Shown: in pieces, positions 1 to 64,000 of the stretch
Layout of the letters: every line of letters begins with the position of its first letter
How positions within the stretch are numbered: the first letter of the stretch is position 1
NCBI GenBank assembly: GCA_022711355.1
Contig: JAKLFE010000010.1
Location: 1 to 64,000, forward strand
DNA length: 64,000 bases
DNA from: Spirochaetota bacterium
Lineage (GTDB): Bacteria > Spirochaetota > Spirochaetia > Treponematales > Rectinemataceae
Reading direction: 5' to 3'
Translations under genes and position numbers: made by a program
The notes under the pieces: generated by a model
What the model was told of the DNA's origin: nothing
Seen by the model: the letters and a program-made list of their open reading frames with translations, nothing else
Databases searched by the model: none

Positions 1-137
1 ATATAACAATACTACGGCCTCATTGGTATTATGGATCCTCAACACTGCAATAGAGTACTCATTCTTTATTTCAAATACTCATGTACGTGTTCAACACACA
101 CCACGCACCTGTCACCCCACGCGCGCGCAGCGCGCCG
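1..137. other. partial cassette beyond the last attC, no gene seen
   Basis: This stretch is the beginning (in minus orientation) of the next cassette. Short open frames here run into stops on both strands and none shows a convincing start with a ribosome-binding site. Its gene, if any, must lie left of the window. Confidence 0.5.
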
Positions 138-244
138 ACCTAACATACGCTTGACCTGCAACCCGAGACTGGCGCGATTCGTGCGACAATTATTTAGCAC
201 GAATCGTGACAGGCCGGGTTGTCAGGTCGAAGCGATTGTTAGGT
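138..244 (-). other. attC site of the ATPase cassette (107 bp)
   Basis: The outer boxes are ACCTAAC at 138-144 and its exact complement GTTAGGT at 238-244. Inside them lie paired inner arms (TTGACCTG near 151 and CAGGTCGAA near 222) and a central stem around a short AT-rich loop (GCACGAAT with ATTCGTGC). This layout matches the folded single-stranded attC recombined by IntI. The stop codon of the ATPase gene lies inside the site. Confidence 0.9.
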
Positions 245-1991
245 TGGTGCTTTCATACTTATTCTTACCACATCTACACGAATGACCAATACTTTTATTC
301 CCGATTTTTACTTCCTCAATCCAATATCCACATTCCTTACAATAAACCTTTTCATATAGATTTAAGACAGCAAGTGCAAAATCAATAGCTTCCTTTCTTG
401 TTAAAGAAAGCGACCACTCATTATAATGTCCACCGATCATATTTCGCAAATAAATTAGTTCATTTACTTTACTTACATCCTTTGTAATTGAATATTTCTT
501 TAGCTTACTAAAAATACCAGGCCACAGATCTCCAAGGGTATATTTATCATTCTTTCGTCGCGTAACACTTATTGGTAAACGATAACTAATTTGGGAACAT
601 ATTTTTTCTAGTAAAAGCGATGAATTAGATATTATTTCATTTATACTACCATCATTAATATTGTCATTTAATGTTTCATCAAGTGACATTGAGTCTGATT
701 GGATATCTACGCCATTAACACTATTCCAATTAACAATTTCATAAACACATAAATCAGTTGAGTTTATATGAAATAACTCGATAAGCTGTTCTTTCCAAAG
801 TCTATCATGAACAGTGATAATTAACTGCCAACTGGATAAATTGCAAATCAAATAGTTGACTATTTTTACTCTTATTCCCGAGTCTATACTTTGGAAGACA
901 TCATCCAAGACTAAAACTGGTGCCTGCCCCAATGCTACTGCCTTTTTTGTCATTTCGATAAAAACAACAAAAGCCAATAAATCTAAATTTGCTTCAGACA
1001 ATATTTGTTCAGGAATAATATGCTTACCATTAGCTAAAACAATCTCAAAACTTAACGATACATCAGACTCTTCTGCTACATGAATTATAATTTCTGATAT
1101 TTCATCGGCTAATGTAGAAAGCGATAAAAAAGTCTTGGTTATTTCTGTTGATAGCTCATGAAATATGGCCTTTATTATATCCTTGTTAGTTGTGGTTTTT
1201 TTTGGTTTATATTTATTTAATTCTACATCTATTTTTTCAATGTCTTTTGTTGATTGGATGATTTTCTCAACTGCCTCTTCTAGTGATGATGGAATGGTTA
1301 TTCTTATACCTTTGCGCCTAGCACTTTTCACAGAGTCTAGCGACATACCTAGTAGAATATTTTTTTTTGCCCATTCATAAAAATCCTTTTTACTTAATGG
1401 AACTGTTTCACTTCTAATTCTTTTTATTGAGCATATTGTATTTATACTTTCGCGTCTTTCCTTTTTTTTAACTTGTCGTTCTTCTTCCAGTTCCTTAATT
1501 CTATCAAGGAAAGACTCACCTAATTGTTCCTTTTCATTACTAGATGAGTCGAGATTATAGTTTAAGAAAACAATTTGTCTTTGTATTTGTGGGGTATTCC
1601 AAAACTGTAAAATATTTTGACGTCTTAAAATAAAAGGAGCAATACGATATTGTGCTAATGCAGCTTGATCGAAATGTTTTTTACCATCGCTGTCTGTATC
1701 AATAGTTCGAATATACTCCTTATCATCATCAAGTATCAATTTAGTATATGGTTTTCGTAGGTCGAATAAATTAAATACTTCAACCTTTCTATTACTGTTT
1801 ATACTTGATGTATTATGGACTTTTGCCTGTGTTGCAAATTCTATTGCATCAATAATTGAAGATTTTCCGGATCCGTTATCTCCAACTATTAGTGTACTAC
1901 ATGGATTTTTATTTAGTATAAAAGTAATAGCTCTTTTTACTGATATACCCCTAAATGCTTCAATCTCTATCTGTTTTATTTTGTTTACCAT
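222..1991 (-). CDS. RecF/SMC-like AAA ATPase with C-terminal cysteine pairs (possible defence cassette)
   Basis: A 589-residue ABC-type ATPase of the RecF/SMC/OLD superfamily. Residues 1-45 have the usual N-terminal FRGI segment and a Walker A GDNGSGKSS; a lysine/glutamate-rich coiled coil occupies about 160-290; a signature-like LSEANLDLL and a Walker B PVLVLDDVF follow at about 330-375. The C-terminal tail has CKEC and CRC, suggesting a zinc ribbon. ATPases of this class act in DNA repair or in phage defence, and defence is the commoner role in accessory regions, but nothing here names a family. It fills one integron cassette; the ATG has AAGG 9 nt upstream. The C terminus overlaps attC, so its last eight residues are encoded by recombination-site DNA. 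Confidence 0.8.
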   Translation of the reverse strand: MVNKIKQIEIEAFRGISVKRAITFILNKNPCSTLIVGDNGSGKSSIIDAIEFATQAKVHNTSSINSNRKVEVFNLFDLRKPYTKLILDDDKEYIRTIDTDSDGKKHFDQAALAQYRIAPFILRRQNILQFWNTPQIQRQIVFLNYNLDSSSNEKEQLGESFLDRIKELEEERQVKKKERRESINTICSIKRIRSETVPLSKKDFYEWAKKNILLGMSLDSVKSARRKGIRITIPSSLEEAVEKIIQSTKDIEKIDVELNKYKPKKTTTNKDIIKAIFHELSTEITKTFLSLSTLADEISEIIIHVAEESDVSLSFEIVLANGKHIIPEQILSEANLDLLAFVVFIEMTKKAVALGQAPVLVLDDVFQSIDSGIRVKIVNYLICNLSSWQLIITVHDRLWKEQLIELFHINSTDLCVYEIVNWNSVNGVDIQSDSMSLDETLNDNINDGSINEIISNSSLLLEKICSQISYRLPISVTRRKNDKYTLGDLWPGIFSKLKKYSITKDVSKVNELIYLRNMIGGHYNEWSLSLTRKEAIDFALAVLNLYEKVYCKECGYWIEEVKIGNKSIGHSCRCGKNKYESTNLTIAST

Positions 1992-2045
1992 TGTAGATTA
2001 CCTTATTTCGTAAGGAGAATACTATAATCAGATTTCTTTAACTCA

Positions 2046-2273
2046 ACCTAACATTTGCTTAACCTGCAAACCCGCCCGCGCGCCATCATTATTAATAGGA
2101 AATGGTTGGCGTGTTTTTTGCTTCATGTTGAGTACCAGTGAAATGGCTCACACTTGAGCAAAAAACATGACAACCATTGACCGAATAGAATGCGCGCGGT
2201 TGGCCCTAATCTTGCTCTTCATATTAGCAAGATTAGGGCCAAAGGGTTTGTCAGGTTGAAGCAGTTGTTAGAT
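2046..2273 (-). other. enlarged attC site (228 bp) with two extra hairpins
   Basis: Outer arms starting ACCTAAC (2046-2052) and ending GTTAGAT (2267-2273) pair over about 28 bases, including GCTTAACCTG against CAGGTTGAAGC, as in the other sites. The centre is about 170 nt rather than about 50 and holds two further inverted repeats: a long imperfect one (AATGGTTGGCGTG near 2100 with its partner near 2190) and a near-perfect one (TTGGCCCTAATCTTGCT near 2200 with AGCAAGATTAGGGCCAA near 2228). It marks the end of a short cassette lying at 2268-2452. Confidence 0.75.
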
Positions 2274-2445
2274 TTGGGTTCCATTGCTTCACTTTCTAGG
2301 CGAAGCCTGGCTATAAATATCAGTTTTACTGGCCATGCTCTTCGTAGTAAATTCTTTATTTTAGCTCTTCGTGTATTGATGAACTTTGAAGTCATGCAGC
2401 ATTGCGAACACTATCCATACCTGAATAGAGCATTACTTCCAATAA
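2274..2445. other. very short cassette without a convincing gene
   Basis: Only about 170 bp lie between two attC sites. No minus-strand open frame of useful length is present. A plus-strand frame of 90 codons (2190-2462) crosses it, but its ends lie in the two attC sites and it would be antisense to the array. It may be a promoter, small-RNA or decayed cassette. Confidence 0.5.
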
Positions 2446-2552
2446 ATCTAACATACGCTTGACCTGTAATCCGAGACTGGCGCGCTTTGTGCACAATTAT
2501 TCAAGCACAAAGCGTGACAGGCCGGATTATCAGGTCGAAGCGATTGTTAGAT
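2446..2552 (-). other. attC site of the CPBP protease cassette (107 bp)
   Basis: Outer boxes ATCTAAC (2446-2452) and GTTAGAT (2546-2552) are exact complements. Inner arms TTGACCTG and CAGGTCGAA and the GCACAAAGC central stem closely match the sites at 138-244 and 3231-3337. Confidence 0.9.
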
Positions 2553-2563
2553 TTCTTCACTCG

Positions 2564-3193
2564 TTATATGTTATTCAGTATAAACAAGCTTGAAAATGCC
2601 ATAATATTCACTATTTGATGAGCAAAAATGGAAGCTGCTATTGATTTTGTTTTTAATGATACTGTCATCCAAATGATCCCCATTACCAAGGCTCCTCCAA
2701 CAAGTGCCAAGGCTCCACCTTGATAGGTTAATGGTAAAACCAGATAAGCAAAATGATATATTCCAAATATTACAGTACTATACGCTACAAATAAAAACGA
2801 TCCATCACTTTTTATTATTGTTATGCCTCTCCAAAAAAGTTCTTCTATCAATCCATTATAAATGCCAAGAATTATCGAGCATATTACAACTCTGATTGTT
2901 AGTTGCTCAATACTTGGTACTATTGCAACAACAAAAACCAAAATTACTGGAATGAATGCCAATACTGTAATACTCGACTTCTTTGAATTATTTATTAATG
3001 ATAGAGCTTTACTTATTAGTTCCCTATCTTTCTTAACTAGAATAAATACTGTAATTACAAGATATAACCAATAACCAAGAAGTCCTAGAATGTAAGATTC
3101 AAATGGAGAATAGGTATTCTTCAATATTGCATTAAGCAATACACAATATGGTAATACTCCCAATTGAATGAGGAGTATACTGACTCGTTTCAT
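2564..3193 (-). CDS. CPBP-family intramembrane glutamic protease
   Basis: A 209-residue, very hydrophobic protein with about six membrane segments. It carries the CPBP (Abi, Rce1-like) signature: IEELFWRG at about 116-123 (EExxxR), then FGIYHF (FxxxH) near 143 and FAHQIVN near 190, which supply the catalytic Glu and the His residues. The family includes CAAX-type prenyl proteases and bacteriocin-immunity or host-defence proteins; in a lone cassette, immunity is a reasonable guess. The stop lies 11 bp from its attC (2446-2552). Codon use is AT-rich, unlike the chromosome. Confidence 0.85.
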   Translation of the reverse strand: MKRVSILLIQLGVLPYCVLLNAILKNTYSPFESYILGLLGYWLYLVITVFILVKKDRELISKALSLINNSKKSSITVLAFIPVILVFVVAIVPSIEQLTIRVVICSIILGIYNGLIEELFWRGITIIKSDGSFLFVAYSTVIFGIYHFAYLVLPLTYQGGALALVGGALVMGIIWMTVSLKTKSIAASIFAHQIVNIMAFSSLFILNNI

Positions 3194-3230
3194 GCTTATT
3201 ATTGCTCCATATTTTCTGCGCGAAGCGCCA

Positions 3231-3337
3231 ATCTAACATGGGCTTAACCTGCAACCCGAGACTGGCGCGCTTTGTGCATTATTTATCAAGCACAAAGCGT
3301 GACAGGCCGGGTTGTCAGGTTGAAGCCGTTGTTCGGC
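3231..3337 (-). other. attC site of the gene-less cassette (107 bp)
   Basis: Outer boxes are ATCTAAC (3231-3237) and GTTCGGC (3331-3337). They are not complementary to each other, but GTTCGGC is the exact complement of GCCGAAC in the next site (3826-3832), as expected if both derive from one cassette's ends. Inner arms and the GCACAAAGC stem match the other sites. Confidence 0.85.
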
Positions 3338-3825
3338 GAAGCCACCTCGTAGAAATCGCCTGAGCCATGGATGGCGAAGGCGATTATTCTAATGCTTTCT
3401 ATTTCCCTTTTCTTTTGGCAAGTTTGTCAGTTAAGCACAGGACTTTTCTATATTTCTATTTTCTTGGGCAAGCTGGACAGTTAAGCAAATGACTTATCAA
3501 GGTTTCTCATATCTTGGGCAAGTTTGCCAGTTAAGCACAGACCTTTTCAATGTGTTTTCTTTTCGGTGAAGTAATCACTTCAGCTATGTACATTCTTTCT
3601 TTGATCGTTCGATCTCGAAAAGTCATCCCCAAAGAATAGAATAGGAAAGATGTATTTGCTTATGCTACATTCTAAAATGTATAACTTCGATTAAAGCAAT
3701 ATTAGAAAAGTACTCTTTGGGCAAGTTCGTCAGTTCGTAGATAATGCATGAAAGGCCCGCGCCAAGGATGGCGCGCGCGTCTGTCGAGTGTGGCTGGGCG
3801 CGCGTCAGCGCGTCCGCCGAACATA
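3338..3825. other. gene-less cassette body (about 490 bp)
   Basis: Both flanks are attC sites and no plausible coding frame exists on either strand; the 130-codon frame 3665-4057 runs through an attC site and is rejected. The content is a 50-bp tandem repeat (listed separately), AT-rich spacer, and a GC-rich end near 3750-3825. Confidence 0.7.
3414..3560. repeat. 50-bp tandem repeat, three copies, in a cassette
   Basis: TTGGGCAAGTTTGTCAGTTA-like units recur with the GCAAG at 3418, 3468 and 3518, a period of exactly 50 bp, followed in each copy by TTAAGCA and a pyrimidine-rich tail. A fourth, diverged unit begins at 3716 (TTTGGGCAAGTTCGTCAGTT), about 200 bp further on. Confidence 0.85.
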
Positions 3826-3929
3826 CGCTTGACCTGTAATCCGAGACTGGCGTGGTTTGGGCGTAAGGAGCGAAGCGACTAGCACAAACCATGACAGGCC
3901 GGATTATCAGGTCTAAGCGATTGTTAGGT
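3826..3929 (-). other. attC site of the secreted-protein cassette (104 bp)
   Basis: Outer boxes GCCGAAC (3826-3832) and GTTAGGT (3923-3929), inner arms TTGACCTG and CAGGTCTAA, and a central stem GTGGTTTG/CAAACCAT with a longer, GC-richer loop than the sister sites. Confidence 0.88.
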
Positions 3930-3995
3930 TGCTGCCTAATAGTATTATAACTCTTACTCTTTTCAAGAAACAACAGTAATGCTATTTCATTTCTA

Positions 3996-4568
3996 CTAAT
4001 AATTCCTATTTGTATTATTACTTTTTGTCCACAAAACAAATAAACCAAGTAATCCAAAATCTATTTTCAGGTTTAGAAATATCTCATTTCTATTGTTTAT
4101 TCCAAATACAATTTCGTTAATCATAGAATAGTATAGAGTATTAATACTCGCTGGCGTTTTTAGATATCCTTTAATTCCAGTTTCAAAGTAATTTGATTCT
4201 TCAGATAATTGAGAATTACCATGTTGGTATTTCCCATAACATCCTAAATACCATGGACTATTTCTTAAAATATTCATTGTTAAATCAAGTGGAAGCAAGT
4301 ATGCTATATCATTCTCACCATTGTCTTTTCCTTTAATTAGGGAGGTAGAGATAGCTAACAACTCGTTTCTCGTAGAATATCCCAAGTTTAATATGGAAAA
4401 AGTAAATACACTGTTTTTATTAAAATCGTACTTTTTATCATCTATTATTGATACAAAGTTTGGCCCTAGTTCAATTGATCCTAGGTTCCAGTAGATATTT
4501 TGCCCTTGGCAAAAAAGATTCACTGATAACAGCAAAAGGTAAACACATATATGTATGCTTTTCCTCAT
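3996..4568 (-). CDS. secreted hypothetical protein (cassette gene)
   Basis: A 190-residue protein I do not recognise. Residues 1-20 look like a signal peptide (MRKSIHICVYLLLLSVNLFC) with a Cys at its end, so it could be a lipoprotein; the rest is rich in aromatic and Asn residues with alternating hydrophobics (FTFSILNLGY, EIFLNLKIDFGLLGLF), suggesting beta structure, perhaps a small outer-membrane or periplasmic protein. ATG at 4568 is preferred, with AGGA 9 nt upstream; a TTG at 4574 is the alternative. It is the only gene between the attC sites at 3826-3929 and 4587-4682. Confidence 0.7.
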   Translation of the reverse strand: MRKSIHICVYLLLLSVNLFCQGQNIYWNLGSIELGPNFVSIIDDKKYDFNKNSVFTFSILNLGYSTRNELLAISTSLIKGKDNGENDIAYLLPLDLTMNILRNSPWYLGCYGKYQHGNSQLSEESNYFETGIKGYLKTPASINTLYYSMINEIVFGINNRNEIFLNLKIDFGLLGLFVLWTKSNNTNRNY

Positions 4569-4586
4569 ATTCAAACATCCTAGCCA

Positions 4587-4682
4587 ACCTAACGCCTAGT
4601 TGACCTGCGTTTTGGGTGGCGCGAGCCTTGCTTTGCAAGGGTCGTGACGGCCAAATAAGTCAAGTTGAACTAGATGTTAGAA
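4587..4682 (-). other. divergent attC site of the MarR/4Fe-4S cassette (96 bp)
   Basis: Boxes ACCTAAC (4587-4593) and GTTAGAA (4676-4682) enclose arms TAGTTGACCTG and CAAGTTGAACTA and a central hairpin CCTTGC-TT-GCAAGG. The sequence differs from the four homogeneous sites, so this cassette probably came from another source. Confidence 0.8.
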
Positions 4683-4691
4683 GTATTTAAA

Positions 4692-5129
4692 TCATATACT
4701 GTTTGCGCTCATCACCTTTTCCAATAATTCCACAACACTTTTTTGTTCATCAGCGCTCAGGACAGAAAGAAGGGCATCAACCTTTCCATTTCGGTAAGAG
4801 GCAATTTTCATGATCATTTCTTTACCATTTGCAGTTAGTATTCTTGGTGCCTTCCTGTAGTCATCCTGCAGTTCATTCCTTTTTCCGACAAATCCCATTC
4901 TCTCCAGCTGAGCCATTGCGACGCTCACCGTTGGGGCGGTTAAGCGCAATATTCTGGCCAACTGACCGATTGTCGAGTTTTCCGCGGTACAGCGCCCGGA
5001 ATCAGACAATAATAAATCGAGAATATTTATGTGCGTTGCCGACAGGTGGTTTTGTATGGCCGGAGAATCATCATCCTTCATTCCCTTTATTGCAAGGATC
5101 AAGCGAATGAAGCGTTCGCTATATGTCAT
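4692..5129 (-). CDS. MarR-family transcriptional regulator
   Basis: A 145-residue winged-helix regulator. The recognition segment reads IGQLARILRLTAPTVSVAMAQLERMGFV (about 55-80 region), followed by the wing NELQDDYRKAPRILTANGKEM, both typical of MarR. MarR dimers bind short palindromes and are released by small ligands or oxidation. The start is set at the ATG that overlaps the stop of the upstream 4Fe-4S gene by ATGA; the ten extra codons upstream would lie inside that gene. Likely autoregulated through the 17-bp palindrome at 5774-5790. Confidence 0.87.
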   Translation of the reverse strand: MTYSERFIRLILAIKGMKDDDSPAIQNHLSATHINILDLLLSDSGRCTAENSTIGQLARILRLTAPTVSVAMAQLERMGFVGKRNELQDDYRKAPRILTANGKEMIMKIASYRNGKVDALLSVLSADEQKSVVELLEKVMSANSI

Positions 5130-5752
5130 TTGGAATATTGTATAATATGTACAGGGCATTCATCCATGCATTGGCCGCAATTCAGGCAATTAACAGCCTG
5201 AACCTTCCTTTTCTTGCTCTCCATCTTAACAATTGTTTGTGTAGGGCATACTTTTTCGCATTTTCCGCAAGCGATGCATGTATCCTCTGGTATCTGAACG
5301 CGAATCTTGCTTGTACGGGTAGTAAGGGAGAGTAGCGTGCCATAGGGGCAAATTGAGTTGTGCCAGAAACTTTCATGGAAAAACAAGGTAAGCAAGAAAG
5401 CGCTTATAGTGAGACTGATTACCGCAATGTGTTGCAGGCCGTTCTTTTGCATGATGAACATGAAGGCGAAAGTCAAAAACAAGCTAAGATAGCGAAACCA
5501 AGCGAACTTTGCAAAAAAAGGCAGTTTAGCCTGTGGTATATGAAGTTTCCGTTTGATAAATGAAAGTACGCGTAGCAATGAACCCATTTGACAGACCCAG
5601 CCGCAATACCATCTTCCCGCTACAAATGAAACAAGAATGCCTAATGCAAACAAAAGCATCCACATTTGGAGTTTTCCCAAGAAGAGCAATGCGAGAAAAG
5701 CCAGGGTGAAAAATATCTGGCTTGTTGTCCTTATGATGCTGTTAAATCTCAA
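5126..5752 (-). CDS. NapH/NosR-type membrane 4Fe-4S protein
   Basis: A 208-residue membrane protein with four to five hydrophobic segments and two C-terminal ferredoxin motifs, CIACGKCEKVCP and CLNCGQCMDECP, binding two [4Fe-4S] clusters. Membrane-side motifs RWYCGWVC and CPYG are those of the NapH/NosR/CcoG group, which carry electrons from quinol or the membrane to redox enzymes; the partner here is unknown. TTG start at 5752 with a perfect AGGAGG 7 nt upstream. It is first in a two-gene operon with the MarR regulator, so the regulator probably controls it in response to a redox or toxic signal. Confidence 0.87.
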   Translation of the reverse strand: MRFNSIIRTTSQIFFTLAFLALLFLGKLQMWMLLFALGILVSFVAGRWYCGWVCQMGSLLRVLSFIKRKLHIPQAKLPFFAKFAWFRYLSLFLTFAFMFIMQKNGLQHIAVISLTISAFLLTLFFHESFWHNSICPYGTLLSLTTRTSKIRVQIPEDTCIACGKCEKVCPTQTIVKMESKKRKVQAVNCLNCGQCMDECPVHIIQYSK

Positions 5753-5773
5753 ATTTCCGCCTCCTATTATACA

Positions 5774-5790
5774 TTAGTTAGTCTAACTAA
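5774..5790. promoter_or_regulatory. 17-bp palindromic operator, likely MarR site
   Basis: TTAGTTAG-T-CTAACTAA is a perfect inverted repeat, 22 bp upstream of the TTG start of the 4Fe-4S gene. A TTGACA hexamer lies upstream on the minus strand (5802-5807), so the repeat sits downstream of the -35 box where a repressor would block transcription. A TATAAT at 5766-5771 abuts the ribosome-binding site and is too close to be the -10. Confidence 0.8.
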
Positions 5791-6357
5791 ATATAATGCT
5801 TTGTCAAGAGGTATTCCGGTTCATCGATTTTTAGTTCTACCCACTTTCTCATATCCTTGTATTTGTGGCTTTTTCCGGATGCCTCATGGGATTGAACCCT
5901 TGCCGGCATCAGTGACCGAACCCGATAGCCTCCATCTCCTACCTTGCCAGATTGAAGTGGTCCCTGATGTGATTCCTGATGAACGGGGCATAGCTGTCAA
6001 GAATATCCAGAGCGCTGAAATCGTTTATCCTCGCAAGGAAGGGCAACTCAATTGTGAATTGGGGATCTTCCGCATGGCCAAGGACAATGCACTTGTATCG
6101 TTCGAGTCACTGGTGCGCTTTCTCCCGCTGCCCCTTGCGCAGGAAGTAGAACATGCGCAGGTGATCCGCAAGGATGGTATTGAATAGTATGCAGGTTTTC
6201 CTTTTCACCAGATCGGCGTAAACGAACAAGTGGCTAATCAGTTCAAGCGCTTCAAGATCGCCAAGACCGTCTGGCTTACGCCAGAAACAATTCGGCAGGC
6301 ACGTCTCGACTACGATGGAGAGTATGTCTCAGTATTCCTCGTGCGCCGCAGGCGTCA
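5791..6357. other. cassette segment with decayed open frames, no assignable gene
   Basis: About 570 bp of intermediate GC between the 4Fe-4S promoter and attI. Two codon-aligned frames face each other. The plus frame (to 6187, then on to 6373) is interrupted by one TAG; the minus frame reads plausible helical protein (for example HLRMFYFLRKGQREKAHQ) but has in-frame TGA codons. Only one could ever have been coding. I read this as the remnant of an older gene, possibly a transposase, without being able to name it. Confidence 0.45.
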
Positions 6358-6520
6358 ACCTAACATTAACTAGACTTAACACTTTTGTTTTTTTGCTTAC
6401 GATCGGTTGGTCAGTATAAACTAGACATTATCTGCAGCTAAATCTTCCATGGTCAGAAAATGAGGAATAAATATGAGCGAATCGGATTTTTATAATGGTC
6501 AGTATAAGATTCCAACTAGA
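6358..6520 (-). other. probable attI region with repeated boxes
   Basis: The core GTTAGGT (minus strand, 6358-6364) joins the array to the integrase side and has no matching downstream attC arm, as expected for attI. Integrase-proximal sequence holds three copies of AACTAGA (6368-6374, 6419-6425, 6514-6520) and two of TGGTCAGTATAA (6408-6419, 6496-6507), which could be accessory IntI binding sites like the direct repeats of attI1. The last AACTAGA supplies the integrase stop codon. Confidence 0.65.
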
Positions 6521-7823
6521 GCAAGCCATCCATGGGGCTGCGGACGCCGGAGGGGCCGCGGTTGAGGACGTGGGTGTAGACCATGGTGGTTTTCACGTCG
6601 CTATGGCCGAGGAGCTCTTGGACGGTGCGGATGTCGTAGCCGCTTTCCAGGAGATGGGTGGCGAAGGAATGGCGGAACGTGTGGCAACTCGCGCGCTTGG
6701 AGATGCCGGAGGCGAGGACGGCTTCGTAGACGGCGCGCTGGAGGATGGATTCGTCCATGTGGAAGCGGCCTTGGGCGCCGCTCTGGGGGTCTTTCCAGCG
6801 GCGTTCTTGGGGGAATACCCACTGCCAGTTCCATTCTTTCGATGCCTTGGGGTATTTGCGGTCGAGGGAGCCGGGAAGGGGGGCGCCTCCCCAGCCCTCG
6901 GAGAGGTCCAGGTCGTGTATGGTCTTGACGCGGGCGAGCTGTTCTTTGAGCGGCGCTTTAAGGGTGGCCGGGAGCATGGTGACGCGGTCCTTGGCGCCTT
7001 TGCCGGAGCGGACGGTGATCGAGCTGCGGTTGAAGTCGATATCCTGGACGCGAAGGTTGAGGCACTCGGCGAGGCGCATGCCGGTGCCGTACATGAGGGA
7101 GGCGGCGAGCTGCTTGTCGCCCTTGAGGTGGGAAAGGACGACGCGGACCTCCTCGCGGCTGAGGACGACGGGGAGGCGCAGGGGCTTCTTGGCGCGGATG
7201 ACCTCGGCGAGGTCGCCAAGGGGGAGCTCGAGGACGTTCCGGTAGAGGAAGAGGAGGGCGGCGAGGGCTTGGTTCTGGGTCGAGGCGCTGACCTCGTAGT
7301 CGGTCGCGAGATGGCTCAGGAAGGCGTTGATGCCGGCCTGGCCGAGGCGGGAGGGCGGGGCGTCCCGGTGGAAGGCCTCGAAGCGGAGCAGCCAGGTCGC
7401 GTAGGCTTCTTGGGTGCGGGGACTGTAGTGCCGGGCCTCGAGGGCCTCGCGGAGGCGGCGGACGAGGTCCTCGGTCGCGGGCGAGGGGCCCGAGGCGCGG
7501 GCGGGACGGGCATCGACGAAGAGGGGCTCGAGCTCCGCGGGGGGCCGAGCGAGGCGCGGCCGAGGGGCGAGAGCGCGAGAGGCTGCAGGCTCGGCCGGGG
7601 CGGGAATCGTGGCTTCAGGGGGAGGAGCGGTGAAGCGGCCTGTTCTATACAGAAGGCCGAGCAGCTGGTCGAGGTTCTGCTGGTTCGAGGGAAGGAGCCA
7701 GGAAGCGGTCGCAGGATCTTGCGAACAGGCCGGGTGCTTGAGCAGGGCTTCGACGACAGCCCAGTCGTGGGGGAAGGTGATCGACACGAACCCGGGCGCA
7801 GCCCCGGCTATCTCGACGGTCAT
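6516..7823 (-). CDS. intI: integron integrase IntI (tyrosine recombinase) with an N-terminal extra domain
   Basis: A 435-residue tyrosine recombinase. Catalytic residues numbered from the chosen start are R250 ([10 protein letters not shown]), H381/R384 (HTFRHSF), H407 (LLGHSD) and Y416 (MVYTHV). Between them, about 317-338, is the insertion that marks integron integrases ([19 protein letters not shown]), which contacts the flipped bases of folded attC. IntI1 has 337 residues; about 110 more are at the N terminus here, including a block SITFPHDW...SWLLP followed by a Pro/Ala-rich linker. ATG at 7823 is chosen because GAGGTG lies upstream and the codons before it look like promoter DNA; a TTG start at 7892 is the longer option. 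Codons are GC-rich like the chromosome. Confidence 0.95.
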
Positions 7824-7846
7824 GGCTATCGGCACCTCGGTTAAGA

Positions 7847-7875
7847 AATATAAACAACGGCGAGTGGGAAGCGAA
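7847..7875 (-). promoter_or_regulatory. possible intI promoter
   Basis: TTCGCT (7870-7875) and TATATT (7847-7852) on the minus strand are 17 bp apart, placing the transcript start about 17 nt before the ATG at 7823. The -35 is weak. Confidence 0.45.
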
Positions 7876-7906
7876 GGAAAATAGGAGGGCAAAGGACAGA
7901 AAAAGT

Positions 7907-7922
7907 CTGTAGAAAATGACAG
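7907..7922. promoter_or_regulatory. LexA-like box upstream of intI
   Basis: CTGT-N8-ACAG, the core spacing of the enterobacterial SOS box, lies 84 bp upstream of the intI start; an overlapping ACAGA-N5-TCTGT repeat begins at 7896. SOS control of integrases is established in Vibrio and class 1 integrons. Spirochaete LexA boxes can differ, so this may be coincidence. Confidence 0.4.
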
Positions 7923-8125
7923 TTTTTGAGGTATTTGTCATGATCGCGCGGCCGCCGAAACATGCTCGCACGATGCTCCAGGCACAGTCGAAGGCCATAC
8001 TACACCAAATAGCGGAAAGGAACAAATGAATAGCGGTCGCGTTGGCTGGCACCGCGCGGCGCGCGAAGCGAGGGGAGGTCCGCGGGGCTCGGCGGCGCTT
8101 CCCCTACGCCGGGCGCGCCGCTACT

Positions 8126-8437
8126 ATGGGCTCTATGAAGCAGAGGGCGGGGGAAGGGGACGGGGCGCTCGATCCGGTTAAGGAGACCTGCAGGCTCATC
8201 CGCCTGGCGAGGTCGAAGTGGGAGGCGCACAACAACGCGGCCTGCCGTACGGAGCGGGAGCGGGCCCTGTCCCTCTACGCTTCCTTGAGCCCGGAGGCGA
8301 GGGACCGGATCCCCCAGGAGCTCCGGGTCTGGCTCCGCTACCGGAGCGAGAAGTACTTCGGGCCGGGGAGGACGGCCCCGAGCCGGGCGGCTGGAAAGAG
8401 CGGCGGCTCGACGCGACGCGGCCCTACTTCTTCCTGA
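8126..8437 (+). CDS. small hypothetical protein
   Basis: A 103-residue (or 100-residue, from ATG 8135) soluble, charged protein I do not recognise. Its middle part (ETCRLIRLARSKWEAHNNAA through WLRYRSEKYFG) looks helical and shows no known motif. A TACTAT box (8122-8127) sits 7 nt before the second ATG, suggesting that a leaderless message starts at 8135. Overlapping minus-strand frames have arginine-rich shadow composition. Confidence 0.55.
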   Translation: MGSMKQRAGEGDGALDPVKETCRLIRLARSKWEAHNNAACRTERERALSLYASLSPEARDRIPQELRVWLRYRSEKYFGPGRTAPSRAAGKSGGSTRRGPTSS

Positions 8438-9623
8438 TCTTGATCGCAAGGAGGCCGTGGACCAGGTCGCAGGTGAGCAGGTCGATCGCCTCGCCCTTGT
8501 AGCTGACCTTCGTAAGCTGGTACCCGCTGACGATCATCGCGTCCTGGGGCCGGAAGTCGGGCAGCTGCGGCGGCTGGCCGTAAGCGAAGTCGTACTTCGC
8601 CCCGAAGCCGATGAAGGCGGTATTCGAGAAGGACGAGGCTGGATGCTTGACAACGGGGACGGTGACGGTGCGGGTCCCGGTCCTCGTGACGGGCCGATTG
8701 TTGTTCGCCGGATCCAGGGCCTCGTAGGTGTACGATTCAACTCTGAGGCCCCCTCCGCTCTCGTACGCGGAGAAGTACGACTGCGCGACCTGGATGGCGA
8801 TCCGCTTGTTCCTCCCGTCGCGGCCTATCAGATAGATGCAATTCTCGGCCTTCAGGCTTTCCTCGAAGACGAAGAGGCACTCGGCTCCGCCCTCCGTGGG
8901 GCTGAGGCCGCCGGCTTCCTCGGCCGCGCGCTTTTCCCGCTCGCGGAGCGCCGTCATCCGCTTCTCGGCGTCGCTGAAAGGCAGGCCGGCGTCGTCGTAG
9001 CAAGTGAGCGCCGTATCCCTCCGTCCCTTGAGGAAATACGCGTCGCCCAGGTTCGAGAAGATCTCCAGGCGCGCTTGCTTGAGGGCATCGCTCGATAGGT
9101 TGTAGCGGTGCGACCTGGAATTCTCGAAAAACAATCTCGCCGACCTGTACACGGTATCGAGATCCTGGCGAGCGTTCGGGGTCGTGATGTAGGAGAGCTT
9201 TTCGTCGCGGAAATTCTTGAGGGCGATCCCCCAGAGGACGATGGTGTCCTGACTCGTCAGCCAGGTGACGCCGGCGAGGCTCTCGGCCAAATACTCCCCC
9301 TTGAGCCGCGGGGCGCAGGCGAGAAGGCCGTCGTGGGCTTCCTTGGAGACCGGATCGCCATAGGTACCTCGGGTGCCCTGCGGAGCTACGGCGAAGGCGG
9401 ACAAATAGGCATCGAAGGCCACGCCGAGCTCGTCGTCGGCGGCTGCCTTCCGAGCCAGTGCCAGATAGGCTCTCGCACGGCTCGGATTATCGCCGAGCCG
9501 GTTGGCTGCCGCCCGCGCTTCCTCGTAGTCGCCCTCGGCGAGGTAGGTATCGAAGGTGGCGCAGGACATCAGGACACTGACCGAGATCGCGAGAGGCAGG
9601 AGCATTTGAAATCGATTCATCAT
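8424..9623 (-). CDS. hypothetical lipoprotein, tetratricopeptide-like
   Basis: A 399-residue predicted lipoprotein: Met-Met start, hydrophobic stretch and lipobox VLMSC at about 17-21, so the mature protein should be lipid-anchored. Residues 25-240 are Ala-rich helices resembling TPR units (EARAAANRLGDNPSRARAYLALARKA; LEIFSNLGDAYFLKGRRDTALTCYDDAG). The C-terminal 150 residues are beta-rich with no recognised domain (SFSNTAFIGFGAKYDFAYG). Either ATG (9623 or 9620) may be used; longer frames to 9917 extend into proline/arginine-rich non-coding sequence. Function unknown. The stop overlaps the end of the small plus-strand gene by 14 bp. Confidence 0.75.
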   Translation of the reverse strand: MMNRFQMLLPLAISVSVLMSCATFDTYLAEGDYEEARAAANRLGDNPSRARAYLALARKAAADDELGVAFDAYLSAFAVAPQGTRGTYGDPVSKEAHDGLLACAPRLKGEYLAESLAGVTWLTSQDTIVLWGIALKNFRDEKLSYITTPNARQDLDTVYRSARLFFENSRSHRYNLSSDALKQARLEIFSNLGDAYFLKGRRDTALTCYDDAGLPFSDAEKRMTALREREKRAAEEAGGLSPTEGGAECLFVFEESLKAENCIYLIGRDGRNKRIAIQVAQSYFSAYESGGGLRVESYTYEALDPANNNRPVTRTGTRTVTVPVVKHPASSFSNTAFIGFGAKYDFAYGQPPQLPDFRPQDAMIVSGYQLTKVSYKGEAIDLLTCDLVHGLLAIKIRKK

Positions 9624-10081
9624 GGGCGCCAGGCTAGCATGGCCCTCTCCTGATGACAAGCTCGGGTCTGCGTGCGCATCGCCTATCGCCGCGGCGACGG
9701 GCTGAGTCCGGCTTGGCCGAGGAAGCGAGGAGGAGTGGGGGTAGCGGAGGCGACCGGAGCCCGGCCGCAGGGCCGGGCGAGGACGCCGCAGCGAGGGGGA
9801 GCCGCGTCGCGCGGGGGCGACGGTGGTGGAGGCTGAGCCCTTCGCGCCTCCATTCGGCCTGGCGGGCGTGGCGAGCGGGACGCAGACGCAAACGGGGCGA
9901 GCGATTCCGCAGCGCATCGGGCCGTGGGGAGCGTATCCGCGTTCAGCATCGAGCGGATCTCGCGCCGGAGGCGCGATGGACGAGCGAACCCCGTTTGCGG
10001 CGCAGCTGGGACCCGCTCGGCATGCCCGACCTGCGGCGCTTGGAAGGCGCGAAGGACTATCCCGTGCGGGCGCTCCCCCTT
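9624..10081. other. intergenic region, nothing recognised
   Basis: About 460 GC-rich bases between the lipoprotein start and the proS promoter. Open frames on both strands are Arg/Pro/Ala-rich shadows. A short inverted repeat CCCGGCC-N4-GGCCGGG lies near 9760. I see no RNA gene. Confidence 0.5.
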
Positions 10082-10111
10082 TTGACGATCCTGGGGCTTT
10101 CGCGCTAGAAT
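10082..10111 (+). promoter_or_regulatory. sigma-70-type promoter of proS
   Basis: TTGACG (10082-10087), 18-bp spacer, TAGAAT (10106-10111), about 33 bp before the proS ATG. Confidence 0.7.
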
Positions 10112-10144
10112 CGCCTACTTTCGTCAGCTCAAGAGGTTAGCCCC

Positions 10145-11611
10145 ATGGCAGAGAAGATCACGCCCCGCTCGGTCGACTACTCGCAGTGGTACATCGATAT
10201 CGTCCTGAACGCGAAGCTCGCGGACTACAGCCCGGTCAAGGGCTGCATGGTGGTGCGGCCGCGGGGCTACGCGATCTGGGAGCGGATCCAGGCGGCCTAC
10301 GACAAGCGCTTCAAGGAGACGGGGCACCAGAACTGCTACTTCCCGATGCTGATCCCGATGAGCTTCCTCCAGAAGGAGAAGGACCACGTGAAGGGCTTCA
10401 AGCCCGAGCTCGCGGTGGTGACCCACGGGGGCGGGGAGGAGCTCGACGAGCCTTTGTGCGTGCGGCCGACCTCGGAGACGATCATCTGGTCGATGTACAA
10501 GAACTGGATCCAGTCCTACCGCGACCTGCCGCTTTTGTACAACCAGTGGTGCTCGGTGCTGCGCTGGGAGAAGCGGACGCGGCTCTTCCTGCGGACGGCG
10601 GAGTTCCTCTGGCAGGAGGGGCACACGGCCCACGAGACGGAGCAGGACGCGGTCGAGGAGACGATGCGGATGCTCGACGTGTACCGCGAGGTGGCTGAAC
10701 AGGTGCTCTGCCTGCCGGTGATCGCGGGGCGCAAGAGCGAGTCGGAGAAGTTCGCGGGCGCGGTGGCGACCTACTGCATCGAGGCGATGATGCAGGACAA
10801 GAAGGCGCTGCAGGCGGGGACCTCGCACTTCCTGGGGCAGAACTTCGGGAAGGCCTTCGACGTGCAGTTCCAGACCCGGGAGGGGAAGCTCGACTACGCC
10901 TGGGCGACGAGCTGGGGCGTGTCCACGCGCCTCATCGGCGCGGTGATCATGACCCACTCGGACGACAAGGGGCTGGTCCTGCCTCCCGAGCTGGCCCCGG
11001 AGCAGGCGGTCATCGTGCCGATCTACAAGACGGAGACCAAGGCCGCGGTCCTGGCCTACTGCGAGAAGCTCCTCGGGGAGCTCAAGACGGCCGGCGTGCG
11101 CGCGATCCTGGACGGCGACGAGTCGAAGAGCCCGGGCTGGAAGTTCGCGGAGCACGAGATGAACGGGGTGCCCCTGCGCATCGAGATCGGGCCCCGCGAC
11201 ATGGAGGCCGGGAAGGCCATGGTGGCGCGGCGCGACACGGGGGAGAAGGCTCCTCTGGAGGTCGCCGGGCTGCCCGCGAAGGCCGTGGAGCTCCTGGCCG
11301 CGATCCAGAAGAACCTCTACGAGAAGGCGAAGGCCTTCCGGATCGAGAACACGAAGCCGGTGGCGAGCCGCGAGGAGCTCCTGGCTTTCTACGGGAAGGA
11401 CCAGGGCGAGGAGGCGGGCACGGCCGTCGCGACGGGGGGCTTCGCCGAGGGCCGGTGGTGCGGGGACGGGACGTGCGAGGCGGCGCTCAAGGCCGAGACC
11501 AAGGTGACGATCCGCTGCCTGCCCTTGGACCGGCAGGAGGGGGTGGGCGGGAACTGCTGCCTCTGCGGGAAGCCGGCGAAACATCTGGCGGTCTTCGCGA
11601 GGAATTACTGA
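10145..11611 (+). CDS. proS: prolyl-tRNA synthetase, archaeal/eukaryotic type
   Basis: Class II synthetase charging tRNA-Pro with proline. The 488-residue length, lack of the large editing insertion of E. coli ProS, and C-terminal domain ending in Asn-Tyr with Cys residues ([18 protein letters not shown]) identify the archaeal/eukaryotic-like form that some bacteria, including Borrelia, use. Class II motifs are present: motif 2 near [16 protein letters not shown] and motif 3 with [17 protein letters not shown] in the anticodon-binding half. Single gene with its own promoter. Lack of a cis-editing domain makes a trans deacylase such as the YbaK-family gene at 16520 relevant. Confidence 0.97.
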
Positions 11612-11656
11612 GGGGAGCTCTGCGGCGATGAGACGCGCGGAGACCCACGGACAACC

Positions 11657-11700
11657 GACGAAGCGCGGCTTCGTCGCCGCGACGGCGGCACGCCGTCGCG
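11657..11700 (+). terminator. two tandem hairpins after proS
   Basis: GACGAAGC-GCG-GCTTCGTC (11657-11675) is directly followed by CGCGACGGCG-GCA-CGCCGTCGCG (11678-11700), both perfect stems, 46 bp after the proS stop. No U-tract follows, so termination is a guess; they could also be mRNA-stabilising repeats. Confidence 0.5.
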
Positions 11701-11720
11701 CGAGGAACCACTAGGAAGGG

Positions 11721-12992
11721 ATGAAGAGAGCTACGACCGCGGAGGCGGGGAGGCGCAGAGGGAAAAGGGAGGGGAGAGGCGATGCGATCCCTCCCTCGCC
11801 CTCCCTGAAAGCGGCCCAGCTCGCCTCTTCGCCGCGCACAGGGGCCTTCCTGTGGACCCTGTGCCTGGCCGCGGCGATGGCGGCGGGGAGCTGCGCGCGG
11901 GCCGATCGGGGCGGGGCGGCGGGCTCCGCGCCCCCGGCGCCGGCCTATCCCTACGCCGCGGCCGAGCGGCGGCTCTTCTACGCGACGGCGGGCGGGCTCG
12001 CCGAGGGGCCGGAGAGGCCCCCGGCGGGGGCGCCGCGACGGGCTTCTGTCGCGCCTAACGCGTCGGTGCTCACGTCCGACGGCCGGACGGTCCTCGTCGC
12101 GGTCAACGGCTGGGGGCTCGCCCGGCTCGAGAGCTCGCCCGGGGGCGAGGCCTTCCGCGTGGCGGAAAGCCCCTTCCCGGAGCCCTTCGCCGGGCTGTCG
12201 ACGGCGGGGGCCTGGCCGCTCGGCGGGCCGCCGGGAGGCGGGGCGGGCGCGGGGGCGGGCGCGGGGACCGGTTTCCTCGTCCACTTCTACCGCGATCCTT
12301 ACGCCGGGGGCCCGGAGGCGGCTTCGGGAGAGGGCGGCGCCGGCTCGGGCTCGGCCCGGCTCCTGTACCTGGATCGGGAGGGGCTCCTCGCCGCCCCCGA
12401 CCCCTTCGCCCTCGCCACGGATCGGGGCTTCGAGCTCTTCGCCCTCTATCCCGCGGCCGGGCAGTGGCTGGCCGAGCTCCGCGAGGAGGGGCCCGAGCGG
12501 GTGCGCTTCCGCTTCTTCGCCCTGGAGGATCCCCGCGCCGCGGGCGCAGCGCTGCGCGAGCTCGGGCGGCCCGAGTTCGAGGCGGCCCTGCGGCCCCGGC
12601 CGATCTCGAGCCTGCGGGGCGAGGGGGCGGCCGAGCTCAGGGCGGCCATCGCGGCACTCGGGCCCGGGGAATTCCTGGTCAGGCTGCGCTCCGCGAAGGG
12701 CGAGGACGGCTGGTACCTCACAGGTGGCGAGGCCTGGGAGGCCAGGCCGGCCTTCGCCTGGCGCGAGGAGGGACGGGCGATCGCCCTCCGAGGCGAGGGG
12801 AGGCTGGCGGTGGCCCGGGCGGGAGCGCCCCTCGCCACCCTCTCCCTCGAGCCGCCCCTGCAGGGCGCCGCCTTCACCGCCCTGGCCGTCGCGGGGGAGC
12901 TGGGCGTCGCGGCCTGGGAGGGAGAAGGCTTCCCCGAGCTCTCGGCCGCCGGCCTCCTGACGGTCCCGCTCGCTCGTAAAAATCTGCAATAG
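11721..12992 (+). CDS. hypothetical lipoprotein
   Basis: A 423-residue protein with a long N-terminal stretch, hydrophobic segment GAFLWTLCLAAAMAAGSC and a lipobox AAGSC at about residue 58, so the true start may be nearer that segment. The mature part is Ala/Gly-rich with repeated beta-type units (TVLVAVNGWGLARL, AGQWLAELREE, REEGRAIALRGEGRLAV), perhaps a beta-propeller-like sensor or envelope lipoprotein. No family recognised. Codon bias matches its neighbours and the opposite-strand frames look like shadows. Confidence 0.65.
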   Translation: MKRATTAEAGRRRGKREGRGDAIPPSPSLKAAQLASSPRTGAFLWTLCLAAAMAAGSCARADRGGAAGSAPPAPAYPYAAAERRLFYATAGGLAEGPERPPAGAPRRASVAPNASVLTSDGRTVLVAVNGWGLARLESSPGGEAFRVAESPFPEPFAGLSTAGAWPLGGPPGGGAGAGAGAGTGFLVHFYRDPYAGGPEAASGEGGAGSGSARLLYLDREGLLAAPDPFALATDRGFELFALYPAAGQWLAELREEGPERVRFRFFALEDPRAAGAALRELGRPEFEAALRPRPISSLRGEGAAELRAAIAALGPGEFLVRLRSAKGEDGWYLTGGEAWEARPAFAWREEGRAIALRGEGRLAVARAGAPLATLSLEPPLQGAAFTALAVAGELGVAAWEGEGFPELSAAGLLTVPLARKNLQ

Positions 12993-13006
12993 GCCCAAAA
13001 AGTCTA

Positions 13007-13035
13007 TTGACCGCTCACCCGGATGGGGGTAGCAT
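13007..13035 (+). promoter_or_regulatory. promoter of the histidine kinase gene
   Basis: TTGACC (13007-13012), 17-bp spacer, TAGCAT (13030-13035), giving a leader of about 75 nt before the ATG at 13117. Confidence 0.65.
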
Positions 13036-13116
13036 TATCGCGGCCGCGCCGGGGCTTCGCAGGGCGGCCGATTTAGCGGGACAGAGCGGGCGAGCATCGC
13101 CCCGCGTCGGAGCGTC

Positions 13117-13974
13117 ATGGAAAATAGCTCGATCGTGAACAGGCAGGACTTTCCTCCCGCATTCCGTGACTATGTCGAACGCGCCCTCGAGGGGAAGCTC
13201 CCCGAGACCGAGCTGGTCATGCCCGACCGGCAGGGGAGGACCAGGCGCATCCGGGTCGCCGCCTTCCCCCTCCCCGCCGAGGGCGGCCCGGTCACCTACT
13301 GCCTCCTCCGCGAGCTGACGAGCCAGGCTGAGCGCGAGGCTCGGCTCGCGTCGGCCCTCGAGGCCAAGGACGCCCTCCTCAAGGAGGTCTACCACCGCGT
13401 GAAGAACAACCTCACGACGGTGGCCTCCCTCCTCTCCCTCGAGGCCTCGGCCCTCGAGGATCCGCGGGCGCTCAAGGCCTTCGACGAGTGCCAGTCGCGC
13501 ATCCAGTCCATGGCCCTCGTCCACGAGGAGCTCTACGGCTCCGGGGACCTCTCCACGCTGGACTTCGGCCGCTACCTCTCGAAGATCGCCGAGCGCATCG
13601 CCTTCTCCTTCGGGCCCGCCGCGAACGTGAGCCTCCGGGTCGAGGCGGAGAGCCTTCCCCTCGAGGCGCAGGTGGCCGTCCCCCTCGGGCTCGTGGCGAA
13701 CGAGCTGCTGACCAACGCCTTCAAGTACGCCTTCGCGCAGGGGGGCCGCGCGGGCACCCTCGTCCTGGCCCTCCGCAGGACCGGGGCCGGCGAGGCCCTC
13801 CTCTCGGTCTCCGACGACGGCTCGGGACTCCCCTCGGAGGTGGACCCCGAGACGACCTCGAGCCTCGGGCTCCAGCTCGTCCGGAACCTCGCGCGCCAGG
13901 TCGAGGGGAGGGCCGAGTTCCGCCGCGGCGAGGGCTTCGAGTGCCGGGTCACCTTCCCGGTCGGCCCGCGCTAG
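13117..13974 (+). CDS. soluble sensor histidine kinase, HWE/HisKA_2 type
   Basis: A 285-residue kinase without membrane segments. After a short PAS-like remnant (about 1-70) comes a coiled linker, the dimerisation H-box EVYHRVKNNL with phospho-acceptor H93, an N-box GLVANELLTNAFKYAF (about 190-205), and ATP-lid motifs SDDGSGLP and SSLGLQLVRNLA. This is the HisKA_2 class, which often signals through response regulators encoded elsewhere; none is adjacent, so it is an orphan. The input may be cytosolic or supplied by a partner. Confidence 0.88.
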   Translation: MENSSIVNRQDFPPAFRDYVERALEGKLPETELVMPDRQGRTRRIRVAAFPLPAEGGPVTYCLLRELTSQAEREARLASALEAKDALLKEVYHRVKNNLTTVASLLSLEASALEDPRALKAFDECQSRIQSMALVHEELYGSGDLSTLDFGRYLSKIAERIAFSFGPAANVSLRVEAESLPLEAQVAVPLGLVANELLTNAFKYAFAQGGRAGTLVLALRRTGAGEALLSVSDDGSGLPSEVDPETTSSLGLQLVRNLARQVEGRAEFRRGEGFECRVTFPVGPR

Positions 13975-14015
13975 GCCAGCTCCCGGCGCGTTAGGCGCCC
14001 TCGGTCCCGGCCCGC

Positions 14016-15485
14016 TCATCCCGGATAGTCGAGGACCTCCCGCTCGAGCCCGGCCCGGTAGTCGAGGAGGGCGAGGAGGATGCCCTTGTCCCGGGCGGGG
14101 AGGAGGGGGTCCTCGAGGCGCTGGGCGACGGCCTTCGAGTAGGTGGCGAGGTCGGCGGCGCCGGGGAGGGGGGGCATCTGGAGGCGGGCGGCGCAGAAGG
14201 CGCGCCAGCGCTTGGCCTCGGCGGGGCTCAGGGTCTCGGGCCAGTTGCGGGCGAAGAGGCGCCTGATCAGGGTCGGGGGCCGCTCGTCCTCGAAGCGGAG
14301 GGCGTAGGCGTGGCGGCGGGCCTCGGCCGGGGGCAGGCTCGCGAGGGCCGCGTGGAGGGCGTCGAAGGCGTCGCGGTCGCCGTCGGGGAAGAAGCCGCGG
14401 CTGTAGAGCATGAGCTCGGGGTCGGCCGCCTCCTCGGCGGGGCTCGGGGCGTCGAAGACGGCGGCGAGCTTCTGGAGGAGCTCGCTCTCGCGCTTGACGA
14501 CCGCGAGGTGCTCGAGGCAGGTCCGGAGGTCGATGCCGAGGCGGCGCGCGGCGCCTTCGCTCAAGGTGGACAGGGGGGCGAGGAAGGGGCAGCGGTTGAG
14601 GCGGATCCGCGAGAGGGGGATACGCTCGGCGTCCAGGAGCTCGGCCTTGGTGAAGACCCGGGCCCGGAGCTCCTCGACCGAGAGGCCCACCACGGGCGAG
14701 GGGTCGAAGCGGAGGTCGAGGGCGAGGAGCTGGTTGCGGTTCTCCGGGTCGAGTGCGACGGGGGCGATCAGGGTCGTGCAGCCCCGCTCGGAGGTGTAGG
14801 CGACCGAGGTATGGACCAGGGGCTCGCGCGAGACGAGGTCGACGAGGGGCCGCAGGGAGTCCCGCGTGCGGTGCGTGAAGTACCACTCGTAGAGCTTGGG
14901 CTGGCGCTGGCGGACGAGGCGGGCGAGCTCGACGGTAGCCTGGACGTCGTGCATGGCGTCGTGGGCCGCGACGAGGGCCACGCCGTTGGCCTTGGCCAGG
15001 GCGCCGAGGGTGAAGATGGGGCGGCCCTCCTCGCCCTCGGGCCAGACCAGGCCCTCGGGCCTGAGGTCGCGGGCGGCGCGCAAAAGGTCGATGAGGTCCC
15101 AGCGGCTCGAGCCCGAGCGCCACTCCCGCTCGTAGGGATCGTAGAGGTTCCGGTACAGGAGGTTGCGGATGAACTCGTCGTCGAACTTGAGGGAGTTGTA
15201 GCCGGCGACGACGGTGCCGGGGACGGTCATGGCGGCGCGGATCCGCGTGGCGAACTCGTACTCGGGAAGGCCCTCGGCGAGGGCGTGCTGGGGCGAGATG
15301 CCGTGGACCAGGCAGGACTGGGGGCTGGGCAGGTAGTCGGGGCTGGGCTTGCAGTACAGGAGGAGCCGCTCGCCCGTGGGGACCAAGTCGGCGTCGGTGC
15401 GAAGCGCGGCGAATTGGGCGATGCGGTCGTGCCGGGGCTCGAGGCCGAAGGTCTCGAGGTCGTACCACAGGAAGCCGGGAGCCAC
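14016..15485 (-). CDS. sbcB: exodeoxyribonuclease I
   Basis: A 489-residue DEDD 3'-5' single-strand exonuclease. The N terminus has FLWYDLETFG (Exo I), then SLKFDDEFIRNLLYRN (Exo II) and HDAMHDVQATVELARL (Exo III) with its His/Asp residues; the central SH3-like and helical C-terminal regions and the length match E. coli SbcB. The enzyme trims ssDNA in recombination and mismatch repair. GTG start, with GAGGAT upstream, 12 bp after the stop of the E2-like gene, so the two are probably co-transcribed. Confidence 0.93.
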   Translation of the reverse strand: MAPGFLWYDLETFGLEPRHDRIAQFAALRTDADLVPTGERLLLYCKPSPDYLPSPQSCLVHGISPQHALAEGLPEYEFATRIRAAMTVPGTVVAGYNSLKFDDEFIRNLLYRNLYDPYEREWRSGSSRWDLIDLLRAARDLRPEGLVWPEGEEGRPIFTLGALAKANGVALVAAHDAMHDVQATVELARLVRQRQPKLYEWYFTHRTRDSLRPLVDLVSREPLVHTSVAYTSERGCTTLIAPVALDPENRNQLLALDLRFDPSPVVGLSVEELRARVFTKAELLDAERIPLSRIRLNRCPFLAPLSTLSEGAARRLGIDLRTCLEHLAVVKRESELLQKLAAVFDAPSPAEEAADPELMLYSRGFFPDGDRDAFDALHAALASLPPAEARRHAYALRFEDERPPTLIRRLFARNWPETLSPAEAKRWRAFCAARLQMPPLPGAADLATYSKAVAQRLEDPLLPARDKGILLALLDYRAGLEREVLDYPG

Positions 15486-15497
15486 GGCTCGGGATCC

Positions 15498-16400
15498 TCA
15501 GTCCTGGTCCTCGACCACCGAGGGCGGGGGGGACTCGAGGAGCTCGGGGGAGCGGAAGAGGCTTTTGATGTACTTGAAGGCGCTCGCGTAGTAGAAGCCG
15601 TCGCAGATGCGCTCGTCGTTGACGGCCTTGATGGAGATGTACTTCCGCTCGACGACCTGGCCCTCGGGCCCGAGGTGGCGCTCGCGCTCCTTGACGCCGA
15701 AGGCGAGGAAGAAGGAGGTCGTGCCGAAGTCGTAGAGGTGGTGGTAGATGGGCTTGATGCCGAGGGAGCCTAAGTCGGTGACGAAGGCGCTCGTGTGGAA
15801 GGGGCTCGCGCGGTGCACGGCCCTGGGCATGAGGCCGAAGCGGTCGAGGAGGCGCAGGGCCGCGACGAGGCCCGTGACGAGGAAGCCCGGGCAGAGCATG
15901 AACGCTCGCGCGGTCTTGTCCGTCTCGTTGCGGGCCTCCAGCTCCTTGTTGGCGGCGACGGCCTGGTTGACGCGGCGCGCCACGTCGAAGATCGTGTCCT
16001 CGGGCTCGAAGCGCATCTTGAGGGTGGTCTCGATCGAGTCCTCGCTCATCCTTTTCATGATGGCCAGGGAGATGAGGATCTCGTTGCGGGCGTAGATCCG
16101 CTTGCCGGCCACGAAGCGGTTCAGGCGGGGCTTCTGCGAGATCGCGCGCACGAGCACCGCGATGAAGAGGTGGAGGAAGCCGATCTCCTGGTCGGAGCGG
16201 CCCCGGAGGGACTTGAGCCAGGCCTCCGCCCTCCCTATGTCGAAGCGGTCCTCGTAGTAGTCGTGGGCGTCGACGCGGGTCCGCATGATGTAGGGCGTGA
16301 TCTGGTAGAAGGGGCTGAGCGAGCGCAGGCGCCGGCCGTCGTAGCGGTCGCCGAGGCGGCGGCGGGCTCTCTTCGCGGCGGGCTGGGCCGTCCTGTCCAT
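15498..16400 (-). CDS. orphan 2-oxoacid dehydrogenase E2-like acyltransferase
   Basis: A 300-residue protein of the chloramphenicol-acetyltransferase/E2 catalytic fold without lipoyl or E1-binding domains. Fold hallmarks include YQITPYIMRTR near the start and AVNDERICDGFYYA near 275. In active E2 and CAT enzymes the last motif is HxxxDG; here the His position is Glu (DERICDG), so ordinary acyl transfer is doubtful. ATG at 16400 is chosen for the strong AGGAGG 5 nt upstream; the 17 codons before it contain the promoter. No E1 or E3 gene is near. Role unknown. Confidence 0.8.
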   Translation of the reverse strand: MDRTAQPAAKRARRRLGDRYDGRRLRSLSPFYQITPYIMRTRVDAHDYYEDRFDIGRAEAWLKSLRGRSDQEIGFLHLFIAVLVRAISQKPRLNRFVAGKRIYARNEILISLAIMKRMSEDSIETTLKMRFEPEDTIFDVARRVNQAVAANKELEARNETDKTARAFMLCPGFLVTGLVAALRLLDRFGLMPRAVHRASPFHTSAFVTDLGSLGIKPIYHHLYDFGTTSFFLAFGVKERERHLGPEGQVVERKYISIKAVNDERICDGFYYASAFKYIKSLFRSPELLESPPPSVVEDQD

Positions 16401-16422
16401 GGTTCCTCCTGGAAGCTGCTCC

Positions 16423-16451
16423 AAGCTACCCGGGGCGGCCGGCCCGGTCAA
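16423..16451 (-). promoter_or_regulatory. promoter of the E2-like/sbcB operon
   Basis: TTGACC (16446-16451), 17-bp spacer and TAGCTT (16423-16428) on the minus strand, about 23 bp before the ATG at 16400. Confidence 0.6.
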
Positions 16452-16519
16452 GGCGCCGGGGCGCCCCGGCGGCGGCGCGGCGCTTGACGGGCCCGGCCCT
16501 CGGGCGGCACCCTTGCCTC

Positions 16520-16975
16520 ATGATACCGGAGAAAGTGCGGCGCGCCCTCGAGGCGGCCGGCCTCGAGGCCCTCGAGTTCGAGCCGGGCTCGACCCCCACC
16601 GCCCCCCTCGCCGCGGCGCGCATCGGGGTCGAGGTGGGGCAGATCGCGAAGTCCCTCCTCTTCCGCGCCAGGGACGGCTCCTACCACCTCGTCGTCTGCG
16701 CGGGGGACCGGCGCGTGAGCTCCTCCAAGCTCAAGGCCCTCGTCGGCTCGAAGGCGAGCATGGCCGACGCCGAGGAGACCCTCCGCGTCACCGGCTTCCC
16801 CCCGGGCGGGGTCTGCCCCTTCGGGCTCTCGGGCGTGGCGATCTGGATCGACGAGAGCCTCGCGGCCTGGGAAACGGTCTACCCGGCCGCCGGGACGGAC
16901 TCCACGGGGGTCCCCACAAGCTTCGAGGCGCTGCTGGCCGCCACGGGCGGGGCCAGGGCACAGGTGGCCGACTAA
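16520..16975 (+). CDS. YbaK/EbsC-family aminoacyl-tRNA deacylase
   Basis: A 151-residue single-domain protein of the YbaK/ProX fold. Seen: GQIAKSLLFRA with the family lysine, VVCAGDRRVSSSKL, and the loop GFPPGGVCPFG near 90, which forms the active site. Homologues hydrolyse mischarged Cys- or Ala-tRNA-Pro in trans, which suits a genome whose ProS lacks an editing domain. ATG 16520 is preferred over 16484 because the family starts at about this point. Its TAA overlaps the next ATG (TAATG), coupling it to greB. Confidence 0.88.
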   Translation: MIPEKVRRALEAAGLEALEFEPGSTPTAPLAAARIGVEVGQIAKSLLFRARDGSYHLVVCAGDRRVSSSKLKALVGSKASMADAEETLRVTGFPPGGVCPFGLSGVAIWIDESLAAWETVYPAAGTDSTGVPTSFEALLAATGGARAQVAD

Positions 16976-17547
16976 TGAGCCGGGCCTTCGTGAACGAGGA
17001 CTCCTCCGCCTCGAACGAGGCCGAGGCGCCCGAGATCAAGATCCCGGTGCCCCCGGGCTCCCGCAACTACCTGACCCCCGCCGGAGCGGAGTCGCTCGCG
17101 CGGGAGCTCCACGAGCTCACGGCCGAGGAGCGCCCGCGGGCCCAAGCCGCGCTGGCCGCCCTCACGGCCGCGGGCGCCGGCCCCGATCCCGACGAGCTGG
17201 CCGCCGCCAAAAGGCGGGCCGGCTCCATCGACCGCCGCATCGCCTACCTCGACGCGATGTCGGGCCTCGCCGAGGTCGTGGCCAGGCCCCCCGAAGGAGC
17301 CCGCGACCGGGTGAAGTTCGGCGCGGCCGTGCGGGTGCGGGAGGCCTCGGGCTTCGGCTCGGCCGGCCCGGAGATCGCGTACCGGATCGTCGGCATCGAC
17401 GAGGCCGAGCCCGAGGAAGGCCGCATCGGCTGGCCCTCGCCCGTGGCCCGGGCCCTCATGGGCAAGCGGGTCGGGGACCGCGCCCTGGTCAAGCTGCCCG
17501 AGGGCGGCCGCGAGCTCGTCGTCGTCGCGATCGAGTACCCGGAGTAG
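16975..17547 (+). CDS. greB: transcription elongation factor GreA/GreB
   Basis: A 190-residue Gre factor. An N-terminal extension of about 30 acidic residues precedes RNYLTPAGAESLARELHEL, a two-helix coiled coil up to about 105, then the FKBP-like C domain (RVKFGAAVRV, YRIVGIDEAEPEEGRIGWPSPVARALMGKRVGD). It reactivates backtracked RNA polymerase by stimulating transcript cleavage. The coiled coil is shorter and more Ala-rich than in E. coli GreB, so GreA/GreB assignment is uncertain. Its TAG abuts the TAG of the opposite gene with no base between (TAGCTA). Confidence 0.85.
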   Translation: MSRAFVNEDSSASNEAEAPEIKIPVPPGSRNYLTPAGAESLARELHELTAEERPRAQAALAALTAAGAGPDPDELAAAKRRAGSIDRRIAYLDAMSGLAEVVARPPEGARDRVKFGAAVRVREASGFGSAGPEIAYRIVGIDEAEPEEGRIGWPSPVARALMGKRVGDRALVKLPEGGRELVVVAIEYPE

Positions 17548-18342
17548 CTACAGGCCGCGCCAGAGCCGGGCGATCGCCTCCAGGGCGGCCTCGGAGGAGG
17601 CGGAGGGGGAGCACTCGAAGCCTACGTAGCCCTCGTAGCCCGCCTCGCCGAGGGCCGAAAGGACGGCATGCCAGTCGATCGCGCCCGTGCCCGGCTCGTG
17701 GCGCCCGGGGGCGTCCGCGACGTGGACGTGCTTGACGATCCGCGCGTAGCCCGCGACGAGGGAGAGCAGGTCGTCGCCCATCATGGCCTGGTGGTAGAAG
17801 TCGAGGAGGAGGCCGAAGCGCGGGTCGCCGACCTCGGAGACGAGGGCGGCCGCGGAGGAGAGCTTCGAGACGGCGTAGCCCGGGTGGTCCAGGGCGGTGT
17901 TGAGGGCCTCGATGCAGAGCGAGACCTCGACCCCGGCCGGTATGCGCCCGAGGAGGGCCCGGACGCAGGCGGCCATGGCGGCGATCTCGGAGGGGCCGGC
18001 CTCCCCGGGCCGAGGACGGAGGACCCTGCCTCCCTCGCCCAAGGACTGGGCGAGGAGCATCAGGTTCGGGCAATCGAGGAGGGAGCGCGCCTCCATGGCC
18101 GAGTCGAAGTCGGCGGCGACCAGGCCCCGCTGCGCGGGGTCCAGGAGGTCGCCCTCGCGGTGGCCGGAGAAGTTGGCCACCCGGACTCCGGCCGAACGGG
18201 CCGCGGCTGCGATGGCGGGGATGTCCTTGTCCTTCCAGGACCAGAACTCGACGGCGCCGAAGCCGGCGGAGGCGACGGCGGCGATCCTCTCTTCGTAGGG
18301 CAGCTCCTCGTGGAGCATCTCGATGCAGATGCAAGCTTCCAT
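17548..18342 (-). CDS. TIM-barrel sugar isomerase/epimerase (hydroxypyruvate-isomerase-like)
   Basis: A 264-residue AP-endonuclease-2-type barrel. Family metal ligands appear as EALN (about 150), LLLDFYHQ (about 180), VKHVHVADAPGRHEPGTG (about 210) and FECSPS near the end, closest to Hyi/OtnI. It is last in the sulfoquinovose locus, 101 bp after the second GH31 gene, so it may act on an SQ-derived or related sugar (for example 3-ketoglucoside/2-keto epimer) but its substrate cannot be read here. AAGGGGG lies 6 nt before the ATG. Confidence 0.82.
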   Translation of the reverse strand: MEACICIEMLHEELPYEERIAAVASAGFGAVEFWSWKDKDIPAIAAAARSAGVRVANFSGHREGDLLDPAQRGLVAADFDSAMEARSLLDCPNLMLLAQSLGEGGRVLRPRPGEAGPSEIAAMAACVRALLGRIPAGVEVSLCIEALNTALDHPGYAVSKLSSAAALVSEVGDPRFGLLLDFYHQAMMGDDLLSLVAGYARIVKHVHVADAPGRHEPGTGAIDWHAVLSALGEAGYEGYVGFECSPSASSEAALEAIARLWRGL

Positions 18343-18443
18343 CGCTTCCCCCTTGCGGCAGCCTCCATCTAGCGCGCACCGAGCGCCGCCGTCAACCGGC
18401 CCGGGAGGCTCCGGGCCGAGGCCGCCGCGCGGGGCGGCGCGCC

Positions 18444-20495
18444 TCAGGGGCGGGCGAAGAGCTCGACGAGGGAGGCGAAGAGGGGCGCGAAGGGGCTAAC
18501 CGCGCGGTAGAAGACCGGGGGCCGCCCGATCGGGGCCGGGAGCTCGAGCTCGCCCCCGCCGTAGGCCGCGCCGTCGAAGAGGCCGATCCAGGAGTCCTTT
18601 GGCAGGCGCAGCCTCCGCGCCCGGGCCCCCTCCGCGAGGACCGGGTAGACGGCGAGGTCGCGGCCGAGGAGGTAGGCGCGCTCCTCGTCGGGGCCGAAGC
18701 CCTCGCCGTAATGGAAAAAGAGGGGGCGCATCATCGGCAGCCCCCGCTCGAGATGCTCGCGTTGCGCGAACTCGAGGTAGGGGGCGAGGGCGGCGTGGAG
18801 CCGGCTCAGGCGGGCGACCGCCGCGACGGTCTCCGCGTCCGAGTCGAACTGCCAGTTGTCCCAGGGCCGGTTCCCCTCGTGGCTCCGCATCACCGGCATG
18901 AAGGCGCCGAGCTCGAGCCAGCGCAGGAAGAGCTCCTTGCCGCGGCGGATGCCCGGCAGGGTCGTATAGCCGCCTATGTCCGCGTGGACGATGCCGGCCC
19001 CGGACATGGCCAGGGAGAGGCAGGCCCGCACGACCGAGCCCAGGCCGTAGTCATCGCTCCAGTCGACGTGCTGGTCGCCGTTCCATAACAAGGTCGCATA
19101 ACGCGTACAGCCTGAATAGCCGCTGCGCGTGAAGAAGAGGGCCTCGCCCGAGGCCCCGGCCTCCTCGACGGCCTCGCGGTTGAGGCGGGCCCAAAGGAGG
19201 GGCCAGCGGTTGTGCCACTCCTCCCCTGAGCCGCCGGCGAGGATGGCGTCGGCGGGGAGGTACTCGCCGAAATCGGCCATCCAGCCCCGGAGGCCGAGGC
19301 CGAGGAGGTTCTCCTTGAGCAGGCCCTTGAGCCAGGCGTAGGCCTCAGGGTTCGTCAGGTCCACGATGCCGAAGGGGAAGCTCGTCGACTTCGTGAGGTA
19401 GGGCCCGCCCGCGGGGGAGAGGGCGAGGTAGCCCCGCTCGGCCGCCTCGGCGAAGAGCCGGCCGTCCTCGCAGAGGTAGGGATTGGCGTAGCCGAGGAAG
19501 GCCAGGCCCCGCTCCTGCCATTCGCGTATCTTCGCGGGGAGGCCCGGGTAGAGCCCCTGGTCCCAGCGCCAGTCCCAGCGCAGCTGCTTGCCGAAGTAGG
19601 TCAGCCGCTCGCCCTGCCAGTCCTGGGCCCAGATGCCGCAGACGGCGGCCCCGGCCTCCTCGAGGGCGCGGGCCTTGGCCTCGCAGGCCGCGGTCCCGCC
19701 CTGGATGCCGAGGATCATGCCCCCGTAGGCCCAGGAAGGCAGGGGGCCCTGGCGGCCGAGGAGGGAGCTGAGCCTGCCGACGAGCTCCGGATAGCCGGGG
19801 CCGCGGCCGAGGAGGATCCGCTCCGGGAGGCTCGAGAATCGTATACCGTGCCGATCCGGCCGGCGGAAGTCGAGGCTCCCGTAGGAGCCGCAGTCGACGT
19901 GGCAGAAGTAGCCGGCCGAGGAGACGAAGCTCGGCTGGGGAAAGTAGGTCGCGTAGCGGCGGAAGGCCCTGGTCCTCGGCCTTATTCCGAGGGCGAGGAG
20001 GAGGACCTTCCGTATCGCCTCGAGGGTGCCCACGTGCTCCTCGACCCAGATCCGCACGAGCTCGCCGCGGAGATCGAGCTTGGTGAAGTGCTCGCCGCAG
20101 CCGAAGATCCGCTCCTCGGGCCCGGCCGCGAGCTCGAGGGAAAAGGCGAGGCCGCGGCGCTCGGAGCGGGGGCGGAGGACCAGAAGTCCCCCCTCCTCCT
20201 CGACCCGGAGGCCGAGCTCGGGCCCGGGCTCCGCGGACCGGGCTCCGGGCCTTTTGCTCGGGCGGGCCAGCCGGAAGGACAGCTCCCAGGCCGAGTCCCC
20301 CCGGCGCTCGAAGCCCGCGAGCTCGAGGGCCGCGAGCCTCGTGCGGTCGCGGATGCGGAAGCGGCCCTTCCAGAGGCGGAAGCGCAGCCTCGGCTCGCCC
20401 GCGCGGAGGGCGGGGCTGGCCCTCGTGTGGCGGAGAACCGGCGCCCCCTCCCAGGAGAGGAGGAAGCCCCCGGGCAGGCGCTCGAGCTCGATCAC
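18444..20495 (-). CDS. GH31 sulfoquinovosidase-like enzyme, QQQWY variant
   Basis: A 683-residue cytosolic retaining alpha-glycosidase, clearly related to E. coli YihQ. Nucleophile D408 (WMADFGEYLP) and acid/base D474 (WNGDQHVDW) are present. Of YihQ's five sulfoquinovose-binding residues (Q262, Q288, R301, W304, Y508), four are kept as Q265, Q291, W307 and Y510, but the sulfonate-contacting Arg is Gln304 (FGKQLRW). It may therefore prefer a modified or different glycoside. Starts with an ATGA overlap on the GPH symporter gene, so substrate import and cleavage are coupled. Confidence 0.85.
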   Translation of the reverse strand: MIELERLPGGFLLSWEGAPVLRHTRASPALRAGEPRLRFRLWKGRFRIRDRTRLAALELAGFERRGDSAWELSFRLARPSKRPGARSAEPGPELGLRVEEEGGLLVLRPRSERRGLAFSLELAAGPEERIFGCGEHFTKLDLRGELVRIWVEEHVGTLEAIRKVLLLALGIRPRTRAFRRYATYFPQPSFVSSAGYFCHVDCGSYGSLDFRRPDRHGIRFSSLPERILLGRGPGYPELVGRLSSLLGRQGPLPSWAYGGMILGIQGGTAACEAKARALEEAGAAVCGIWAQDWQGERLTYFGKQLRWDWRWDQGLYPGLPAKIREWQERGLAFLGYANPYLCEDGRLFAEAAERGYLALSPAGGPYLTKSTSFPFGIVDLTNPEAYAWLKGLLKENLLGLGLRGWMADFGEYLPADAILAGGSGEEWHNRWPLLWARLNREAVEEAGASGEALFFTRSGYSGCTRYATLLWNGDQHVDWSDDYGLGSVVRACLSLAMSGAGIVHADIGGYTTLPGIRRGKELFLRWLELGAFMPVMRSHEGNRPWDNWQFDSDAETVAAVARLSRLHAALAPYLEFAQREHLERGLPMMRPLFFHYGEGFGPDEERAYLLGRDLAVYPVLAEGARARRLRLPKDSWIGLFDGAAYGGGELELPAPIGRPPVFYRAVSPFAPLFASLVELFARP

Positions 20496-21940
20496 CGCCC
20501 GGCCCCCATCTGGGCGTAGGGCTGGCCCGTTATGCGCTCGAGCTCTACGCGCTCGGCCTCGGGGGTCTGGCCCGAGGATCCCGCCCTCCGGCGCTCGAGC
20601 TCGGCCCGAAGGGCCGCGAAGCTCGCCGGGCTGACCGGGTAGCGGAGGGCGAGGAGGCCGCCCAGGGCGACGAGGGCCACCGGGGCGAGGGTGAACAGGA
20701 GGCGGAGGCCGAGGAGGGTCCCGGGCGGCTGGGCCGCCCCGGGGACGTAGCCGATGGCCTGGAGGAGGATGCCGACGAGCCAGAGCATGGCGGCCTGGAC
20801 GAGCTTGCGCGCGAGGGTGAAGGCCCCCGAGACCGCGCCGGAGCGCTGGATCCCCCGCGCGAGCTCGTCGGCGTCGGCCGACTCGGGGAGCATGGCCCAG
20901 GGCATGGCAGCGACGGCCGAGAGTCCGAGGCCGAGGGCGGCCGAGAGGCCGAGGAGGAGTGCCGTGGGGGCCCCGGGCCCGACGGCCGCGAAGGCCGCCG
21001 AGCCGAGGAGGAAGACGAGGGCGCCCAGGGCGTAGGCCCTCCCCTTGCCGAAGCGGTTCGCGAAGGCCAGGTAGGCCGGGAGGGCGAGGAGCTGGGCGAT
21101 GAGCATCGAGCCCAAGCAGAGGGTATAAGCCTCGCTCCGGCCGACGTAGTAGCTGAGGAAGTAGATGAAGAGGGCGGAGAGGATGTCGATGGCCGAGTAG
21201 CCCGCGAGGTAGAGCCCGACGTGGAGGCGGAAGGATCTGCAGCGAAGGAGGCTGCCCGTGTCGCGGAAGGAGGCGGCGAGGCTCGCGCTCGGCATCCGGC
21301 GCTCGGACTCGGGGAGCTCCCAGGTGCCGCGGTACACGAGGAGCCAGGGCAGGGCGAAGAAGAGGCCGAAGCCGAGGCCCATGACGAGGAAGCCCCGGCC
21401 CGGATCCTCGCGGTAGAGGTTCTTGACCAGGTAGCCCGGCAGCGTCCCCGCGAGGATGGAGGAGAGCTGGGAGAAGATCATGCGGGAGCCCGAGAGCCGG
21501 GTGCGCTCGCGGTAGTCATGAGTCATCTCCGTGGGCAGGGTCGAGTAGGGGATCATCACCATGGTCGAGACCGTGGCGAAGAGCATGTAGGCCCCGAGGT
21601 AGTAGAGGAAATCGAGGGTCGGATTCCCCGTGCGCACGCTCAGCCAGAGGAGGGCGAAGCTCGCGAAGACCGGCACGATGCCGGCGAGGAAGTACACGCG
21701 CCTGCGACCCAGGCGAGACCGGGTGCGGTCGGAGATGCAGCCCATGAGGGGATCGGAGACCGCGTCCCAGGCCTTGCCCGCGAAGACGACGAGGCCGGCC
21801 ATGGCGGGCTTGAGGCCGACCAGGTCGGTGAGGAAAAAAATGAAGAGGGTGCTGATGATGAGGAAGGAGCCCCCGCCGTAGAGGTCCCCGCAGCCGTAGG
21901 AGAGGAGGGCCGCCGCGCCCACCTTCCGCTCGTTCGCCAT
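20492..21940 (-). CDS. GPH-family (MelB-like) sugar:cation symporter
   Basis: A 482-residue transporter with about 12 membrane helices. The family signature is plain: GKAWDAVSDPLMGCISDRTRSRLGRR at about 50-77, with YSTLPTEMTHDYRERTRL later. YihO and YihP of E. coli SQ operons belong to the same family, so uptake of sulfoquinovose or its glyceride is likely. It overlaps the GH31 start by four bases and lies 24 bp after DUF4867. The locus therefore has two importers, this and an ABC system. Confidence 0.88.
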   Translation of the reverse strand: MANERKVGAAALLSYGCGDLYGGGSFLIISTLFIFFLTDLVGLKPAMAGLVVFAGKAWDAVSDPLMGCISDRTRSRLGRRRVYFLAGIVPVFASFALLWLSVRTGNPTLDFLYYLGAYMLFATVSTMVMIPYSTLPTEMTHDYRERTRLSGSRMIFSQLSSILAGTLPGYLVKNLYREDPGRGFLVMGLGFGLFFALPWLLVYRGTWELPESERRMPSASLAASFRDTGSLLRCRSFRLHVGLYLAGYSAIDILSALFIYFLSYYVGRSEAYTLCLGSMLIAQLLALPAYLAFANRFGKGRAYALGALVFLLGSAAFAAVGPGAPTALLLGLSAALGLGLSAVAAMPWAMLPESADADELARGIQRSGAVSGAFTLARKLVQAAMLWLVGILLQAIGYVPGAAQPPGTLLGLRLLFTLAPVALVALGGLLALRYPVSPASFAALRAELERRRAGSSGQTPEAERVELERITGQPYAQMGAGR

Positions 21941-21964
21941 GTCATGCCTCCCGTGATTATTGAA

Positions 21965-22663
21965 TCAGTACTTGATCTCGATGTTCTCCCCCGCGATGCC
22001 CGGCCAGGCTCCCCGCTCCACCAGGACGGCCCGCTCGGGATGTGCCAGGATCCACTTGTTCCGCATGAACAGGAGCCGCGCCTCCCCGCCCGCGGCCCTC
22101 GCCGCGGCGAGCTCGGCCTCGGAAAGGGCCGCGTTCGTGCCCCGGGGCAGGACGCAGAGGTTGCGGAAGCCCCCCTCCTCCACCCTGCAGGCGGAGAGGT
22201 GGAGGACCCCCGGGTCGAGCTCGACCGCCTCGCCCCGCCGCAGGAAGAGGCAGCCGAGGAGGGAGGCGTCGTAGGAGGACCAGGCCGCGATATCCTTGCG
22301 CAGGCCGACGAGGAGGGCGAGGTCGCTCAACGCGACGACAACCTCGGGAGACTTGTGCCACTCCAGGCCGTTCAGGCGGCTGTTGGGGCCCGAGCACCAG
22401 CCGACCTGGACGGGCGAGAGGCCGAAGGCGGCCTCGAGCTCTCGGGCCGCGGGGAGGGACTCGAGCGCGGGCTCCGAGGCCTGGTAGCGGTTGGCCTCGA
22501 GGCCCCGGGGCACGAGGCCGTCGGCGGCGGCGAGGAGGGCGCCGATGCCGCGCAGCGCGAGGGGCCGGCCGTAGGCCGCGAAGGGCTCTTCGCCGGGACC
22601 GAAGATCTCGAGGCCGGGGTTGGCCGCCCGGAGCCTGCCTATGTCCATGGCGCCGCCTTTCAC
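21965..22663 (-). CDS. DUF4867 family protein
   Basis: A 232-residue cupin-like protein of DUF4867. Conserved landmarks: GWCSGPNSRLNGLEWHKSPE (about 107-126), DLALLVG, ELDPGVLHLSACRV, GTNAAL, RNKWILAHPE and the end GENIEIKY. The His/Glu/Asp pattern may bind a metal. The family is usually found next to sugar isomerase and kinase genes and has no known reaction to my knowledge; an isomerase, epimerase or mutarotase step on SQ or sulfofructose is a fair hypothesis. GTG at 22663 overlaps the exporter stop (GTGA); ATG at 22648 is an alternative. Confidence 0.85.
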   Translation of the reverse strand: MKGGAMDIGRLRAANPGLEIFGPGEEPFAAYGRPLALRGIGALLAAADGLVPRGLEANRYQASEPALESLPAARELEAAFGLSPVQVGWCSGPNSRLNGLEWHKSPEVVVALSDLALLVGLRKDIAAWSSYDASLLGCLFLRRGEAVELDPGVLHLSACRVEEGGFRNLCVLPRGTNAALSEAELAAARAAGGEARLLFMRNKWILAHPERAVLVERGAWPGIAGENIEIKY

Positions 22664-23388
22664 GAAGCGAGCATGACCGCCCCCGACAGAAGGAGGGCGG
22701 AGAAGACCACGATGGAGAAGGAGCGCTGCTCCACGCGGTCGTGGAGGCGCTCGCCGAGAAGGATGCCCGCCGCGAGGAAGGGCAGGAGGAGGCCGATGGT
22801 CCTGAGGCTCCCCGCGCCGAGCTCACCCGAGGCGAGGTAGGAGCCGATGATGATGGCGTTCAGGCTGGTCCACAGGAGGCAGAGGGTCGCCCGGAAGGCC
22901 CCCTTCTCGGGCAGCTCCCGGGAGGCGTAGAGGACGACGAGGGGACCGCCCGAGGAGAACATGCCGTGGACGATCCCGCCCGCGACGAGGAGGGCGTAGG
23001 CCGCCGCCCGGGGCAGGCGGCCCCCGGCCAGGCGGGGGAGGAGGAGCTTGGCGAGCTGGGCCGCCGAAGCGAGGACGATGAAGGCGGCCAGGGCCTTCTT
23101 GGCCGGAGCGGGATCGACGCTGCGGAAGAGGAGCATGCCGACGGGCAGGCCGGCGAGGACGAAGCCGAGGATGATCGCATAACGTTTGAAGTCGATGTCG
23201 CGCCGCTTGGCGATCGCGATGTAACTAGAGATGATAAAGGCGAGGACCGTGAGGACGAGGACCCCCTCCCGCAGGCCGAGGAGTGCGGTCACGAAGGGCA
23301 GGGCGAGGACCGTGCAGCCGAAGCCCGTGACCGCCTCGAGGGCGTGGGTCGCGAGGACGACGAGGCCCGCGAGGAGGATGGAGCTCAA
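22660..23388 (-). CDS. TauE/SafE-family membrane exporter
   Basis: A 242-residue protein with about eight hydrophobic helices and the TauE/SafE pattern HALEAVTGFGCTVLALPFVTALLG at 12-35 and a related half-repeat GGIVHGMFSSGGPLVVLY. The family exports sulfite and organosulfonates (TauE, sulfoacetate, sulfolactate), so here it probably exports the C3 sulfonate left after sulfoglycolysis. The start is a TTG overlapping the TGA of the dehydrogenase (TTGA); no ATG exists before the first helix. Confidence 0.85.
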   Translation of the reverse strand: MSSILLAGLVVLATHALEAVTGFGCTVLALPFVTALLGLREGVLVLTVLAFIISSYIAIAKRRDIDFKRYAIILGFVLAGLPVGMLLFRSVDPAPAKKALAAFIVLASAAQLAKLLLPRLAGGRLPRAAAYALLVAGGIVHGMFSSGGPLVVLYASRELPEKGAFRATLCLLWTSLNAIIIGSYLASGELGAGSLRTIGLLLPFLAAGILLGERLHDRVEQRSFSIVVFSALLLSGAVMLAS

Positions 23389-24566
23389 GCCTTGGCCTCG
23401 AGGAAGGCGTAGACCGCCTCGGGCTCGGCCGCGGGCCTGGTGTTGGCCATCTTCGGATCCTCGAAGGCCCGGGCGAAGCGGCGGCGCAGCTCGCCGGGCC
23501 CGAGCTCGACGCCGAGCTCGCGGAAGCTCGAGGGAAGGCCCATCGCCGCCTTCAGCTCGAGGATCCGGCCGAGGAGGGCCTCGGCCCCCCTTCCGGGCGG
23601 GACGCCGAGGGCCGCGGCGCCGACCCGGCCGAGGCGCGCCTCTATCGCGGGATCGCGCCGGGCCCAGCGGAGGCAGTCCTCGATGCTGAAGGCGCAGGCC
23701 GCCCCGTGGGGGACCCGCCACTCCTCCGTCAGCACGAAGGAGAGGGCGTGGCCCATGGCCGTGCCGGTGATCCCGAAGGCGAAGCCGGCCATGGCCGAGG
23801 CCTCGAGCATGGCGAGGGCGGCGGCCGGGTCGGGCCGGCCGCCCGCGGCGAGGGCCCGGGCCGCCTCGTAGGAGCGCGGCAGGCGGCCGAGGACGGCGAC
23901 GGCGGCCTCGGTCGCGGCCTCGATAGTCGCCGGCGCGGCGTTGCGGTTCCACAGGGACTCGAGGGCGTGGTCGAGGGCGTCGAAGCCCGTCGAGGCGGCG
24001 AGCTCGGGCGGCATGGCCGCGGCGAGGGCGCCCACGAGGAGGGCGGCGTCGGCCTGGAGGAAAGGGGAGCCGAGGGTATGCTTGCGCCCCGTGCCGTCGC
24101 GGTAGACCCCCACCTTCGTGACCTCGGCCCCGGTGCCGGCCGTGGTCGGCACCAGGAGGAGGGGCAGGCCCTTGGCCTCGAGGCGGCGGGAGGGGGCGGG
24201 GCCGAGGCAGTCCGCGAGGCGGGCGCCCGGCGCGGGGGCCAGGGCCGCGAGGGCCTTGGCCGAGTCGAGGACCGAGCCGCCCCCGATCCCGACCAGGAGC
24301 TCGGCGCCCGCGAGGGCCCCGGAGCCGAGCATCGCGTCGATGTCCGAGGCCAGGGGATCGGGGCTCACGCGGTCGAGGAGGACCGTCTCGTAGGCCCGCC
24401 GCAGGCCCGCGACGAGGCGCTCCCGCTCGGGGAAGGGCCGCCCGTCGACGAGAACGGCGACCTTGGCCGGGCCGCGGCCGAGGTAGGCGACGGCCTGGGC
24501 GAAGTCGGCGGGGGAGAGGTCCTCGAAGGAGAGTACCCGGGTCGGGCAGAGGAGGGAGCTCAGCAT
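23385..24566 (-). CDS. iron-type alcohol dehydrogenase, probable sulfolactaldehyde reductase
   Basis: A 393-residue group III (Fe-ADH) dehydrogenase. The N half binds NAD(P) (GIGGGSVLDSAKALA near 93); PTTAGTGAEVTK follows; metal ligands are D and H of GFDALDHALE (about 195) and the His of GTAMGHAL and RVPHGAA. In the proposed pathway it reduces 3-sulfolactaldehyde to 2,3-dihydroxypropane-1-sulfonate, regenerating NAD+, as Fe-ADHs do in some fermentative SQ degraders; this is inferred from context. Confidence 0.85.
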   Translation of the reverse strand: MLSSLLCPTRVLSFEDLSPADFAQAVAYLGRGPAKVAVLVDGRPFPERERLVAGLRRAYETVLLDRVSPDPLASDIDAMLGSGALAGAELLVGIGGGSVLDSAKALAALAPAPGARLADCLGPAPSRRLEAKGLPLLLVPTTAGTGAEVTKVGVYRDGTGRKHTLGSPFLQADAALLVGALAAAMPPELAASTGFDALDHALESLWNRNAAPATIEAATEAAVAVLGRLPRSYEAARALAAGGRPDPAAALAMLEASAMAGFAFGITGTAMGHALSFVLTEEWRVPHGAACAFSIEDCLRWARRDPAIEARLGRVGAAALGVPPGRGAEALLGRILELKAAMGLPSSFRELGVELGPGELRRRFARAFEDPKMANTRPAAEPEAVYAFLEAKA

Positions 24567-24575
24567 CCCCGGCCC

Positions 24576-25052
24576 CTAGCGGAGGTTCCGCGCTTCGATG
24601 GCGGCCACCTCTTTGAGGGCATTGGCGAGGAAGTCGCGCTTGAACTCCATCTTCTGGGCGAAGGACATCGCGAGCCAGGCCTCGACGATCTGGCAGCCGA
24701 GGAAGGGGGCGGTGATCCAGCCGCCCAGGGTGATCACGTTGGCGTCGTTGACGATCTTGGCCCGCTCGCCCGAGAAGATGTCGTCGACCACGCAGGCGTA
24801 GACGCCCTTGTGCTTGTTGGCCACGATGGCCATGCCCTGGCCCGTGCCGCAGACGAGGATGCCCCGCTCGGCCTCGCCGCGGCGGATGGCCTCGGCCACC
24901 TTGGGGGCCTGGACGAAGTAGGGCTCGGGATGCTCGGGATCGGCTATGCCGAAGTCGAGGAGCTCGATCTCGGGGTGCTTCTCGGCGAGATGCTTGGCGA
25001 TCTCGCTCTTGAGGGGGAAGCCGGAGAGGTCCGATGCGATGGCGAGTTTCAT
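24576..25052 (-). CDS. RpiB/LacAB-like isomerase
   Basis: A 158-residue aldose-ketose isomerase of the RpiB fold with the catalytic Cys in VCGTGQGMAIVANKHKG. Two residues that handle phosphosugars in E. coli RpiB are changed: the DH of its CDHVG is DL (SDLSG), and the His of QHND is Val (IVNDAN). In the transketolase-type SQ pathway an RpiB-like enzyme isomerises 4-deoxy-4-sulfoerythrose to its ketose; this gene's place next to split transketolase genes fits that role. Overlaps the upstream gene by ATGA. Confidence 0.85.
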   Translation of the reverse strand: MKLAIASDLSGFPLKSEIAKHLAEKHPEIELLDFGIADPEHPEPYFVQAPKVAEAIRRGEAERGILVCGTGQGMAIVANKHKGVYACVVDDIFSGERAKIVNDANVITLGGWITAPFLGCQIVEAWLAMSFAQKMEFKRDFLANALKEVAAIEARNLR

Positions 25053-26002
25053 GCGTTCTCCTTGACCTTGGCCGCGAGAAGCCGGCGCGCGGCCTGCGCT
25101 ATGTCCTCGGCCCGGAGGCCGAAGCGCTCGACTAGGTACTCCTGGGTTCCGACCTCGCCGAACTCGTCGCGCACGCCGACCCGGGCCAGCCGCGCCGCGC
25201 CCGTCTCGGCGAGGAGCTCGGCGAGGGCCGAGCCGAGGCCTCCGGCGACTTGGTGGTTCTCGGCGCTCAGGACGGCCCCGCTCCTCCGCGCCTCGGCGAG
25301 GACGAGGGCGGCGTCGAGGGGCTTCAGGGAGAGGGCGTCGATCACCGAGGCGGCGATGCCTTCGGCCGCGAGGAGCTCGGCGGCGCGGAGGGAGTTCCGG
25401 ACCATGAGGGCCCCGAGGGCCACGATGCAGAGGTCCCCGCCCTCGCGGAGGAGCTTGGCCTTCCCGACCTCGAAGCTCTCGCCCTCGGCGTAGAGCGGCT
25501 CGACGGCCTTGCGGTGGAGGCGCAGGTAGGCCGGGCCCGGCCGCGCGGCGAGCTCGCGGATCAGGGCCGCGAGGGAGAGGGGGTCCGAGGGCTCGACGAT
25601 GTCCAGGCCGGGGACCTCGCGCATGAGGCCCAGGTCCTCGAAGGGCATGTGGGTGCCCCCGTTGTAGGCCGCGGTCACGCCGGGGTCGGTGCCCACGAGC
25701 TTGACCCCCAATCGAGCGTAGGCGCAGGAGACGAAGAACTGGTCGAAGACCCGGCGCGAGGCGAAGCAGCCGAAGCTGGCCGCGAAGGGGATCTTGCCTT
25801 CGGCGGCGAGGCCGGCCGCCACGCCCACCATGTTGGCCTCGGCCACCCCGAGGTCGAAGAGGCGCTCGGGATAGCGCTCCTTGAACGAGGCCGTGCCGCT
25901 GGCCCGCATGAGGTCGGCCTCGAGGAGGACGATCCTCGGGTCGGAGGCGGCGAGCTCGGCGAGGGCCGCGGCGTAGACCGCGCGCATTTCCTTGGCTGCC
26001 AT
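25049..26002 (-). CDS. transketolase, C-terminal subunit
   Basis: A 317-residue protein equal to the pyrimidine-binding and C-terminal domains of transketolase. Seen: RAVYAAALAELAASDPRIVLLEADL, the conserved Glu of FDLGVAEANMVGVAAGLA (activates thiamine pyrophosphate), and GTHMPFEDLGLMR. Two-subunit transketolases are common, but this pair is embedded among SQ genes, so the substrates are inferred to be 6-deoxy-6-sulfofructose and 4-deoxy-4-sulfoerythrulose with glyceraldehyde 3-phosphate as acceptor. Begins 2 bp after the N-terminal subunit. Confidence 0.92.
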   Translation of the reverse strand: MAAKEMRAVYAAALAELAASDPRIVLLEADLMRASGTASFKERYPERLFDLGVAEANMVGVAAGLAAEGKIPFAASFGCFASRRVFDQFFVSCAYARLGVKLVGTDPGVTAAYNGGTHMPFEDLGLMREVPGLDIVEPSDPLSLAALIRELAARPGPAYLRLHRKAVEPLYAEGESFEVGKAKLLREGGDLCIVALGALMVRNSLRAAELLAAEGIAASVIDALSLKPLDAALVLAEARRSGAVLSAENHQVAGGLGSALAELLAETGAARLARVGVRDEFGEVGTQEYLVERFGLRAEDIAQAARRLLAAKVKENA

Positions 26003-26004
26003 GC

Positions 26005-26847
26005 CTAGATCCTCCCGCCGAAGCCGAGCTCGGCTATGGCCTTCTTAGCCGTCTCGTAGTCGAGGTTCATGTTGTGGCTCGAGGCCTGGCCCTCGCAGAA
26101 CGAGGCCCCCTTGCCCTTCACCGTGTCCAGGACGATCATCGAGGGCCGGCCCGAGGACGCGCCCTCGGCGGCGGCCCGGCCGACCGCCTCGGCGATCGCC
26201 GCCACGTCGTGGCCGTCCACGCGCTGCGCGTACCAGCCGAAGGCGGCCCACTTGGCGCCCAGGTCCCCGAGGTCCATCACCTCGGCCGTCGGGCCGTCGA
26301 TCTGGAGCTTGTTGCAGTCGGTGAAGGCGACGAGGCGCGATAGGCGAAACTGGCTCGCGGCCATGGCGGCCTCCCAGACCTGGCCCTCGTCCGACTCGCC
26401 GTCGCCCAGGACCGCGTAGACCATGTTCGAGCGCCCGTCCAGGCGGTTCGCGAGGGCGATGCCGACCGCCGCGGAGAGGCCCTGGCCCAGGGAGCCCGTG
26501 GTCATGTCGACGCCGGGGGTCCGGTTGCGGTCGCAGTGGCTCGGGAGCCTCGTGCCGCCCTTGTTCAGGGTATGGAGCCACTCGCGGGGGAAGAAGCCCC
26601 GGGTCGCGAGGGCGGCGTAGAGGGCCGGGCCCGCGTGGCCCTTCGAGAGCACGAGGCGGTCGCGGCCCTCCCAGCGGGGATCGGCCGGGTCGACGCGCAT
26701 GACCTGGTGGTAGAGGACGGCCAGGAGCTCGACCACGGAGAGGGCGCCGCCGACATGGCCGACCCCGAGGAAGCCGATGGCGTCCAGGGTCAGGGCGCGG
26801 ATTTCCCTGGCCGCCTCCTCGAGCCTCGACCGGTCATCGGCCCTCAT
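26005..26847 (-). CDS. transketolase, N-terminal subunit
   Basis: A 280-residue thiamine-pyrophosphate-binding half. Landmarks: GFLGVGHVGGALSVVELLAVLYH, LSKGHAGPALYAAL, TTGSLGQGLSAAVG and the TPP/Mg motif GDGESDEGQVWEAAM...NKLQIDG at about 155-195. Works with the following gene as an alpha2beta2-type enzyme that removes two-carbon units from a ketose. The ATG overlaps the stop of the isomerase (ATGA), making it part of the SQ operon; a housekeeping transketolase should exist elsewhere if this one is specialised. Confidence 0.92.
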   Translation of the reverse strand: MRADDRSRLEEAAREIRALTLDAIGFLGVGHVGGALSVVELLAVLYHQVMRVDPADPRWEGRDRLVLSKGHAGPALYAALATRGFFPREWLHTLNKGGTRLPSHCDRNRTPGVDMTTGSLGQGLSAAVGIALANRLDGRSNMVYAVLGDGESDEGQVWEAAMAASQFRLSRLVAFTDCNKLQIDGPTAEVMDLGDLGAKWAAFGWYAQRVDGHDVAAIAEAVGRAAAEGASSGRPSMIVLDTVKGKGASFCEGQASSHNMNLDYETAKKAIAELGFGGRI

Positions 26848-28160
26848 TCGGCCACCTCCCAGCCCTTGAGGCGGGCGGCGAGTCGGAGGGGGGCGGAATA
26901 GGAGCCGTAGACCGCGGAGGCGTGGTGGGCGAAGCCCTTGTACACGATGAGGTCGAGGAGCTCCTTCACGGGGCGGCCGAACTCGACCTTGGCGTAGGTG
27001 CCCGAGAGCTCCTTCTCCATGGGCAGGGCCCTCCCCTCCTGGAGGAGGAGGCGGCGCTTGCCGCGGGCCGAGTCGAGGCGGGCGATCGAGACGGGCCCGG
27101 CCTTGAGGACGAAGCCCGCGGTCACGCCCCTGCCCCCGGCGAAGTAGGTGTCGAGGCTCCGCTTCGAAACGCCGTCCCAGAGGTTGCAGGGGGCCACCCC
27201 GCAGTGCCACAGGAGGGCGTAGTTCTTCTCGAGATCGACCTGGGAGAAGTCGAAGAGGAAGGGCGTCTCGCCGCCGACGGCGCGATGCGCGATCATGGAC
27301 AGGGCCCCCTCGAGGTCTCCCTCGCAGGCCAGGAGGCGTCCCTCGGACTGGAGGAGGGACATGGCGGCGCAGGGCGCCACGCCGTAGTCCCGGGCGAACT
27401 CGGGCCAGCAGCGGATGGCCAGGGCCGTGAGGCCCGTCCGGCCGCAGAAGGCGTCGATCCGGGCGGCGAGCTCGGCCACCTTGGCGACCTGGGCCTCGGT
27501 GACCCCGGAGCAGTCGAAGGTCCCCCGGAGCTGCTCCCGGCGCAGCTCGAGGGCCGAGGGCGCGGCCGGCTCGGCGTAGAGCTCCGAGAGCTCGAAATGG
27601 TCGACCAGGGCCCCGACCTCGCCGAAGAGCTCGGTGTCGGAGACCCCGAGGTTGAAGAAGCCGTGGGCCCGGTCGCCGGCCACGCCGACCCGTGCCCTCC
27701 GGAGGGCGGCGATGGCGCGTATCGCGTCCACCCAGGTCTCGTCGATGCCCGGCCCCACGGAGGCCGTGTAGTCGTCCACCCCCGACTTGTAGAGGTTCGA
27801 GGCGTCGAGGTTGACCCCGCAGACCGAGTTGAGCCTGATCTTGCCCCCGTCGTAGGGCAGCTCGGGCAGGCCCCAGAGGAGGAAGGGGAGGCGGAGCTCC
27901 GAGCGCAGCTCGAGGACGAGGTGGCCCAGGTGGAAGGTCCCCGACAGGCACACCATGCCGTCGAGGCCGGCCGCGGCCAGGCGGGCGGCCGCGCGCCGCG
28001 CGTCCTCCACGGAGATGACGAGGCCGGGCAGCGCCTCCCAGTCGACGTTCTCGAGCCTCGAGAGCTCGCGTACGAGGCCCTCGTAGATGGCCGCGGCGGC
28101 CTTGTGGTCGAAGGTCTCGCGCGCGAGGCAGACGAGGCCGAGCTTGATCCGCTCCTTCAT
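26844..28160 (-). CDS. L-fucose/arabinose-isomerase-like sugar isomerase, probable SQ isomerase
   Basis: A 438-residue protein of the FucI/AraA fold. N-terminal Rossmann-like domains (KLGLVCLARETFDHKAAAAIYEGL; MVCLSGTFHLGHL) precede the catalytic half with ALAIRCWPEF, CEGDLEGALSMIAH (metal Glu/Asp) and the late His in LLWHCGVAP. As first gene of the operon that continues into transketolase, it is the natural candidate for sulfoquinovose to 6-deoxy-6-sulfofructose. ATG at 28160 has AAGGAAGG just upstream and follows the ROK-type operator. Confidence 0.87.
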   Translation of the reverse strand: MKERIKLGLVCLARETFDHKAAAAIYEGLVRELSRLENVDWEALPGLVISVEDARRAAARLAAAGLDGMVCLSGTFHLGHLVLELRSELRLPFLLWGLPELPYDGGKIRLNSVCGVNLDASNLYKSGVDDYTASVGPGIDETWVDAIRAIAALRRARVGVAGDRAHGFFNLGVSDTELFGEVGALVDHFELSELYAEPAAPSALELRREQLRGTFDCSGVTEAQVAKVAELAARIDAFCGRTGLTALAIRCWPEFARDYGVAPCAAMSLLQSEGRLLACEGDLEGALSMIAHRAVGGETPFLFDFSQVDLEKNYALLWHCGVAPCNLWDGVSKRSLDTYFAGGRGVTAGFVLKAGPVSIARLDSARGKRRLLLQEGRALPMEKELSGTYAKVEFGRPVKELLDLIVYKGFAHHASAVYGSYSAPLRLAARLKGWEVAE

Positions 28161-28168
28161 ATCCCTTC

Positions 28169-28221
28169 CTTGGTATTTACTTTCTTTTAGAAAGTAAATA
28201 CCAAGAGCGATGTTTCGTCAA
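28169..28221 (-). promoter_or_regulatory. promoter and ROK-type operator of the isomerase/transketolase operon
   Basis: TTGACG (28216-28221), 17 bp, TTTACT (28193-28198) on the minus strand. The -10 lies inside a perfect inverted repeat with 16-bp arms, CTTGGTATTTACTTTC (28169-28184) and its complement (28190-28205), spaced by 5 bp. The core is shared with the operator at 34717-34741. Confidence 0.85.
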
Positions 28222-28337
28222 CTACGAATCGGGGGCAGAAGCGCTCCGGCCGAGGCCCGCGCCAGGCTCGGGCGCGGCGACGGGGCCCGCGCAGGGCGGA
28301 TTTCTCGCGCGGCGGGGAGCGCGGGGAAGGGGCGGGG

Positions 28338-29543
28338 CTAGGCGAGGAAGAAGGCGTCGAGGACGAGGTCGGCGGCCCCGCGCTGGGCGAGGGCCGGGTC
28401 GTAGGCCCTGCCGTGGAAAGCGGGGAGGACCCGGTCGAAGCCCGAGCCCGCCTCGGCGATCCGCGCGCGGACGCGGCCGGCGAGGCCCTCGGCCACCTCG
28501 GCCGAGGCGGCGACGAAGAGGTAGGAGGCCGGCTCGAAGAGGCGGGAGACCGTGCGCGCGGCCGAGGCCAGGGAGGCCGAGGCCTCGTCGAGGACGGAAG
28601 CGGCGGCCGCGGCCCGCTTCCCGCCCGCGGCCAGCTCGGGGCCGAGGCCCTCGAAGAGCCAGCGCCCGGCGTCGAGGTTGCCGCGGTCGAGGGCGCAGAG
28701 CCGGGCCTCGAGGCAGCCCCGGGAGCCGCAGGGGCAGTCGGGCCCGTCCAGGGAGACCGAGAGGTGGCCGGTCTCGATGGTGCGGCCGCGGGAGGTGAGG
28801 TGGAGGCGGCCGGAGTCGACGAAGGCCCCGTTGACCCCGGAGCGGAGGAGGAACATGAAGGTCGAGTCTTCCTCGCCCAGGTCCCCGTGGCGGAACTCGC
28901 TCAGGGCCACGACCGAGCAGTTGTTGTGGATGGTCACCGGGAGTCCCAGCCTCGACTCGAGGCGCTCGGCCGCGGGGAAGTCCGTCATGCCGGGGATGCG
29001 GGCGTAGAAGGAGACCGCGCGGCGGCCGACGTCGACCTGGCCCGGGGCCCCGAGGCCGAGGCCGAGGACCCGCTCCGTGGCGATCCCGAGGCCGGCGAGG
29101 GCCTTCGAGACCCGGGCGGCCACGGTGGCGAGGACCTTCTCGGCGCCCTGGGCGGGATCGAGGGGGAAGACCTTGGAGTAGAGGGCCCGGCCTCGGAAGT
29201 CGAAGACCCCGAGGGAGAGGCTGCCGGCCCAGAACTCCACTCCGACCAGGACGCAGGCCTCGGCGCGGGCCAGGTAGGAGGCGGGGCGCCTGCCCTTGCG
29301 CTCGGAGCGGCCGGCCGGGACCGCCTCGGCCGCGCCCTGGGGCGCCAGCTCGATGTAGCCGGCGGCCTCGAGGGAGGAGAAGATGCGGAAGATGGTCGGG
29401 GCCTTGAGGCCCGTGGCGGCGACGGCCTCGGACTGGGAGAAGCCCCGATCGCCCGAGCCGTGGATGAGGCGGAGGACCAGCTTCTCGTTGCGCTCCCGCA
29501 CGTCGGAGGCGCGCAGGGGGTTCTGCTCGGGTGACATCGCCAC
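28338..29543 (-). CDS. ROK-family transcriptional repressor
   Basis: A 401-residue XylR/NagC-type regulator: N-terminal winged helix (about 15-65, FSQSEAVAATGLKAPTIFRIFSSLEAAGYIEL), then the ROK sugar-binding/kinase-like domain with LGLGLGAPGQVD and the zinc motif CPCGSRGCLEAR (about 268-280). Repressors of this class release DNA on binding sugars; the ligand is probably SQ or sulfofructose. It is the last gene of the ABC/SQase operon and most likely binds the two ATTTACTTwC-N5-GAAAGTAAmT operators. GTG at 29543 follows the GH31 stop by 4 bp; ATG at 29537 is possible. Confidence 0.88.
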   Translation of the reverse strand: MAMSPEQNPLRASDVRERNEKLVLRLIHGSGDRGFSQSEAVAATGLKAPTIFRIFSSLEAAGYIELAPQGAAEAVPAGRSERKGRRPASYLARAEACVLVGVEFWAGSLSLGVFDFRGRALYSKVFPLDPAQGAEKVLATVAARVSKALAGLGIATERVLGLGLGAPGQVDVGRRAVSFYARIPGMTDFPAAERLESRLGLPVTIHNNCSVVALSEFRHGDLGEEDSTFMFLLRSGVNGAFVDSGRLHLTSRGRTIETGHLSVSLDGPDCPCGSRGCLEARLCALDRGNLDAGRWLFEGLGPELAAGGKRAAAAASVLDEASASLASAARTVSRLFEPASYLFVAASAEVAEGLAGRVRARIAEAGSGFDRVLPAFHGRAYDPALAQRGAADLVLDAFFLA

Positions 29544-29547
29544 GATA

Positions 29548-31683
29548 CTACGCCGGCGGGCGGCCGGGAGGCAATGCGCCCCCCGCCGCTCCCGCGGCCG
29601 GGGCGGCTCCCGCGGGCCCCGTCTCTCCGGCAGCGGCCGCGGCGGCCCGGCGGAAGAGCCCGGCCCAGGGCGAGCCCGCGCGATAGAAGGCCGGGGGCCT
29701 CCCGATCGTCGCGTCGGCCTCGAGATCGAGGCCGGCCGGCGCCGGCGCGCTCAAGCGGGGCCCGCCCCAGAGGGGGAGCCAGTCCCCGGGCGGGAGGTGG
29801 ACCGTCCGTGAGCGGGCGAGCTCGCGGATCACGGGCGCGACGAGGAGGTCGGGGCCGAGGAGGTACTCGTCCTTGATCGACCATGCGGCCTCGTCCTCCT
29901 CATGCTCGAGGAAGACCGGCCGCATCACCGGGATGCCCCGCTCCGCGTTCTCGGCGACGGCCGCCTTGAGGTAGGGCTTGAGGGCGACGTGGAGGCGGCC
30001 CATGGAGGCCAGATGGGAAAGGGTCTCGGCGTCGGAGTCGAACTGCCAGTTGTCCATGGGACGGTTCCCCTCGTGGCCGCGCATGAGGGGGGAGAGGGCA
30101 GCCTGTTCCGCCCAACGCATGAAAAGCTCCTTCGTGCGCTTCATGCCGTAGAGGGTGGTGTAGCCGCCGATGTCCGAGTGCGAGAGCCCGTGGCCCGAGA
30201 GGCCGAGGGAGAGGGCGGCGGGGATCACCGAGGGCAGGCCGTCGTCCTCCGACCAGTCGACGTTCTGGTCCCCGGCCCACATCATGGGGCACTGGCGCTG
30301 GGAGCCGGGCCCGCCGGCGCGCATGAAATAGAGGATCTCGGCGGCGGCCTCGGGGCCGCAGGCGTCCACGGCCTCGCGGTTGCAGCGGGCCCAGAGAGCG
30401 GGCCAGGCGTTGTGCGCCTCCTCGGCGCTCTCGCCCGAGGCGAGGATGGCGTCGGTGGGCAGGTACTCGCCGAAGTCGGCCATCCAGCCGGATAAGCCGA
30501 AGCCGAGGAGGTTCCCGCGGATGACCGACTTATACCACTCGAAGGCCGCCGGGCTCGTCAGGTCCACGATGCCGGCCTCGAACTCGCCGAAGTCGACGAG
30601 GTAGTCGGCCCCGGACCCGTCCTTGGCCAGGAAGCCGCGCTCCCGGGCCTCGAGGAAAAGGCTCCGATCCTTGGCGAGATAGGGGTTGATGTAGCCGAGG
30701 AAGCGGACGCCCTCGCCCTGGAGCCGGAGGATGGCCTCGTCGAGGCCGGGGTAGCGCTCCCGGTCCCAGACCCAGTTCCAGCGCAGGCGCTGGCCGAAGG
30801 AGGTCAGATTGATGCCCTCCCAGTCCTGGGCCCAGATCCCGCAGACGGGGACCCCCGCGGCCCGGGCGGCCCCGAGCTTGGCCAGCACGGCCTCGGTGCC
30901 GCCCTGGACCCCGAGGATGACCCCGTCGTAGGCCCAGTCGGGCAAGAGCCCCTGGCGGCCGAAGAAGGCCGATAGATCCTCGACGATGCCGCGCATCGTG
31001 CCCGCCGAGCCGACTACCAGGCGCTCGGGCAGGGCCCAGGCGCGCAGCTCGTGGCGCTCGGGGGCGCGGAAGTCGAAGGCGGCGTAGGCGCTCGTGTCGA
31101 GGTAGGCCCAGAGGCGGCGCGAGGAGACGAAGCTCGGCTGGGGGAAGAAGGTCCAGAAGTAGTCTCCCCCCGAGCCGCCCTCGGCGTCGGCCAGGCGGGT
31201 GATCTCGGTGGCCTTGTTGCGGCCCACGCCCTGCTCGCTCGTCCACAGGGGGAACTCGCGGCCCCGCAGGTCCAGGTAGGAGAACTGCTCCCCGCAGCCG
31301 TAGACCTTCTCGGCGGCCTCGGCGACGAGGCGGAAGGCCCAGCGGTCGGCGAGCCGGGCCGCCTCGTCGCCCGCCTCGAGGCGCAGGACCAGGCGGCCAT
31401 CCTCGATCGCGCAACGCGCGATGAGGATGTGCCTCCCTCCCGCCGAGAAGCGGACGATGGCCGCCTCCCTGGAGGACTCGAGGAGCTCGGCCTCGCGCAG
31501 CTCGACGGACTCGAGCTCCCGGTCGGAGATCCGGAAATTGCCCCGGTTCATCTCGAAGCTCCCCTCGCCGCGGCCGGCCCGGGCGAAGGGGGAGGCGGCC
31601 GAGTGCCGGATGACGGGCTTGCCGTCGAGCCTGAGCTCGAGGGAGCCCGGGCCGGCGGAGACCGAGAGGCGGCTAAAGGCCAT
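29548..31683 (-). CDS. yihQ: sulfoquinovosidase, GH31 (YihQ-like)
   Basis: A 711-residue glycosidase releasing sulfoquinovose from sulfoquinovosyl glycerol/diacylglycerol headgroups. It aligns closely with E. coli YihQ: nucleophile D403 (WMADFGEYLPTD), acid/base D472 (WAGDQNVDWS), and all five SQ-binding residues, Q260, Q286, R299, W302 and Y508 (YihQ Q262, Q288, R301, W304, Y508). No signal peptide, so it acts in the cytosol on imported glycosides. The last 25 or so residues are a low-complexity Ala/Gly/Pro tail. Starts 6 bp after the second permease gene. Confidence 0.93.
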   Translation of the reverse strand: MAFSRLSVSAGPGSLELRLDGKPVIRHSAASPFARAGRGEGSFEMNRGNFRISDRELESVELREAELLESSREAAIVRFSAGGRHILIARCAIEDGRLVLRLEAGDEAARLADRWAFRLVAEAAEKVYGCGEQFSYLDLRGREFPLWTSEQGVGRNKATEITRLADAEGGSGGDYFWTFFPQPSFVSSRRLWAYLDTSAYAAFDFRAPERHELRAWALPERLVVGSAGTMRGIVEDLSAFFGRQGLLPDWAYDGVILGVQGGTEAVLAKLGAARAAGVPVCGIWAQDWEGINLTSFGQRLRWNWVWDRERYPGLDEAILRLQGEGVRFLGYINPYLAKDRSLFLEARERGFLAKDGSGADYLVDFGEFEAGIVDLTSPAAFEWYKSVIRGNLLGFGLSGWMADFGEYLPTDAILASGESAEEAHNAWPALWARCNREAVDACGPEAAAEILYFMRAGGPGSQRQCPMMWAGDQNVDWSEDDGLPSVIPAALSLGLSGHGLSHSDIGGYTTLYGMKRTKELFMRWAEQAALSPLMRGHEGNRPMDNWQFDSDAETLSHLASMGRLHVALKPYLKAAVAENAERGIPVMRPVFLEHEEDEAAWSIKDEYLLGPDLLVAPVIRELARSRTVHLPPGDWLPLWGGPRLSAPAPAGLDLEADATIGRPPAFYRAGSPWAGLFRRAAAAAAGETGPAGAAPAAGAAGGALPPGRPPA

Positions 31684-31689
31684 CGGCGC

Positions 31690-32547
31690 TCAGCCCTTCA
31701 CCGCGCCGGCCGTGAGGCCGGCGACGATCTTGTCGTGGAGGAAGGCGTAGGCGAGGACGGTCGGGGCGATGGAGAGGACGATGGCGGCGAACATGCCCGT
31801 GTAGTCGGTGACGAACTGGCTCGTGAAGAAGCGGATGCCGAGCTGGATGGTCCGCGCGGAGAGGCTCGAGGTGAGGAGCATCGCCATGAGGAACTCGTTC
31901 CAGGCGTAGATGAAGCAGAAGGTGCCCGCGGTGACGAGGCCCGAGCGGGAGAGGGGGAGGACCACCTTCCAGAAGCGGCCGGCGAAGCCGCAGCCGTCGA
32001 TGATGGCCGCCTCCTCGAGCTCCTTGGGCACCGTGCGCATGAAGGAGCTCACCAGGAAGACCGAGACGGGGATGTTGATCGCGGCGTAGACGAGAACGAG
32101 GGCGGCCAGCTTGTCGTAGAGCCCCGCGCGGGTCATGAGGGTGAAGTAGGGCACCATGAAGGCGATGAGGGGCACGAGGACCCCCGCGGTCAGGGCGGTG
32201 TGCAGCGCCTCGCGGCCGCGGAAGGACTCGCGCGCGAGGGCGAAGGAGGCCAGGGAGGCGACCGCCAGGTTGAGGGCGACCGCGCAGGCGGCCACGAGGA
32301 CCGAGTTCGCGAAGAGCCGGGGCAGGTCGGCCGTGGCCAGGGCGGTCGCGTAGTTCGCCAGGCTCGGGCGGGCGGGCAGGGCGAAGGGCGCTGCCTCGAG
32401 CTCGAGGTTGGTCTTGAGCGAGTTGACCAGGAGCCAAGCCAGGGGGAGGAGGGACACGAGGAGGAAGAAGCCGAGGAAGGCCCACATGGCGAGCCTCGCC
32501 GCGGCTCGCCCGGTGGTCATGGTTTCGCGCATCGCGTCCTTCCTCAT
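31690..32547 (-). CDS. ABC sugar permease, MalG type
   Basis: A 285-residue inner-membrane permease with about six helices and the ATPase-docking EAA loop (LEEAAIIDGCGFAGRFWKVVLPL, about 190). It forms the import channel with the MalF-type subunit before it. ATG at 32547 overlaps the preceding stop (ATGA); ATG 32532, with AGGAAGG 5 nt upstream, is equally likely. No ATP-binding subunit is encoded in the window. Confidence 0.92.
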   Translation of the reverse strand: MRKDAMRETMTTGRAAARLAMWAFLGFFLLVSLLPLAWLLVNSLKTNLELEAAPFALPARPSLANYATALATADLPRLFANSVLVAACAVALNLAVASLASFALARESFRGREALHTALTAGVLVPLIAFMVPYFTLMTRAGLYDKLAALVLVYAAINIPVSVFLVSSFMRTVPKELEEAAIIDGCGFAGRFWKVVLPLSRSGLVTAGTFCFIYAWNEFLMAMLLTSSLSARTIQLGIRFFTSQFVTDYTGMFAAIVLSIAPTVLAYAFLHDKIVAGLTAGAVKG

Positions 32548-33428
32548 TGGGCGGCCTCGGCCAGGGGATCGCCGCGGCCGAGGGCCCGGCGCAGGGCCGC
32601 CACGAGGACCGTGCCCAGGAGGATGAGGATCATGCCGGCGGCGCTCGCCTCGCCGTAGCGCAGGGCGTCCATCTTGAGGTACAGGGCGATGCCCATGGTC
32701 GAGGTGGAGTAGGCCGGCCCGCCCCCGGTCATGAGGAAGGTCGACTCGAAGTGGCGCATGCCGTAGGCCATGGCCAGGGTGACGCAGGTGGCCAGGCTCC
32801 CCCGGAGCATGGGCAGCGTGATGCGGAGCTCCTGGACCAGGGTCGAGGCCCCGTCGATCTGGGCCGCCTCGTAGAGCTCGCGCGGGATCGAGAGGGCCGC
32901 GGCGAGGAGGATGATCATGTAGTAGCCGATGTAGACCACGGTCTGGAGGATCACCGCGGCGAGGGCGGTCGAGGGATCGCCGAGCCAGTGCCGCGCAGGC
33001 AGGCCGACCAGGCCGAGGAGGGCCTTGAAGGCCCCGTACTGGGGGTTGTAGAGGGTCACCCAGACCATGGCCAGGGCCACGGTGGAGATGACGTTCGGGA
33101 GGAAGTAGATCGTCCGCAGGAGCCGCCAGCCCCGGGGCCCCCGGGCCAGGATCATCGCGACGAGGGCGGCCAGGGGCACCTGCACGAAGCCGGAGGCCAG
33201 GGCCCATATCGCGTTGTTCCGCATGGCCAGGCGGAAGGAGGAGTCGCCGAGGAGCTTGGCGTAGTTCGCGAGGCCGTTCGGGCTCATCCCCCCCCCGCCC
33301 TTCCACCTCATCAGGCTCGTGACGAGGGTGAAGCCCAGGGGGTAGAGGAAGAAGGCGGCGAAGAGGAGGAGCGCCGGCGCGAGGAAGAGGGCGATCAATC
33401 CTAGGTTGCGGTTTCCGTGCCGGCGCAT
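32544..33428 (-). CDS. ABC sugar permease, MalF/UgpA type
   Basis: A 294-residue permease with six predicted membrane segments and the EAA loop YEAAQIDGASTLVQELRITLPML at about 190-213. It pairs with the following permease and receives substrate from the binding protein encoded 13 bp upstream. By context the cargo is sulfoquinovose or sulfoquinovosyl glycerol. Confidence 0.92.
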   Translation of the reverse strand: MRRHGNRNLGLIALFLAPALLLFAAFFLYPLGFTLVTSLMRWKGGGGMSPNGLANYAKLLGDSSFRLAMRNNAIWALASGFVQVPLAALVAMILARGPRGWRLLRTIYFLPNVISTVALAMVWVTLYNPQYGAFKALLGLVGLPARHWLGDPSTALAAVILQTVVYIGYYMIILLAAALSIPRELYEAAQIDGASTLVQELRITLPMLRGSLATCVTLAMAYGMRHFESTFLMTGGGPAYSTSTMGIALYLKMDALRYGEASAAGMILILLGTVLVAALRRALGRGDPLAEAAQ

Positions 33429-33441
33429 CGACTCTCCTATC

Positions 33442-34698
33442 CTAGCGGTCGATCTTCTTCTCGACCAGGGCGCAGAACTCCTCGGCCGTGACCTTCCCCA
33501 GGGCGAGGGCCCCGAGCTGCTGGGCGAACTCGAGGGTGGCCTCGGCGCCGAGGGCGGCCTCGAGGTCGTTGGCCGTCACCTTGGAGGCGGCGGCTATGTC
33601 GTAGAACTGCTTCTGCAGGGGATCGATGGGCACGTAGCCCGAGTCGATCGCGAACATGGCGCCCGAGCTCTGGGCGAGCTTGCGGACGTTCTCCTCGCTC
33701 GTCAGGAACCGGAGGAACTGGACGATGGCGGCGCGGCGGGCCTTGTCCTTGGTCTCGCCGGCGGCGACGTTGGCCTGGAGGCGGCTGATCATGAAGTTCT
33801 TGGTCGGGCCGGGGGCGGGGGCCCGGGCGATGACGATGCTCGGGAAGAAGGGCGTAGCCCGGAGGTCGGCCCGGCCGGCGTACCAGGGGCCGTTCGAGAA
33901 GAGGGCGGTGCGGCCCGCGAGGAAGTGGCCGCCGGAGACCCCGGCCCCCGCGCCCACGGCGTCAGGCGTCGTGTAGCCCTCGAAGATCCGCTTCATGAGC
34001 TTGGCCGACTCGACGAAGGCCTTGTCGGTGAAGGGCTTCGCCCAGATATCGGGGCCGCCGAAGGAGACGGCGAAGTGGGAGAACCAGATCATGCTCGTCC
34101 AGGCGTTGGTGTCGCCGGACATCTGGCTCATCGGGGCGATCCCGGAGGCCTTGATCTTGTCCATGGCGGGCCAGAACTCGGCCATGGTGCTCGGGACGCT
34201 CGAGACGCCGGCGGCCTTGAGGGCGGCGCTGTTGTACCAGATGGGGAGGACGGCGGTCTCGAAGGGGAGGGTCTTGAGCTTCTTGTCGATCGTCGACTGG
34301 GCCAGGGCCCCGGCGTCGAAGGAGGCCCTCCAGGCTCCCGTCAGGTCCTTGGAGAAGTCCATGAGGAGCTTGTTCGAGTAGAAGTCCTTGGTCGAGGCGT
34401 TGAGCTTCAGGGTGAAGATGTCCCCGGGCGCCTGGCCCGCCATGAGGGCGGTCCTGACCTTCTGCTCGTAGGCGTTGTAGTCCGGCTGGGGCTCGATCTC
34501 GACGCGGACCTTGCCGGCGTTGGCGGCGTTGAAGGCCTCGACGATCTCGGCGATTGCGGGGGCCTTGGAGTCCTTGCCGACCCAGATGCAGGGCCACTTG
34601 AGGACGATCTCCTTGCCCTGGGCCGCGGCCAGGGAGGGCAGGGCGAGCAGGGCGAGGAGCGCGAGGGCGAGGACGCGGGAACGCGCCGTAGTTCTCAT
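33442..34698 (-). CDS. extracellular sugar-binding protein of the ABC importer
   Basis: A 418-residue family-1 binding protein: signal peptide with probable cleavage after LPSLAAA (about 26), then typical features AEIVEAFNAANAGKVRVEIEPQPDYNAYEQKVRTALMAGQAPGDIF and an FLTSEENVRKLA segment. No lipobox Cys, so it is periplasmic rather than lipid-anchored. First gene of the ABC/SQase/ROK operon, with AAGGAGG 5 nt before the ATG and the operator just upstream. Confidence 0.92.
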   Translation of the reverse strand: MRTTARSRVLALALLALLALPSLAAAQGKEIVLKWPCIWVGKDSKAPAIAEIVEAFNAANAGKVRVEIEPQPDYNAYEQKVRTALMAGQAPGDIFTLKLNASTKDFYSNKLLMDFSKDLTGAWRASFDAGALAQSTIDKKLKTLPFETAVLPIWYNSAALKAAGVSSVPSTMAEFWPAMDKIKASGIAPMSQMSGDTNAWTSMIWFSHFAVSFGGPDIWAKPFTDKAFVESAKLMKRIFEGYTTPDAVGAGAGVSGGHFLAGRTALFSNGPWYAGRADLRATPFFPSIVIARAPAPGPTKNFMISRLQANVAAGETKDKARRAAIVQFLRFLTSEENVRKLAQSSGAMFAIDSGYVPIDPLQKQFYDIAAASKVTANDLEAALGAEATLEFAQQLGALALGKVTAEEFCALVEKKIDR

Positions 34699-34716
34699 GG
34701 GAGCCTCCTTGAGAAT

Positions 34717-34763
34717 AGTTACTTTCCGGAAGTAAGTAAATCATGAGAGCGGGGAGGCGTCAA
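34717..34763 (-). promoter_or_regulatory. promoter and ROK-type operator of the ABC/SQase operon
   Basis: TTGACG (34758-34763), 17 bp, TTTACT (34735-34740) on the minus strand. The -10 lies in ATTTACTTAC-TTCCG-GAAAGTAACT (34717-34741), which matches the core of the repeat at 28175-28199 at 9 of 10 bases in each arm with the same 5-bp spacing. Confidence 0.85.
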
Positions 34764-34862
34764 CCGAATTCCGGCCCCGGCCCTCCCGGGCGGAACCGCC
34801 CGGGAGGACCCGCCCCGCGGCACCTTGACAGGGCCGAGCTTTCCCGACAGGCTGGCCCGAAC

Positions 34863-36623
34863 GTGAAAAAGTCGCCCCCGGCGCGGCTCCCGCCCGCCGC
34901 CCTCGTCCTCGGCCTCGCGCTGGCCCTCCCCGGGGCCAAGGCCGGGGCCATCGCCCTCGCCGACCCGCATAGCGAGCTGGAGCTCTCGGCCGAGGCCGAG
35001 CTGCTCTTCGACGCGGACCCGGAGCTGGGCATCGAGGAGCTCTCCCGGCCGGGCTCGGCCCTCCCCTTCTCGCCGGTCGGGGAGCGGCGCATCTACGTCG
35101 ACCCCGAGGCCCCCGTGGCCTGGCTCCGCTTCCGCCTCGAGGCGGGCCCGGAGGCCCGCTCCGCCCAGTGGCTCCTCGAGGTCCAGCCGAGCTTCTCCAT
35201 CATCCTCGACCGCCTCGATCTCTACCTGCCCCGGGAGGGGGGCGGCTACGAGGCCATCGCCTCGGGAGCCTCCCTGCCCGCGGGCCCCCGCGAGCTCGCC
35301 TCCCGCTACTACAACTTCGAGCTCCCGCCCGAGGCCCTCCGCGGCGGCTACTGCTACCTCCGCCTGGAGTCCAGCATCGCGGTCGAGGTCAGGCTCATCG
35401 CCTGGCCCGCCCTCTGCCAGGCCCGGCGCGACTCCCTCTACGACGTCGCCTTCGGCCTGATCTACGGCGCCCTCCTCGCCATGCTCCTGTACAACGTCTT
35501 CCTCTCCTTCTCGCTCCGCGACCGGGCCTACGCCTACTACGTCCTCTACGTGGGCTCGGGGATCCTCTGGCAGTTCATGGTGCAAGGCCACGCCAAGGCC
35601 ATACTCGGGAACTGGCCCGGCTGGAACGAGGCCCTCATGTGGGTCGGCGTCGGGGGCACCCTCTGCTGGGGGGGCCTGTTCAGCCTCCGCTTCCTCTCGA
35701 TCGGCCGGAGCCGGCCGGCCCTCTTCTGGCCCCTCCTCGCCGCGACCTCCCTGGGCGCCGCGGCCGCCGCGGCCGGGGCCCTCGGCGCGCGGAACCTGGC
35801 CTTCTCCCTCTCGCACATCGGGGGCCTGGCCCTCCCCCTGCTCACGATAGCGGCGGCGGCCGTCAGGCGGCGCCAGGGCTACCGGCCGGCCGCCCACTAC
35901 CTCGTCGGCTGGTCCTTCCTCGCGGCCGGGGGCCTGGCCTTCGCCCTCATGGGCCTCAAGCTCCTCGGCGTCTCCTTCTGGACGGTCAACGGCGTGGCCG
36001 TCGGCATGGTCTTCCAGGCCCTCCTCCTGTCCATGGCGATGGGCGAGCGGGTGCGGCAGCTCCGCAAGGAGAAGGAGCTCCACCAGCGGAACGAGGCCCG
36101 CTACCGGGAGCTCAGCCTCACCGACCCCCTGACGGGCCTGTACAACAAGCGGTACTTCGCGAGCAAGCTCGAGAGCGAGGCCGCCCACGCCCGCAGGATC
36201 GGCAGGCCCCTCTCCCTCGTGTTCCTCGACCTGGACGACTTCAAGGCGGTCAACGACGGGCGCGGCCACCCCTTCGGCGACCTGGTCCTCGCGGCCCTCG
36301 CCGCCGAGCTGCGCGAGGCCCTGCGCGACAGCGACGTGGCCTGCCGCTACGGGGGCGAGGAGTTCGCGGTCATCATGCCGGGGGCGGGCCTGGCCGAGGC
36401 GGCCGCAGCGGGGGAGCGGATCAGGGCCCGGGTCGCCTCGCGGGGCCTGCCGCCCGGCGAGCGGAGGCCCCAGGCCCTCACCATCTCCCTAGGCGCCGCC
36501 GAGCTCGCGGAGGGAGAGGGCTCCGAGGGGCTCCTCGCCCGGGCCGACGCGGCCATGTACGAGGCCAAGCGCCAGGGCAAGAACCGCGTCGTCCTCGCTA
36601 CTTCGGGAGCTCGACGACCCTGA
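34863..36623 (+). CDS. 7TM-DISM diguanylate cyclase
   Basis: A 586-residue membrane signalling enzyme making cyclic-di-GMP. Signal peptide (about 1-28), periplasmic 7TMR-DISMED2 carbohydrate-binding-like domain (about 30-190), seven membrane helices (about 195-400), a short coiled linker, then a GGDEF domain with DPLTGLYNKRYF and active-site GGEEF at about 498-502. The GTG at 34863 directly precedes the basic start of the signal peptide; upstream codons overlap the SQ promoter region. It is divergent from the SQ locus; the ligand may be a sugar but that is a guess. Its end overlaps the NlpC gene tail by 26 bp. Confidence 0.88.
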   Translation: MKKSPPARLPPAALVLGLALALPGAKAGAIALADPHSELELSAEAELLFDADPELGIEELSRPGSALPFSPVGERRIYVDPEAPVAWLRFRLEAGPEARSAQWLLEVQPSFSIILDRLDLYLPREGGGYEAIASGASLPAGPRELASRYYNFELPPEALRGGYCYLRLESSIAVEVRLIAWPALCQARRDSLYDVAFGLIYGALLAMLLYNVFLSFSLRDRAYAYYVLYVGSGILWQFMVQGHAKAILGNWPGWNEALMWVGVGGTLCWGGLFSLRFLSIGRSRPALFWPLLAATSLGAAAAAAGALGARNLAFSLSHIGGLALPLLTIAAAAVRRRQGYRPAAHYLVGWSFLAAGGLAFALMGLKLLGVSFWTVNGVAVGMVFQALLLSMAMGERVRQLRKEKELHQRNEARYRELSLTDPLTGLYNKRYFASKLESEAAHARRIGRPLSLVFLDLDDFKAVNDGRGHPFGDLVLAALAAELREALRDSDVACRYGGEEFAVIMPGAGLAEAAAAGERIRARVASRGLPPGERRPQALTISLGAAELAEGEGSEGLLARADAAMYEAKRQGKNRVVLATSGARRP

Positions 36624-37548
36624 AGACCCGCTCGACGAGCTGGTCGTTCCAATTGTCCTTGACGATGAGCTTGTAGATCCCCGCCTCGGCGAAGACGTAG
36701 GGCGGGATCTCGAGGGCCTGGCCGGCCCGGAGGCTCACCAGCTCGCGGTGGATCTCGGTGGACTTCGAGAAGTCCTTCTCGGCCTTATAGAAGATGACGA
36801 CGAAGCGCCCCTCCTTGCCCGTCGCGTTGCGGAGGGTGAAGGCGAGGCCCGTGCCCGTGGCCGCGGGGATCTTGTCGGTGTAGCTGGCCTTCTGGGCGGG
36901 TATGTCGAAGCCGATCTGGGCTATCCGCGGGCCGACAGGGGCGGCGGCCGCGGCGGCGGGGCCGGGACCGGCGGGAGCGGAGGCCGCCGGCCTTGCGGGG
37001 GCTTGCGGCGCGGCGGGGGCGGCAGCCTGGGGCGCGGGCTTGGCCGGGAGCGGGGCGGCGGGGGCAGGGGCGGCCGCAGCGGGCGCCGCGGCGACCGGCT
37101 CGAGGAAGAGCCGATAGCCCATGATCCGTGGGCCGAAGTAGCGGTCGGAGAGGCCCGAGACCACGACCCCAGTCTTGGGCCCCTCGGAGACGGCGTGGAT
37201 GAGCTGGTCGTTCCCGAGGTAGATGGCGACGTGGCTGGGGCCCCCGGCGCCCGTCGTGTCGAAGACGATGACGTCGCCGGGCAGGGCCTCGCTCGGCTTG
37301 ATGGGCATGCCCGCGGCCCACTGCTGCCGCGAGTTGCGCGGCAGCTCGAGGCCGGCGGCGCTCTTGTACACGTAGCGCACGAAGCCCGAGCAGTCGAAGG
37401 CGCTCGGGGACTCGGCCCCGTAGACGTAGGGGACGCCGAGGTACTTCCGGGCGGTCTCGGAGATCCGCTGGCGGAGGAGCTCCCCTCCCTGGGCGGAGAG
37501 GGCGGAGGCCGAGGCGAGGATGAGGGCGCACAAGGCTGGAATTCGCAT
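36598..37548 (-). CDS. secreted NlpC/P60 cell-wall hydrolase
   Basis: A 316-residue protein with signal peptide (SALSA, about 19) and an NlpC/P60 domain at about 22-135: catalytic Cys53 in FDCSGF, His106 in GPSHVAIYLG and a third polar residue near HAVSEG. These peptidases cut peptidoglycan stem peptides. A Pro/Ala linker (about 155-205) leads to an unrecognised C-terminal beta-rich domain (about 215-316) that may bind the envelope. ATG 37548 is 6 nt after a TACAGT -10-like box (37555-37560), suggesting a leaderless transcript. Confidence 0.87.
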   Translation of the reverse strand: MRIPALCALILASASALSAQGGELLRQRISETARKYLGVPYVYGAESPSAFDCSGFVRYVYKSAAGLELPRNSRQQWAAGMPIKPSEALPGDVIVFDTTGAGGPSHVAIYLGNDQLIHAVSEGPKTGVVVSGLSDRYFGPRIMGYRLFLEPVAAAPAAAAPAPAAPLPAKPAPQAAAPAAPQAPARPAASAPAGPGPAAAAAAPVGPRIAQIGFDIPAQKASYTDKIPAATGTGLAFTLRNATGKEGRFVVIFYKAEKDFSKSTEIHRELVSLRAGQALEIPPYVFAEAGIYKLIVKDNWNDQLVERVFRVVELPK

Positions 37549-37607
37549 GAGGATACTGTATCGCGCCTTCCGGCCGCGCAAAAGCCTCGCCGCGGCCTTC
37601 CGCCGGC

Positions 37608-38492
37608 TCAGCCGGCGAGGCTCCGGGCGATGTAGCGCTTCGACTCCTCCACGACGGCCCGGACGCGCTCGGGCAGGGGACCGACGCGATAGGCGACGCC
37701 GAGAGCGGCATGCTCGGGAAGGGGAAGGACGCGCACGCCCTCGATCGCCATGCGGCGGATCGAGAAGGCCGGGACGATGGTCCAGCCGAGGCCCGCGGAG
37801 ACGAGCTGGATGACGGAGGAGAGCTGGCTGCACTCGTAGCGGAGCTCGGGCTGGAAGCCCGCGGCCGCGCAGGTCTCGCGGATCCGGTCGCCGAGGCCGG
37901 GGGCGGCCGCCCGCGCGGCCCCGACGAAGGGCAGGCGGGCGAAGGAGGCGAGCGAGGAGCTCTCCGCGGGGACCATCGCCTCGGGGCAGAGTATCGAGAA
38001 GGGCTCCTCGCCCAGGGGCTCGAAGCAGATGCCCTCGGTGTCGACCCAGGAGCGGAGGAATCCGAGGTCGATCCGCCCCGCGAGGACGGCCTGGACCTGT
38101 GCCTCGGTCGCCAGCTCGACCAGGTCGAGCCTCGTCTCCGGCAGGAGCTCGGTGAGGTGGGCGAGGAGCTCCGGGAGGAGGGAGAGCATCATCGAGCCGA
38201 CGAAGCCGATGCGAACGAGCTTGGCGCCCTCATCGCCTGCCAGGCGGGTCCGCCGCTCGAGGCCGGCGACCTCGTCGAGGATCCGCCCGGCTCCCTCTTG
38301 GAAGAGGAGGCCCGCCTCGGTGAGGCGGAAGCGGGAGCCCTCGCGATCGATGAGCCTCGTCCCGAGCTCGCGCTCGAGGGCCTGGATCTGGCGGCTCAGG
38401 GGGGGCTGGGAGATGTGCAGGCGCTTGGCGGCCCGGCTGAAGTTCATCTCCTCGGCGACGGCGAGGAAGTAGCGTAGGTAGCGTAGCTCCAC
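37608..38492 (-). CDS. LysR-family transcriptional regulator
   Basis: A 294-residue LysR regulator. The N-terminal helix-turn-helix reads FSRAAKRLHISQPPLSRQIQALERELG (about 18-44), followed by the periplasmic-binding-like ligand domain starting VRIGFVGSM. It is divergent from the ATP-grasp/cobalamin-mutase-like/opine-dehydrogenase-like genes, the standard arrangement when a LysR protein controls its neighbour, so it is probably their activator with a pathway metabolite as co-inducer. Confidence 0.92.
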   Translation of the reverse strand: MELRYLRYFLAVAEEMNFSRAAKRLHISQPPLSRQIQALERELGTRLIDREGSRFRLTEAGLLFQEGAGRILDEVAGLERRTRLAGDEGAKLVRIGFVGSMMLSLLPELLAHLTELLPETRLDLVELATEAQVQAVLAGRIDLGFLRSWVDTEGICFEPLGEEPFSILCPEAMVPAESSSLASFARLPFVGAARAAAPGLGDRIRETCAAAGFQPELRYECSQLSSVIQLVSAGLGWTIVPAFSIRRMAIEGVRVLPLPEHAALGVAYRVGPLPERVRAVVEESKRYIARSLAG

Positions 38493-38608
38493 GCAAGGAT
38501 GGTAGCGGGCTTTACGGCGGGCCGCAAGGGCCGATCATGCCGGAAAGGTATCGGAGCCCGACTAAGAGGTATTGGACCCTCGAAAAGGCAGGCCGGATAT
38601 TTAAAGGC

Positions 38609-39706
38609 ATGCCGAGAAGCGACGCGCGGAAACCGAGGGTCCTCATCCTGAGCGATCTCCCCCCGACCGAGGCCAAGCGGCGCTCCGAAACCGAGCGCTT
38701 CGCCTCCCTGGCCCGGGCCCTCGCCCGGGGCGGGCTCGAGGCGGAGCATGCCTTCGCCGGGGACGAGGCCGCCCTCGGGGCCCTGCTCGCCGCCACGAAG
38801 CCCGACCTGGCCTTCAGCGCTGCCCTCATGAGCGCCCCGGAAGCCGGGGCGGCTTCCGGGCCGGGCCCGCGGGGGCGGCGGAACATGCACGAGCTCCTCG
38901 AGGAGGCCGGGGTCCCCTACGTCGGCTCGGAGCCGGCCGTCCTCGAGCTCGCCATCGACAAGGCCGCCCTGAAGGAGCGCTGGCGCGAGGCGGGGGTCGC
39001 GAGCCCGGCCTTCCTCTCCCTCCATCCGGGCGAGGCCCTCGACGAGGCTCGGGCCCGGGCCCTCGGCTTCCCCTGCATCGTCAAGCCCTCCCGCGAGGGC
39101 AACAGCCGGGGCCTGGGCGAGGACTCGGTGGTCCGCGACCTTCCCTCGCTGCGGAAGCGGGTCGAGGCCGCCGCGCGGGATTACGGGGCCGTCCTCGTCG
39201 AGCGCTTCCTCGGGGACTTTCCCGACATCCGCGAGTTCACGGCCGCCCTCCTCGGCTCGGGGCCGGGGGCCCTCGTGCTCCCCGTCGAGATAAAGCTGAG
39301 CTCGGCCAAGGCGGTCCGCCTCGTCACCACGGAGGACAAGGACGGGCACCGCACCGCGGCCCTGCCGATCGATGACGCCGCGCTCCGCGCGCGGGTCGCC
39401 GCCTTCGCCCGCCGCGCCTTCGCGGCCGCCGGGACGCGCGACTACGCCCGCTGCGACCTCCTCCTCGCCGGCGGCGAGATCCAGGCCATCGAGATCAACG
39501 GCCAGCCCATGCTGCCCGACCTCTGGTTCGAGGCCTGCTGCGCCACGGCCGGACTCGGGGCCGAGGCCTACCCGAACGCGGTCTTCCTCGCCGCCCTCGC
39601 CCGGCTCGCGAGGTCCCCGGGCACCGCCTTTCCGCGGATACCCGACGCGATGCGCGACATCGTTCCCGCCCCCGTCTACGAGGCCCTCGCCGGGCAGGAG
39701 GCCTGA
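38609..39706 (+). CDS. ATP-grasp ligase, D-Ala-D-Ala-ligase-like
   Basis: A 365-residue ATP-grasp enzyme. Seen: N-terminal Rossmann-like PRVLILSDLPPTE, VPYVGSEPAVLELAIDKAALKERW, the ATP-binding GFPCIVKPSREGNSRG (about 165), and the Mg-binding IQAIEINGQPMLPD (about 300). It resembles Ddl but lacks the usual Ddl context and probably joins an amino acid to another acid or amine. ATG 38609 is chosen since the DNA before it has AT-rich promoter-like character; 38537, preceded by AAGGG, is the longer option. First of three closely linked genes. Confidence 0.82.
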   Translation: MPRSDARKPRVLILSDLPPTEAKRRSETERFASLARALARGGLEAEHAFAGDEAALGALLAATKPDLAFSAALMSAPEAGAASGPGPRGRRNMHELLEEAGVPYVGSEPAVLELAIDKAALKERWREAGVASPAFLSLHPGEALDEARARALGFPCIVKPSREGNSRGLGEDSVVRDLPSLRKRVEAAARDYGAVLVERFLGDFPDIREFTAALLGSGPGALVLPVEIKLSSAKAVRLVTTEDKDGHRTAALPIDDAALRARVAAFARRAFAAAGTRDYARCDLLLAGGEIQAIEINGQPMLPDLWFEACCATAGLGAEAYPNAVFLAALARLARSPGTAFPRIPDAMRDIVPAPVYEALAGQEA

Positions 39707-39708
39707 GC

Positions 39709-41586
39709 ATGGCGGCCCGGCGGCGCATCGGCCTCGTCCACCCCGCGGTCGACGTCCACGACCTCGGCCTGGCCTCCCTGGCCGCCCTCCTTGCCAGCTG
39801 CGGCCTTTCCGCGGCCAGGGCCGGCCGCGAGGCCTGCGAGGCCGCCCTCCGCCCGGAGGAGCCGGGGAACGGCAGGATCCTGCGCGCCTGGATCGAAGGC
39901 GATGGCCTCGATTCGATCGGCTTCAGCTACCGCCTCGACCCTCGCGACGGCCTGCGGCTCTTCGCCTCCTTCCACGCCTTCCTCGAGGCCGCCGGCCTCC
40001 TCGCGCGCCGCGGCGGCCGGGTCTCCGCCCTCTACTTCGCCGGCCTCCCCGAGGCCTGCGACCTGGTCGCCGAGCGCTTCCCCGAGGTCGCGCTCTTCCG
40101 CGGGGACGAGTCCCCCCTCGAGTGCCTCGACCTCCTCGGCCTGCCCCGGAGCCTGCTTCCCGCCGAGGAGGCCGCCGGCGCGGCCTACGACGAGGACCGC
40201 CTGGCCTTCGGGAGGGAGCTCGTCCGCGCGGGCGAGTACCGCTCGGTCGCGCCCGTCGACCGGAGCTCCTCGCCCCGCTTCGGCCGCCGCGGCGACGGCC
40301 TCGCCGCCCGCGTGGCCCACGGCCGGGAGCGGGGCCTGCCCCCCCTCATGCGCGCCCACCTCGGCCCCTACCTCCCCGACCGCCGCGAGGCCGTCGCGCT
40401 CTTCGAGGACTGGGCCCGCCGGCTCGGCCGGGGCGGCCTGCTCGACGTCCTGTCCATCGGGAGCTCCCAGCTCAGCCAGTCGCGCTTCGGCGACGACTGG
40501 GAGGGGCTGGCCGACGGCGGGGGCGTGCCCATCGCCACGCCCGAGGAGTACGGGCGGATCTGGGAGGCGGCCCGCCCCATGCTCGTGCGGACCTACGCCG
40601 GCACCCGGGGCGTGCCCGAGCTGGCGCGCATGTACGAGGAGCGGATCGACATCGCCTGGCACGCCCTCTCGCTGTGGTGGTTCTGCCAGATCGACGGCCG
40701 GGGGCCCAACTCGGTCATGCAGAACCTCCTCGAGCACGCGCGGGCCATGTCGTACATCGCGTCCACCGGCAAGCCCCTCGAGCCCAACGTGCCCCACCAC
40801 TTCGCCTTCCGCGGGGCGGACGACGCCACCTACGTGGCCTCCGGCTACGTCGCCGCCCGCTTCGCCAAGGAGATGGGCATCCGCTCCCTCGTCCTCCAGG
40901 TCATGCTCAACACGCCCCGGGGCACCTGGGGGGTCCAGGACCTCGCGAAGGCCCGGGCCCTCCTCGGCCTGGTCCGCGGCCTCGAGGGACCGGGCTTCGA
41001 GGTCTACCTCCAGCCCCGGGCGGGGCTCGACTACTTCTCTCGCGACGAGGAGAGGGCCAAGTCCCAGCTGGCGGCCTCCACCGCCCTCATGGACGACATC
41101 GAGAGCGCCGACGAGTCGAGCCCCCAGGTCATCCACGTGGTGAGCTGGTGCGAGGCCCGGGGCCTGGCCGACCCCGAGGCCGCCGAGGAGAGCATCAGGA
41201 TCACGCGCCGCGCGCTGGACCGCTACCGCGCCCTGCGGCGCTCCGGCCAGGTCCCCGACATGGGCGCCGACCCCGAGGTCCTCGAGCGGACCGAGCTCCT
41301 CGCCGCCGAGGCGAAGGCCCTCGTCTCGGCCATCGAGGCCTCGATCGAGCGGCCCTACACGCCCGAGGGGCTGTACCGGATCCTGGCCTCGGGCTTCTTC
41401 GCGGTCCCGCGCCTCTCGGCCCTCCGCGAGGAGTTCGCCGAGGCGACGCGCTGGAGCACGGCCACGCTGCGCGGGGCGACGCGCACGGTCGACGGGACGG
41501 GAGCCCCCGTCCCGGTCGCGGAGCGGGCCCGCGCGGCCGCGGAGACGGCGCGGCGGCGCTTCGGGGAGGCGCGGCATGGGAGCTAA
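39709..41586 (+). CDS. cobalamin-dependent-mutase-like protein
   Basis: A 625-residue protein starting 2 bp after the ligase gene. The N-terminal 170 residues look like a B12-binding Rossmann domain with the base-off motif DxHxxG as DVHDLG (16-21) and IDSIGFSYRLD-type strands. About 200-500 reads as a TIM barrel with IAWHALSLWWFCQIDGRGPN and RSLVLQVMLNTPRGTW segments like those of glutamate-mutase-type enzymes. I cannot place it in a named family. Inferred role: radical carbon-skeleton rearrangement of an amino or hydroxy acid, linked to the ligase and dehydrogenase beside it. Confidence 0.65.
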   Translation: MAARRRIGLVHPAVDVHDLGLASLAALLASCGLSAARAGREACEAALRPEEPGNGRILRAWIEGDGLDSIGFSYRLDPRDGLRLFASFHAFLEAAGLLARRGGRVSALYFAGLPEACDLVAERFPEVALFRGDESPLECLDLLGLPRSLLPAEEAAGAAYDEDRLAFGRELVRAGEYRSVAPVDRSSSPRFGRRGDGLAARVAHGRERGLPPLMRAHLGPYLPDRREAVALFEDWARRLGRGGLLDVLSIGSSQLSQSRFGDDWEGLADGGGVPIATPEEYGRIWEAARPMLVRTYAGTRGVPELARMYEERIDIAWHALSLWWFCQIDGRGPNSVMQNLLEHARAMSYIASTGKPLEPNVPHHFAFRGADDATYVASGYVAARFAKEMGIRSLVLQVMLNTPRGTWGVQDLAKARALLGLVRGLEGPGFEVYLQPRAGLDYFSRDEERAKSQLAASTALMDDIESADESSPQVIHVVSWCEARGLADPEAAEESIRITRRALDRYRALRRSGQVPDMGADPEVLERTELLAAEAKALVSAIEASIERPYTPEGLYRILASGFFAVPRLSALREEFAEATRWSTATLRGATRTVDGTGAPVPVAERARAAAETARRRFGEARHGS

Positions 41587-42727
41587 AGGCGACGAGGGCC
41601 TGGCCCTCCTCCTGCGGGAGCGGCGCTCCCGCGGGAAGTCCATGCGCTACTGCGTCGTGGGCGCGGGCAACGGGGGGCTGGCGATGGCCGGCCACCTCGG
41701 CCTCATGGGCTTCCCCACGGCCCTCTACAACAGGACGGCGGCCAAGCTCGAGGCGGTGCGCTGGCACGGCGGCGTGCGGATCGAGGGGGCGGCCGCCGGC
41801 TTCGGGCGCGTCGACCTGGCGACCTCGGACATGGCCGAGGCCCTCGAGGGCGTGGACCTCGTCATGGTCGTCACCCCCTCGACGGCCCACCGCGAGCTGG
41901 CCGCCCTCATGGCGCCCCATCTCCAGGACGGGCAGATCGTCGTCCTCAATCCCGGCCGCACGGGAGGGGCCCTCGAGTTCAGCGCCACGCTCCGGGCCAA
42001 GGGAGCCCGGGGCCGGGCGATCATCGCCGAGGCCCAGACCTTCGTCTACGCTTCCAGGGCCACCTCGCGCCACGAGGCGCGGATCTTCTCCATCAAGAAC
42101 GGGGTGGCCCTCGCCGCCCTCCCCTCCTACTGGACCCCGGAGGTCCTCGCCTCCCTCGAGCCGGCCTACCCCCAGTTCAAGGCCGGGGGCAACGTCCTGG
42201 CCACGAGCATGGAGAACATCGGGGCCGTCTTCCACCCGGCCCTGACCATCCTCAACGCGGGCTGGATCGAGGGCACGGGCGGCGACTTCGACTACTACCT
42301 CCAGGGCATCACCCCCTCGATCGCCAAGGTCCTCGAGCGCGTCGACGAGGAGCGCCTCGCCGTGGCCCGGGCCCTCGGCGTGCGGAGCATGTCGGCGCGG
42401 GAGTGGCTCTACCTGAGCTACGACTCGCCCGGCGGCACCCTCTACGAGGCCATCGGCAACACCGAGGCCTACCGGGGGATCAAGGCCCCCGCGACCATAG
42501 CCCACCGCTACGTCTTCGAGGACCTGCCCATGAGCCTCGTGCCCATGGCTTCGCTCGGGGCCATGCTCGGCGTGCCGACCCCCACCATCGACATGGTCAT
42601 CGACCTGGGCTCCCTCATGCACGGCGTCGACTACCGCGCCCGCGGACGCACGGTCGAGAGCATGGGCCTCGCGGGGCTCTCCGTCCGCGAGATACACAGG
42701 ATCGTCACCGAGGAGGAAGGGGAATGA
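41576..42727 (+). CDS. octopine/nopaline-dehydrogenase-family enzyme
   Basis: A 383-residue (361 from ATG 41642) NAD(P)-dependent oxidoreductase. Rossmann motif YCVVGAGNGGLAMAGHL, then LVMVVTPSTAHRELA and the opine-dehydrogenase C-domain with NIGAVFHPALTILNAG, whose His/Asn pair is catalytic in octopine dehydrogenase. The family reductively couples an amino acid to a 2-oxo acid, or runs the reverse. ATG 41576, with GGGAGG 6 nt upstream, overlaps the mutase-like gene by 11 bp; the Rossmann fold starts at the later ATG. Confidence 0.85.
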   Translation: MGAKGDEGLALLLRERRSRGKSMRYCVVGAGNGGLAMAGHLGLMGFPTALYNRTAAKLEAVRWHGGVRIEGAAAGFGRVDLATSDMAEALEGVDLVMVVTPSTAHRELAALMAPHLQDGQIVVLNPGRTGGALEFSATLRAKGARGRAIIAEAQTFVYASRATSRHEARIFSIKNGVALAALPSYWTPEVLASLEPAYPQFKAGGNVLATSMENIGAVFHPALTILNAGWIEGTGGDFDYYLQGITPSIAKVLERVDEERLAVARALGVRSMSAREWLYLSYDSPGGTLYEAIGNTEAYRGIKAPATIAHRYVFEDLPMSLVPMASLGAMLGVPTPTIDMVIDLGSLMHGVDYRARGRTVESMGLAGLSVREIHRIVTEEEGE

Positions 42728-43410
42728 ACACGATAGGCGATACCATAGGCCGCTTCCTGGCCTCCATGCCGGGCTCTGCGGCGGCCCTCCTCATCCTCCT
42801 CGTCGGCTGGATCGCGGCGGCGGCCCTCCGCTTCCTCGTCTCCCGCCTCCTCGACCTCCTGCGCGTCGACCGCCTGAGCGAGCGCACCGGCTTCGCCGAG
42901 TTCCTCCGCAAGGGCGGGACCACGCGCCCGGCCTCCCGGCTCGCCGGCATCGTGGCCTACTGGATCGTCCTCCTCGTCGCCCTCTTCGACGCGGCCAAGG
43001 CCATGGACCCGCGCATCGCCGCCGCCCTCTCCGAGCGGGCCATAGGCCTCCTGCCGAACCTCTTCGCGGCCCTCATCATCGTGGTCGTCGGCGGCATCCT
43101 CGTCGCCTTCCTGGCCAACTTCGCCACGACGATAGCGCGCAACGCGGCGATGCCCCACGCCGCCCTCCTGTCGCGCTCGATCAAGGGCGTAGGCTACCTC
43201 ATCATCGCCACGGTCGCCCTCGAGCAGGCCGGCCTCGGCCAGACCGCCCTCAGCACCATGTTCCTCCTCCTCTTCGGGGCCGCGGCCTTCGGCCTCGCCC
43301 TGGCCTTCGGCCTTGGGGGCAAGGAGCTCGCGCGCGGGGCGATCGAGCGCTTCCTGCGCAACCTGCGCGAGCGCGAGCGCGGCTCCCGGGGCGGCGACCT
43401 GGAGGGCTGA
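42724..43410 (+). CDS. MscS-type membrane protein, transmembrane part only
   Basis: A 228-residue membrane protein with about five helices in a repeated pattern. The last helix, AFGLALAFGLGGKELARGAIERFL, matches the pore helix of MscS-like channels and CmpX-type proteins, but the cytoplasmic beta domain of MscS is absent. It could be an osmotic or small-ion channel. The ATG overlaps the dehydrogenase stop (ATGA) with GAGGAAGG upstream, so it belongs to the LysR-linked operon, possibly as an effector of export. Confidence 0.78.
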   Translation: MNTIGDTIGRFLASMPGSAAALLILLVGWIAAAALRFLVSRLLDLLRVDRLSERTGFAEFLRKGGTTRPASRLAGIVAYWIVLLVALFDAAKAMDPRIAAALSERAIGLLPNLFAALIIVVVGGILVAFLANFATTIARNAAMPHAALLSRSIKGVGYLIIATVALEQAGLGQTALSTMFLLLFGAAAFGLALAFGLGGKELARGAIERFLRNLRERERGSRGGDLEG

Positions 43411-43480
43411 GCGAGCGGGCGCAGCACCGGCGCCCCGGGCCCGCCTTCCTTCGCGGAGGGCTTTCCGCTACACTCATCTC

Positions 43481-44164
43481 GTGCCTATCGACCGATCCCT
43501 CCTTTCCCGAGGCCTCGCGGCCCTCGGCCTCCCCTCCGAGGGCGAGCTCGCGGACCGGCTCGCGCGCTACCTCGCCGAGATCGAGCTGTGGAACCCGGCC
43601 TACGGCCTGGTCAAGGCCAGCCCCGAGGAGCTCGTGACCAAGCACGCCCTCGACAGCCTCGCCCCCCTGGCCCTGATCCGCTCCCTCCTCCCCGCCCCCG
43701 CCGCCGCCTCCTTCGGCCTCCCGCCCCGGAGGCCCCGCCTGGCCGACCTCGGCACGGGGGCGGGCCTGCCCGGCATACCCCTGGCCCTCGCGCTGCCCGA
43801 GGTCGACGTAGACCTCGTGGACCGCATGGGCAAGCGGATCCGCTTCCTCGAGAACATGGCCGCCCTCCTGCCCCTGCCCAACGCGCGCGTGGTCCAGTCC
43901 GAGGTCGAGCGGGCCGCGGGTCCCTACGACCTCGTGACCTTCCGCGCCTTCCGTCCCTTCGAGCGCCGCCTCTTCGCCTCGGTCTTCGCGTTGTGCGACG
44001 CCGAAGGCGCCGTCGTCGCGTACAAAGGCCGCAAGGACAAGGCCCGGGAAGAGCTGGCCGAGATCGAGGGGCTGTACGCGAGCGCCGAGATCCTGCCGAT
44101 CGAGGTGCCGATGCTGGCCGAGGAGCGCTGCGCCGTCGTGCTGCGCCCGGCGCGGCGGGGCTGA
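43481..44164 (+). CDS. rsmG: 16S rRNA (guanine-527-N7)-methyltransferase
   Basis: A 227-residue RsmG (GidB). N-terminal helices with ELWNPAYGLVKASPEELVTKHALDSL, the SAM-binding LADLGTGAGLPGIPLALALP (about 85-104), VDLVDRMGKRIRFL and YDLVTFRAFRPFERRL are the family hallmarks. It methylates G527 in 16S rRNA. GTG start; TACACT (43469-43474) ends 6 nt before it and there is no nearby ribosome-binding site, suggesting a leaderless message. Confidence 0.93.
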   Translation: MPIDRSLLSRGLAALGLPSEGELADRLARYLAEIELWNPAYGLVKASPEELVTKHALDSLAPLALIRSLLPAPAAASFGLPPRRPRLADLGTGAGLPGIPLALALPEVDVDLVDRMGKRIRFLENMAALLPLPNARVVQSEVERAAGPYDLVTFRAFRPFERRLFASVFALCDAEGAVVAYKGRKDKAREELAEIEGLYASAEILPIEVPMLAEERCAVVLRPARRG

Positions 44165-44212
44165 AAAGGCCCGCGCGCGCCGGCATCCGCGGCCCGGCGA
44201 GGCCGCGAGGGC

Positions 44213-44241
44213 AAAAAAAAGCCCGGGCCTGCGCCCGGGCT
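44213..44241 (-). terminator. intrinsic terminator of the rfb operon
   Basis: On the minus strand AGCCCGGGC-GCAG-GCCCGGGCT is followed by a run of eight T, 39 bp after the rfbB stop. The A-run on the plus strand also lies downstream of rsmG. Confidence 0.9.
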
Positions 44242-44279
44242 CGCGTCGGGCGGCTGGGCCGCCCAGGCTCGCGCGCCGC

Positions 44280-45350
44280 CTAGCGGCGCGCGTAGTTCTT
44301 GTCCATCCAGCTCCGGTACTCCCCCGAGCGCACCCTCTCGCACCAGTCGCGGTGCCCCAGGTACCAGCGCACCGTCGAGCGCAGGCCCTCGTCGAAGCTC
44401 ATCGCCCGCTCCCAGCCGAGCTCGGACTTCAGGCGCGAGCAGTCGATGGCGTAGCGCCGGTCGTGGCCGGGCCGGTCCTTCACGTGGGTCACGAGGGAAC
44501 GGAGCTTCTCCGGGTCCAGGCCGGCCTCCTCGGCCACGAGCTCGATGAGGCGGCCGAGGAGGCGGACGTTCTCCCACTCGTTCTCGCCGCCGATGCAGTA
44601 GGTCCGGCCGGCCCGGCCCTCGCGCATGACGAGCCAGACCGCGGCGTTGTGGTCCTCGACGTGGATCCAGTCGCGGACCTGCTTGCCGTCGCCGTAGACC
44701 GGCAGGCTCTTTCCCTCGAGCATGTTGAGGATCATGAGGGGGACGAGCTTCTCGGGGAACTGGTAGGGCCCGTAGTTGTTCGAGCAGTTCGAGATCGTGG
44801 CCGGGAGGCCGTAGGTGTGGCCGTAGGCCCGCACGAGCTGGTCGCTCCCGGCCTTGCTCGCCGAGTAGGGCGAGCGGGGATCGTAGGGGGTCTCCTCGCT
44901 GAAAGAGCCCCCCTCGCCGAGGGAGCCGAAGACCTCGTCGGTGCTCACGTGGTGGAACAGGACGTCGGAGCGGTCCTTCCAGGCGGCGCGGGCCGCCTCG
45001 AGGAGGTTGAAGGTGCCCATGAGGTTGGTCGTCACGAAGTCGGCGGGGCCGAGGATCGAGCGGTCGACGTGGCTCTCGGCCGCGAAGTGGACGATCGCGT
45101 CGGGCTTATGCCGCTCGAAGGCCGCCTGCACGGCGGCGAGGTCGCGGATGTCGGCCTTCTCGAAGAAGTAGCGCGAGCCGCCCAGGGAGGCCTCGATATC
45201 GGCGAGGTTCTCGGGGTTGCCCGCGTAGGTCAGGGCGTCGAGGTTGACCACCCGCCCCTGGAAATCCTCGCGCCCGAGGAGGTAGCGGATGAAGTTCGAG
45301 CCGATGAAGCCGGAACCGCCGGTGACGAGGATCGTCTTGAAGGAGCGCAT
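44280..45350 (-). CDS. rfbB: dTDP-glucose 4,6-dehydratase
   Basis: A 356-residue extended SDR enzyme, second step of dTDP-L-rhamnose synthesis. NAD motif TGGSGFIGSNF, substrate region STDEVFGSLG, catalytic YSASKAGSD and the dehydratase Asp/Glu pair in TDEVFG are all visible. ATG at 45350 starts MRSFKTILVTGG; AGGAAGG lies about 10 nt upstream. Last gene of the operon rfbA-rfbC-rfbD-rfbB. Confidence 0.96.
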   Translation of the reverse strand: MRSFKTILVTGGSGFIGSNFIRYLLGREDFQGRVVNLDALTYAGNPENLADIEASLGGSRYFFEKADIRDLAAVQAAFERHKPDAIVHFAAESHVDRSILGPADFVTTNLMGTFNLLEAARAAWKDRSDVLFHHVSTDEVFGSLGEGGSFSEETPYDPRSPYSASKAGSDQLVRAYGHTYGLPATISNCSNNYGPYQFPEKLVPLMILNMLEGKSLPVYGDGKQVRDWIHVEDHNAAVWLVMREGRAGRTYCIGGENEWENVRLLGRLIELVAEEAGLDPEKLRSLVTHVKDRPGHDRRYAIDCSRLKSELGWERAMSFDEGLRSTVRWYLGHRDWCERVRSGEYRSWMDKNYARR

Positions 45351-45370
45351 GTGGTGTATACCTTCCTCTC

Positions 45371-46252
45371 TCACGCCGCGGGCATGCCCCGCTCGCGCAG
45401 GTCGCGGATGAAACGGCCCAGGCTCTCGCGCCAATCGGGGGGCGCGATGCCGAGGACCGACCTGATCTTTTCCTTGGATAGGACGGAATAGGCGGGCCGA
45501 CGGACCTTGGAGGGGTACTGGTCGGTCGAGAGGGGGCGCAGCCGAGGCTCCCGGGCCAGGAGCCGGGCCTCGAGGGCGAGCCTCAGTATCTCCCGCGCGA
45601 ACTCGTACCAGCTCGTCTCGCCCTCGTCGGTGAAGTGATAGGTGCCGTAGGCCGCGGAGCCCGACTCGACGATCCGCGCTATGGCGCCGGCCAGGTCGCG
45701 GGCCCAGGTCGGGCTGCCCACCTGGTCGGCGACGACGCCCAGCTCCTCGCGCTCCGCCATGAGCTTGAGCATGGAATAGACGAAGTTCTTGCCGTGGCGG
45801 CCGTAGAGCCAGGCCGTCCGGACGATGAAATGGCGATCCCAGGCCGCCCTGAGGAGGGCCTCGCCCTCGGCCTTGGTGCGGCCGTAGGCGCAGGCGGGCC
45901 CGATGGGGTCCTCCTCGCGATAGGGCCTCGTCCCGGCCCCGTCGAAGACGTAGTCCGTGGAGACGTGGACGAGGGAGGCGCCGAGGCGCGCGGCCAGCCG
46001 GGCCAGGGCCCCGACCCCCGCGGCGTTGACGCGCCTGGCGAGCTCCTCCTCCTCCTCGGCCCGGTCCACGGCGGTGTAGGCCGAGCAGTTGACGATCCAG
46101 TCGACGCGCTTGCCCGCCGCCGCCGCCTCCAGGGCCGCGGGGTCGGCGATATCGCAGTCCCGGTCGGTGCCGAAAGACTCCATCCCGAGCTCGGAGAGGC
46201 GCAGCTCGAGCTCGGTCCCGAGCATCCCCTTGTTGCCGACGATCCAGATCAC
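45371..46252 (-). CDS. rfbD: dTDP-4-dehydrorhamnose reductase
   Basis: A 293-residue SDR reductase forming dTDP-L-rhamnose. N-terminal NADPH motif IVGNKGMLG, VNCSAYTAVDRAEEE, HVSTDYVFDGAG and the catalytic YGRTKAEGE are standard. Lies 10 bp after rfbC and 20 bp before rfbB. Confidence 0.95.
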   Translation of the reverse strand: MIWIVGNKGMLGTELELRLSELGMESFGTDRDCDIADPAALEAAAAGKRVDWIVNCSAYTAVDRAEEEEELARRVNAAGVGALARLAARLGASLVHVSTDYVFDGAGTRPYREEDPIGPACAYGRTKAEGEALLRAAWDRHFIVRTAWLYGRHGKNFVYSMLKLMAEREELGVVADQVGSPTWARDLAGAIARIVESGSAAYGTYHFTDEGETSWYEFAREILRLALEARLLAREPRLRPLSTDQYPSKVRRPAYSVLSKEKIRSVLGIAPPDWRESLGRFIRDLRERGMPAA

Positions 46253-46262
46253 GGCGCGCTCC

Positions 46263-46811
46263 TCATCCGAAGAGCTCGGCCTCGCCGAGCCCGGGCAGGG
46301 ACGCGTCCTTGGGCGACACGAGGACCTCGCGGATCGGCCAGCCCACGGCGAGCTCGGTATCGTCCCAGCGGATGCCCCGCTCGCTGGCCTTGTCGTACTC
46401 GGCCGTGCACTTATAGGCGAGGTGGGCGGTCTCGCTCAGGGCCACGAAGCCGTGGGCGAAGCCGGGGGGGATCCAGAGCATGGCGTTGTTCTCGTCGGAC
46501 AGCTCCGTGCCGAGCCACCTCCGGAAGGTGGGAGAGGAGGGGCGGAGGTCGACGGCCACGTCCCAGACCCGCCCCAGGAGGACCCGCACGAGCTTGCCCT
46601 GGGCGAAGGGCGGGAGCTGGTAGTGCAGGCCGCGGAGGGTCCCGCGCGAGGAGCGCGAGTGGTTGTCCTGGACGAAGTCGGCGCCGATGCCGGCGGCGGC
46701 GAACTCCGAGCGCTTGTAGGTCTCCAGGAAGAAGCCCCGCTCGTCGGGGAAGACCCGCGGCTGGACGAGCGCGAGCCCGGGGATCCCGAGCTCCTTGAAG
46801 GTGAAGCTCAT
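46263..46811 (-). CDS. rfbC: dTDP-4-dehydrorhamnose 3,5-epimerase
   Basis: A 182-residue cupin epimerase. Seen: [37 protein letters not shown] with its catalytic His, [13 protein letters not shown]-type segment ([15 protein letters not shown]) and [19 protein letters not shown]. The ATG overlaps the rfbA stop (ATGA). Confidence 0.95.
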
Positions 46812-47689
46812 TCCGGCGCGACCCGCTCGGACGCGATCCGCGAAAGGTATTCCCCGTAGGCCGATTTGCCCAGGGACTCCGCCAGGCGGGCGAACTGCGC
46901 GTGGTCGATGAATCCCATGCGATAGGCGATCTCCTCGACGCAGGCGACCTTCAGCCCCTGGCGGTCCTGGATGGTCTTGATGTAGGCGGTCGCGTCGGCC
47001 AGCGAGTCGTGGGTGCCCGTGTCGAGCCAGGCGTAGCCGCGGCCCATGAGCTTGACCTTGAGGCGCCCGCGGCGGAGGTACTCCTTGTTCACGTCGGTGA
47101 TCTCGTACTCCCCCCGGGCGGAGGGCCTCAAGGACTTGGCGATGGGCACGACCTCCTTGTCGTAGAAGTAGAGCCCCACCACCGCGTAGTTCGACTTCGG
47201 CTCGGCCGGCTTCTCCTCGATGGAGACCACCTTGCCGTCGGGGCCGAATTCCGCCACCCCGTAGCGCTCCGGATCGTTGACGTAGTAGCCGAAGACCACG
47301 CCGCCTTCCTTCTCCGCGGCGGCCTCCTTGAGGAGCTCGGAGAAGCCCTGGCCGTGGAAGATGTTGTCGCCGAGCACGAGGCAGACGCTGTCGCCGCCTA
47401 TGAACTCCTCGCCGAGGACGAAGGCCTGGGCCAGGCCGTTCGGCCGCTCCTGGACCTTGTACTCGAAGCGCATGCCGAGCCTGCTCCCGTCCCCGAGGAG
47501 CCTCTCGAAGAGGGGCGTCGATTCCGGCGTCGAGATGACGAGGACCTCCCTGATCCCGGCGAGCATGAGGGCCGAGAGGGGGTAGTAGATCATCGGCTTG
47601 TCGTAGATGGGCAGGAGCTGCTTGCAGACCACCTGCGTGGCGGGGAAGAGCCGGGTACCGGCGCCGCCGGCCAGGATGATGCCTTTCAA
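46808..47689 (-). CDS. rfbA: glucose-1-phosphate thymidylyltransferase
   Basis: A 293-residue nucleotidyltransferase, first step to dTDP-rhamnose. Motifs [44 protein letters not shown] and [20 protein letters not shown] are conserved. The start is set at TTG 47689: the perfect GGAGGTG lies 6 nt upstream and homologues begin at exactly this lysine-glycine. The ATG at 47704 would place the ribosome-binding site inside the gene. Confidence 0.95.
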
Positions 47690-47792
47690 GTCTATCACCT
47701 CCATGGAACAGAATGCGCTCGAGCGCGCTCGACGCGGATGCGCGAGCCGGGGCGGGATGGGCTTCGAGGCCCTCGGCGCCGAGGCTTCGCCC

Positions 47793-49175
47793 TCACTCGG
47801 CGAGCATGCCCTTGGCCCGGGTATCGATGGTGTTGAGCAGCTGCATGAGCGAGGACTTCTCGATGAGGTCGAGCAGGCGCGCCTCGACGAAGCGCTTGGC
47901 CTCGTCGGAGAAGGTGCCGGCGCTGATGCAGTAGCCCTTGCCGGCCTTGAGGTCCTTGACCCGCGCGTGGAAGTCGCGCACCGCGATCTCGCCGACCGTG
48001 CCCTGGGAGCGGATGAAGCGGAAGAGGATGACGTCGGACCACTTGGTGGTCTCGACCTCGGCGAGGATGTCGGCGTACTCGTTGCCCTGCACGGAGATGT
48101 CGGTGATCTTCACCTTCGCCTTGGGGAAGAACATGAGGGAGATCTTGCGGCAGAGGGTCACGAAGTCGCTCGTCGAGCCGAGGAGGAAGGTCTGGAGGTT
48201 CCGGTTGGAGTTGAGCTCCTTGTACTTCGCCAGGAGGGCGGGCACGTCCTTGTAGTTGGGGTAGACCGCCTGGATCTCGCCCAGGAGGGCGACCGCCCTC
48301 CCGATGTCCTGGGTCTTGAGGTAGGCGGCGGAGAGGCGGTACTTGAGCTCGACGACCGTCTCGATCCTCACGTTCTGGTGCTTGAGGCCGAGCTCGAAGT
48401 CGGCTATCGCGCGGTCGTGGAGGCGCTGGTTCAGGTGGACGGTGCCCGCGAAGAGGGCGGCCTGGGGCCCGAGGTCGGGGTCGGCGCGGAGGTGGGTGAA
48501 TATCTTGAGGGCCTGGTCGAGGTTCCCCAGCTCGTAGTAGCACTCGGCCGCCGCGAAGAGGGACTCCTTGTCGCCGGGCTCGAGGTCCATGGCCTTGCGC
48601 AGGGCGGCGAGGGCCTCCTTGTACAGCTTGATCTTGAAGCAGGAGTGGCCGAGGTAGCGCAGGGTCATGGCGTGCTCGGGATTCTGCTGGGAGGCCTGCT
48701 TGAGGAGGGCCACCGACTTCTCGTAGGCGCGGCGCTGGAACTCGAGGTAGCCCAGGTTGAAGTTGACGTCGAAGTCGTCCTGGCGGAAGGTCCGCGCGAT
48801 GGCGAGGCCCTTATAGGCCTCCTCGAGGCGGCCGAGCTTGAGGGCGGAGACGCCGAAGCGGGCGTTGGCCGTAAACTCGTCCACCTCGGGATTGCCGGCC
48901 CCGGACTCGGCCAGGGTCTCGTAGAGCTTCATGGCCCGTTCCCAGTTCTGCTCGAGCCAGGCTATGTCGCCCAGGGCGGCCAGGGCCTCGGGGTCCTTGG
49001 GGTTGGAGGCCAGGCGCCGGTTGGCCTCCTTGAGGGTCTGGGCCTTGTCCTTGACGTGGAGGTGCTTGCCGCCGCGGCCGATCGGCTCGCCGCGGCGGGC
49101 CGTGGCGATGAGGATGCCGCCGATCGCGAAGCTGAGGAGCACGACGGCGACGACGGCGACCGGGAATATGCCCAT
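47793..49175 (-). CDS. membrane-anchored TPR protein with nuclease-fold-like C domain
   Basis: A 460-residue protein: one N-terminal membrane helix ([20 protein letters not shown]), about seven tetratricopeptide repeats (about 50-330; [24 protein letters not shown] and similar), and a C-terminal alpha/beta domain of about 110 residues ([21 protein letters not shown], then [44 protein letters not shown] in pieces) that resembles the Mrr-type restriction-endonuclease fold without a clear catalytic set. Probably a cytoplasm-facing scaffold. TACACT lies 8 nt before the ATG. It precedes the rfb operon by 88-103 bp. Confidence 0.8.
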
Positions 49176-49206
49176 GGGGTAATAGTGTAACGCGCCTCAG
49201 GCCCTG

Positions 49207-49944
49207 TCAACCCGAGCCGGCCCCGCGAATTCGCCTGAGGACGGCGCGCTCGAGCTCGCGGAGGGTCCTCGCCAGGTCCCCCGAGCCGAAGGTCCGCATG
49301 ACGAACTCCTGGCCGGGCAGGGTCGGGGGCACGCAGGACTCGAGCTCGTAGCTGATATAGGTCAGGCTCCCCTCCCCGTCCGACTCGTCGCGGAGGAACC
49401 AGGAGCCCCGGGTGGAGATGAGGGACCCGTCCGAGCCGATGGCCTCGAAGCCGCAGCGGGCCTCGCCGGGACAGCTTCGCTCGAGGGTCGATCGGAAGGT
49501 GGCGACGGAGCGGAAGCGGAGCCCGAGGGCCTTGATCACGGTCCGCTGCTCGGTGACGACCGCGTCGCCCTCCCTCGAGAGGACGAGGACCGCCTCGATC
49601 CGCGAGAAGACCGCCGGGGAGCCCTCGAAGTCGCGGAGGGTCGCCAGGACCTCCTCGAGGGGGGCGGGGACGGCGGTCTCGAAGCGGGCCCGCAGGGCGA
49701 TGCCCTCGGGCTCGGAGCTCCGCGATACGGCGAATTCGAGCTCCCGCTCCCTGCCCACGAGCTCGCGGGGCGGGAGGGGGCGGCGATCCTGGCGGCCCTC
49801 GGCCCGGGCCGGATGGCCGGCGAGGGCCAGGAGGCAGGAGAGGGCGGCGAGGAGGGCCCGTCGATTGTCCCTCCCGAGCGCGGCGGCTATAATCGTGAGG
49901 CCGCCGCGGGACAGGCCAGCGGGGGCGAACGGCGAAACGCGCAA
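49207..49944 (-). CDS. START/SRPBCC-like secreted protein, start uncertain
   Basis: A roughly 245-residue protein with a signal peptide (RRALLAALSCLLALAGHPARA) and a START-like lipid-binding fold: VSRSSEPEGIALRARFETAVPAPLEEVLATLRDFEG, FSRIEAVLVLSREGDAVVTEQ, and the C-terminal helix SGDLARTLRELERAV. No ATG or GTG lies close before the signal peptide; TTG at 49944 is given as the first usable start. A paralogue lies at 51114-51791 on the far side of the glycosyltransferase. Probably moves or binds a lipid or polyisoprenoid in the periplasm. Confidence 0.65.
   Translation of the reverse strand: MRVSPFAPAGLSRGGLTIIAAALGRDNRRALLAALSCLLALAGHPARAEGRQDRRPLPPRELVGRERELEFAVSRSSEPEGIALRARFETAVPAPLEEVLATLRDFEGSPAVFSRIEAVLVLSREGDAVVTEQRTVIKALGLRFRSVATFRSTLERSCPGEARCGFEAIGSDGSLISTRGSWFLRDESDGEGSLTYISYELESCVPPTLPGQEFVMRTFGSGDLARTLRELERAVLRRIRGAGSG
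49865..49893 (+). promoter_or_regulatory. promoter of the GT4 glycosyltransferase gene
   Basis: TTGTCC (49865-49870), 17-bp spacer, TATAAT (49888-49893). It lies inside the 5' end of the opposing START-like gene as annotated, another hint that that gene's start is unusual. Confidence 0.7.
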
Positions 49945-49962
49945 CCTAGAGGAGCCCGCCCG

Positions 49963-51156
49963 GTGAGGATCGCCCTGGTTTCCGACAGCTACTGGCCCCG
50001 CGTGAACGGGGTCAGCGTCTCCGTCCAATCCTTCAGGGAGGAATTCGAGCGGCGCGGCCACGACGCCCGGATCTTCTGCCCCGCCTATCCCGAGAGCCGC
50101 GGGCCCTCGCCCGCGGAACGAAACGTCCACCGCTACCCCTCCATGCCGGCGGCCTTCTCCAAGGAGGACCGCCTCATCCTGCTGCATCAGATACCCGATC
50201 TCTTCCGCGACCTCGACGACTTCCGGCCCGAGGTCATCCATATAAACACCGAGTTCACCATGGCCATAGCCGCCAAGCTCTACGCCCGGCGGCGCGGCTA
50301 TCCCGTCCTCGTCACGGCCCATACCGACTACGAGGACTACATTTCCAACTACGTCCGGCACGTCGATCCGCGGGCCCTCCGGGCCCTGGCCCGCTTCGTC
50401 ATGCGGCGGATATTCGAGTCGGCCGATATCCTCGTCACGCCCTCGGCGGCCATGGAGCGCAAGCTCGCCGGCTACGGGGTCGGCAAGGCCTTCCACGTGA
50501 TCCCGACGGGGATCCCCGCCCTCTTCGCGCCCCTTCCCCGCGGCGAGGTCGCCGCCTACCGGGCTCGCCTCGACGCGCGCTTCCCGCGCCTCGCGGGGAA
50601 GCGCCTCCTGGTCTTCGCGGGCCGCGTCACCGAGGAGAAGGACGTCGGCTTCCTCCTGCCCGTGCTCGAGCGGGTGGACGCCGCCCTGGGCGGGGTCGCC
50701 CTCCTCGTGGCCGGGGACGGGCCGGGCAAGGCCGCCCTGGCCGCCGCGGTCGAGCGCCGGGGCCTCACGGGCAAGGTCGCCTTCATGGGCTACGTGCCCC
50801 GCTCCGAGCTCCCCCTGGTCTACGGGGCGGGCGCGGTCTTCGCCTTCCCCTCGCGCACCGAGACCCTGGGCCTGTGCACCATCGAGGCCATGGCCTCGGG
50901 CCTGCCCGTGGTGGCGATCGGCGAGATGGGCACCCGCGACGTCATGCAGGGCGACCACGGCGGCTTCATGGTCGAAGGCGACCCGGGCGAGTTCGCGGAG
51001 GCGGTCCTGCGCCTCCTGCGCGACGAGGAGCTCCGCGCCGCCAAGTCGGCCGAGGCCGTGGCCTGGTCCCGCCGCTTCGGCATCGAGGCCGCGGCCCGGA
51101 GCCTCCTCGAGGTCTACGAGGAAGCCGCGGCCCTGCGCGCGGGCCCGCGGGACTGA
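49963..51156 (+). CDS. GT4 glycosyltransferase, diacylglycerol-glucosyltransferase-like
   Basis: A 397-residue GT-B enzyme. N-terminal RIALVSDSYWPRVNGVSVSV with the membrane-type GT4 pattern, HTDYEDYISNYVR, and C-terminal LVFAGRVTEEKDVGFLLPVLE and FPSRTETLGLCTIEAMASGLPVVA, the EX7E region. The start resembles alpha-glucosyl-diacylglycerol synthases, so a glycolipid product is likely. GTG start with GGAG 8 nt upstream. Its end overlaps the second START-like gene by 43 bp. Confidence 0.88.
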   Translation: MRIALVSDSYWPRVNGVSVSVQSFREEFERRGHDARIFCPAYPESRGPSPAERNVHRYPSMPAAFSKEDRLILLHQIPDLFRDLDDFRPEVIHINTEFTMAIAAKLYARRRGYPVLVTAHTDYEDYISNYVRHVDPRALRALARFVMRRIFESADILVTPSAAMERKLAGYGVGKAFHVIPTGIPALFAPLPRGEVAAYRARLDARFPRLAGKRLLVFAGRVTEEKDVGFLLPVLERVDAALGGVALLVAGDGPGKAALAAAVERRGLTGKVAFMGYVPRSELPLVYGAGAVFAFPSRTETLGLCTIEAMASGLPVVAIGEMGTRDVMQGDHGGFMVEGDPGEFAEAVLRLLRDEELRAAKSAEAVAWSRRFGIEAAARSLLEVYEEAAALRAGPRD

Positions 51157-51791
51157 GGCCCGGCCCGGCCGCGGGCGGGCGGGCGCTCGAGGGCCCTGCC
51201 CAGCTCGCGCATGACGCGCTGGAAATCGGCCGCCCCGAAGGCCCGCATGATCCCCTCCTGGCCGGGGAAGCGGGGCTCGACCCAGGTCTCGGCCCTATAC
51301 CGCACCAAGGTCGCGGCCTCGCCGAGGGCGGCGAGCTCCCAGGAGCCCTCGCTCGAATAGGCCGAGCCGTCGGTCTCGATCGCCCGGAAGCGGAAGACGA
51401 CCCGCTCGCGGCCCTCCCACTCGGTCTCGTTGCGGAAGGTCAGCTTGGAGACGAAGGTGAGGCCGAGGACCCGGACGACGCTCGTCTGCTCGTAGACCGC
51501 CGTAGTCCCGTCGTCGGAGAGGGTGCGCACGCTTCCCACGCGGGAGAAGATCTCGGAGCCGGCCTCGAAGTCGCGCAGGAGGCCGGCCACCTCCTCGATC
51601 GCGTAGGGATAGACGGCCTCGTTCTCCGCGCGCATGTCGAGCCACTCCCGGCCGTCGGGCGAGGCGACGCGCTCCACCTCGAAGGAGATCTTCCGCGGCG
51701 CCTTATGCGCGCCCTCGCGCGGCGATGGGGCCTCGGCCGCCGCCAGGCCGGGGAGGACTAGGCCGAGGAGGAGGCAGGCGGGGCGCCTCAT
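51114..51791 (-). CDS. START/SRPBCC-like secreted protein
   Basis: A 225-residue protein with a signal peptide (CLLLGLVLPGLAAA) and a START-like domain with the same landmarks as the 49207 gene: RAENEAVYPYAIEEVAGLLRDFEAGSEIFSRVGSVRTLSDD, RNETEWEGRERVVFRF, GIMRAFGAADFQRVMRELGRAL. The ATG overlaps the stop of the upstream barrel gene (ATGA), so it is co-expressed with two outer-membrane proteins and may bind lipid in the periplasm. Confidence 0.8.
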   Translation of the reverse strand: MRRPACLLLGLVLPGLAAAEAPSPREGAHKAPRKISFEVERVASPDGREWLDMRAENEAVYPYAIEEVAGLLRDFEAGSEIFSRVGSVRTLSDDGTTAVYEQTSVVRVLGLTFVSKLTFRNETEWEGRERVVFRFRAIETDGSAYSSEGSWELAALGEAATLVRYRAETWVEPRFPGQEGIMRAFGAADFQRVMRELGRALERPPARGRAGPQSRGPARRAAASS

Positions 51792-53305
51792 GTCCGCGGG
51801 CCCCGGAGGGCTCGCTCGCTCCGGTAGCGGTAGGTCGCGCCGAGGCTCGCCTCCATCCACCAGGTCCGATCGCGGACCAGGGCGGCCGGGGCTAGGGAGA
51901 GCTCGAAGGGCCCCGCTACCCAGGACAGGGGTACCGCGAGGGAGCCGAAGAAGAGGATATCCCCGTCCTTCGCGCTCGTGTCGTAGGGGGTGGAGATCAG
52001 GTTGGCCTCGGCGTTCTTCCCCAGGAGGAGGAGCTCGGCCCCGACGCGGCAGCTCGACGAGGCGAAGCGCCAGCCTCCCTCGAGCCGGGCCCAGAGGGCG
52101 CCGGGCCCGTAGGGGCTCGTCAGGGGGAGGAGGGCCCCGCCCGAGTTCAGGCGGAAGCGGTAGACGGCCCGCGCCAGGGGGGCGATGTCGTCTATGCTCC
52201 CCTGGGTGTGGGCGCTGAAGTTGCCCCAGAGGTAGTGGGTGTAGCCCGCCTCGAGATAGGCTTCCAGGGCCCCCGAGGCCGAGGCCGACTCGTAGCGGGC
52301 GCCGGCGACCAGGGCCCCGATGGTCGGGACCTCGGAGTCGCCCACGCCGACCAGGGAGCCGTTGATGTCGTCGAAGCCGCCCTGGGCGGCGACGAGGAGG
52401 CCCGGCGCGGGCTCCCAGGCCAGGTCGACGAGGAGGGTCACGTTGTTCGGCATCACGCTCGTCTGGTGCCAGGAGATCACCGGGAGGAAGTCCGTGAGGG
52501 TGAAGCGGTTGTTCCGGCGGACGAGGACGCAGTTCTCGGCGAAGCCGAGGCGGAAGGTCCCGAAGTCCCAGGACCAGCGGTGGAGGACCTCGAAGATGGC
52601 CGAGGGCTCCTCGTCCATGTCGAAGCCGTAGGCGGGGTCCTCGAGGACGTTGTAGACGGAGTCGGGATCGTCGACGATGCCGGGGGCGACCGCGTTTTCC
52701 GTCCAGTTCGGGTTCACGTCGATGCCGTCCCAGGACTCGATCGCGTCCATGCTCGCGACCATCCAGTCGATCCCGAAGCGGCCGATCCGCCCCCGGGCGC
52801 GGAAGGCGTCGAAGTAGGGCAGGCGCGTCGAGGGATAGAGGGATCCCTCGAGCTCGGAGCCGTAGTCCGCCTTGTCCCGGCCCAGGGCCAGTTCGAGGCC
52901 CGGGCTCCGCCAGTAGAGGGCTCCCCGGGTGATCGCCGCCTTCTCGAAGGCGAGGGGGTTGCCCGAGCGGCCGAGGACGGCGAGGTTCGTCTCCTGGAAG
53001 TAGCCGTCCTTGTAGTCCTCGGAGAACTCGCGCCGCGCCTCGGCCTCGAAGCCGATGGCGAGGCCCTCGGCCCCCCCCGCGTCGAAGGAGGCCCGGAGGA
53101 AGGGCGGGAGGTCGAAGTAGTTCCGCGCGAGGTCGATGCCGCTCTTGTACGCGTAGGGCTCGACGAGCTCGTCGGAGCTCCGGTAGCGGTAGAGGAAGGA
53201 AAAGTCGAGCTCGGTCCTGAGGCTCGGGCCCTCCTCCGCGAGGAGGGGGACCGCGCCCATAGCGGCCAGGAGGGCCAGGGAGGGAAGGAGGCTCCTCGGG
53301 CGCAT
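51788..53305 (-). CDS. outer-membrane beta-barrel protein
   Basis: A 505-residue secreted protein: signal peptide ending PLLA (about 23), then alternating-residue strands throughout (ELDFSFLYRYR, GLAIGFEAEARREF, FRLGFAENCVLVRR, ALEAYLEAGYTHYLWG, MEASLGATYRYR). The pattern and the neighbouring sugar genes recall Wzi-like capsule-assembly barrels or porins. It lacks the usual C-terminal Phe. It follows a second barrel gene by 4 bp. Confidence 0.78.
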   Translation of the reverse strand: MRPRSLLPSLALLAAMGAVPLLAEEGPSLRTELDFSFLYRYRSSDELVEPYAYKSGIDLARNYFDLPPFLRASFDAGGAEGLAIGFEAEARREFSEDYKDGYFQETNLAVLGRSGNPLAFEKAAITRGALYWRSPGLELALGRDKADYGSELEGSLYPSTRLPYFDAFRARGRIGRFGIDWMVASMDAIESWDGIDVNPNWTENAVAPGIVDDPDSVYNVLEDPAYGFDMDEEPSAIFEVLHRWSWDFGTFRLGFAENCVLVRRNNRFTLTDFLPVISWHQTSVMPNNVTLLVDLAWEPAPGLLVAAQGGFDDINGSLVGVGDSEVPTIGALVAGARYESASASGALEAYLEAGYTHYLWGNFSAHTQGSIDDIAPLARAVYRFRLNSGGALLPLTSPYGPGALWARLEGGWRFASSSCRVGAELLLLGKNAEANLISTPYDTSAKDGDILFFGSLAVPLSWVAGPFELSLAPAALVRDRTWWMEASLGATYRYRSERALRGPRT

Positions 53306-53309
53306 GGGC

Positions 53310-54917
53310 TTATCGCAGCTTCCAGGCGTACTTGGCGCCGAGCATGATCCGCGCCACCGGGACGTTGTTCCCGTCCTGAGGCTTCCAGATCCAGAGGTTG
53401 CGGGTCCAGACGTTATCGGTGGCGTCGGGCTCGACGAGCTCCATGGCGTCGATCCTGATGCCCCCGTCGATGCGCACCGAGTAGCTCCAATCGCCCTCGC
53501 GCCAGGTCGAGGCGAGCTTCAGGACGATGCGCTTCTCGAGGACCTCGTCGTTGAGGAGCTTGGTCCCGATCGGGTGCTTGTTGTCGTCCTGCCAGGGGTT
53601 GGCCGGGCTGTTGGCCCCCGCGAGGACGAACTCGAGGGCCGCGCTCACCATGTAGCTGTCCCGGTACTCGAAGGTGTAGTCGGCCTGGAAGGCGAGGTTG
53701 TTCTCGCCGTGCTTGTAGCCGATGGCGTTGTCCTCGATGGCGATCTCGCAGCTGTCGCTGAAGTCGAAGTCGTAGGAGCGGTCGAAGCGGGTGTCGGGAT
53801 AGTAGGTGTAGCCGTAGGCACTGATGGCGTTCTGGGCGACCTGGCCCTCGTCGAGCAGGTTGTCGCCGTCGTCGTCCTCGCCCATGGTGATCGGGGAGAA
53901 GCTGTACTTCGTCGCGCCGGCGTGGTAGAAGCCGACCGAGCCGACGGCGAGCTTCTTGCGCCCGCCCAGCGCCCAGGCGAGCTTCCAGGGATTGCGCGGG
54001 GTATCGCCGAAGCCGCCGACGTTGAAGTCGTCCATGAGGACCTGGGCGTTGAAGTCGTAGCCGTCGTCGCGCTTCCAGTCCCAGAAGGCGCCGATCATGT
54101 CGTTCTCGTTCGAGCCAGTGGCCCAGGGCCTGCCCCCGTTGGTCTTGGCGTACTGGATGAAGTACTGGGGGATCGGGTTGAGGAGGTACTCGAGGTCGAA
54201 GCTCCGGCCGGTGTAGATGGCCGCGTCCTGGAAGCCGAAGCGCATGCCGTTGCGGAGCTTGAAGCCGTAGGTCTTGATGTTCGCGCCCCGGTCGGGGTAG
54301 CCCTCGGGCCAGGCGGTGTCGGAGAAGGTGTGGGTGGCGTCGCCCCAGGCGTCCATGTAGGCGTCCTGGTTGAGGCAGAGCCAGCGGCTCTCGTAGAAGA
54401 AGAAGTCGTCCTCGTAGCGGATGTTCGCGAGGAGGGCCGCGTTCCCCCGGGAATTGACGAAGAGGCTGTAGGGGGAATCGATGACGTCGTAGTGCTTGAA
54501 GCGGCCGGCGCGGAGGCTTACGGGCCCGAAGCTCGATTCGATGCCGCCTTCCTCCATGATGAAGTAGAGCCCGAGGAGCTCTCCCCCCGGGAGGTTGGCC
54601 TTGGCCGGGGCGTACTTGTCGTCCGCGTACATGGAGAGCTCGCCGAAGAGCCGCAGGTGCTCCATCGCCTCCTCGATCGCCACGTAGGCCCTGCCGGTCT
54701 TGCCGTCGTAGTAGGCCCCGGTCTTGGTGTAGCCCGCCTCCGCGCCGATGGTGATGATGGGCGAGACGAGGGAAGGCGCGGCCGCCTCGGCGGGGAGCGC
54801 CTCCGGGGCGGCCTGGGGCGAGGCGGGGGCCTCGGCCGGGGCCTCCTGGGCGGCGAGGGGAAGGGGAACGAGGCTCGCCGCGAGGGCCGCCGCGAGGAAG
54901 GCGAGGATACAGCGCAT
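53310..54917 (-). CDS. outer-membrane beta-barrel protein with a calcium-loop-like motif
   Basis: A 535-residue protein with signal peptide (PLAAQ, about 23), a short Ala/Pro linker and a beta-barrel-like remainder (ITIGAEAGYTKTGAYYD, VSLRAGRFKHYDV, FQADYTFEYRDSYMVSAALEFVLAG, ARIMLGAKYAWKLR). The loop GEDDDGDNLLDEG resembles a DxDxDG calcium site. AAGGAG lies 7 nt before the ATG. Function unknown; probably a channel or envelope-assembly protein of the polysaccharide locus. Confidence 0.78.
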   Translation of the reverse strand: MRCILAFLAAALAASLVPLPLAAQEAPAEAPASPQAAPEALPAEAAAPSLVSPIITIGAEAGYTKTGAYYDGKTGRAYVAIEEAMEHLRLFGELSMYADDKYAPAKANLPGGELLGLYFIMEEGGIESSFGPVSLRAGRFKHYDVIDSPYSLFVNSRGNAALLANIRYEDDFFFYESRWLCLNQDAYMDAWGDATHTFSDTAWPEGYPDRGANIKTYGFKLRNGMRFGFQDAAIYTGRSFDLEYLLNPIPQYFIQYAKTNGGRPWATGSNENDMIGAFWDWKRDDGYDFNAQVLMDDFNVGGFGDTPRNPWKLAWALGGRKKLAVGSVGFYHAGATKYSFSPITMGEDDDGDNLLDEGQVAQNAISAYGYTYYPDTRFDRSYDFDFSDSCEIAIEDNAIGYKHGENNLAFQADYTFEYRDSYMVSAALEFVLAGANSPANPWQDDNKHPIGTKLLNDEVLEKRIVLKLASTWREGDWSYSVRIDGGIRIDAMELVEPDATDNVWTRNLWIWKPQDGNNVPVARIMLGAKYAWKLR

Positions 54918-54950
54918 CGATGACTCCTTGCTCGTGATTGCTCGGGCGCC

Positions 54951-55730
54951 CTAGCCGCGGGAGCCCGTGATCCAGGTCCGCAGGGCGGCGGCGCGCTTGC
55001 GGACCGCCGAGGGCAGATCCACCCGCTTGGCCGCGAAGCCGCCTACCTTGGCCCCGGAGAGCCCGTAGACGAGGAGGCCTTCCTCGACCCGCTCGACGTA
55101 GAAGAGGGAGAAGAACTCGCCCTCCCCGGCCACCGTGACCAGGAAGACGGATAGGGGCTTGGCGTTGACCATGGAGAACAGGAGGCCGGGAAGCCGCGAG
55201 TCTATGCCGACCCGGTAGTACGAGGTCCCGAAGTTGGCGTCCTTGAGCCTGACGAGGTACTCGGCGGCCTCGGGCAGGGCGACCAGGGCCTCGTCCGGCA
55301 GGGGCGCGGCCTTCTTGAGGTCGGAGATCCGCGTCGCCTCGTCGAAGAGGACGGCTCCCTCGCCCCGGGAATGGGAGCGGTAGGTCAGGCCCGAGAGCTC
55401 GCGGAAGCTCGTCATGGCGTTGAAGAGCCCGAGCTTCCCCTCGCCCTCCGGGATGCCCTCGGCGACGAGGGCGAGGGTCTCCACGAGGAAGGAGTAGCGC
55501 CGCCCTTCCAAGGCCTTCCTGAGCGCCGCTCCCGCCTCCCCCGCCGGGACGAGGGAGAGGGCGGCCGCGGAGTCGGCCGGCGCGGAGAGGCCCCCCGCCT
55601 GCCGGGCTTTCTCGAGGAGGGCCGGATCGAGGGAGGGATAGAGCGCGTCCAGGGGGCGGGGCGCGGCCGCGGCCGGCGCCAGGGCGAGGGCGAGGCCCAG
55701 GGCGAGGAGGCTAGTACGCGCCGCGGCCAC
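54951..55730 (-). CDS. secreted hypothetical protein
   Basis: A 259-residue protein with a signal peptide (LALALAPAAAA) and a conserved-looking core: TLALVAEGIPEGEGKLGLFNAMTSFRELSGLTYRSHSRG, NFGTSYYRVGIDSRLPGLLFSMVNAKPLSVFL, FSLFYVERVEEGLLVYGLSGAKVGGF. I do not recognise the family with certainty. GTG start, overlapping the end of the WbaP-like gene by 20 bp, so it is translated from the same message. Confidence 0.72.
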   Translation of the reverse strand: MAAARTSLLALGLALALAPAAAAPRPLDALYPSLDPALLEKARQAGGLSAPADSAAALSLVPAGEAGAALRKALEGRRYSFLVETLALVAEGIPEGEGKLGLFNAMTSFRELSGLTYRSHSRGEGAVLFDEATRISDLKKAAPLPDEALVALPEAAEYLVRLKDANFGTSYYRVGIDSRLPGLLFSMVNAKPLSVFLVTVAGEGEFFSLFYVERVEEGLLVYGLSGAKVGGFAAKRVDLPSAVRKRAAALRTWITGSRG

Positions 55731-57153
55731 GGAAGACCACCCCGATCGTCTTGTAGAGGATGTACAGGTCGAGCCAGACCGACCAGCTCTGGCTGTAGAA
55801 GGAATCGAGGGCGACCCGCTCCTCGTAGCCCGTGTCCGAGCGCCCCGACACCTGCCACAGCCCCGTCATGCCGGGGGTCATCCGCGCGAAGCGCTCGTAG
55901 GCGTCGCCGTACTTCTCGCGCTCGGCCTCGACGATGGGGCGGGGGCCCACGAGGCTCATCTCGCCGGCGAGGACGTTGATGAGCTGGGGCAGCTCGTCCA
56001 GGCTCGTCCGGCGGAGGAAGCGCCCGACCCGCGTCACCCGGGGATCGCTCTTGAGCTTGAAGGACTCCTCCCATTCGCGCCGGGCCGCGGGATCGGACTC
56101 GAGATGCGCCTTGAGCCGGGCGTCGGCGCCAAGGACCATGGAGCGGAACTTCCAGGCCTTGAAGGGCCGTCCGTCTTTCCCCAGCCGCGTATGGCCGTAC
56201 AGGACGGGCCCCGGGGAGTCGAGCTTGATCGCCAGGGCGATGAGGAGGAGGAAGGGAAGGGCGAGGATGCCGCCGAGGAGGGTCAGGACGAAGTCCTGGC
56301 AGCGCTTGGCCGCGAGGTTCCAGGGCAGGTTGAGCTTCTGGCTCGAGGCCAGGCCCAGCACCCCCCCGAAGTCGCGGACCGAGAGCCAGATGCTCGTCAT
56401 GCCGAAGAAGTCGGGCACGAGCATGAGGTAGCGGTAGGGGTACAGGTACTTGTCCACGATGCGCGCCACCTTCTGCCGCTCGACGCCGGGCATCGCGACT
56501 ATGGCGGTGCGCAGGTGGTAGCGCGCCACGAGCTCGGGCCCGAGGGAGGTATCACGCAGGATCGGCACGCCGCGGTAGTCCTCGGGCAGGCCCGGGTCGT
56601 CGTCGAGGATGGCGACGGGAAGGTAGCCCAGGCGCCGGTGGTCGAGGAGGCGGTCCACGATCTTCCTGCCCGTCCTGCCCCCGCCGAAGACCACGGCCGG
56701 GATGCCCCACCACTTCATGCGGCAGATGATGGAGCGGAGGCTGCTCCGGCCGATGAGGAGGGCGACGGGGCTCAGGATCATGCTCGTCATGAAGGCGGCG
56801 GAGATCGGCGTGATCTTGGGCCTCTCGATGTAGAGCGCGAGGATGATGGCCGCGTGGGCGCAGAGCGAGCCGACGAAGAAGCGCCGGAGCTCCTCGGCGG
56901 GGGCCATGCTCACCCCGGGATAGAGGTGGGCGACGTAGAAGACCCCGACGAAGGCGGGCAGGTAGGGCCAGTAGGTCACGAAGGACTTGAAGTTGATGTA
57001 GTGGACGTTGACCAGGTTCACGAGGAAGAAGCCCGCCCCGAAGGAGAGCATGGTCGCGAGGAGGTCGCCGAGCATGAAGACCAGGGTCGTGAAGGCCGAG
57101 GTGGTCCGCCCGTAGCGGGCGCGATACCATCCATCGAAACGGTCGAGCGTCAT
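55711..57153 (-). CDS. wbaP: WbaP-type undecaprenyl-phosphate sugar phosphotransferase
   Basis: A 480-residue polyprenyl glycosylphosphotransferase that starts repeat-unit synthesis by moving hexose-1-phosphate to undecaprenyl phosphate. Four N-terminal helices (about 20-140), a cytosolic domain with GGGRTGRKIVDRLL, then the catalytic C domain: helical membrane anchor, KAWKFRSMV, RRTSLDELPQLINVLAGEMSLVGPRP and TGLWQVSGRSD, the hallmark motifs. The hexose (Gal or Glc) cannot be read. Confidence 0.93.
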   Translation of the reverse strand: MTLDRFDGWYRARYGRTTSAFTTLVFMLGDLLATMLSFGAGFFLVNLVNVHYINFKSFVTYWPYLPAFVGVFYVAHLYPGVSMAPAEELRRFFVGSLCAHAAIILALYIERPKITPISAAFMTSMILSPVALLIGRSSLRSIICRMKWWGIPAVVFGGGRTGRKIVDRLLDHRRLGYLPVAILDDDPGLPEDYRGVPILRDTSLGPELVARYHLRTAIVAMPGVERQKVARIVDKYLYPYRYLMLVPDFFGMTSIWLSVRDFGGVLGLASSQKLNLPWNLAAKRCQDFVLTLLGGILALPFLLLIALAIKLDSPGPVLYGHTRLGKDGRPFKAWKFRSMVLGADARLKAHLESDPAARREWEESFKLKSDPRVTRVGRFLRRTSLDELPQLINVLAGEMSLVGPRPIVEAEREKYGDAYERFARMTPGMTGLWQVSGRSDTGYEERVALDSFYSQSWSVWLDLYILYKTIGVVFRGRGAY

Positions 57154-57211
57154 AGCGAGTCCCTATTATGCACGCGATATCCCCCTTTGCGCAAGCGAAA
57201 GGGAAGGAGCC

Positions 57212-57240
57212 TTGCGGTCCCGCTCCGCGATCGGTATCAT
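57212..57240 (+). promoter_or_regulatory. promoter of the GtrA-family gene
   Basis: TTGCGG (57212-57217), 17-bp spacer, TATCAT (57235-57240), about 18 bp before the ATG at 57258. Confidence 0.6.
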
Positions 57241-57257
57241 CGGGCCCGGAGAGGCCG

Positions 57258-57683
57258 ATGAAGCTGAAGGAACTCGCCGAGCTCGCGTTCAAGCGCAAGA
57301 CCCAGAAGCTGACGATCCAGGTGTTCCGCTACCTCATCGTCTCGGGGATCTCCCTCCTCGTCGACACGGGCGTCCTCGCGGCCCTCACCGAGCTCCTCGG
57401 CCTCCACTACCTCGTCTCGGCGGTCGCCGGCTACCTCACGGGCCTCGTCGTCAACTACGCCCTGTCGCGCGCCTGGGTCTTCCACTCGAGCAAGCTCGAG
57501 AGCAAGACCGCCGAGTTCGCCATCTTCGTCGCCATAGGCCTCGTCGGCCTAGGCGTCAACGAGCTCATCCTCTGGGGCTGGGTGGGCCTCTTCGGCCTCC
57601 ACTACGTCTACGGGCGGATGGTCTCCGCGGTGATCGGCTATACCTGGAAGTACGTGGCCCGCAAATGGTTACTGTTTAGGTAG
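57258..57683 (+). CDS. GtrA-family membrane protein
   Basis: A 141-residue protein with four membrane helices, starting MKLKELAELAFKRKTQ and carrying the GtrA pattern FRYLIVSGISLLVDTGVLAAL, LTGLVVNYALSRAWVF and KYVARKWLLFR. The family helps flip undecaprenyl-linked sugars across the membrane. GAGAGG lies just before the ATG. Convergent with the adjacent GT2 gene (15-bp overlap), which probably makes the lipid-linked sugar that GtrA handles. Confidence 0.9.
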   Translation: MKLKELAELAFKRKTQKLTIQVFRYLIVSGISLLVDTGVLAALTELLGLHYLVSAVAGYLTGLVVNYALSRAWVFHSSKLESKTAEFAIFVAIGLVGLGVNELILWGWVGLFGLHYVYGRMVSAVIGYTWKYVARKWLLFR

Positions 57684-58649
57684 GGCCCCATCCCGGGCGC
57701 GCCCGCCGCCTGACCCCTCCCGATCCTTCCAGGCCCGGTACTCGATGTCCTCGAGGAGGCTCCGGTTCGCCCCGAGGAGGTCGGCGACGAAGGCCGTCAG
57801 CATGGTCTGGAAGCCGATCCCCAGGAGGATCGAGGCGAGGATGAGGGATTGGACGTGCCCCTCCCCGTCGCCGCCGAGGTAGAGGGCCAGAAAGCGCAGG
57901 CCCACGAGGAAGCCCAGGCCGAAGACGGCCGCGCCGATCCCCATGAAGAAGCGGAAGGGCCGGTAGACCGCGAAGATCCGCACCATGGTGAGGATCGACT
58001 TCTTGATGTAGCTCGGGATGCTCTTGACCAGGCGCGAGGGCCGGAGGTCCTCGTTCACGCCGACGGGAACGGAGAGCACGACCATGTTCTTCCGTCCCGC
58101 CTGGATGATGGTCTCGAGGGTGTAGGTATAGTCGTTGAACACGTGGAGGCGCATGGCCGCGTCGCGGCTCACCGCGCGGAAGCCGCTCGGCGCGTCCTCG
58201 ACGTCCGTGCCGCTCACCGCGCGCACCACCGAGCTCCCCAGCTTCTGCAGGGCCTTCTTGACGGGGGAGAAGTGGGCGATCGTGGCGATGGGCCTCGTCC
58301 CGATCACGATATCCGCCCGGCCGTCGAGGATAGGCGCCGTCAGGGCCGGTATGTCCGAGGCGCGGTACTGGTTGTCCGCGTCGGTATTCACGACGACGTC
58401 GGCCCCGAGCTCGACGCAGGCCCTGAGCCCCGCGACGTAGCCCCGCGCCAGGCCCTGGTTGCGCTTAAAGCTCACCACGTGGTCGACGCCGCAGCGCCGG
58501 GCCACCTCCACCGTGTCGTCGCGGCTCCCGTCGTTCACGATGAGCCACTCGACCGTGTCGAAGCCCGGCACGGAGCGGGGCAGCTCGGCCAGGGCCACCG
58601 GGAGGGTCGCGGCCTCGTTGTAGCAGGGCATCTGGATCATCAGCTTCAT
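57669..58649 (-). CDS. GT2 polyisoprenyl-phosphate glycosyltransferase
   Basis: A 326-residue enzyme like dolichol-phosphate mannose synthase/GtrB. GT-A landmarks: MIQMPCYNEAATLPVAL, EWLIVNDGSRDDT, DVVVNTDADNQYRASDIPAL and DVEDAPSGFRAVSR, then two C-terminal membrane helices (FFMGIGAAVFGLGFLVGLRFL; LILASILLGIGFQTMLTAFVADLLG). ATG 58649 has AGGAG 7 nt upstream. Makes a lipid-linked sugar used by membrane transferases such as the next gene. Confidence 0.9.
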   Translation of the reverse strand: MKLMIQMPCYNEAATLPVALAELPRSVPGFDTVEWLIVNDGSRDDTVEVARRCGVDHVVSFKRNQGLARGYVAGLRACVELGADVVVNTDADNQYRASDIPALTAPILDGRADIVIGTRPIATIAHFSPVKKALQKLGSSVVRAVSGTDVEDAPSGFRAVSRDAAMRLHVFNDYTYTLETIIQAGRKNMVVLSVPVGVNEDLRPSRLVKSIPSYIKKSILTMVRIFAVYRPFRFFMGIGAAVFGLGFLVGLRFLALYLGGDGEGHVQSLILASILLGIGFQTMLTAFVADLLGANRSLLEDIEYRAWKDREGSGGGRARDGALPKQ

Positions 58650-58665
58650 CTGCGGCTCCTCGTTC

Positions 58666-60177
58666 CTATTCGCGTTCGGGGAAGGACTCGGGCCCGAGCC
58701 CGGCGAGCCCCGCCGCGGGCAGGCGGCGGAGCCTGAAGGGCGAGCGCACCGCGGCGAGGACCTCGCCCGCGCCCGGCGCGCCGCCCAGGGCCCGCAGCGC
58801 GACGCCCCCCAGCTCAAGGTCCCTCGGCTCGGGCCGGCGCCCGCCGCTCAAGGAGCCCAGGGAGAGGTAGTAGCTCGAGCAGGTCGCGAGGGCGTTCGAC
58901 CCGGCCTGGCCCGGGACGGCCACGATGGGCAGGCCCGAGGCGAGGGCGGCGTCGGCCTCGGCCCGGTAGCGCGCGTTGAGCGACAGCGGATGCTCGGCGG
59001 GCCGGAGGAAGGAGTGGGCGTACTCCCGAGCTCCCTCCGGCAGGAGGCCGGAGGAGAAGAGTGCGGCAGCGGCGAAGGCGGCCGAAGCCAGGAGGGCGCC
59101 GAAGGCCGCGGGACGGATGCCGTCCAGGCGCTTGCCCAGCCTCGGGGCGAGGCGCCAGGCCAGGTCCGCGGCGGCCGAGCCCAGGACGATGAAGACCGGC
59201 CCCAGGACCGCGCTGAAGTAGCGGTTGATGAAGGGCTCGGCCGGGACCACCGGATCGAGGCCCGTCACCGCGAAGGTGATGCAGAGGAAGAAGCCGAAGG
59301 CCACGACGGCCAGGGCCTTCTGGGGGCCCTGCCCCCGGGCGCGTAGGCAATAGGCAGCGGCCGCCGCGAAGAGGAGGAAGGTCGCCTGCCAGTAGGCCTG
59401 GAGGTAGGGCGGAGCGTAGCGCTTGAACAGGTCGAGGAAGCCCATCTCCTTCAAGGCCTCGTTCCCCTCGAGGTGGTTGCGGGCGATCACCTGGAGCTGG
59501 CCGAAGCGGTAGTCCGTGAAGGCCGCGTAGAGCCCCGTCTCCGCGAGGAAGAGGGCGAGGAGGATCCCGCCGAAGAGGAGGAGATCGCGGAAGGGCTTGC
59601 GGCGGAGGAGCATGACGGCCGCCATGCCGGGGAGGAAGAAGAGGTTCGTGACCTTGGCCTCGTAGGCGGCGAAGAGGAGGAGGGCCGAGCCGGCGAGGGC
59701 GATCCTCGCGCGGCCGCCGCCCTCGAGGTACGCGAGGAAGCACCAGAGCGCCGCGAGGATGTAGGTCATCGAGAAGACCTCGGGCCTGACCTGGCTCGCC
59801 GAGCGGATCATGTAGGGGAAGAGGATCATGCCCAGGGAGGCGAGGATGCCCGCGAGCCTCCCGCGGACCTTCGTCCCCAGGGCGAAGGCCAAGGCCGCCT
59901 GGAGCAGGGAGTTGAGGACCGGCAGGACGTAGTAGACGTTCGGGCCCTCGCCCAGGGCGAGCTGGGCGGCGGCCACGGGGAGGATGACGGAGAAGCGGAC
60001 CGTGCGGTGGGTAAGCTCGGGATAGGGCAGGCCGAAGGCGAGGGCCTTGGCCGAGAACCAGTAGTCCCGCTCGTCGACCCCCGTATGGATCATCATGAGG
60101 GTGGCGAGGCGGAAGAAGAGGGCGAAGAGGACCAGGGCGAGCGCGATCCGGGCGTCCGAGCGCGTCAGCTTCCTCAT
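58666..60177 (-). CDS. GT39-like integral membrane glycosyltransferase
   Basis: A 503-residue protein with about eleven membrane helices. The first outer loop has THTGVDERDYWFSAKALAFGLPYPE-like sequence with the acidic DERDYW typical of GT-C enzymes (DD or DE motif). These add sugars from lipid-linked donors to acceptors on the outer face of the membrane. ATG overlaps the epimerase stop (ATGA). The acceptor could be lipid or O-antigen; not determinable here. Confidence 0.85.
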   Translation of the reverse strand: MRKLTRSDARIALALVLFALFFRLATLMMIHTGVDERDYWFSAKALAFGLPYPELTHRTVRFSVILPVAAAQLALGEGPNVYYVLPVLNSLLQAALAFALGTKVRGRLAGILASLGMILFPYMIRSASQVRPEVFSMTYILAALWCFLAYLEGGGRARIALAGSALLLFAAYEAKVTNLFFLPGMAAVMLLRRKPFRDLLLFGGILLALFLAETGLYAAFTDYRFGQLQVIARNHLEGNEALKEMGFLDLFKRYAPPYLQAYWQATFLLFAAAAAYCLRARGQGPQKALAVVAFGFFLCITFAVTGLDPVVPAEPFINRYFSAVLGPVFIVLGSAAADLAWRLAPRLGKRLDGIRPAAFGALLASAAFAAAALFSSGLLPEGAREYAHSFLRPAEHPLSLNARYRAEADAALASGLPIVAVPGQAGSNALATCSSYYLSLGSLSGGRRPEPRDLELGGVALRALGGAPGAGEVLAAVRSPFRLRRLPAAGLAGLGPESFPERE

Positions 60178-61241
60178 CTGCCGGCCTCCCGGCCGCCGCG
60201 GTAGGAGTCGAACCAGGCGGCGAAGCGCCCGAGCCCCTCGTCGACCGGGGTCGAGGGCCTCCAGCCGAAGTCGCGCTCGAGGCCCGAGACGTCGGCCTCG
60301 GTGGCGTAGAGGTCGCCGGGCTGCATGGGCAGGTAGTCCTTGGCCGCCTCGGCGCCGAGCTTGCGCTCGAGCGTCGCGATAAAGTCGCCTAACTTCACCG
60401 GATTGTTGTTGCCGATATTGTAGAGCCGGTACGGCGCGCTCGAGCTCGCGGGATCGGCGGCCGAGGCGTCCCAGGCGGGATCCGCCCGGGGCGGCCGGTC
60501 GATCACGCGGACGAGTCCCTCGACGATGTCGTCGATATAGGTGAAGTCGCGGTACATGTCGCCGCCGTTGTAGACCTCGATGCGCCGCCCCTCGCGGATG
60601 GCGCGGGCGAACTTGAAGTAGGCCATGTCGGGCCTTCCCCAGGGGCCGTAGACCGTGAAGAAGCGCAGCCCCGTGGTCGGGAGCCCGTAGAGGTGGCTGT
60701 AGGTGTGGGCCATGAGCTCGTCGGCCCGCTTGGTGGCCGCGTAGAGGCTCGCCGGATGCGAGACCGCCGCGCGGGTGGTGAAGGGCCGGGCCTCCTCGAT
60801 GCCGTAGACCGAGGAGCTCGAGGCGTAGGCGAGGTGGGGGGTCCGGGCCGCGCGGCAGCACTCGAGGACGTTCAGGAAGCCCACGACGTTGGACTCCACG
60901 TAGGCCCGGGGGTTCTCGAGGCTGTAGCGGACCCCCGCCTGGGCGGCGAGGCTGCAGACCCGGTCGAAGCCGCCCCTTTCGAAGAGCGACTCCAGGGCGC
61001 CGCGGTCCTCGAGCTTGCAGCGGAGGAAGCGGAAGGCGGGGTAGGCGGAGCTCCGCGCCTCGACGCCCCAAGCCTCGGCCTCGCGCCCGATCCCCAGCTC
61101 GGCCAGGCGGGCGAGCTTGAGGGCGGGGTCGTAGTAGTCGTTGACGGAGTCGATGCCGACCACCTCGTCCCCCCGCTCGAGGAGGCGCTTGGCCAGGTGG
61201 AAGCCGATGAAGCCGGCGGCCCCGGTGACGAGATGCCTCAT
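60174..61241 (-). CDS. UDP-glucuronate 4-epimerase-like SDR enzyme
   Basis: A 355-residue NAD-dependent nucleotide-sugar epimerase: TGAAGFIGFHLAKRLLERGDEVVGIDSVNDYYD, AQAGVRYSLENPRAYVESNVVGFLNVLE, SSSSVYG and catalytic YAATKRADE; FFTVYGPWGRPDMAYFKF is the pattern of UDP-glucuronate/galacturonate epimerases. It likely supplies a uronic acid to the polysaccharide. Overlaps both neighbours by four bases. Confidence 0.92.
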   Translation of the reverse strand: MRHLVTGAAGFIGFHLAKRLLERGDEVVGIDSVNDYYDPALKLARLAELGIGREAEAWGVEARSSAYPAFRFLRCKLEDRGALESLFERGGFDRVCSLAAQAGVRYSLENPRAYVESNVVGFLNVLECCRAARTPHLAYASSSSVYGIEEARPFTTRAAVSHPASLYAATKRADELMAHTYSHLYGLPTTGLRFFTVYGPWGRPDMAYFKFARAIREGRRIEVYNGGDMYRDFTYIDDIVEGLVRVIDRPPRADPAWDASAADPASSSAPYRLYNIGNNNPVKLGDFIATLERKLGAEAAKDYLPMQPGDLYATEADVSGLERDFGWRPSTPVDEGLGRFAAWFDSYRGGREAGR

Positions 61242-62386
61242 GTCCTCTCCCTCGATAGTTCCGTTGTATACAGCCCTTTTAAGGCGGCCACCACCCGAGC
61301 CTCGTCGAACTCGAGCCTCGCGCGCTCGAGGGCGCGGGCGGAGAAGCGCTCGTAGAGCGCGGGATCGTCCATGAGCCGCGCTATGCGCTCGGCCATGGCC
61401 CGCGCGTCGCCGACCGGCACGAGGAAGCCGTCCTCCCCCTCGGCCACCGTCTCCTCCGTGCCGGTTACCCCGGTCGCCACGCAGGGCAGGCCGCGGAGCA
61501 TGGCCTCCATGAGGGCCCGGGGCTTGCCCTCGGCGAAGGAGGAGAGGACGGCAACGTGGGAGCCGTCCAGGAGGGCGGGAAGCCCGCTTCGGGGCAGGAT
61601 GCCCGCGAAGGCCACGGCCTCGCCGAGCCTCATCCGCCGCGCCTCATCGGGAATTCCGGGATCGCCTAGCTCGCCGACGCAGGTCAGGCGAACCTGCGGC
61701 TTCCCGAGCTCCTCGCGGAGGATCCGTACGGCCTCGAGGAGCATGCGGTGGTTCTTCTTCGGCTCGACCCGCGCGACGCAGATCAGCCGGAATTCCGCCC
61801 CGGATCCCGGGTGGCGGCGCGCCTCGGCGGCGGGGGGGAACTCGGCGAGGTCGACCCCGTTGCCGATGTCGACCAGCCTCGCCCGGCGGCCCATGCCCAG
61901 GCTCCGCGCCTCTTCGAGCTCGGCGCGGTTCTGGAAGAGGATGAGGTCGGTGAAGCGGGCGAGGAAGACCTCGGCTGCCCGGAAGGCGCGGCGCTTGAAG
62001 CCTGAGAAGGCGTTGAAGTAGAAGGAGTGGACCTGGTAGACGACGATGATCTTCTTAGCGCGGAGCGCGTTCCGCGCGGCGCAGGCGAGGCGGGCCACCA
62101 CGCCCGCCATCGAGGTGTGGGCGTGGACGATGTCCGGCTCGTACTCGCGCAGGATCCGCGTGAAGGCGGCGATCTCGCGGGCCAGGGAGAGGGGGCTCAT
62201 GCCCCGGTCCATGGCCAGGGGGAAGAAGCGGATACCGGCCGCAGCGAAGGCCGGCGCGAAGTGCTCGTCGGCGGGGCAGGCCAGGGCGTTCTCGAATTCG
62301 GGGTCGGCGTCGATGTCGCGCACCCGCCTGAAAAGGAGGCGGCTCGCGCCCTGGGGCGTCGTGATGAGGTCGAGGACGCGGATCAT
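61238..62386 (-). CDS. GT4 glycosyltransferase
   Basis: A 382-residue GT-B enzyme: DLITTPQGASRLLFRRVRDI near the N terminus, YEPDIVHAHTSMAGVVARL, LICVARVEPKKNHRMLLEAV and SSFAEGKPRALMEAMLRGLPCVAT (EX7E-like). Transfers a sugar during repeat-unit assembly on the cytosolic side. ATG 62386 overlaps the preceding stop (ATGA). Confidence 0.92.
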   Translation of the reverse strand: MIRVLDLITTPQGASRLLFRRVRDIDADPEFENALACPADEHFAPAFAAAGIRFFPLAMDRGMSPLSLAREIAAFTRILREYEPDIVHAHTSMAGVVARLACAARNALRAKKIIVVYQVHSFYFNAFSGFKRRAFRAAEVFLARFTDLILFQNRAELEEARSLGMGRRARLVDIGNGVDLAEFPPAAEARRHPGSGAEFRLICVARVEPKKNHRMLLEAVRILREELGKPQVRLTCVGELGDPGIPDEARRMRLGEAVAFAGILPRSGLPALLDGSHVAVLSSFAEGKPRALMEAMLRGLPCVATGVTGTEETVAEGEDGFLVPVGDARAMAERIARLMDDPALYERFSARALERARLEFDEARVVAALKGLYTTELSRERT

Positions 62387-63120
62387 CTCGCAGCCCTGGC
62401 TTCCGCTTCGGCCCGCCCGAGGAGCTTGACCGTGACGACGAGGGCCCCGCCGCAGTAGACGACGGCGTAGGCGAGGACGATGATTGCAAGTGCGCCTAAC
62501 GCATATCCCAAAGCCAGGGCCGGCACGAGGAGGCCCGTGATGCCGATGGTCTCGGACAGGCCCTTCTCGGCCCCCAGCGAGGCGGACTCGGGCCGCACGC
62601 GGCGGTAGCCGCTGTAGGCCAGGCGCATGAAGAGGTTGCCCGAGGCGGCCAGGCCCCCGACGAGGCCCCAGCTCCCCGGCCAGGGCAGGGCCAGGCCCCC
62701 CGCGAGGGGGAGGAGGCCGGGGCTCTGCAGCTCGGCGCAGGCGCCCGCGCCGAGCAGGGCCGCGGCGTAGGCGACGTAGCCGCAGACCGCGTCGACCCAC
62801 TCGCCCCAGATCGAGCCCGCCTTGACGGTGCGCGCGATGTTCCCGTCGGCGCAGTCGAGGACGCCGAAGGCGAAGAGGAGGGCGAGCCCGGCCCAGGCCG
62901 CCCCGGGCGAGCCGAGGGCGAGGAGGGCGCCGCCGGCGAGGCTGCACAGGGCCCCCAGGTAGCTCACCTGGTTCGCCCCCATGCCCAGCCGCATGCACAG
63001 CCAGGCGGCCGGCATGGACAGCGGCCGCAGCACGAAGCGCGTCCAGGGGCCGTCGGCCCGCCGCTTCTCGGGGCTCAGGGAGGCCCTGACCTCGGCGTAA
63101 CTGTATCGCCTAACGCTCAT
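62383..63120 (-). CDS. CDP-alcohol phosphatidyltransferase homologue lacking the last Asp
   Basis: A 245-residue membrane protein with about six helices. The family motif DxxDGxxAR(x8)GxxxDxxxD is recognisable as DCADGNIAR...GEWVDAVCG, but the last Asp, the catalytic base, is Gly. Activity is therefore doubtful unless another residue takes over. Family members make phospholipids or transfer sugar alcohol phosphates; in this operon a polysaccharide or glycolipid role is likely. Confidence 0.82.
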   Translation of the reverse strand: MSVRRYSYAEVRASLSPEKRRADGPWTRFVLRPLSMPAAWLCMRLGMGANQVSYLGALCSLAGGALLALGSPGAAWAGLALLFAFGVLDCADGNIARTVKAGSIWGEWVDAVCGYVAYAAALLGAGACAELQSPGLLPLAGGLALPWPGSWGLVGGLAASGNLFMRLAYSGYRRVRPESASLGAEKGLSETIGITGLLVPALALGYALGALAIIVLAYAVVYCGGALVVTVKLLGRAEAEARAAR

Positions 63121-63130
63121 CTCTTCCCCT

Positions 63131-64000
63131 TCATCCGGCTATCTCGGCCATCGCCGTCTCGAAGCGCGCGCCGAGGCCCGCGAGCTGGTCGCGGTAGCGC
63201 TCGTAGGCCCGCCGCGCGACGCGCTCGCGGGCCGCGTCCTCCGCGAGCCAGTACTCCGCCTTCTCGACCAGGTCCTCGGCGTCCCAGGAGAAGGGCGCGT
63301 AGGTCTCGCCCGGGACGAAGACGTCGGGCCAGGTCTCGAGGTGGGACATGTCGGGCTTCATGAGGAGGGCTCCCGCGAGCACCGCCTCGAAGTCCCGGAG
63401 GCAGAGCTCGCCCCAGCCGAAGGGCGAGAGGACGATCTTGGAGGAGGCGATCTCGCGGTTGTAGGCCCGCTGCGAGGTCTCCCCCGTGAGGAAGGCGGGA
63501 TGGGAGCCGATGCGTTCGAGGATGAGCTTGCGCTGGTAGGCGATGGAGGGCCGGCCCGCGAGGAGGATGCGCGCGTGCACCCCGATCCTGCCCGGGTTGG
63601 CCGAAACCGGGTCGCGCGGCTTAGGCCCGCGGCCGTAGAAGAGGCGCGCGGCCTTGAAGCCCAAGGCCATCGAGGCCGCGACGCCGGCTCGCTGGCGGAG
63701 CTTGCCCCGGGGATAGTCGCCGACGCCGATGTTCCAGGAGAGGCGGAGCTTGGAGAGCTCGGCGAGGTCCCGGGCGGGCGGCCGGTCGCGGTGGTCGGGA
63801 TCGACGACCCCGTACTTGCCGTGGTAGTAGTCCGAGTAGAGCTCCTTGCCGTAGAGGGGCCGGAGGTAGAGCGAGCGGTCCCTGAGGAGGGCCTTCGAGA
63901 AGAAGAGATCCACGTAGGGCAGGATCTCGAGCCGGGGGATGCCCCCGCCCGCGTCGTCGTGGAAGAAGGCGACGCGCTCGTACTTCGCGCGCAGCCTCTT
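63131..64000 (-). CDS. glycosyltransferase-like protein, cut at its N terminus by the window edge
   Basis: The frame stays open to base 64000; a GTG at 63913 is internal (ILPYVDLFFSK continues upstream as HDDAGGGIPRLE). At least 289 residues are visible. The C-terminal half, GSHPAFLTGETSQRAYNREI, KIVLSPFGWGELCLRDFEAVLAGALLMKPDMSHLETWPDVFV in pieces, resembles a GT-B/'glycosyl transferase group 1' domain that acts on surface sugars. It is the first visible gene of the polysaccharide operon. Confidence 0.8.
   Translation of the reverse strand, partial: KRLRAKYERVAFFHDDAGGGIPRLEILPYVDLFFSKALLRDRSLYLRPLYGKELYSDYYHGKYGVVDPDHRDRPPARDLAELSKLRLSWNIGVGDYPRGKLRQRAGVAASMALGFKAARLFYGRGPKPRDPVSANPGRIGVHARILLAGRPSIAYQRKLILERIGSHPAFLTGETSQRAYNREIASSKIVLSPFGWGELCLRDFEAVLAGALLMKPDMSHLETWPDVFVPGETYAPFSWDAEDLVEKAEYWLAEDAARERVARRAYERYRDQLAGLGARFETAMAEIAG

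Follow-up and report, generated by a model that had tools for sequence, protein, structure and literature searches.

The minus strand of a spirochaete contig very probably carries a ROK-regulated sulfo-transketolase (sulfo-TK) locus for the degradation of sulfoquinovose (SQ), of the isethionate branch. It lies within the window, i.e. the whole stretch of 64,000 nucleotides that was analysed, which belongs to a 4.1 Mb draft genome, 79% complete. The genes listed in the first-pass annotation, which had been made from the letters of this DNA, are all present, on the minus strand and in order, as verified by Pfam, NCBIfam or alignment. Its guess of a probable spirochaete is also supported, a same-family genome match being placed as in Rectinema subterraneum WESA01000018.1 (NCBI: Rectinemataceae, Treponematales, Spirochaetota). 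The locus is organized in two units. The importer unit consists of an ABC importer, a YihQ-type enzyme and the ROK protein, the ABC importer comprising a solute-binding protein (SBP, 33442-34698, PF01547) and two permeases (32544-33428 and 31690-32550, both PF00528). The catabolic unit runs from the SQ isomerase through the N and C subunits of a transketolase, an RpiB-like protein, an iron-containing alcohol dehydrogenase (Fe-ADH), a TauE exporter, a DUF4867 protein (21965-22663, PF16161; the name SftX comes from a published figure legend) and a GPH (MFS_2) importer (20492-21940, PF13347) to a second GH31 enzyme. SQ glycosides would enter through either the ABC or the GPH importer. The adjoining gene for a hydroxypyruvate-isomerase-like TIM barrel (17548-18342, minus strand, family match) probably lies outside the SQ system, since none of 80 related SQ loci gave it a match above 60 bits, and the bounds of the locus have been corrected.

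Membership in the isethionate branch of sulfo-TK was judged from four elements: a FucI-like SQ isomerase, a split transketolase with the RAFDR motif, a PF02502 isomerase (SqwI), and a PF00465 reductase (SqwF) accompanied by an exporter. All of them are found in the cluster, the last one by family and phylogeny. The FucI-like enzyme (SqvD/SftI type, 26844-28160) is predicted to convert SQ into 6-deoxy-6-sulfofructose (SF). It was recognized by family match, neighbourhood and named relatives; since it scores 181.8 bits against the NCBIfam SftI model, under the cut-off of 700, its assignment rests on neighbourhood and named relatives. The split transketolase would then transfer a C2 unit to glyceraldehyde-3-P, giving xylulose-5-P and 4-deoxy-4-sulfoerythrose. 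Its N subunit (SqwG-like, 26005-26847, PF00456) starts with an ATG at 26847, and its C subunit (SqwH-like, 25049-26002, family match) carries RAFDR as R7, A34, F80, D106 and R161. According to the available text of PMC11659671, RAFDR in place of RSFHR is the motif of SF-transketolases, and it is also reported, in the part available, for the Faecalicatena enzyme. RAFDR was observed in 34 of 37 C-subunit homologues from SQ loci (two others have RGFDR and one is cut), RSFHR is found in 6YAK, and none of five other TPP enzymes from the same genome displays RAFDR. Phosphoketolase was considered as an exit for the xylulose-5-P and discarded: the 79%-complete genome yielded none, except for a weak match to SqwG itself.

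The RpiB-like SqwI (24576-25052, PF02502) is predicted from family match and active-site alignment to isomerize 4-deoxy-4-sulfoerythrose into sulfoerythrulose. It retains the isomerase residues Cys66 and Thr68 and has lost His10 and His99, the ring opener being among these two. The same signature (CGTG kept, both histidines absent) is seen in all 37 RpiB homologues from SQ loci, three of which come from stretches without both transketolase genes. Both histidines are retained in three canonical RpiBs and lost in three RpiB-like proteins of presumed tetrose-type loci. Their loss would fit a tetrose substrate that is unable to cyclise. This active-site signature supports the SqwI step, for which no direct activity measurement was possible according to the consulted part of a 2022 review. 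The presumed tetrose-type loci also bring in another reading, namely an ordinary pentose- or tetrose-phosphate locus (erythrulose/apionate type) that recruited GH31 enzymes. RpiB-transketolase pairs do occur in erythrulose-looking loci on Klebsiella and Pantoea plasmids, and their RpiBs lack His10 and His99 as well. However, no YihQ, SQ isomerase, TauE or DUF4867 is annotated in either plasmid stretch, whereas all four are present here, together with a RAFDR transketolase and the QQRWY residues in YihQ, and no sugar-phosphate kinase was found among the locus proteins. An ordinary-sugar locus is thus very unlikely.

Carbon counting bears directly on the released product. A second C2 transfer, from sulfoerythrulose, would leave sulfoacetaldehyde, which the Fe-ADH would reduce to isethionate for export by TauE. 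The first-pass annotation had instead let the second transketolase step lead to sulfolactaldehyde, then reduced by the Fe-ADH to DHPS and exported as a C3 sulfonate. An Fe-ADH and a TauE exporter would indeed suit any small sulfonate aldehyde and its product. Two C2 transfers from C6 nevertheless leave C4 and then C2 (SF, C6-C2=C4; sulfoerythrulose, C4-C2=C2), which makes sulfolactaldehyde impossible at this step, and the published sulfo-TK pathway, as far as the available text describes it, passes through sulfoacetaldehyde to either isethionate or sulfoacetate. The exported product should thus be a C2 sulfonate. The first-pass annotation had also stated that YihT-like, YihV-like and SftT-like enzymes are absent. 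No YihT-type aldolase or YihV-type kinase, the pair that marks sulfo-EMP, occurs among the locus proteins, and the SF transaldolase family that marks sulfo-TAL (PF00923) gave no match anywhere in the 79%-complete genome, the positive control being matched in 10 of 14 genomes. A DHPS-forming route appears extremely improbable. The transketolase-type route proposed for a spirochaete is well supported, and its stated product is not: we suggest that isethionate, rather than a three-carbon sulfonate, is probably released.

The C2 product could also be oxidized, from sulfoacetaldehyde to sulfoacetyl-CoA and then sulfoacetate, with a gain of ATP. This oxidative version is common among relatives, and both versions coexist within one genus of the same family: a genome of this genus (G017) has SqwD after RpiB at a contig end, another (G008) has Fe-ADH and TauE. 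In the present locus, however, neither SqwD and SqwKL, which define the sulfoacetate branch, nor a DASS exporter was found among the proteins; Fe-ADH and TauE occupy their place, and the sole SqwD match in the genome is only 35% identical and located on a different contig. Sulfoacetate formation looks, on these grounds, improbable to a high degree. The isethionate branch is better matched by the SqwF-like Fe-ADH (23385-24566, PF00465), a predicted sulfoacetaldehyde reductase, and by the SqwE-like TauE/SafE exporter (22660-23379, PF01925). In the phylogeny, this Fe-ADH falls in one group (98/96 support) with the others of 27 Fe-ADHs from SQ loci, as opposed to eight same-genome paralogues and three E. 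coli Fe-ADHs. The spirochaete branch is long, with only 30-35% identity to the Fe-ADHs of the clostridial branch.

The sulfo-TK system (SqwGH/SqwI/SqwF) described, in the available text, for Clostridium sp. MSTE9, Caproiciproducens and Faecalicatena has in common with this locus the SQ isomerase, split transketolase, RpiB-like isomerase, Fe-ADH and C2 sulfonate product. In contrast to these, the present locus lacks a transaldolase branch, has paired YihQ-type GH31 enzymes and carries a different type of ROK protein. Compared with L105, a clostridial locus that shares this gene order and is distinct from the characterised sequences, identities amount to 54% for the SQ isomerase, 56 and 47% for the N and C transketolase subunits, 46% for RpiB and 31% for Fe-ADH. 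The transketolase branch had been taken to be known from some Firmicutes, a restriction that does not hold: the part of a review that was available places it in Spirochaetes too (with Liu 2021 and Chu 2023 as its sources), and a Sphaerochaetaceae MAG has been described in print as transcribing it. This rumen MAG (Neosphaerochaeta fermentans) has a sulfo-TK cluster of the same phylum and pathway, with SqwF, SqwE and SftX (DUF4867) named in its figure legend. By this published description, rather than by sequence, the present locus differs in its family, in its GPH importer and in carrying a further GH31 enzyme, the one with Gln301. The new element is thus a member from Rectinemataceae. According to the available literature, sulfo-TK takes four of the six carbons of SQ, and the isethionate formed can serve as a substrate for sulfide producers, so the spread of this branch, here extended to Rectinemataceae, matters for sulfur cycling.

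This spread was surveyed in 80 named loci with an SQ isomerase, the best 80 of 167 confirmed matches, keeping neighbour matches above 60 bits. The core formed by SQ isomerase, both transketolase subunits and RpiB was found in 34 of these 80, including the cultured relatives Breznakiella homolactica RmG30 and Sphaerochaeta halotolerans 4-11, both of which have Fe-ADH and TauE with it. Fe-ADH and/or TauE without SqwD accompany it in 20 cases, SqwD only in eight, both in two and neither in four; the GPH importer occurs in only two of the 34. The same set of genes turns up on dozens of named contigs, which rules out a chance assembly. Had the closest homologues all come from non-SQ sugar loci, the assignment would have been refuted; the neighbours of the SQ isomerase relatives are instead SQ genes, in a set gathered by the isomerase itself, and independently 15 of 16 stretches found through RpiB hold both transketolase genes. 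In some of these sulfo-TK loci found through RpiB, the stretch does not contain a close SQ isomerase. Asgard archaeal loci and a second RpiB-transketolase pair of this genome were also encountered and set aside as outside the finding.

Both GH31 enzymes belong to the YihQ type and retain the catalytic aspartates. GH31-A (29548-31683) shares 53% identity with E. coli YihQ and aligns with Q262, Q288, R301, W304 and Y508 as well as D405 and D472, so the five SQ-binding residues announced earlier are indeed all there. Their pattern, QQRWY, is what we take to be the sulfonate-site fingerprint of GH31 sulfoquinovosidases. The second GH31, also correctly announced, is a YihQ-subfamily glycosidase (GH31-B, 18444-20495), 43% identical to YihQ, which departs from this fingerprint by a Gln in place of Arg301 (QQQWY), the other four residues and both catalytic Asp being kept. 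GH31-A, and probably GH31-B too, would release SQ. Gln at 301 is shared by 20 of 51 GH31 enzymes from SQ loci, GH31-B counted, among alignment matches above 150 bits and longer than 490 amino acids, one of which (L087) has neither Arg nor Gln. GH31-B further differs from YihQ in having Arg at 176 and in its rim loop, which the model shows as a helix at 157-168. Asp occupies position 176 in 52 of 58 Arg301 sequences, and 16 of the 25 Gln301 sequences have Arg or Lys there; removal of alignments of 330 amino acids or less and of near-duplicates had reduced this set from 95 to 89, which still holds GH31-B twice (W_GH31B and L133), E. coli YihQ, YicI and two unrelated GH31s. It is as if the positive charge had been shifted from 301 to the rim of the active site. 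The structure model of GH31-B has a mean pLDDT of 91.6, with values below 50 for model residues 176-179, within the rim loop where the Arg aligned to position 176 lies. Compensation by an adjacent Arg at 303 was ruled out, the Gln301 enzymes having F, K, Q, M, Y or R there, and so was a single Gln301 clade, the tree requiring at least two changes. These enzymes may prefer other SQ conjugates. Screens based on the Arg301 fingerprint would overlook them, and the literature search, within the texts available, found nothing about them.

The ROK-family protein (28338-29543, PF00480 with a MarR-type HTH) is predicted to repress both units, by binding to a palindromic site extending over the -10 region, and thereby to make them inducible. 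The palindrome, TTACTTWCTnnnnGAAAGTAA, overlies both promoters, as TTACTTACTTCCGGAAAGTAA upstream of the SBP gene (34719-34739, minus strand) and as TTACTTTCTAAAAGAAAGTAA upstream of the SQ isomerase gene (28177-28197, minus strand). Each is associated with a -35-like hexamer TTGACG, 17 nucleotides from TTTACT (34758-34763 for the importer unit, 28216-28221 for the catabolic unit, both minus strand). A generic promoter scan returned no sigma-70 site at either unit, and these -35 assignments thus rest on a fixed -24 spacing at related sites (at most two mismatches in the palindrome and one in the -35 element, each palindrome being counted in both orientations). The window contains four strand matches of the palindrome versus 0.00 expected, and the 4.1 Mb draft genome, with up to two mismatches, only these two sites. 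In the 80 SQ loci, the palindrome relaxed to at most two mismatches gave 93 matches in 46 loci, versus 7 when the sequence was reversed and 1-8 when it was shuffled. It is also found in the fetched Sphaerochaeta sequences, and the ROK HTH region is alike in spirochaete SQ loci compared at one operator mismatch at most. Within the available texts, the literature search met no report of such an SQ operator in spirochaetes. A more tentative proposal, to which we give somewhat less than an even chance, is that GH31-B represents an unrecognised class of sulfoquinovosidases binding the sulfonate without Arg301, and that with the ROK operator it would delineate a two-entry SQ regulon across spirochaetes, the extent of which could be read from DNA alone. 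The predicted 21-bp operator serves as a genome-wide marker of SQ genes. Another genome (G048) has SqwGHI and YihQ and gave no FucI-type match; when a substitute SQ isomerase was sought there, the operator pointed to a unit composed of an SBP, an amidohydrolase and a Gfo/Idh protein rather than to an isomerase.

The sulfoquinovose (SQ) genes lie in two runs, both on the minus strand. The first (34698 to 28338) encodes an ABC solute-binding protein, two permeases, the YihQ-type glycosidase GH31-A (29548-31683) and a ROK-family repressor. The second (28160 to 18444) encodes a FucI-like isomerase, transketolase N and C subunits, an RpiB-like isomerase, an Fe-ADH, TauE, DUF4867, a GPH importer and a second glycosidase, GH31-B (18444-20495). 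According to the coordinates, four pairs of adjacent genes in the second run share 4 bases each, as in one operon. No ABC ATPase was detected among the locus proteins by family scan. Related loci were gathered from named genomes through confirmed SQ isomerase relatives, of which the best 80 of 167 were kept, and the neighbouring genes were scored; the adjoining gene (17548-18342) has no match above 60 bits in these 80. The window has a GC content of 67.7% and belongs to a 4.1 Mb, 79%-complete genome.

The transketolase-type (sulfo-TK) sulfoglycolysis locus proposed in the first-pass annotation is real, since the core genes, the RAFDR residues and the Fe-ADH grouping agree. Residues R7, A34, F80, D106 and R161 of the transketolase C subunit form the RAFDR set, which is found in 34 of 37 SQ-locus homologues (RGFDR in two, cut in one) and in none of five other TPP enzymes of this genome, only some of which are transketolases. 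The corresponding positions of 6YAK read RSFHR. RAFDR is named as the form of transketolases acting on 6-deoxy-6-sulfofructose (SF) in PMC11659671. The Fe-ADH and 26 other SQ-locus Fe-ADHs form one group (support 98/96), outside which fall all members of a small outgroup (eight paralogues of the same genome and three E. coli Fe-ADHs); within it, a long distance separates the spirochaete branch from the clostridial one (30-35% identity).

The end steps had been proposed to run through sulfolactaldehyde to DHPS. In the passages of PMC11659671, PMC12890257 and PMC9594981 that describe the pathway, a C2 unit is passed twice from the sulfosugar to glyceraldehyde-3-phosphate and the remainder is sulfoacetaldehyde, which is either reduced by SqwF (the Fe-ADH) to isethionate or oxidised by SqwD/SqwKL to sulfoacetate. 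Sulfolactaldehyde and DHPS are therefore out of reach of this published chemistry. Judged by its genes, the locus is thus best read as a genuine sulfo-TK locus of the ordinary kind, with a predicted isethionate branch. Sulfo-TK in spirochaetes is already stated in a review (PMC12890257), and its transcription in a Sphaerochaetaceae MAG from the rumen has been published (PMC13219744); no report for the present family was found in the literature searched. Close relatives of the RpiB-like protein (E <= 1e-40, identity at least 53%) occur in 22 of 392 genomes drawn from the phylum, the present one included. Three features are worth following, namely the SqwI signature, the Gln301 GH31s and the operator.

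The RpiB-like protein, the putative SqwI, keeps the CGTG motif, as do all 37 RpiB-like proteins of SQ loci aligned with it, three of which come from stretches that do not hold both transketolase genes. In the window protein and all 37, Val or Ile replaces His99 of E. coli RpiB, and Leu, Lys or Arg replaces His10. Both histidines are present in three canonical RpiBs (those of E. coli and Pararhizobium, and a second RpiB of this genome) and lost in three RpiB-like proteins, from the R. etli OiaX locus and the K. variicola and Pantoea plasmid loci, which are taken as tetrose-type from their neighbours. In RpiB, His99 acts as the ring opener and Cys66 as the base. A four-carbon substrate without a free C4 hydroxyl undergoes no ring closure, and the ring opener is therefore not needed. 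The loss of both histidines with CGTG kept would thus favour the proposed SqwI step, short of proof. A 2022 review (PMC9594981) states that spontaneous isomerisation interfered with direct assay of SqwI. Both histidines are also lost in the RpiB-like protein encoded on contig C9 of this genome. This protein belongs to a second RpiB-like and transketolase pair (3824-11193 of the stretch L167), with the transketolase motif RSFYR, an adjoining aldehyde dehydrogenase and TPP enzyme, and a neighbourhood resembling an inositol locus.

The full core (SQ isomerase, both transketolase subunits and RpiB-like protein) is present in 34 of the best 80 of 167 loci. Among these 34, 20 lack SqwD and have Fe-ADH, TauE or both (three of them also with an SftT-like transaldolase), eight carry SqwD without Fe-ADH or TauE, two carry both tail types and four neither; a GH31 is found in 23, DUF4867 in 28 and GPH in two, some loci being cut at contig ends. 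Even a single genus can show two tails, reductive in genome G008 and with an SqwD start at the contig end in G017. The tail of sulfo-TK loci thus behaves as an exchangeable module. Because this set was gathered by the isomerase, stretches retrieved with the RpiB-like protein alone were also examined. Both transketolase genes are present in 15 of these 16, and in several a close SQ isomerase is absent, or only a distant one (23-27% identity) is found. Two stretches (L176 of genome G048, L179 of G040) contain sulfo-TK genes with SqwD/SqwKL and no FucI-type SQ isomerase, of which no match was detected in either genome at E <= 0.001; a different isomerase may substitute for it there.

Twelve of the best 80 of 167 loci are labelled Asgard archaea (including L090, L099, L104, L108, L117 and L119). 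A YihQ-like GH31 occurs in ten of the 12, and an SftT-like transaldolase directly precedes the SQ isomerase in six, which suggests a sulfo-TAL-type SQ locus in these MAG contigs. Judged by titles and abstracts, no literature on SQ catabolism in Asgard or Lokiarchaea was found. The Lokiarchaeal L104 (3-9108) and L119 (514-9096) each show six transporter genes of one family before the transaldolase and SQ isomerase; the family is GPH according to one scanned member (L090), and one L119 copy is short.

GH31-A carries QQRWY, which we take to be the SQase fingerprint; no paper using this term was found in the literature searched. GH31-B is 43% identical to YihQ and keeps both catalytic aspartates, with Gln in place of Arg301. 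Among the 51 SQ-locus GH31s with either residue at this position (a count that takes in E. coli YihQ and the two enzymes of the window), 31 have Arg and 20 Gln. Some full-core sulfo-TK loci (L054, L081, L097) have no GH31 other than a Gln301 enzyme in the fetched stretch, and in L177 such an enzyme is encoded immediately before the transketolase genes, so SQ glycosides are probably still substrates of these enzymes. The tree requires at least two gains or losses of Gln301, and groups GH31-B with the enzymes of L047, L102 and L118 (the last a long branch), next to the YihQ clade with Arg301. Of the 58 Arg301 sequences, 52 have Asp at position 176, and of the 25 Gln301 sequences, 16 have Arg or Lys there, GH31-B being present twice in this set and the loop hard to align; the GH31-B structure model is confident overall, not in this loop. 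A third YihQ-subfamily-like GH31 of this genome (contig C42; L168, 13906-17133) shares about 43% identity with GH31-B; the SQ-binding residues appear to be missing from it.

A predicted operator covers both putative promoters. It reads TTACTTTCTAAAAGAAAGTAA, a perfect palindrome, at 28177-28197, immediately before the SQ isomerase gene, and TTACTTACTTCCGGAAAGTAA at 34719-34739, immediately before the gene for the solute-binding protein. Shuffled windows gave 0.00 matches on average (100 shuffles), and these two sites are the only ones in the draft genome with at most two mismatches, the backward control pattern giving one match. Among the best 80 of 167 loci, a relaxed pattern finds 93 matches in 46, versus 7 reversed and 1-8 shuffled. 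The operator lies within about 160 bases upstream of 37 of the 80 isomerase genes; the other 43 include those of clostridial and Asgard loci, and of some spirochaetes too. TTGA(C/T) stands exactly 24 bases upstream in 37 of 120 oriented occurrences, a spacing at which the first half-site would coincide with the -10 element; these -35-type elements were not among the hits of a generic promoter scan. A contig labelled Clostridiales (L068) also bears the operator, in an SQ locus resembling those of Sphaerochaeta, by transfer or misbinning.

Again among the best 80 of 167, and with some loci cut at contig ends, the operator is present in 23 of 24 loci with a ROK protein at least 34% identical to that of the window, versus 4 of 14 whose ROK is less similar and 10 of 42 without ROK in the stretch. 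We infer that the ROK protein binds this operator. At most one mismatch being allowed, 28 of 40 spirochaete genomes, picked mainly for having SQ genes, carry it (54 sites versus 6 for the backward control). Of 18 further stretches, around operators on other contigs or distant from the isomerase, 16 have it next to a transketolase gene, a GH31/GPH pair or the gene for an ABC solute-binding protein; in one it lies before another MFS transporter gene, and in one beside a further gene. In genome G008, an SQ-type operator (L242, 7261-7281) directly precedes the gene of an MFS transporter; genes for an amidohydrolase and a NagB-like protein lie upstream, and the SQ regulon may extend to these genes.

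Follow-up and report, generated by a model that had tools for sequence, protein, structure and literature searches.

Sulfoquinovose (SQ), which sulfoquinovosidases release from plant sulfolipid, is among the most abundant organosulfur sugars. In E. coli YihQ, R301, W304 and Y508 are presumably the sulfonate ligands, and Arg301 is a hallmark by which GH31 proteins are recognised as sulfoquinovosidases (SQases). All solved GH31 sulfoquinovosidases that we found by sequence have this Arg, namely YihQ, E. rectale SftG (6PNR), the B. megaterium enzyme (8R56) and the Agrobacterium enzyme (5OHS/5OHY). A literature search returned no paper joining YihQ with R301. One route for the released sugar is the sulfo-transketolase (sulfo-TK) pathway, for which PMC9594981 describes SqvD, SqwGH, SqwI, SqwF and a DUF4867 protein (SqvB). 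In the cow rumen, according to PMC13219744, two YihQ copies occur in Mariniplasma and in some Ca. Limivicinus, and a long branch with one of the two Mariniplasma copies holds 64% of yihQ amplicons in one assay and 47.5% in the other. A term search of that paper found no active-site residue analysis, nor does it treat Arg/Gln pairing or transporter partners. A clade-wise change at a sulfonate-binding position, in distinct gene clusters, is described in PMC11465081 for the SQase family GH188, and resembles what we report below for GH31. However, GH188 is an unrelated NAD-dependent family, in which the contact is made via a backbone nitrogen and binding is expected to remain intact.

Here, we analysed two GH31 genes, GH31-A and GH31-B, in a window of 64,000 nucleotides (the whole stretch of DNA presented above) from a Spirochaetota bacterium. 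Both belong to one co-directional run on the minus strand, whose genes mostly abut or overlap (Table 1). The SQ isomerase, split transketolase, RpiB-type isomerase, iron-containing alcohol dehydrogenase and exporter that together identify a sulfo-TK pathway were found in this one cluster, and the gene set matches that of PMC9594981. By its gene content, the operon is predicted to encode a complete sulfo-TK pathway, which places both GH31 enzymes beside a predicted sink for SQ. The SqvD, SqwGH, SqwI, SqwF-type and DUF4867 genes are shared with the sulfo-TK pathway of Clostridium sp. MSTE9 (PMC9594981); unlike in that organism, two GH31 genes and two transporter types appear to feed the pathway of the Spirochaetota operon. 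The same gene set, with one GH31 of the Arg form (R-form) and one of the Gln form (Q-form) and without the GPH gene, occurs in Spirochaetota bin79 (L006/L183, also G004 and G418). The TIM-barrel gene at the end of the run had no counterpart in the syntenic locus L183.

Table 1. Features of the minus-strand gene run, with positions in the window
Feature	Position	Strand	Basis
Hydroxypyruvate-isomerase-like TIM barrel, last gene of run, membership uncertain	17548-18342	-	TIGR03234 below cut-off, PF01261
GH31-B, QQQWY (Arg-less) sulfoquinovosidase-like alpha-glycosidase	18444-20495	-	profile, alignment, tree, predicted fold
Gln304 codon of GH31-B (equivalent of YihQ Arg301)	19584-19586	-	computed from GTG start at 20495
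GPH-family (MelB-type) cation symporter, proposed partner transporter of GH31-B	20492-21940	-	TIGR00792/PF13347, adjacency pattern
DUF4867 protein (SqvB/SftX)	21965-22663	-	PF16161, 170 bits
TauE/SafE-type exporter (SqwE-like, putative isethionate exporter), start uncertain	22660-23388	-	PF01925
Iron-containing alcohol dehydrogenase (SqwF-like sulfoacetaldehyde reductase)	23385-24566	-	PF00465/PF25137; NF050025 below cut-off
RpiB/LacAB isomerase (SqwI-like)	24576-25052	-	PF02502; TIGR00689 above cut-off
Transketolase C-terminal subunit (SqwH/G-like)	25049-26002	-	profile search
Transketolase N-terminal subunit (SqwG/H-like)	26005-26847	-	profile search
FucI-fold SQ isomerase (SqvD/SftI-like)	26844-28160	-	NF048012, 182 bits, below SftI equivalog cut-off of 700; PF02952
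ROK-family regulator	28338-29543	-	PF00480
GH31-A, canonical QQRWY sulfoquinovosidase (R299)	29548-31683	-	PRK10426, 887 bits
ABC sugar permease	31690-32547	-	homologous permeases adjoin R-forms elsewhere
ABC sugar permease	32544-33428	-	homologues adjoin R-forms elsewhere
ABC solute-binding protein	33442-34698	-	PF01547; closest solved relatives are oligosaccharide-binding proteins

GH31-B reads as an ORF of 683 aa and begins at a GTG that overlaps the stop codon of the GPH gene upstream of it. It retains the GH31 domains and scores 700 bits against NCBIfam PRK10426/YihQ (NF007746), a model that carries the name alpha-glucosidase and has a cut-off of 553. Alignment to E. coli YihQ equates Q265, Q291, W307 and Y510 of GH31-B with Q262, Q288, W304 and Y508, and Q304 with R301; the GH31 catalytic nucleophile and acid/base, equivalent to D405/D472, are also present. 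The five pocket residues are those named in a preliminary description of this DNA, which was equally right about R299 of GH31-A. The latter protein also has W302. GH31-B has the QQ (or KE) pair, Trp304 and Tyr508 that characterise the YihQ type. However, Q304, K369 and S372 occupy the places of Arg301, Asp/Glu366 and Glu369, and we therefore file it in a variant sister clade and not as a canonical SQase. Arg306 of GH31-B, at the position of YihQ Met303, was considered as compensation for Gln304 and rejected, since GH31-A also has Arg there. The AF2 model of GH31-B (pLDDT 90.5) is best matched by 8r56 and 5oht (TM 0.92), and other GH31 enzymes fit it far worse than the solved SQases do (TM about 0.70 vs 0.92). 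Predicted fold, catalytic Asp pair, Gln262/Gln288, Trp304, Tyr508 and an operon setting with an SQ isomerase are thus shared with the GH31 SQases. What sets GH31-B apart from them is Gln for Arg301, the lack of an acid at 366 and of Glu369, H476 two residues past the acid/base, and the loop at YihQ 146-183, which is rewritten and in which H154 and K163 are invariant.

The QQQWY motif is not a private oddity of one genome, an idea rejected because Gln is fixed throughout a clade of 49 members, well beyond what chance would give. A first set of relatives held 79 QQRWY and 45 QQQWY proteins. The set was then enlarged to 164 proteins, all with Trp304, both catalytic Asps and either QQ or KE; at position 301 (YihQ numbering), 99 of them carry Arg and 65 carry Gln. 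Asp or Glu at position 366 is found in 98/99 R-forms and is absent from 63/65 Q-forms, whilst Glu369 is present in 94/99 R-forms vs 0/65 Q-forms; four KERWY enzymes show the same coupling of 301, 366 and 369. The alignments indicate that the difference between the two forms is a coupled residue set and involves more than one position. There are only two R/Q changes on the whole tree, so the Fisher value for this coupling overstates the independent evidence. Adding up the charges at 162, 301, 366 and 369 gives about -1 for R-forms and +1 for Q-forms; the local charge of Q-forms is not lower because two acids go along with the Arg. Gln301 is common in predicted SQases, and Arg was present in every solved or kinetically proven GH31 SQase that we found.

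A tree was built leaving out the diagnostic columns. On it, 49 Q-forms, GH31-B amongst them, are set off by a branch with support 100, and 95 R-forms group apart from these together with YihQ and GH31-A. The preliminary description had asked whether QQQWY proteins form a separate clade; they do, and the clade is deep. Its members have in common V151, H154, K163, Q304, T371 and H476 (GH31-B numbering), nearly absent in R-forms, as well as the rewritten loop. A further 18 Q-forms branch outside the main clade, and those inspected retain a YihQ-like GVGR loop. When the tree is rooted with other GH31 proteins of the same genome the earliest branches are Q-forms; Gln may tentatively be taken as the more parsimonious ancestral state and Arg as derived, on outgroup branches that are long. 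GH31-B had been described as swapping Arg for Gln, of which the Gln stands and the implied polarity is doubtful, as the rooted tree favours Gln as ancestral. Orthologues of GH31-B in other genera share 58-66% identity. One of them, in the draft genome G007 (L088/L184), is broken by an in-frame TAG. Deep-branching Q301 proteins also occur in distant spirochaete families (L139-L141, L175, L176), in contexts without sulfoglycolysis genes, and two of these have signal-peptide-like N-termini.

The genomic setting of the Q-forms bears on their role. A Q-form is the only YihQ-type GH31 in 26/30 genomes reached via Q loci (25/29 for the main clade), where 'only' means the only one found, several of the sampled genomes being draft assemblies. 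A clear SQ isomerase was identified in 26 of the 28 main-clade genomes searched (24 of SftI type, 2 of SqvD type), mostly adjoining the Q gene. Pseudobutyrivibrio ruminis, in which the Q-form is the sole YihQ-type GH31, Butyrivibrio and others carry the Q gene in sulfo-TAL operons with a GPH symporter, transaldolase, a dehydrogenase of the sulfolactaldehyde (SLA)-reductase type, DUF4867, an SftI-type isomerase and ROK, and in some cases a TauE exporter. Moreover, a Q-form from outside the main clade is the only GH31 of a sulfo-TK operon in G371 and G400 (L179, L180). Where a main-clade Q-form is the sole YihQ-type GH31 and lies within an SQ-isomerase operon, its product must feed SQ catabolism. 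The sole glycosidase feeding an SQ pathway would most likely release SQ, and main-clade Q-forms are thus likely to act on an SQ glycoside.

About 24 sampled genomes pair an R-form with a Gln301 copy (Izimaplasma-type genomes, 13 Spirochaetota and two Lachnospiraceae), and two R-forms together were found in none of these two-copy genomes. Amongst ten Izimaplasma-type genomes with the family, nine have two copies, always one R and one Q. Because of this pairing, the long rumen branch of PMC13219744, with its reference protein BK011_07555, is likely, by analogy with these genomes, to be the Q clade. In the two-copy genomes ABC permeases lie within 1.5 kb of the R gene in 16/21 cases, and a GPH symporter lies by the Q gene in 13/19 and ABC permeases never, although, owing to shared ancestry, fewer of these cases are independent. 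At single-copy loci, GPH adjoins the R-form in 24/43 and ABC in 4/43, and Q-forms are beside ABC permeases in 0/29. A transporter split as a general rule is rejected by this single-copy control and holds for two-copy genomes only. For these, we infer two entry modules for SQ glycosides, one of ABC importer and R-form and one of GPH symporter and Q-form. The preliminary description had read the Arg and Gln forms as a split of substrates. The coexistence of R and Q with their own transporter types, and never of two R, is as such a split predicts; the modified glycoside that it named as one option may be one with another aglycone, and the desulfo substrate that it also proposed is taken up below.

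We regard it as fairly likely that GH31-B is a retaining alpha-glycosidase of family GH31, that its clade is distinct from and sister to the YihQ sulfoquinovosidases, and that it cleaves an SQ glycoside supplied by the GPH module. Its sequence retains both catalytic Asps and all but one of the five SQ-pocket residues, whilst Arg301, the acid at 366 and Glu369 of YihQ are replaced as a unit by Gln, a neutral or basic residue and Thr or Ser. The clade has added invariant H154, K163, T371 and H476, and its N-domain loop is rewritten and basic. In our proposed scheme the adjacent GPH symporter would import an alpha-sulfoquinovosyl glycoside, GH31-B would cleave it, and the SQ would pass to the SqvD-type isomerase and then to the sulfo-TK enzymes. 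GH31-A and the ABC importer would handle SQ-glycerol or a similar glycoside. Instead of Arg, Trp307, Tyr510, the three Gln and possibly Lys163 would probably hold the sulfonate; that Lys163 or the extra His residues have taken over its binding is offered as a proposal only. The two modules would supply one pathway, and may differ in aglycone, affinity or transport.

A second reading is that GH31-B is simply another SQase for the same SQ glycoside (SQ-glycerol), differing in affinity range or transporter linkage, with Arg and Gln as neutral alternatives. We give this somewhat less than an even chance, and it overlaps with our preferred explanation, under which the two enzymes may differ in any of several ways. 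The Q-form does stand in for the R-form in complete sulfo-TAL operons, and likewise alone in the sulfo-TK operons of L179 and L180, where SQ-glycerol is the obvious natural substrate. However, the two-copy genomes, with their R and Q copies and distinct transporter types, suggest a maintained difference, as do the clade's own invariant residues.

An improbable reading is the one first put forward for this gene, that the substrate of GH31-B is a desulfo glycoside or some other alpha-glycoside lacking the sulfonate. It would account for the lost sulfonate Arg, and no SQ isomerase was found in the genomes of the basal Q301 proteins of f49/f36 or in G151, which has Gln and lost the isomerase that its R-bearing sisters retain. 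Therefore, Gln alone does not prove a role in SQ metabolism. However, the desulfo substrate was not borne out in the main clade, since in most of its sampled genomes the Q-form is alone and within an operon with SQ isomerase and sulfo-TAL or sulfo-TK genes, and the loss of Arg is matched by the loss of two acids. The f27 genus was considered as a clean natural R-to-Q swap, and this was weakened by the loss in Q-bearing G151 (L122/L172) of the SQ isomerase and transketolase genes near the GH31 and of most of the operon; Arg-bearing members of the same genus (L127, L130, L132, L133) retain the SQ isomerase.

GPH symporters also carry uronides. Such transport, together with the Lys and the two His that the clade has gained at positions of its own, would fit a GH31-B that acts on some other sugar with an anionic substituent at C6 (a uronide, a sugar phosphate glycoside or a different sulfosugar) entering the same pathway. 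We think this as improbable as a desulfo substrate, as the operons carry SQ-type enzymes (SftI/SqvD, SftT, SftR, the TK pair) and their conserved core held no enzymes for uronates or other sugars. That GH31-B is a decaying or inactive paralogue is very improbable: the interrupted G007 orthologue and the loss of the motif in some third-copy paralogues point that way, but the GH31-B gene is full length, overlaps its neighbour, keeps its catalytic residues and clade-invariant columns intact and is conserved in other genera.

Taken together, the comparisons describe a deep Arg-less sister clade that probably still acts on SQ glycosides, and whose members often accompany a canonical enzyme and have an importer unlike that of their partner. 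The clade is large and was previously unremarked, and the presumed family hallmark Arg301 is probably not universal. Should Q-forms be SQases, annotation by this hallmark would overlook a deep clade on which many Lachnospiraceae and Oscillospiraceae depend for their sole SQase; should they not be, many of the predicted SQ degraders carry a wrong annotation. The recurrent pairing of R and Q with separate transporters offers a simple testable system of two enzymes and two importers for one pathway. More tentatively, and with rather more doubt than confidence, we hypothesise a second class of GH31 SQase that binds the sulfonate without Arg, pairs with GPH symporters, acts on an SQ glycoside other than that of the Arg enzymes, and serves many gut and sediment anaerobes as their sole SQase or as a complementary one, possibly accounting for most rumen YihQ diversity.

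Lastly, more divergent copies were seen. Some spirochaete second copies carry further changes (QQQWF, QQQWN, GRQWC). L226-L228, L230, L233 and L234 are second copies from other spirochaetes in which Gln301 is combined with Phe, Asn or Cys in place of Tyr508, and those of L230, L233 and L234 are beside a GPH symporter and away from sulfoglycolysis genes. Gln301 copies with an altered Tyr508 are possibly a further substrate class. The genome of the window itself has another YihQ-like paralogue (C42:31926-33929; L005, L189) that has lost the QQ.WY motif. Relatives of this paralogue occur in the spirochaete family (L103, L104, L137, L237-L240), some having lost a catalytic Asp, and in G010 such a motif-less paralogue directly adjoins an SqvD-type SQ isomerase (61% identity).
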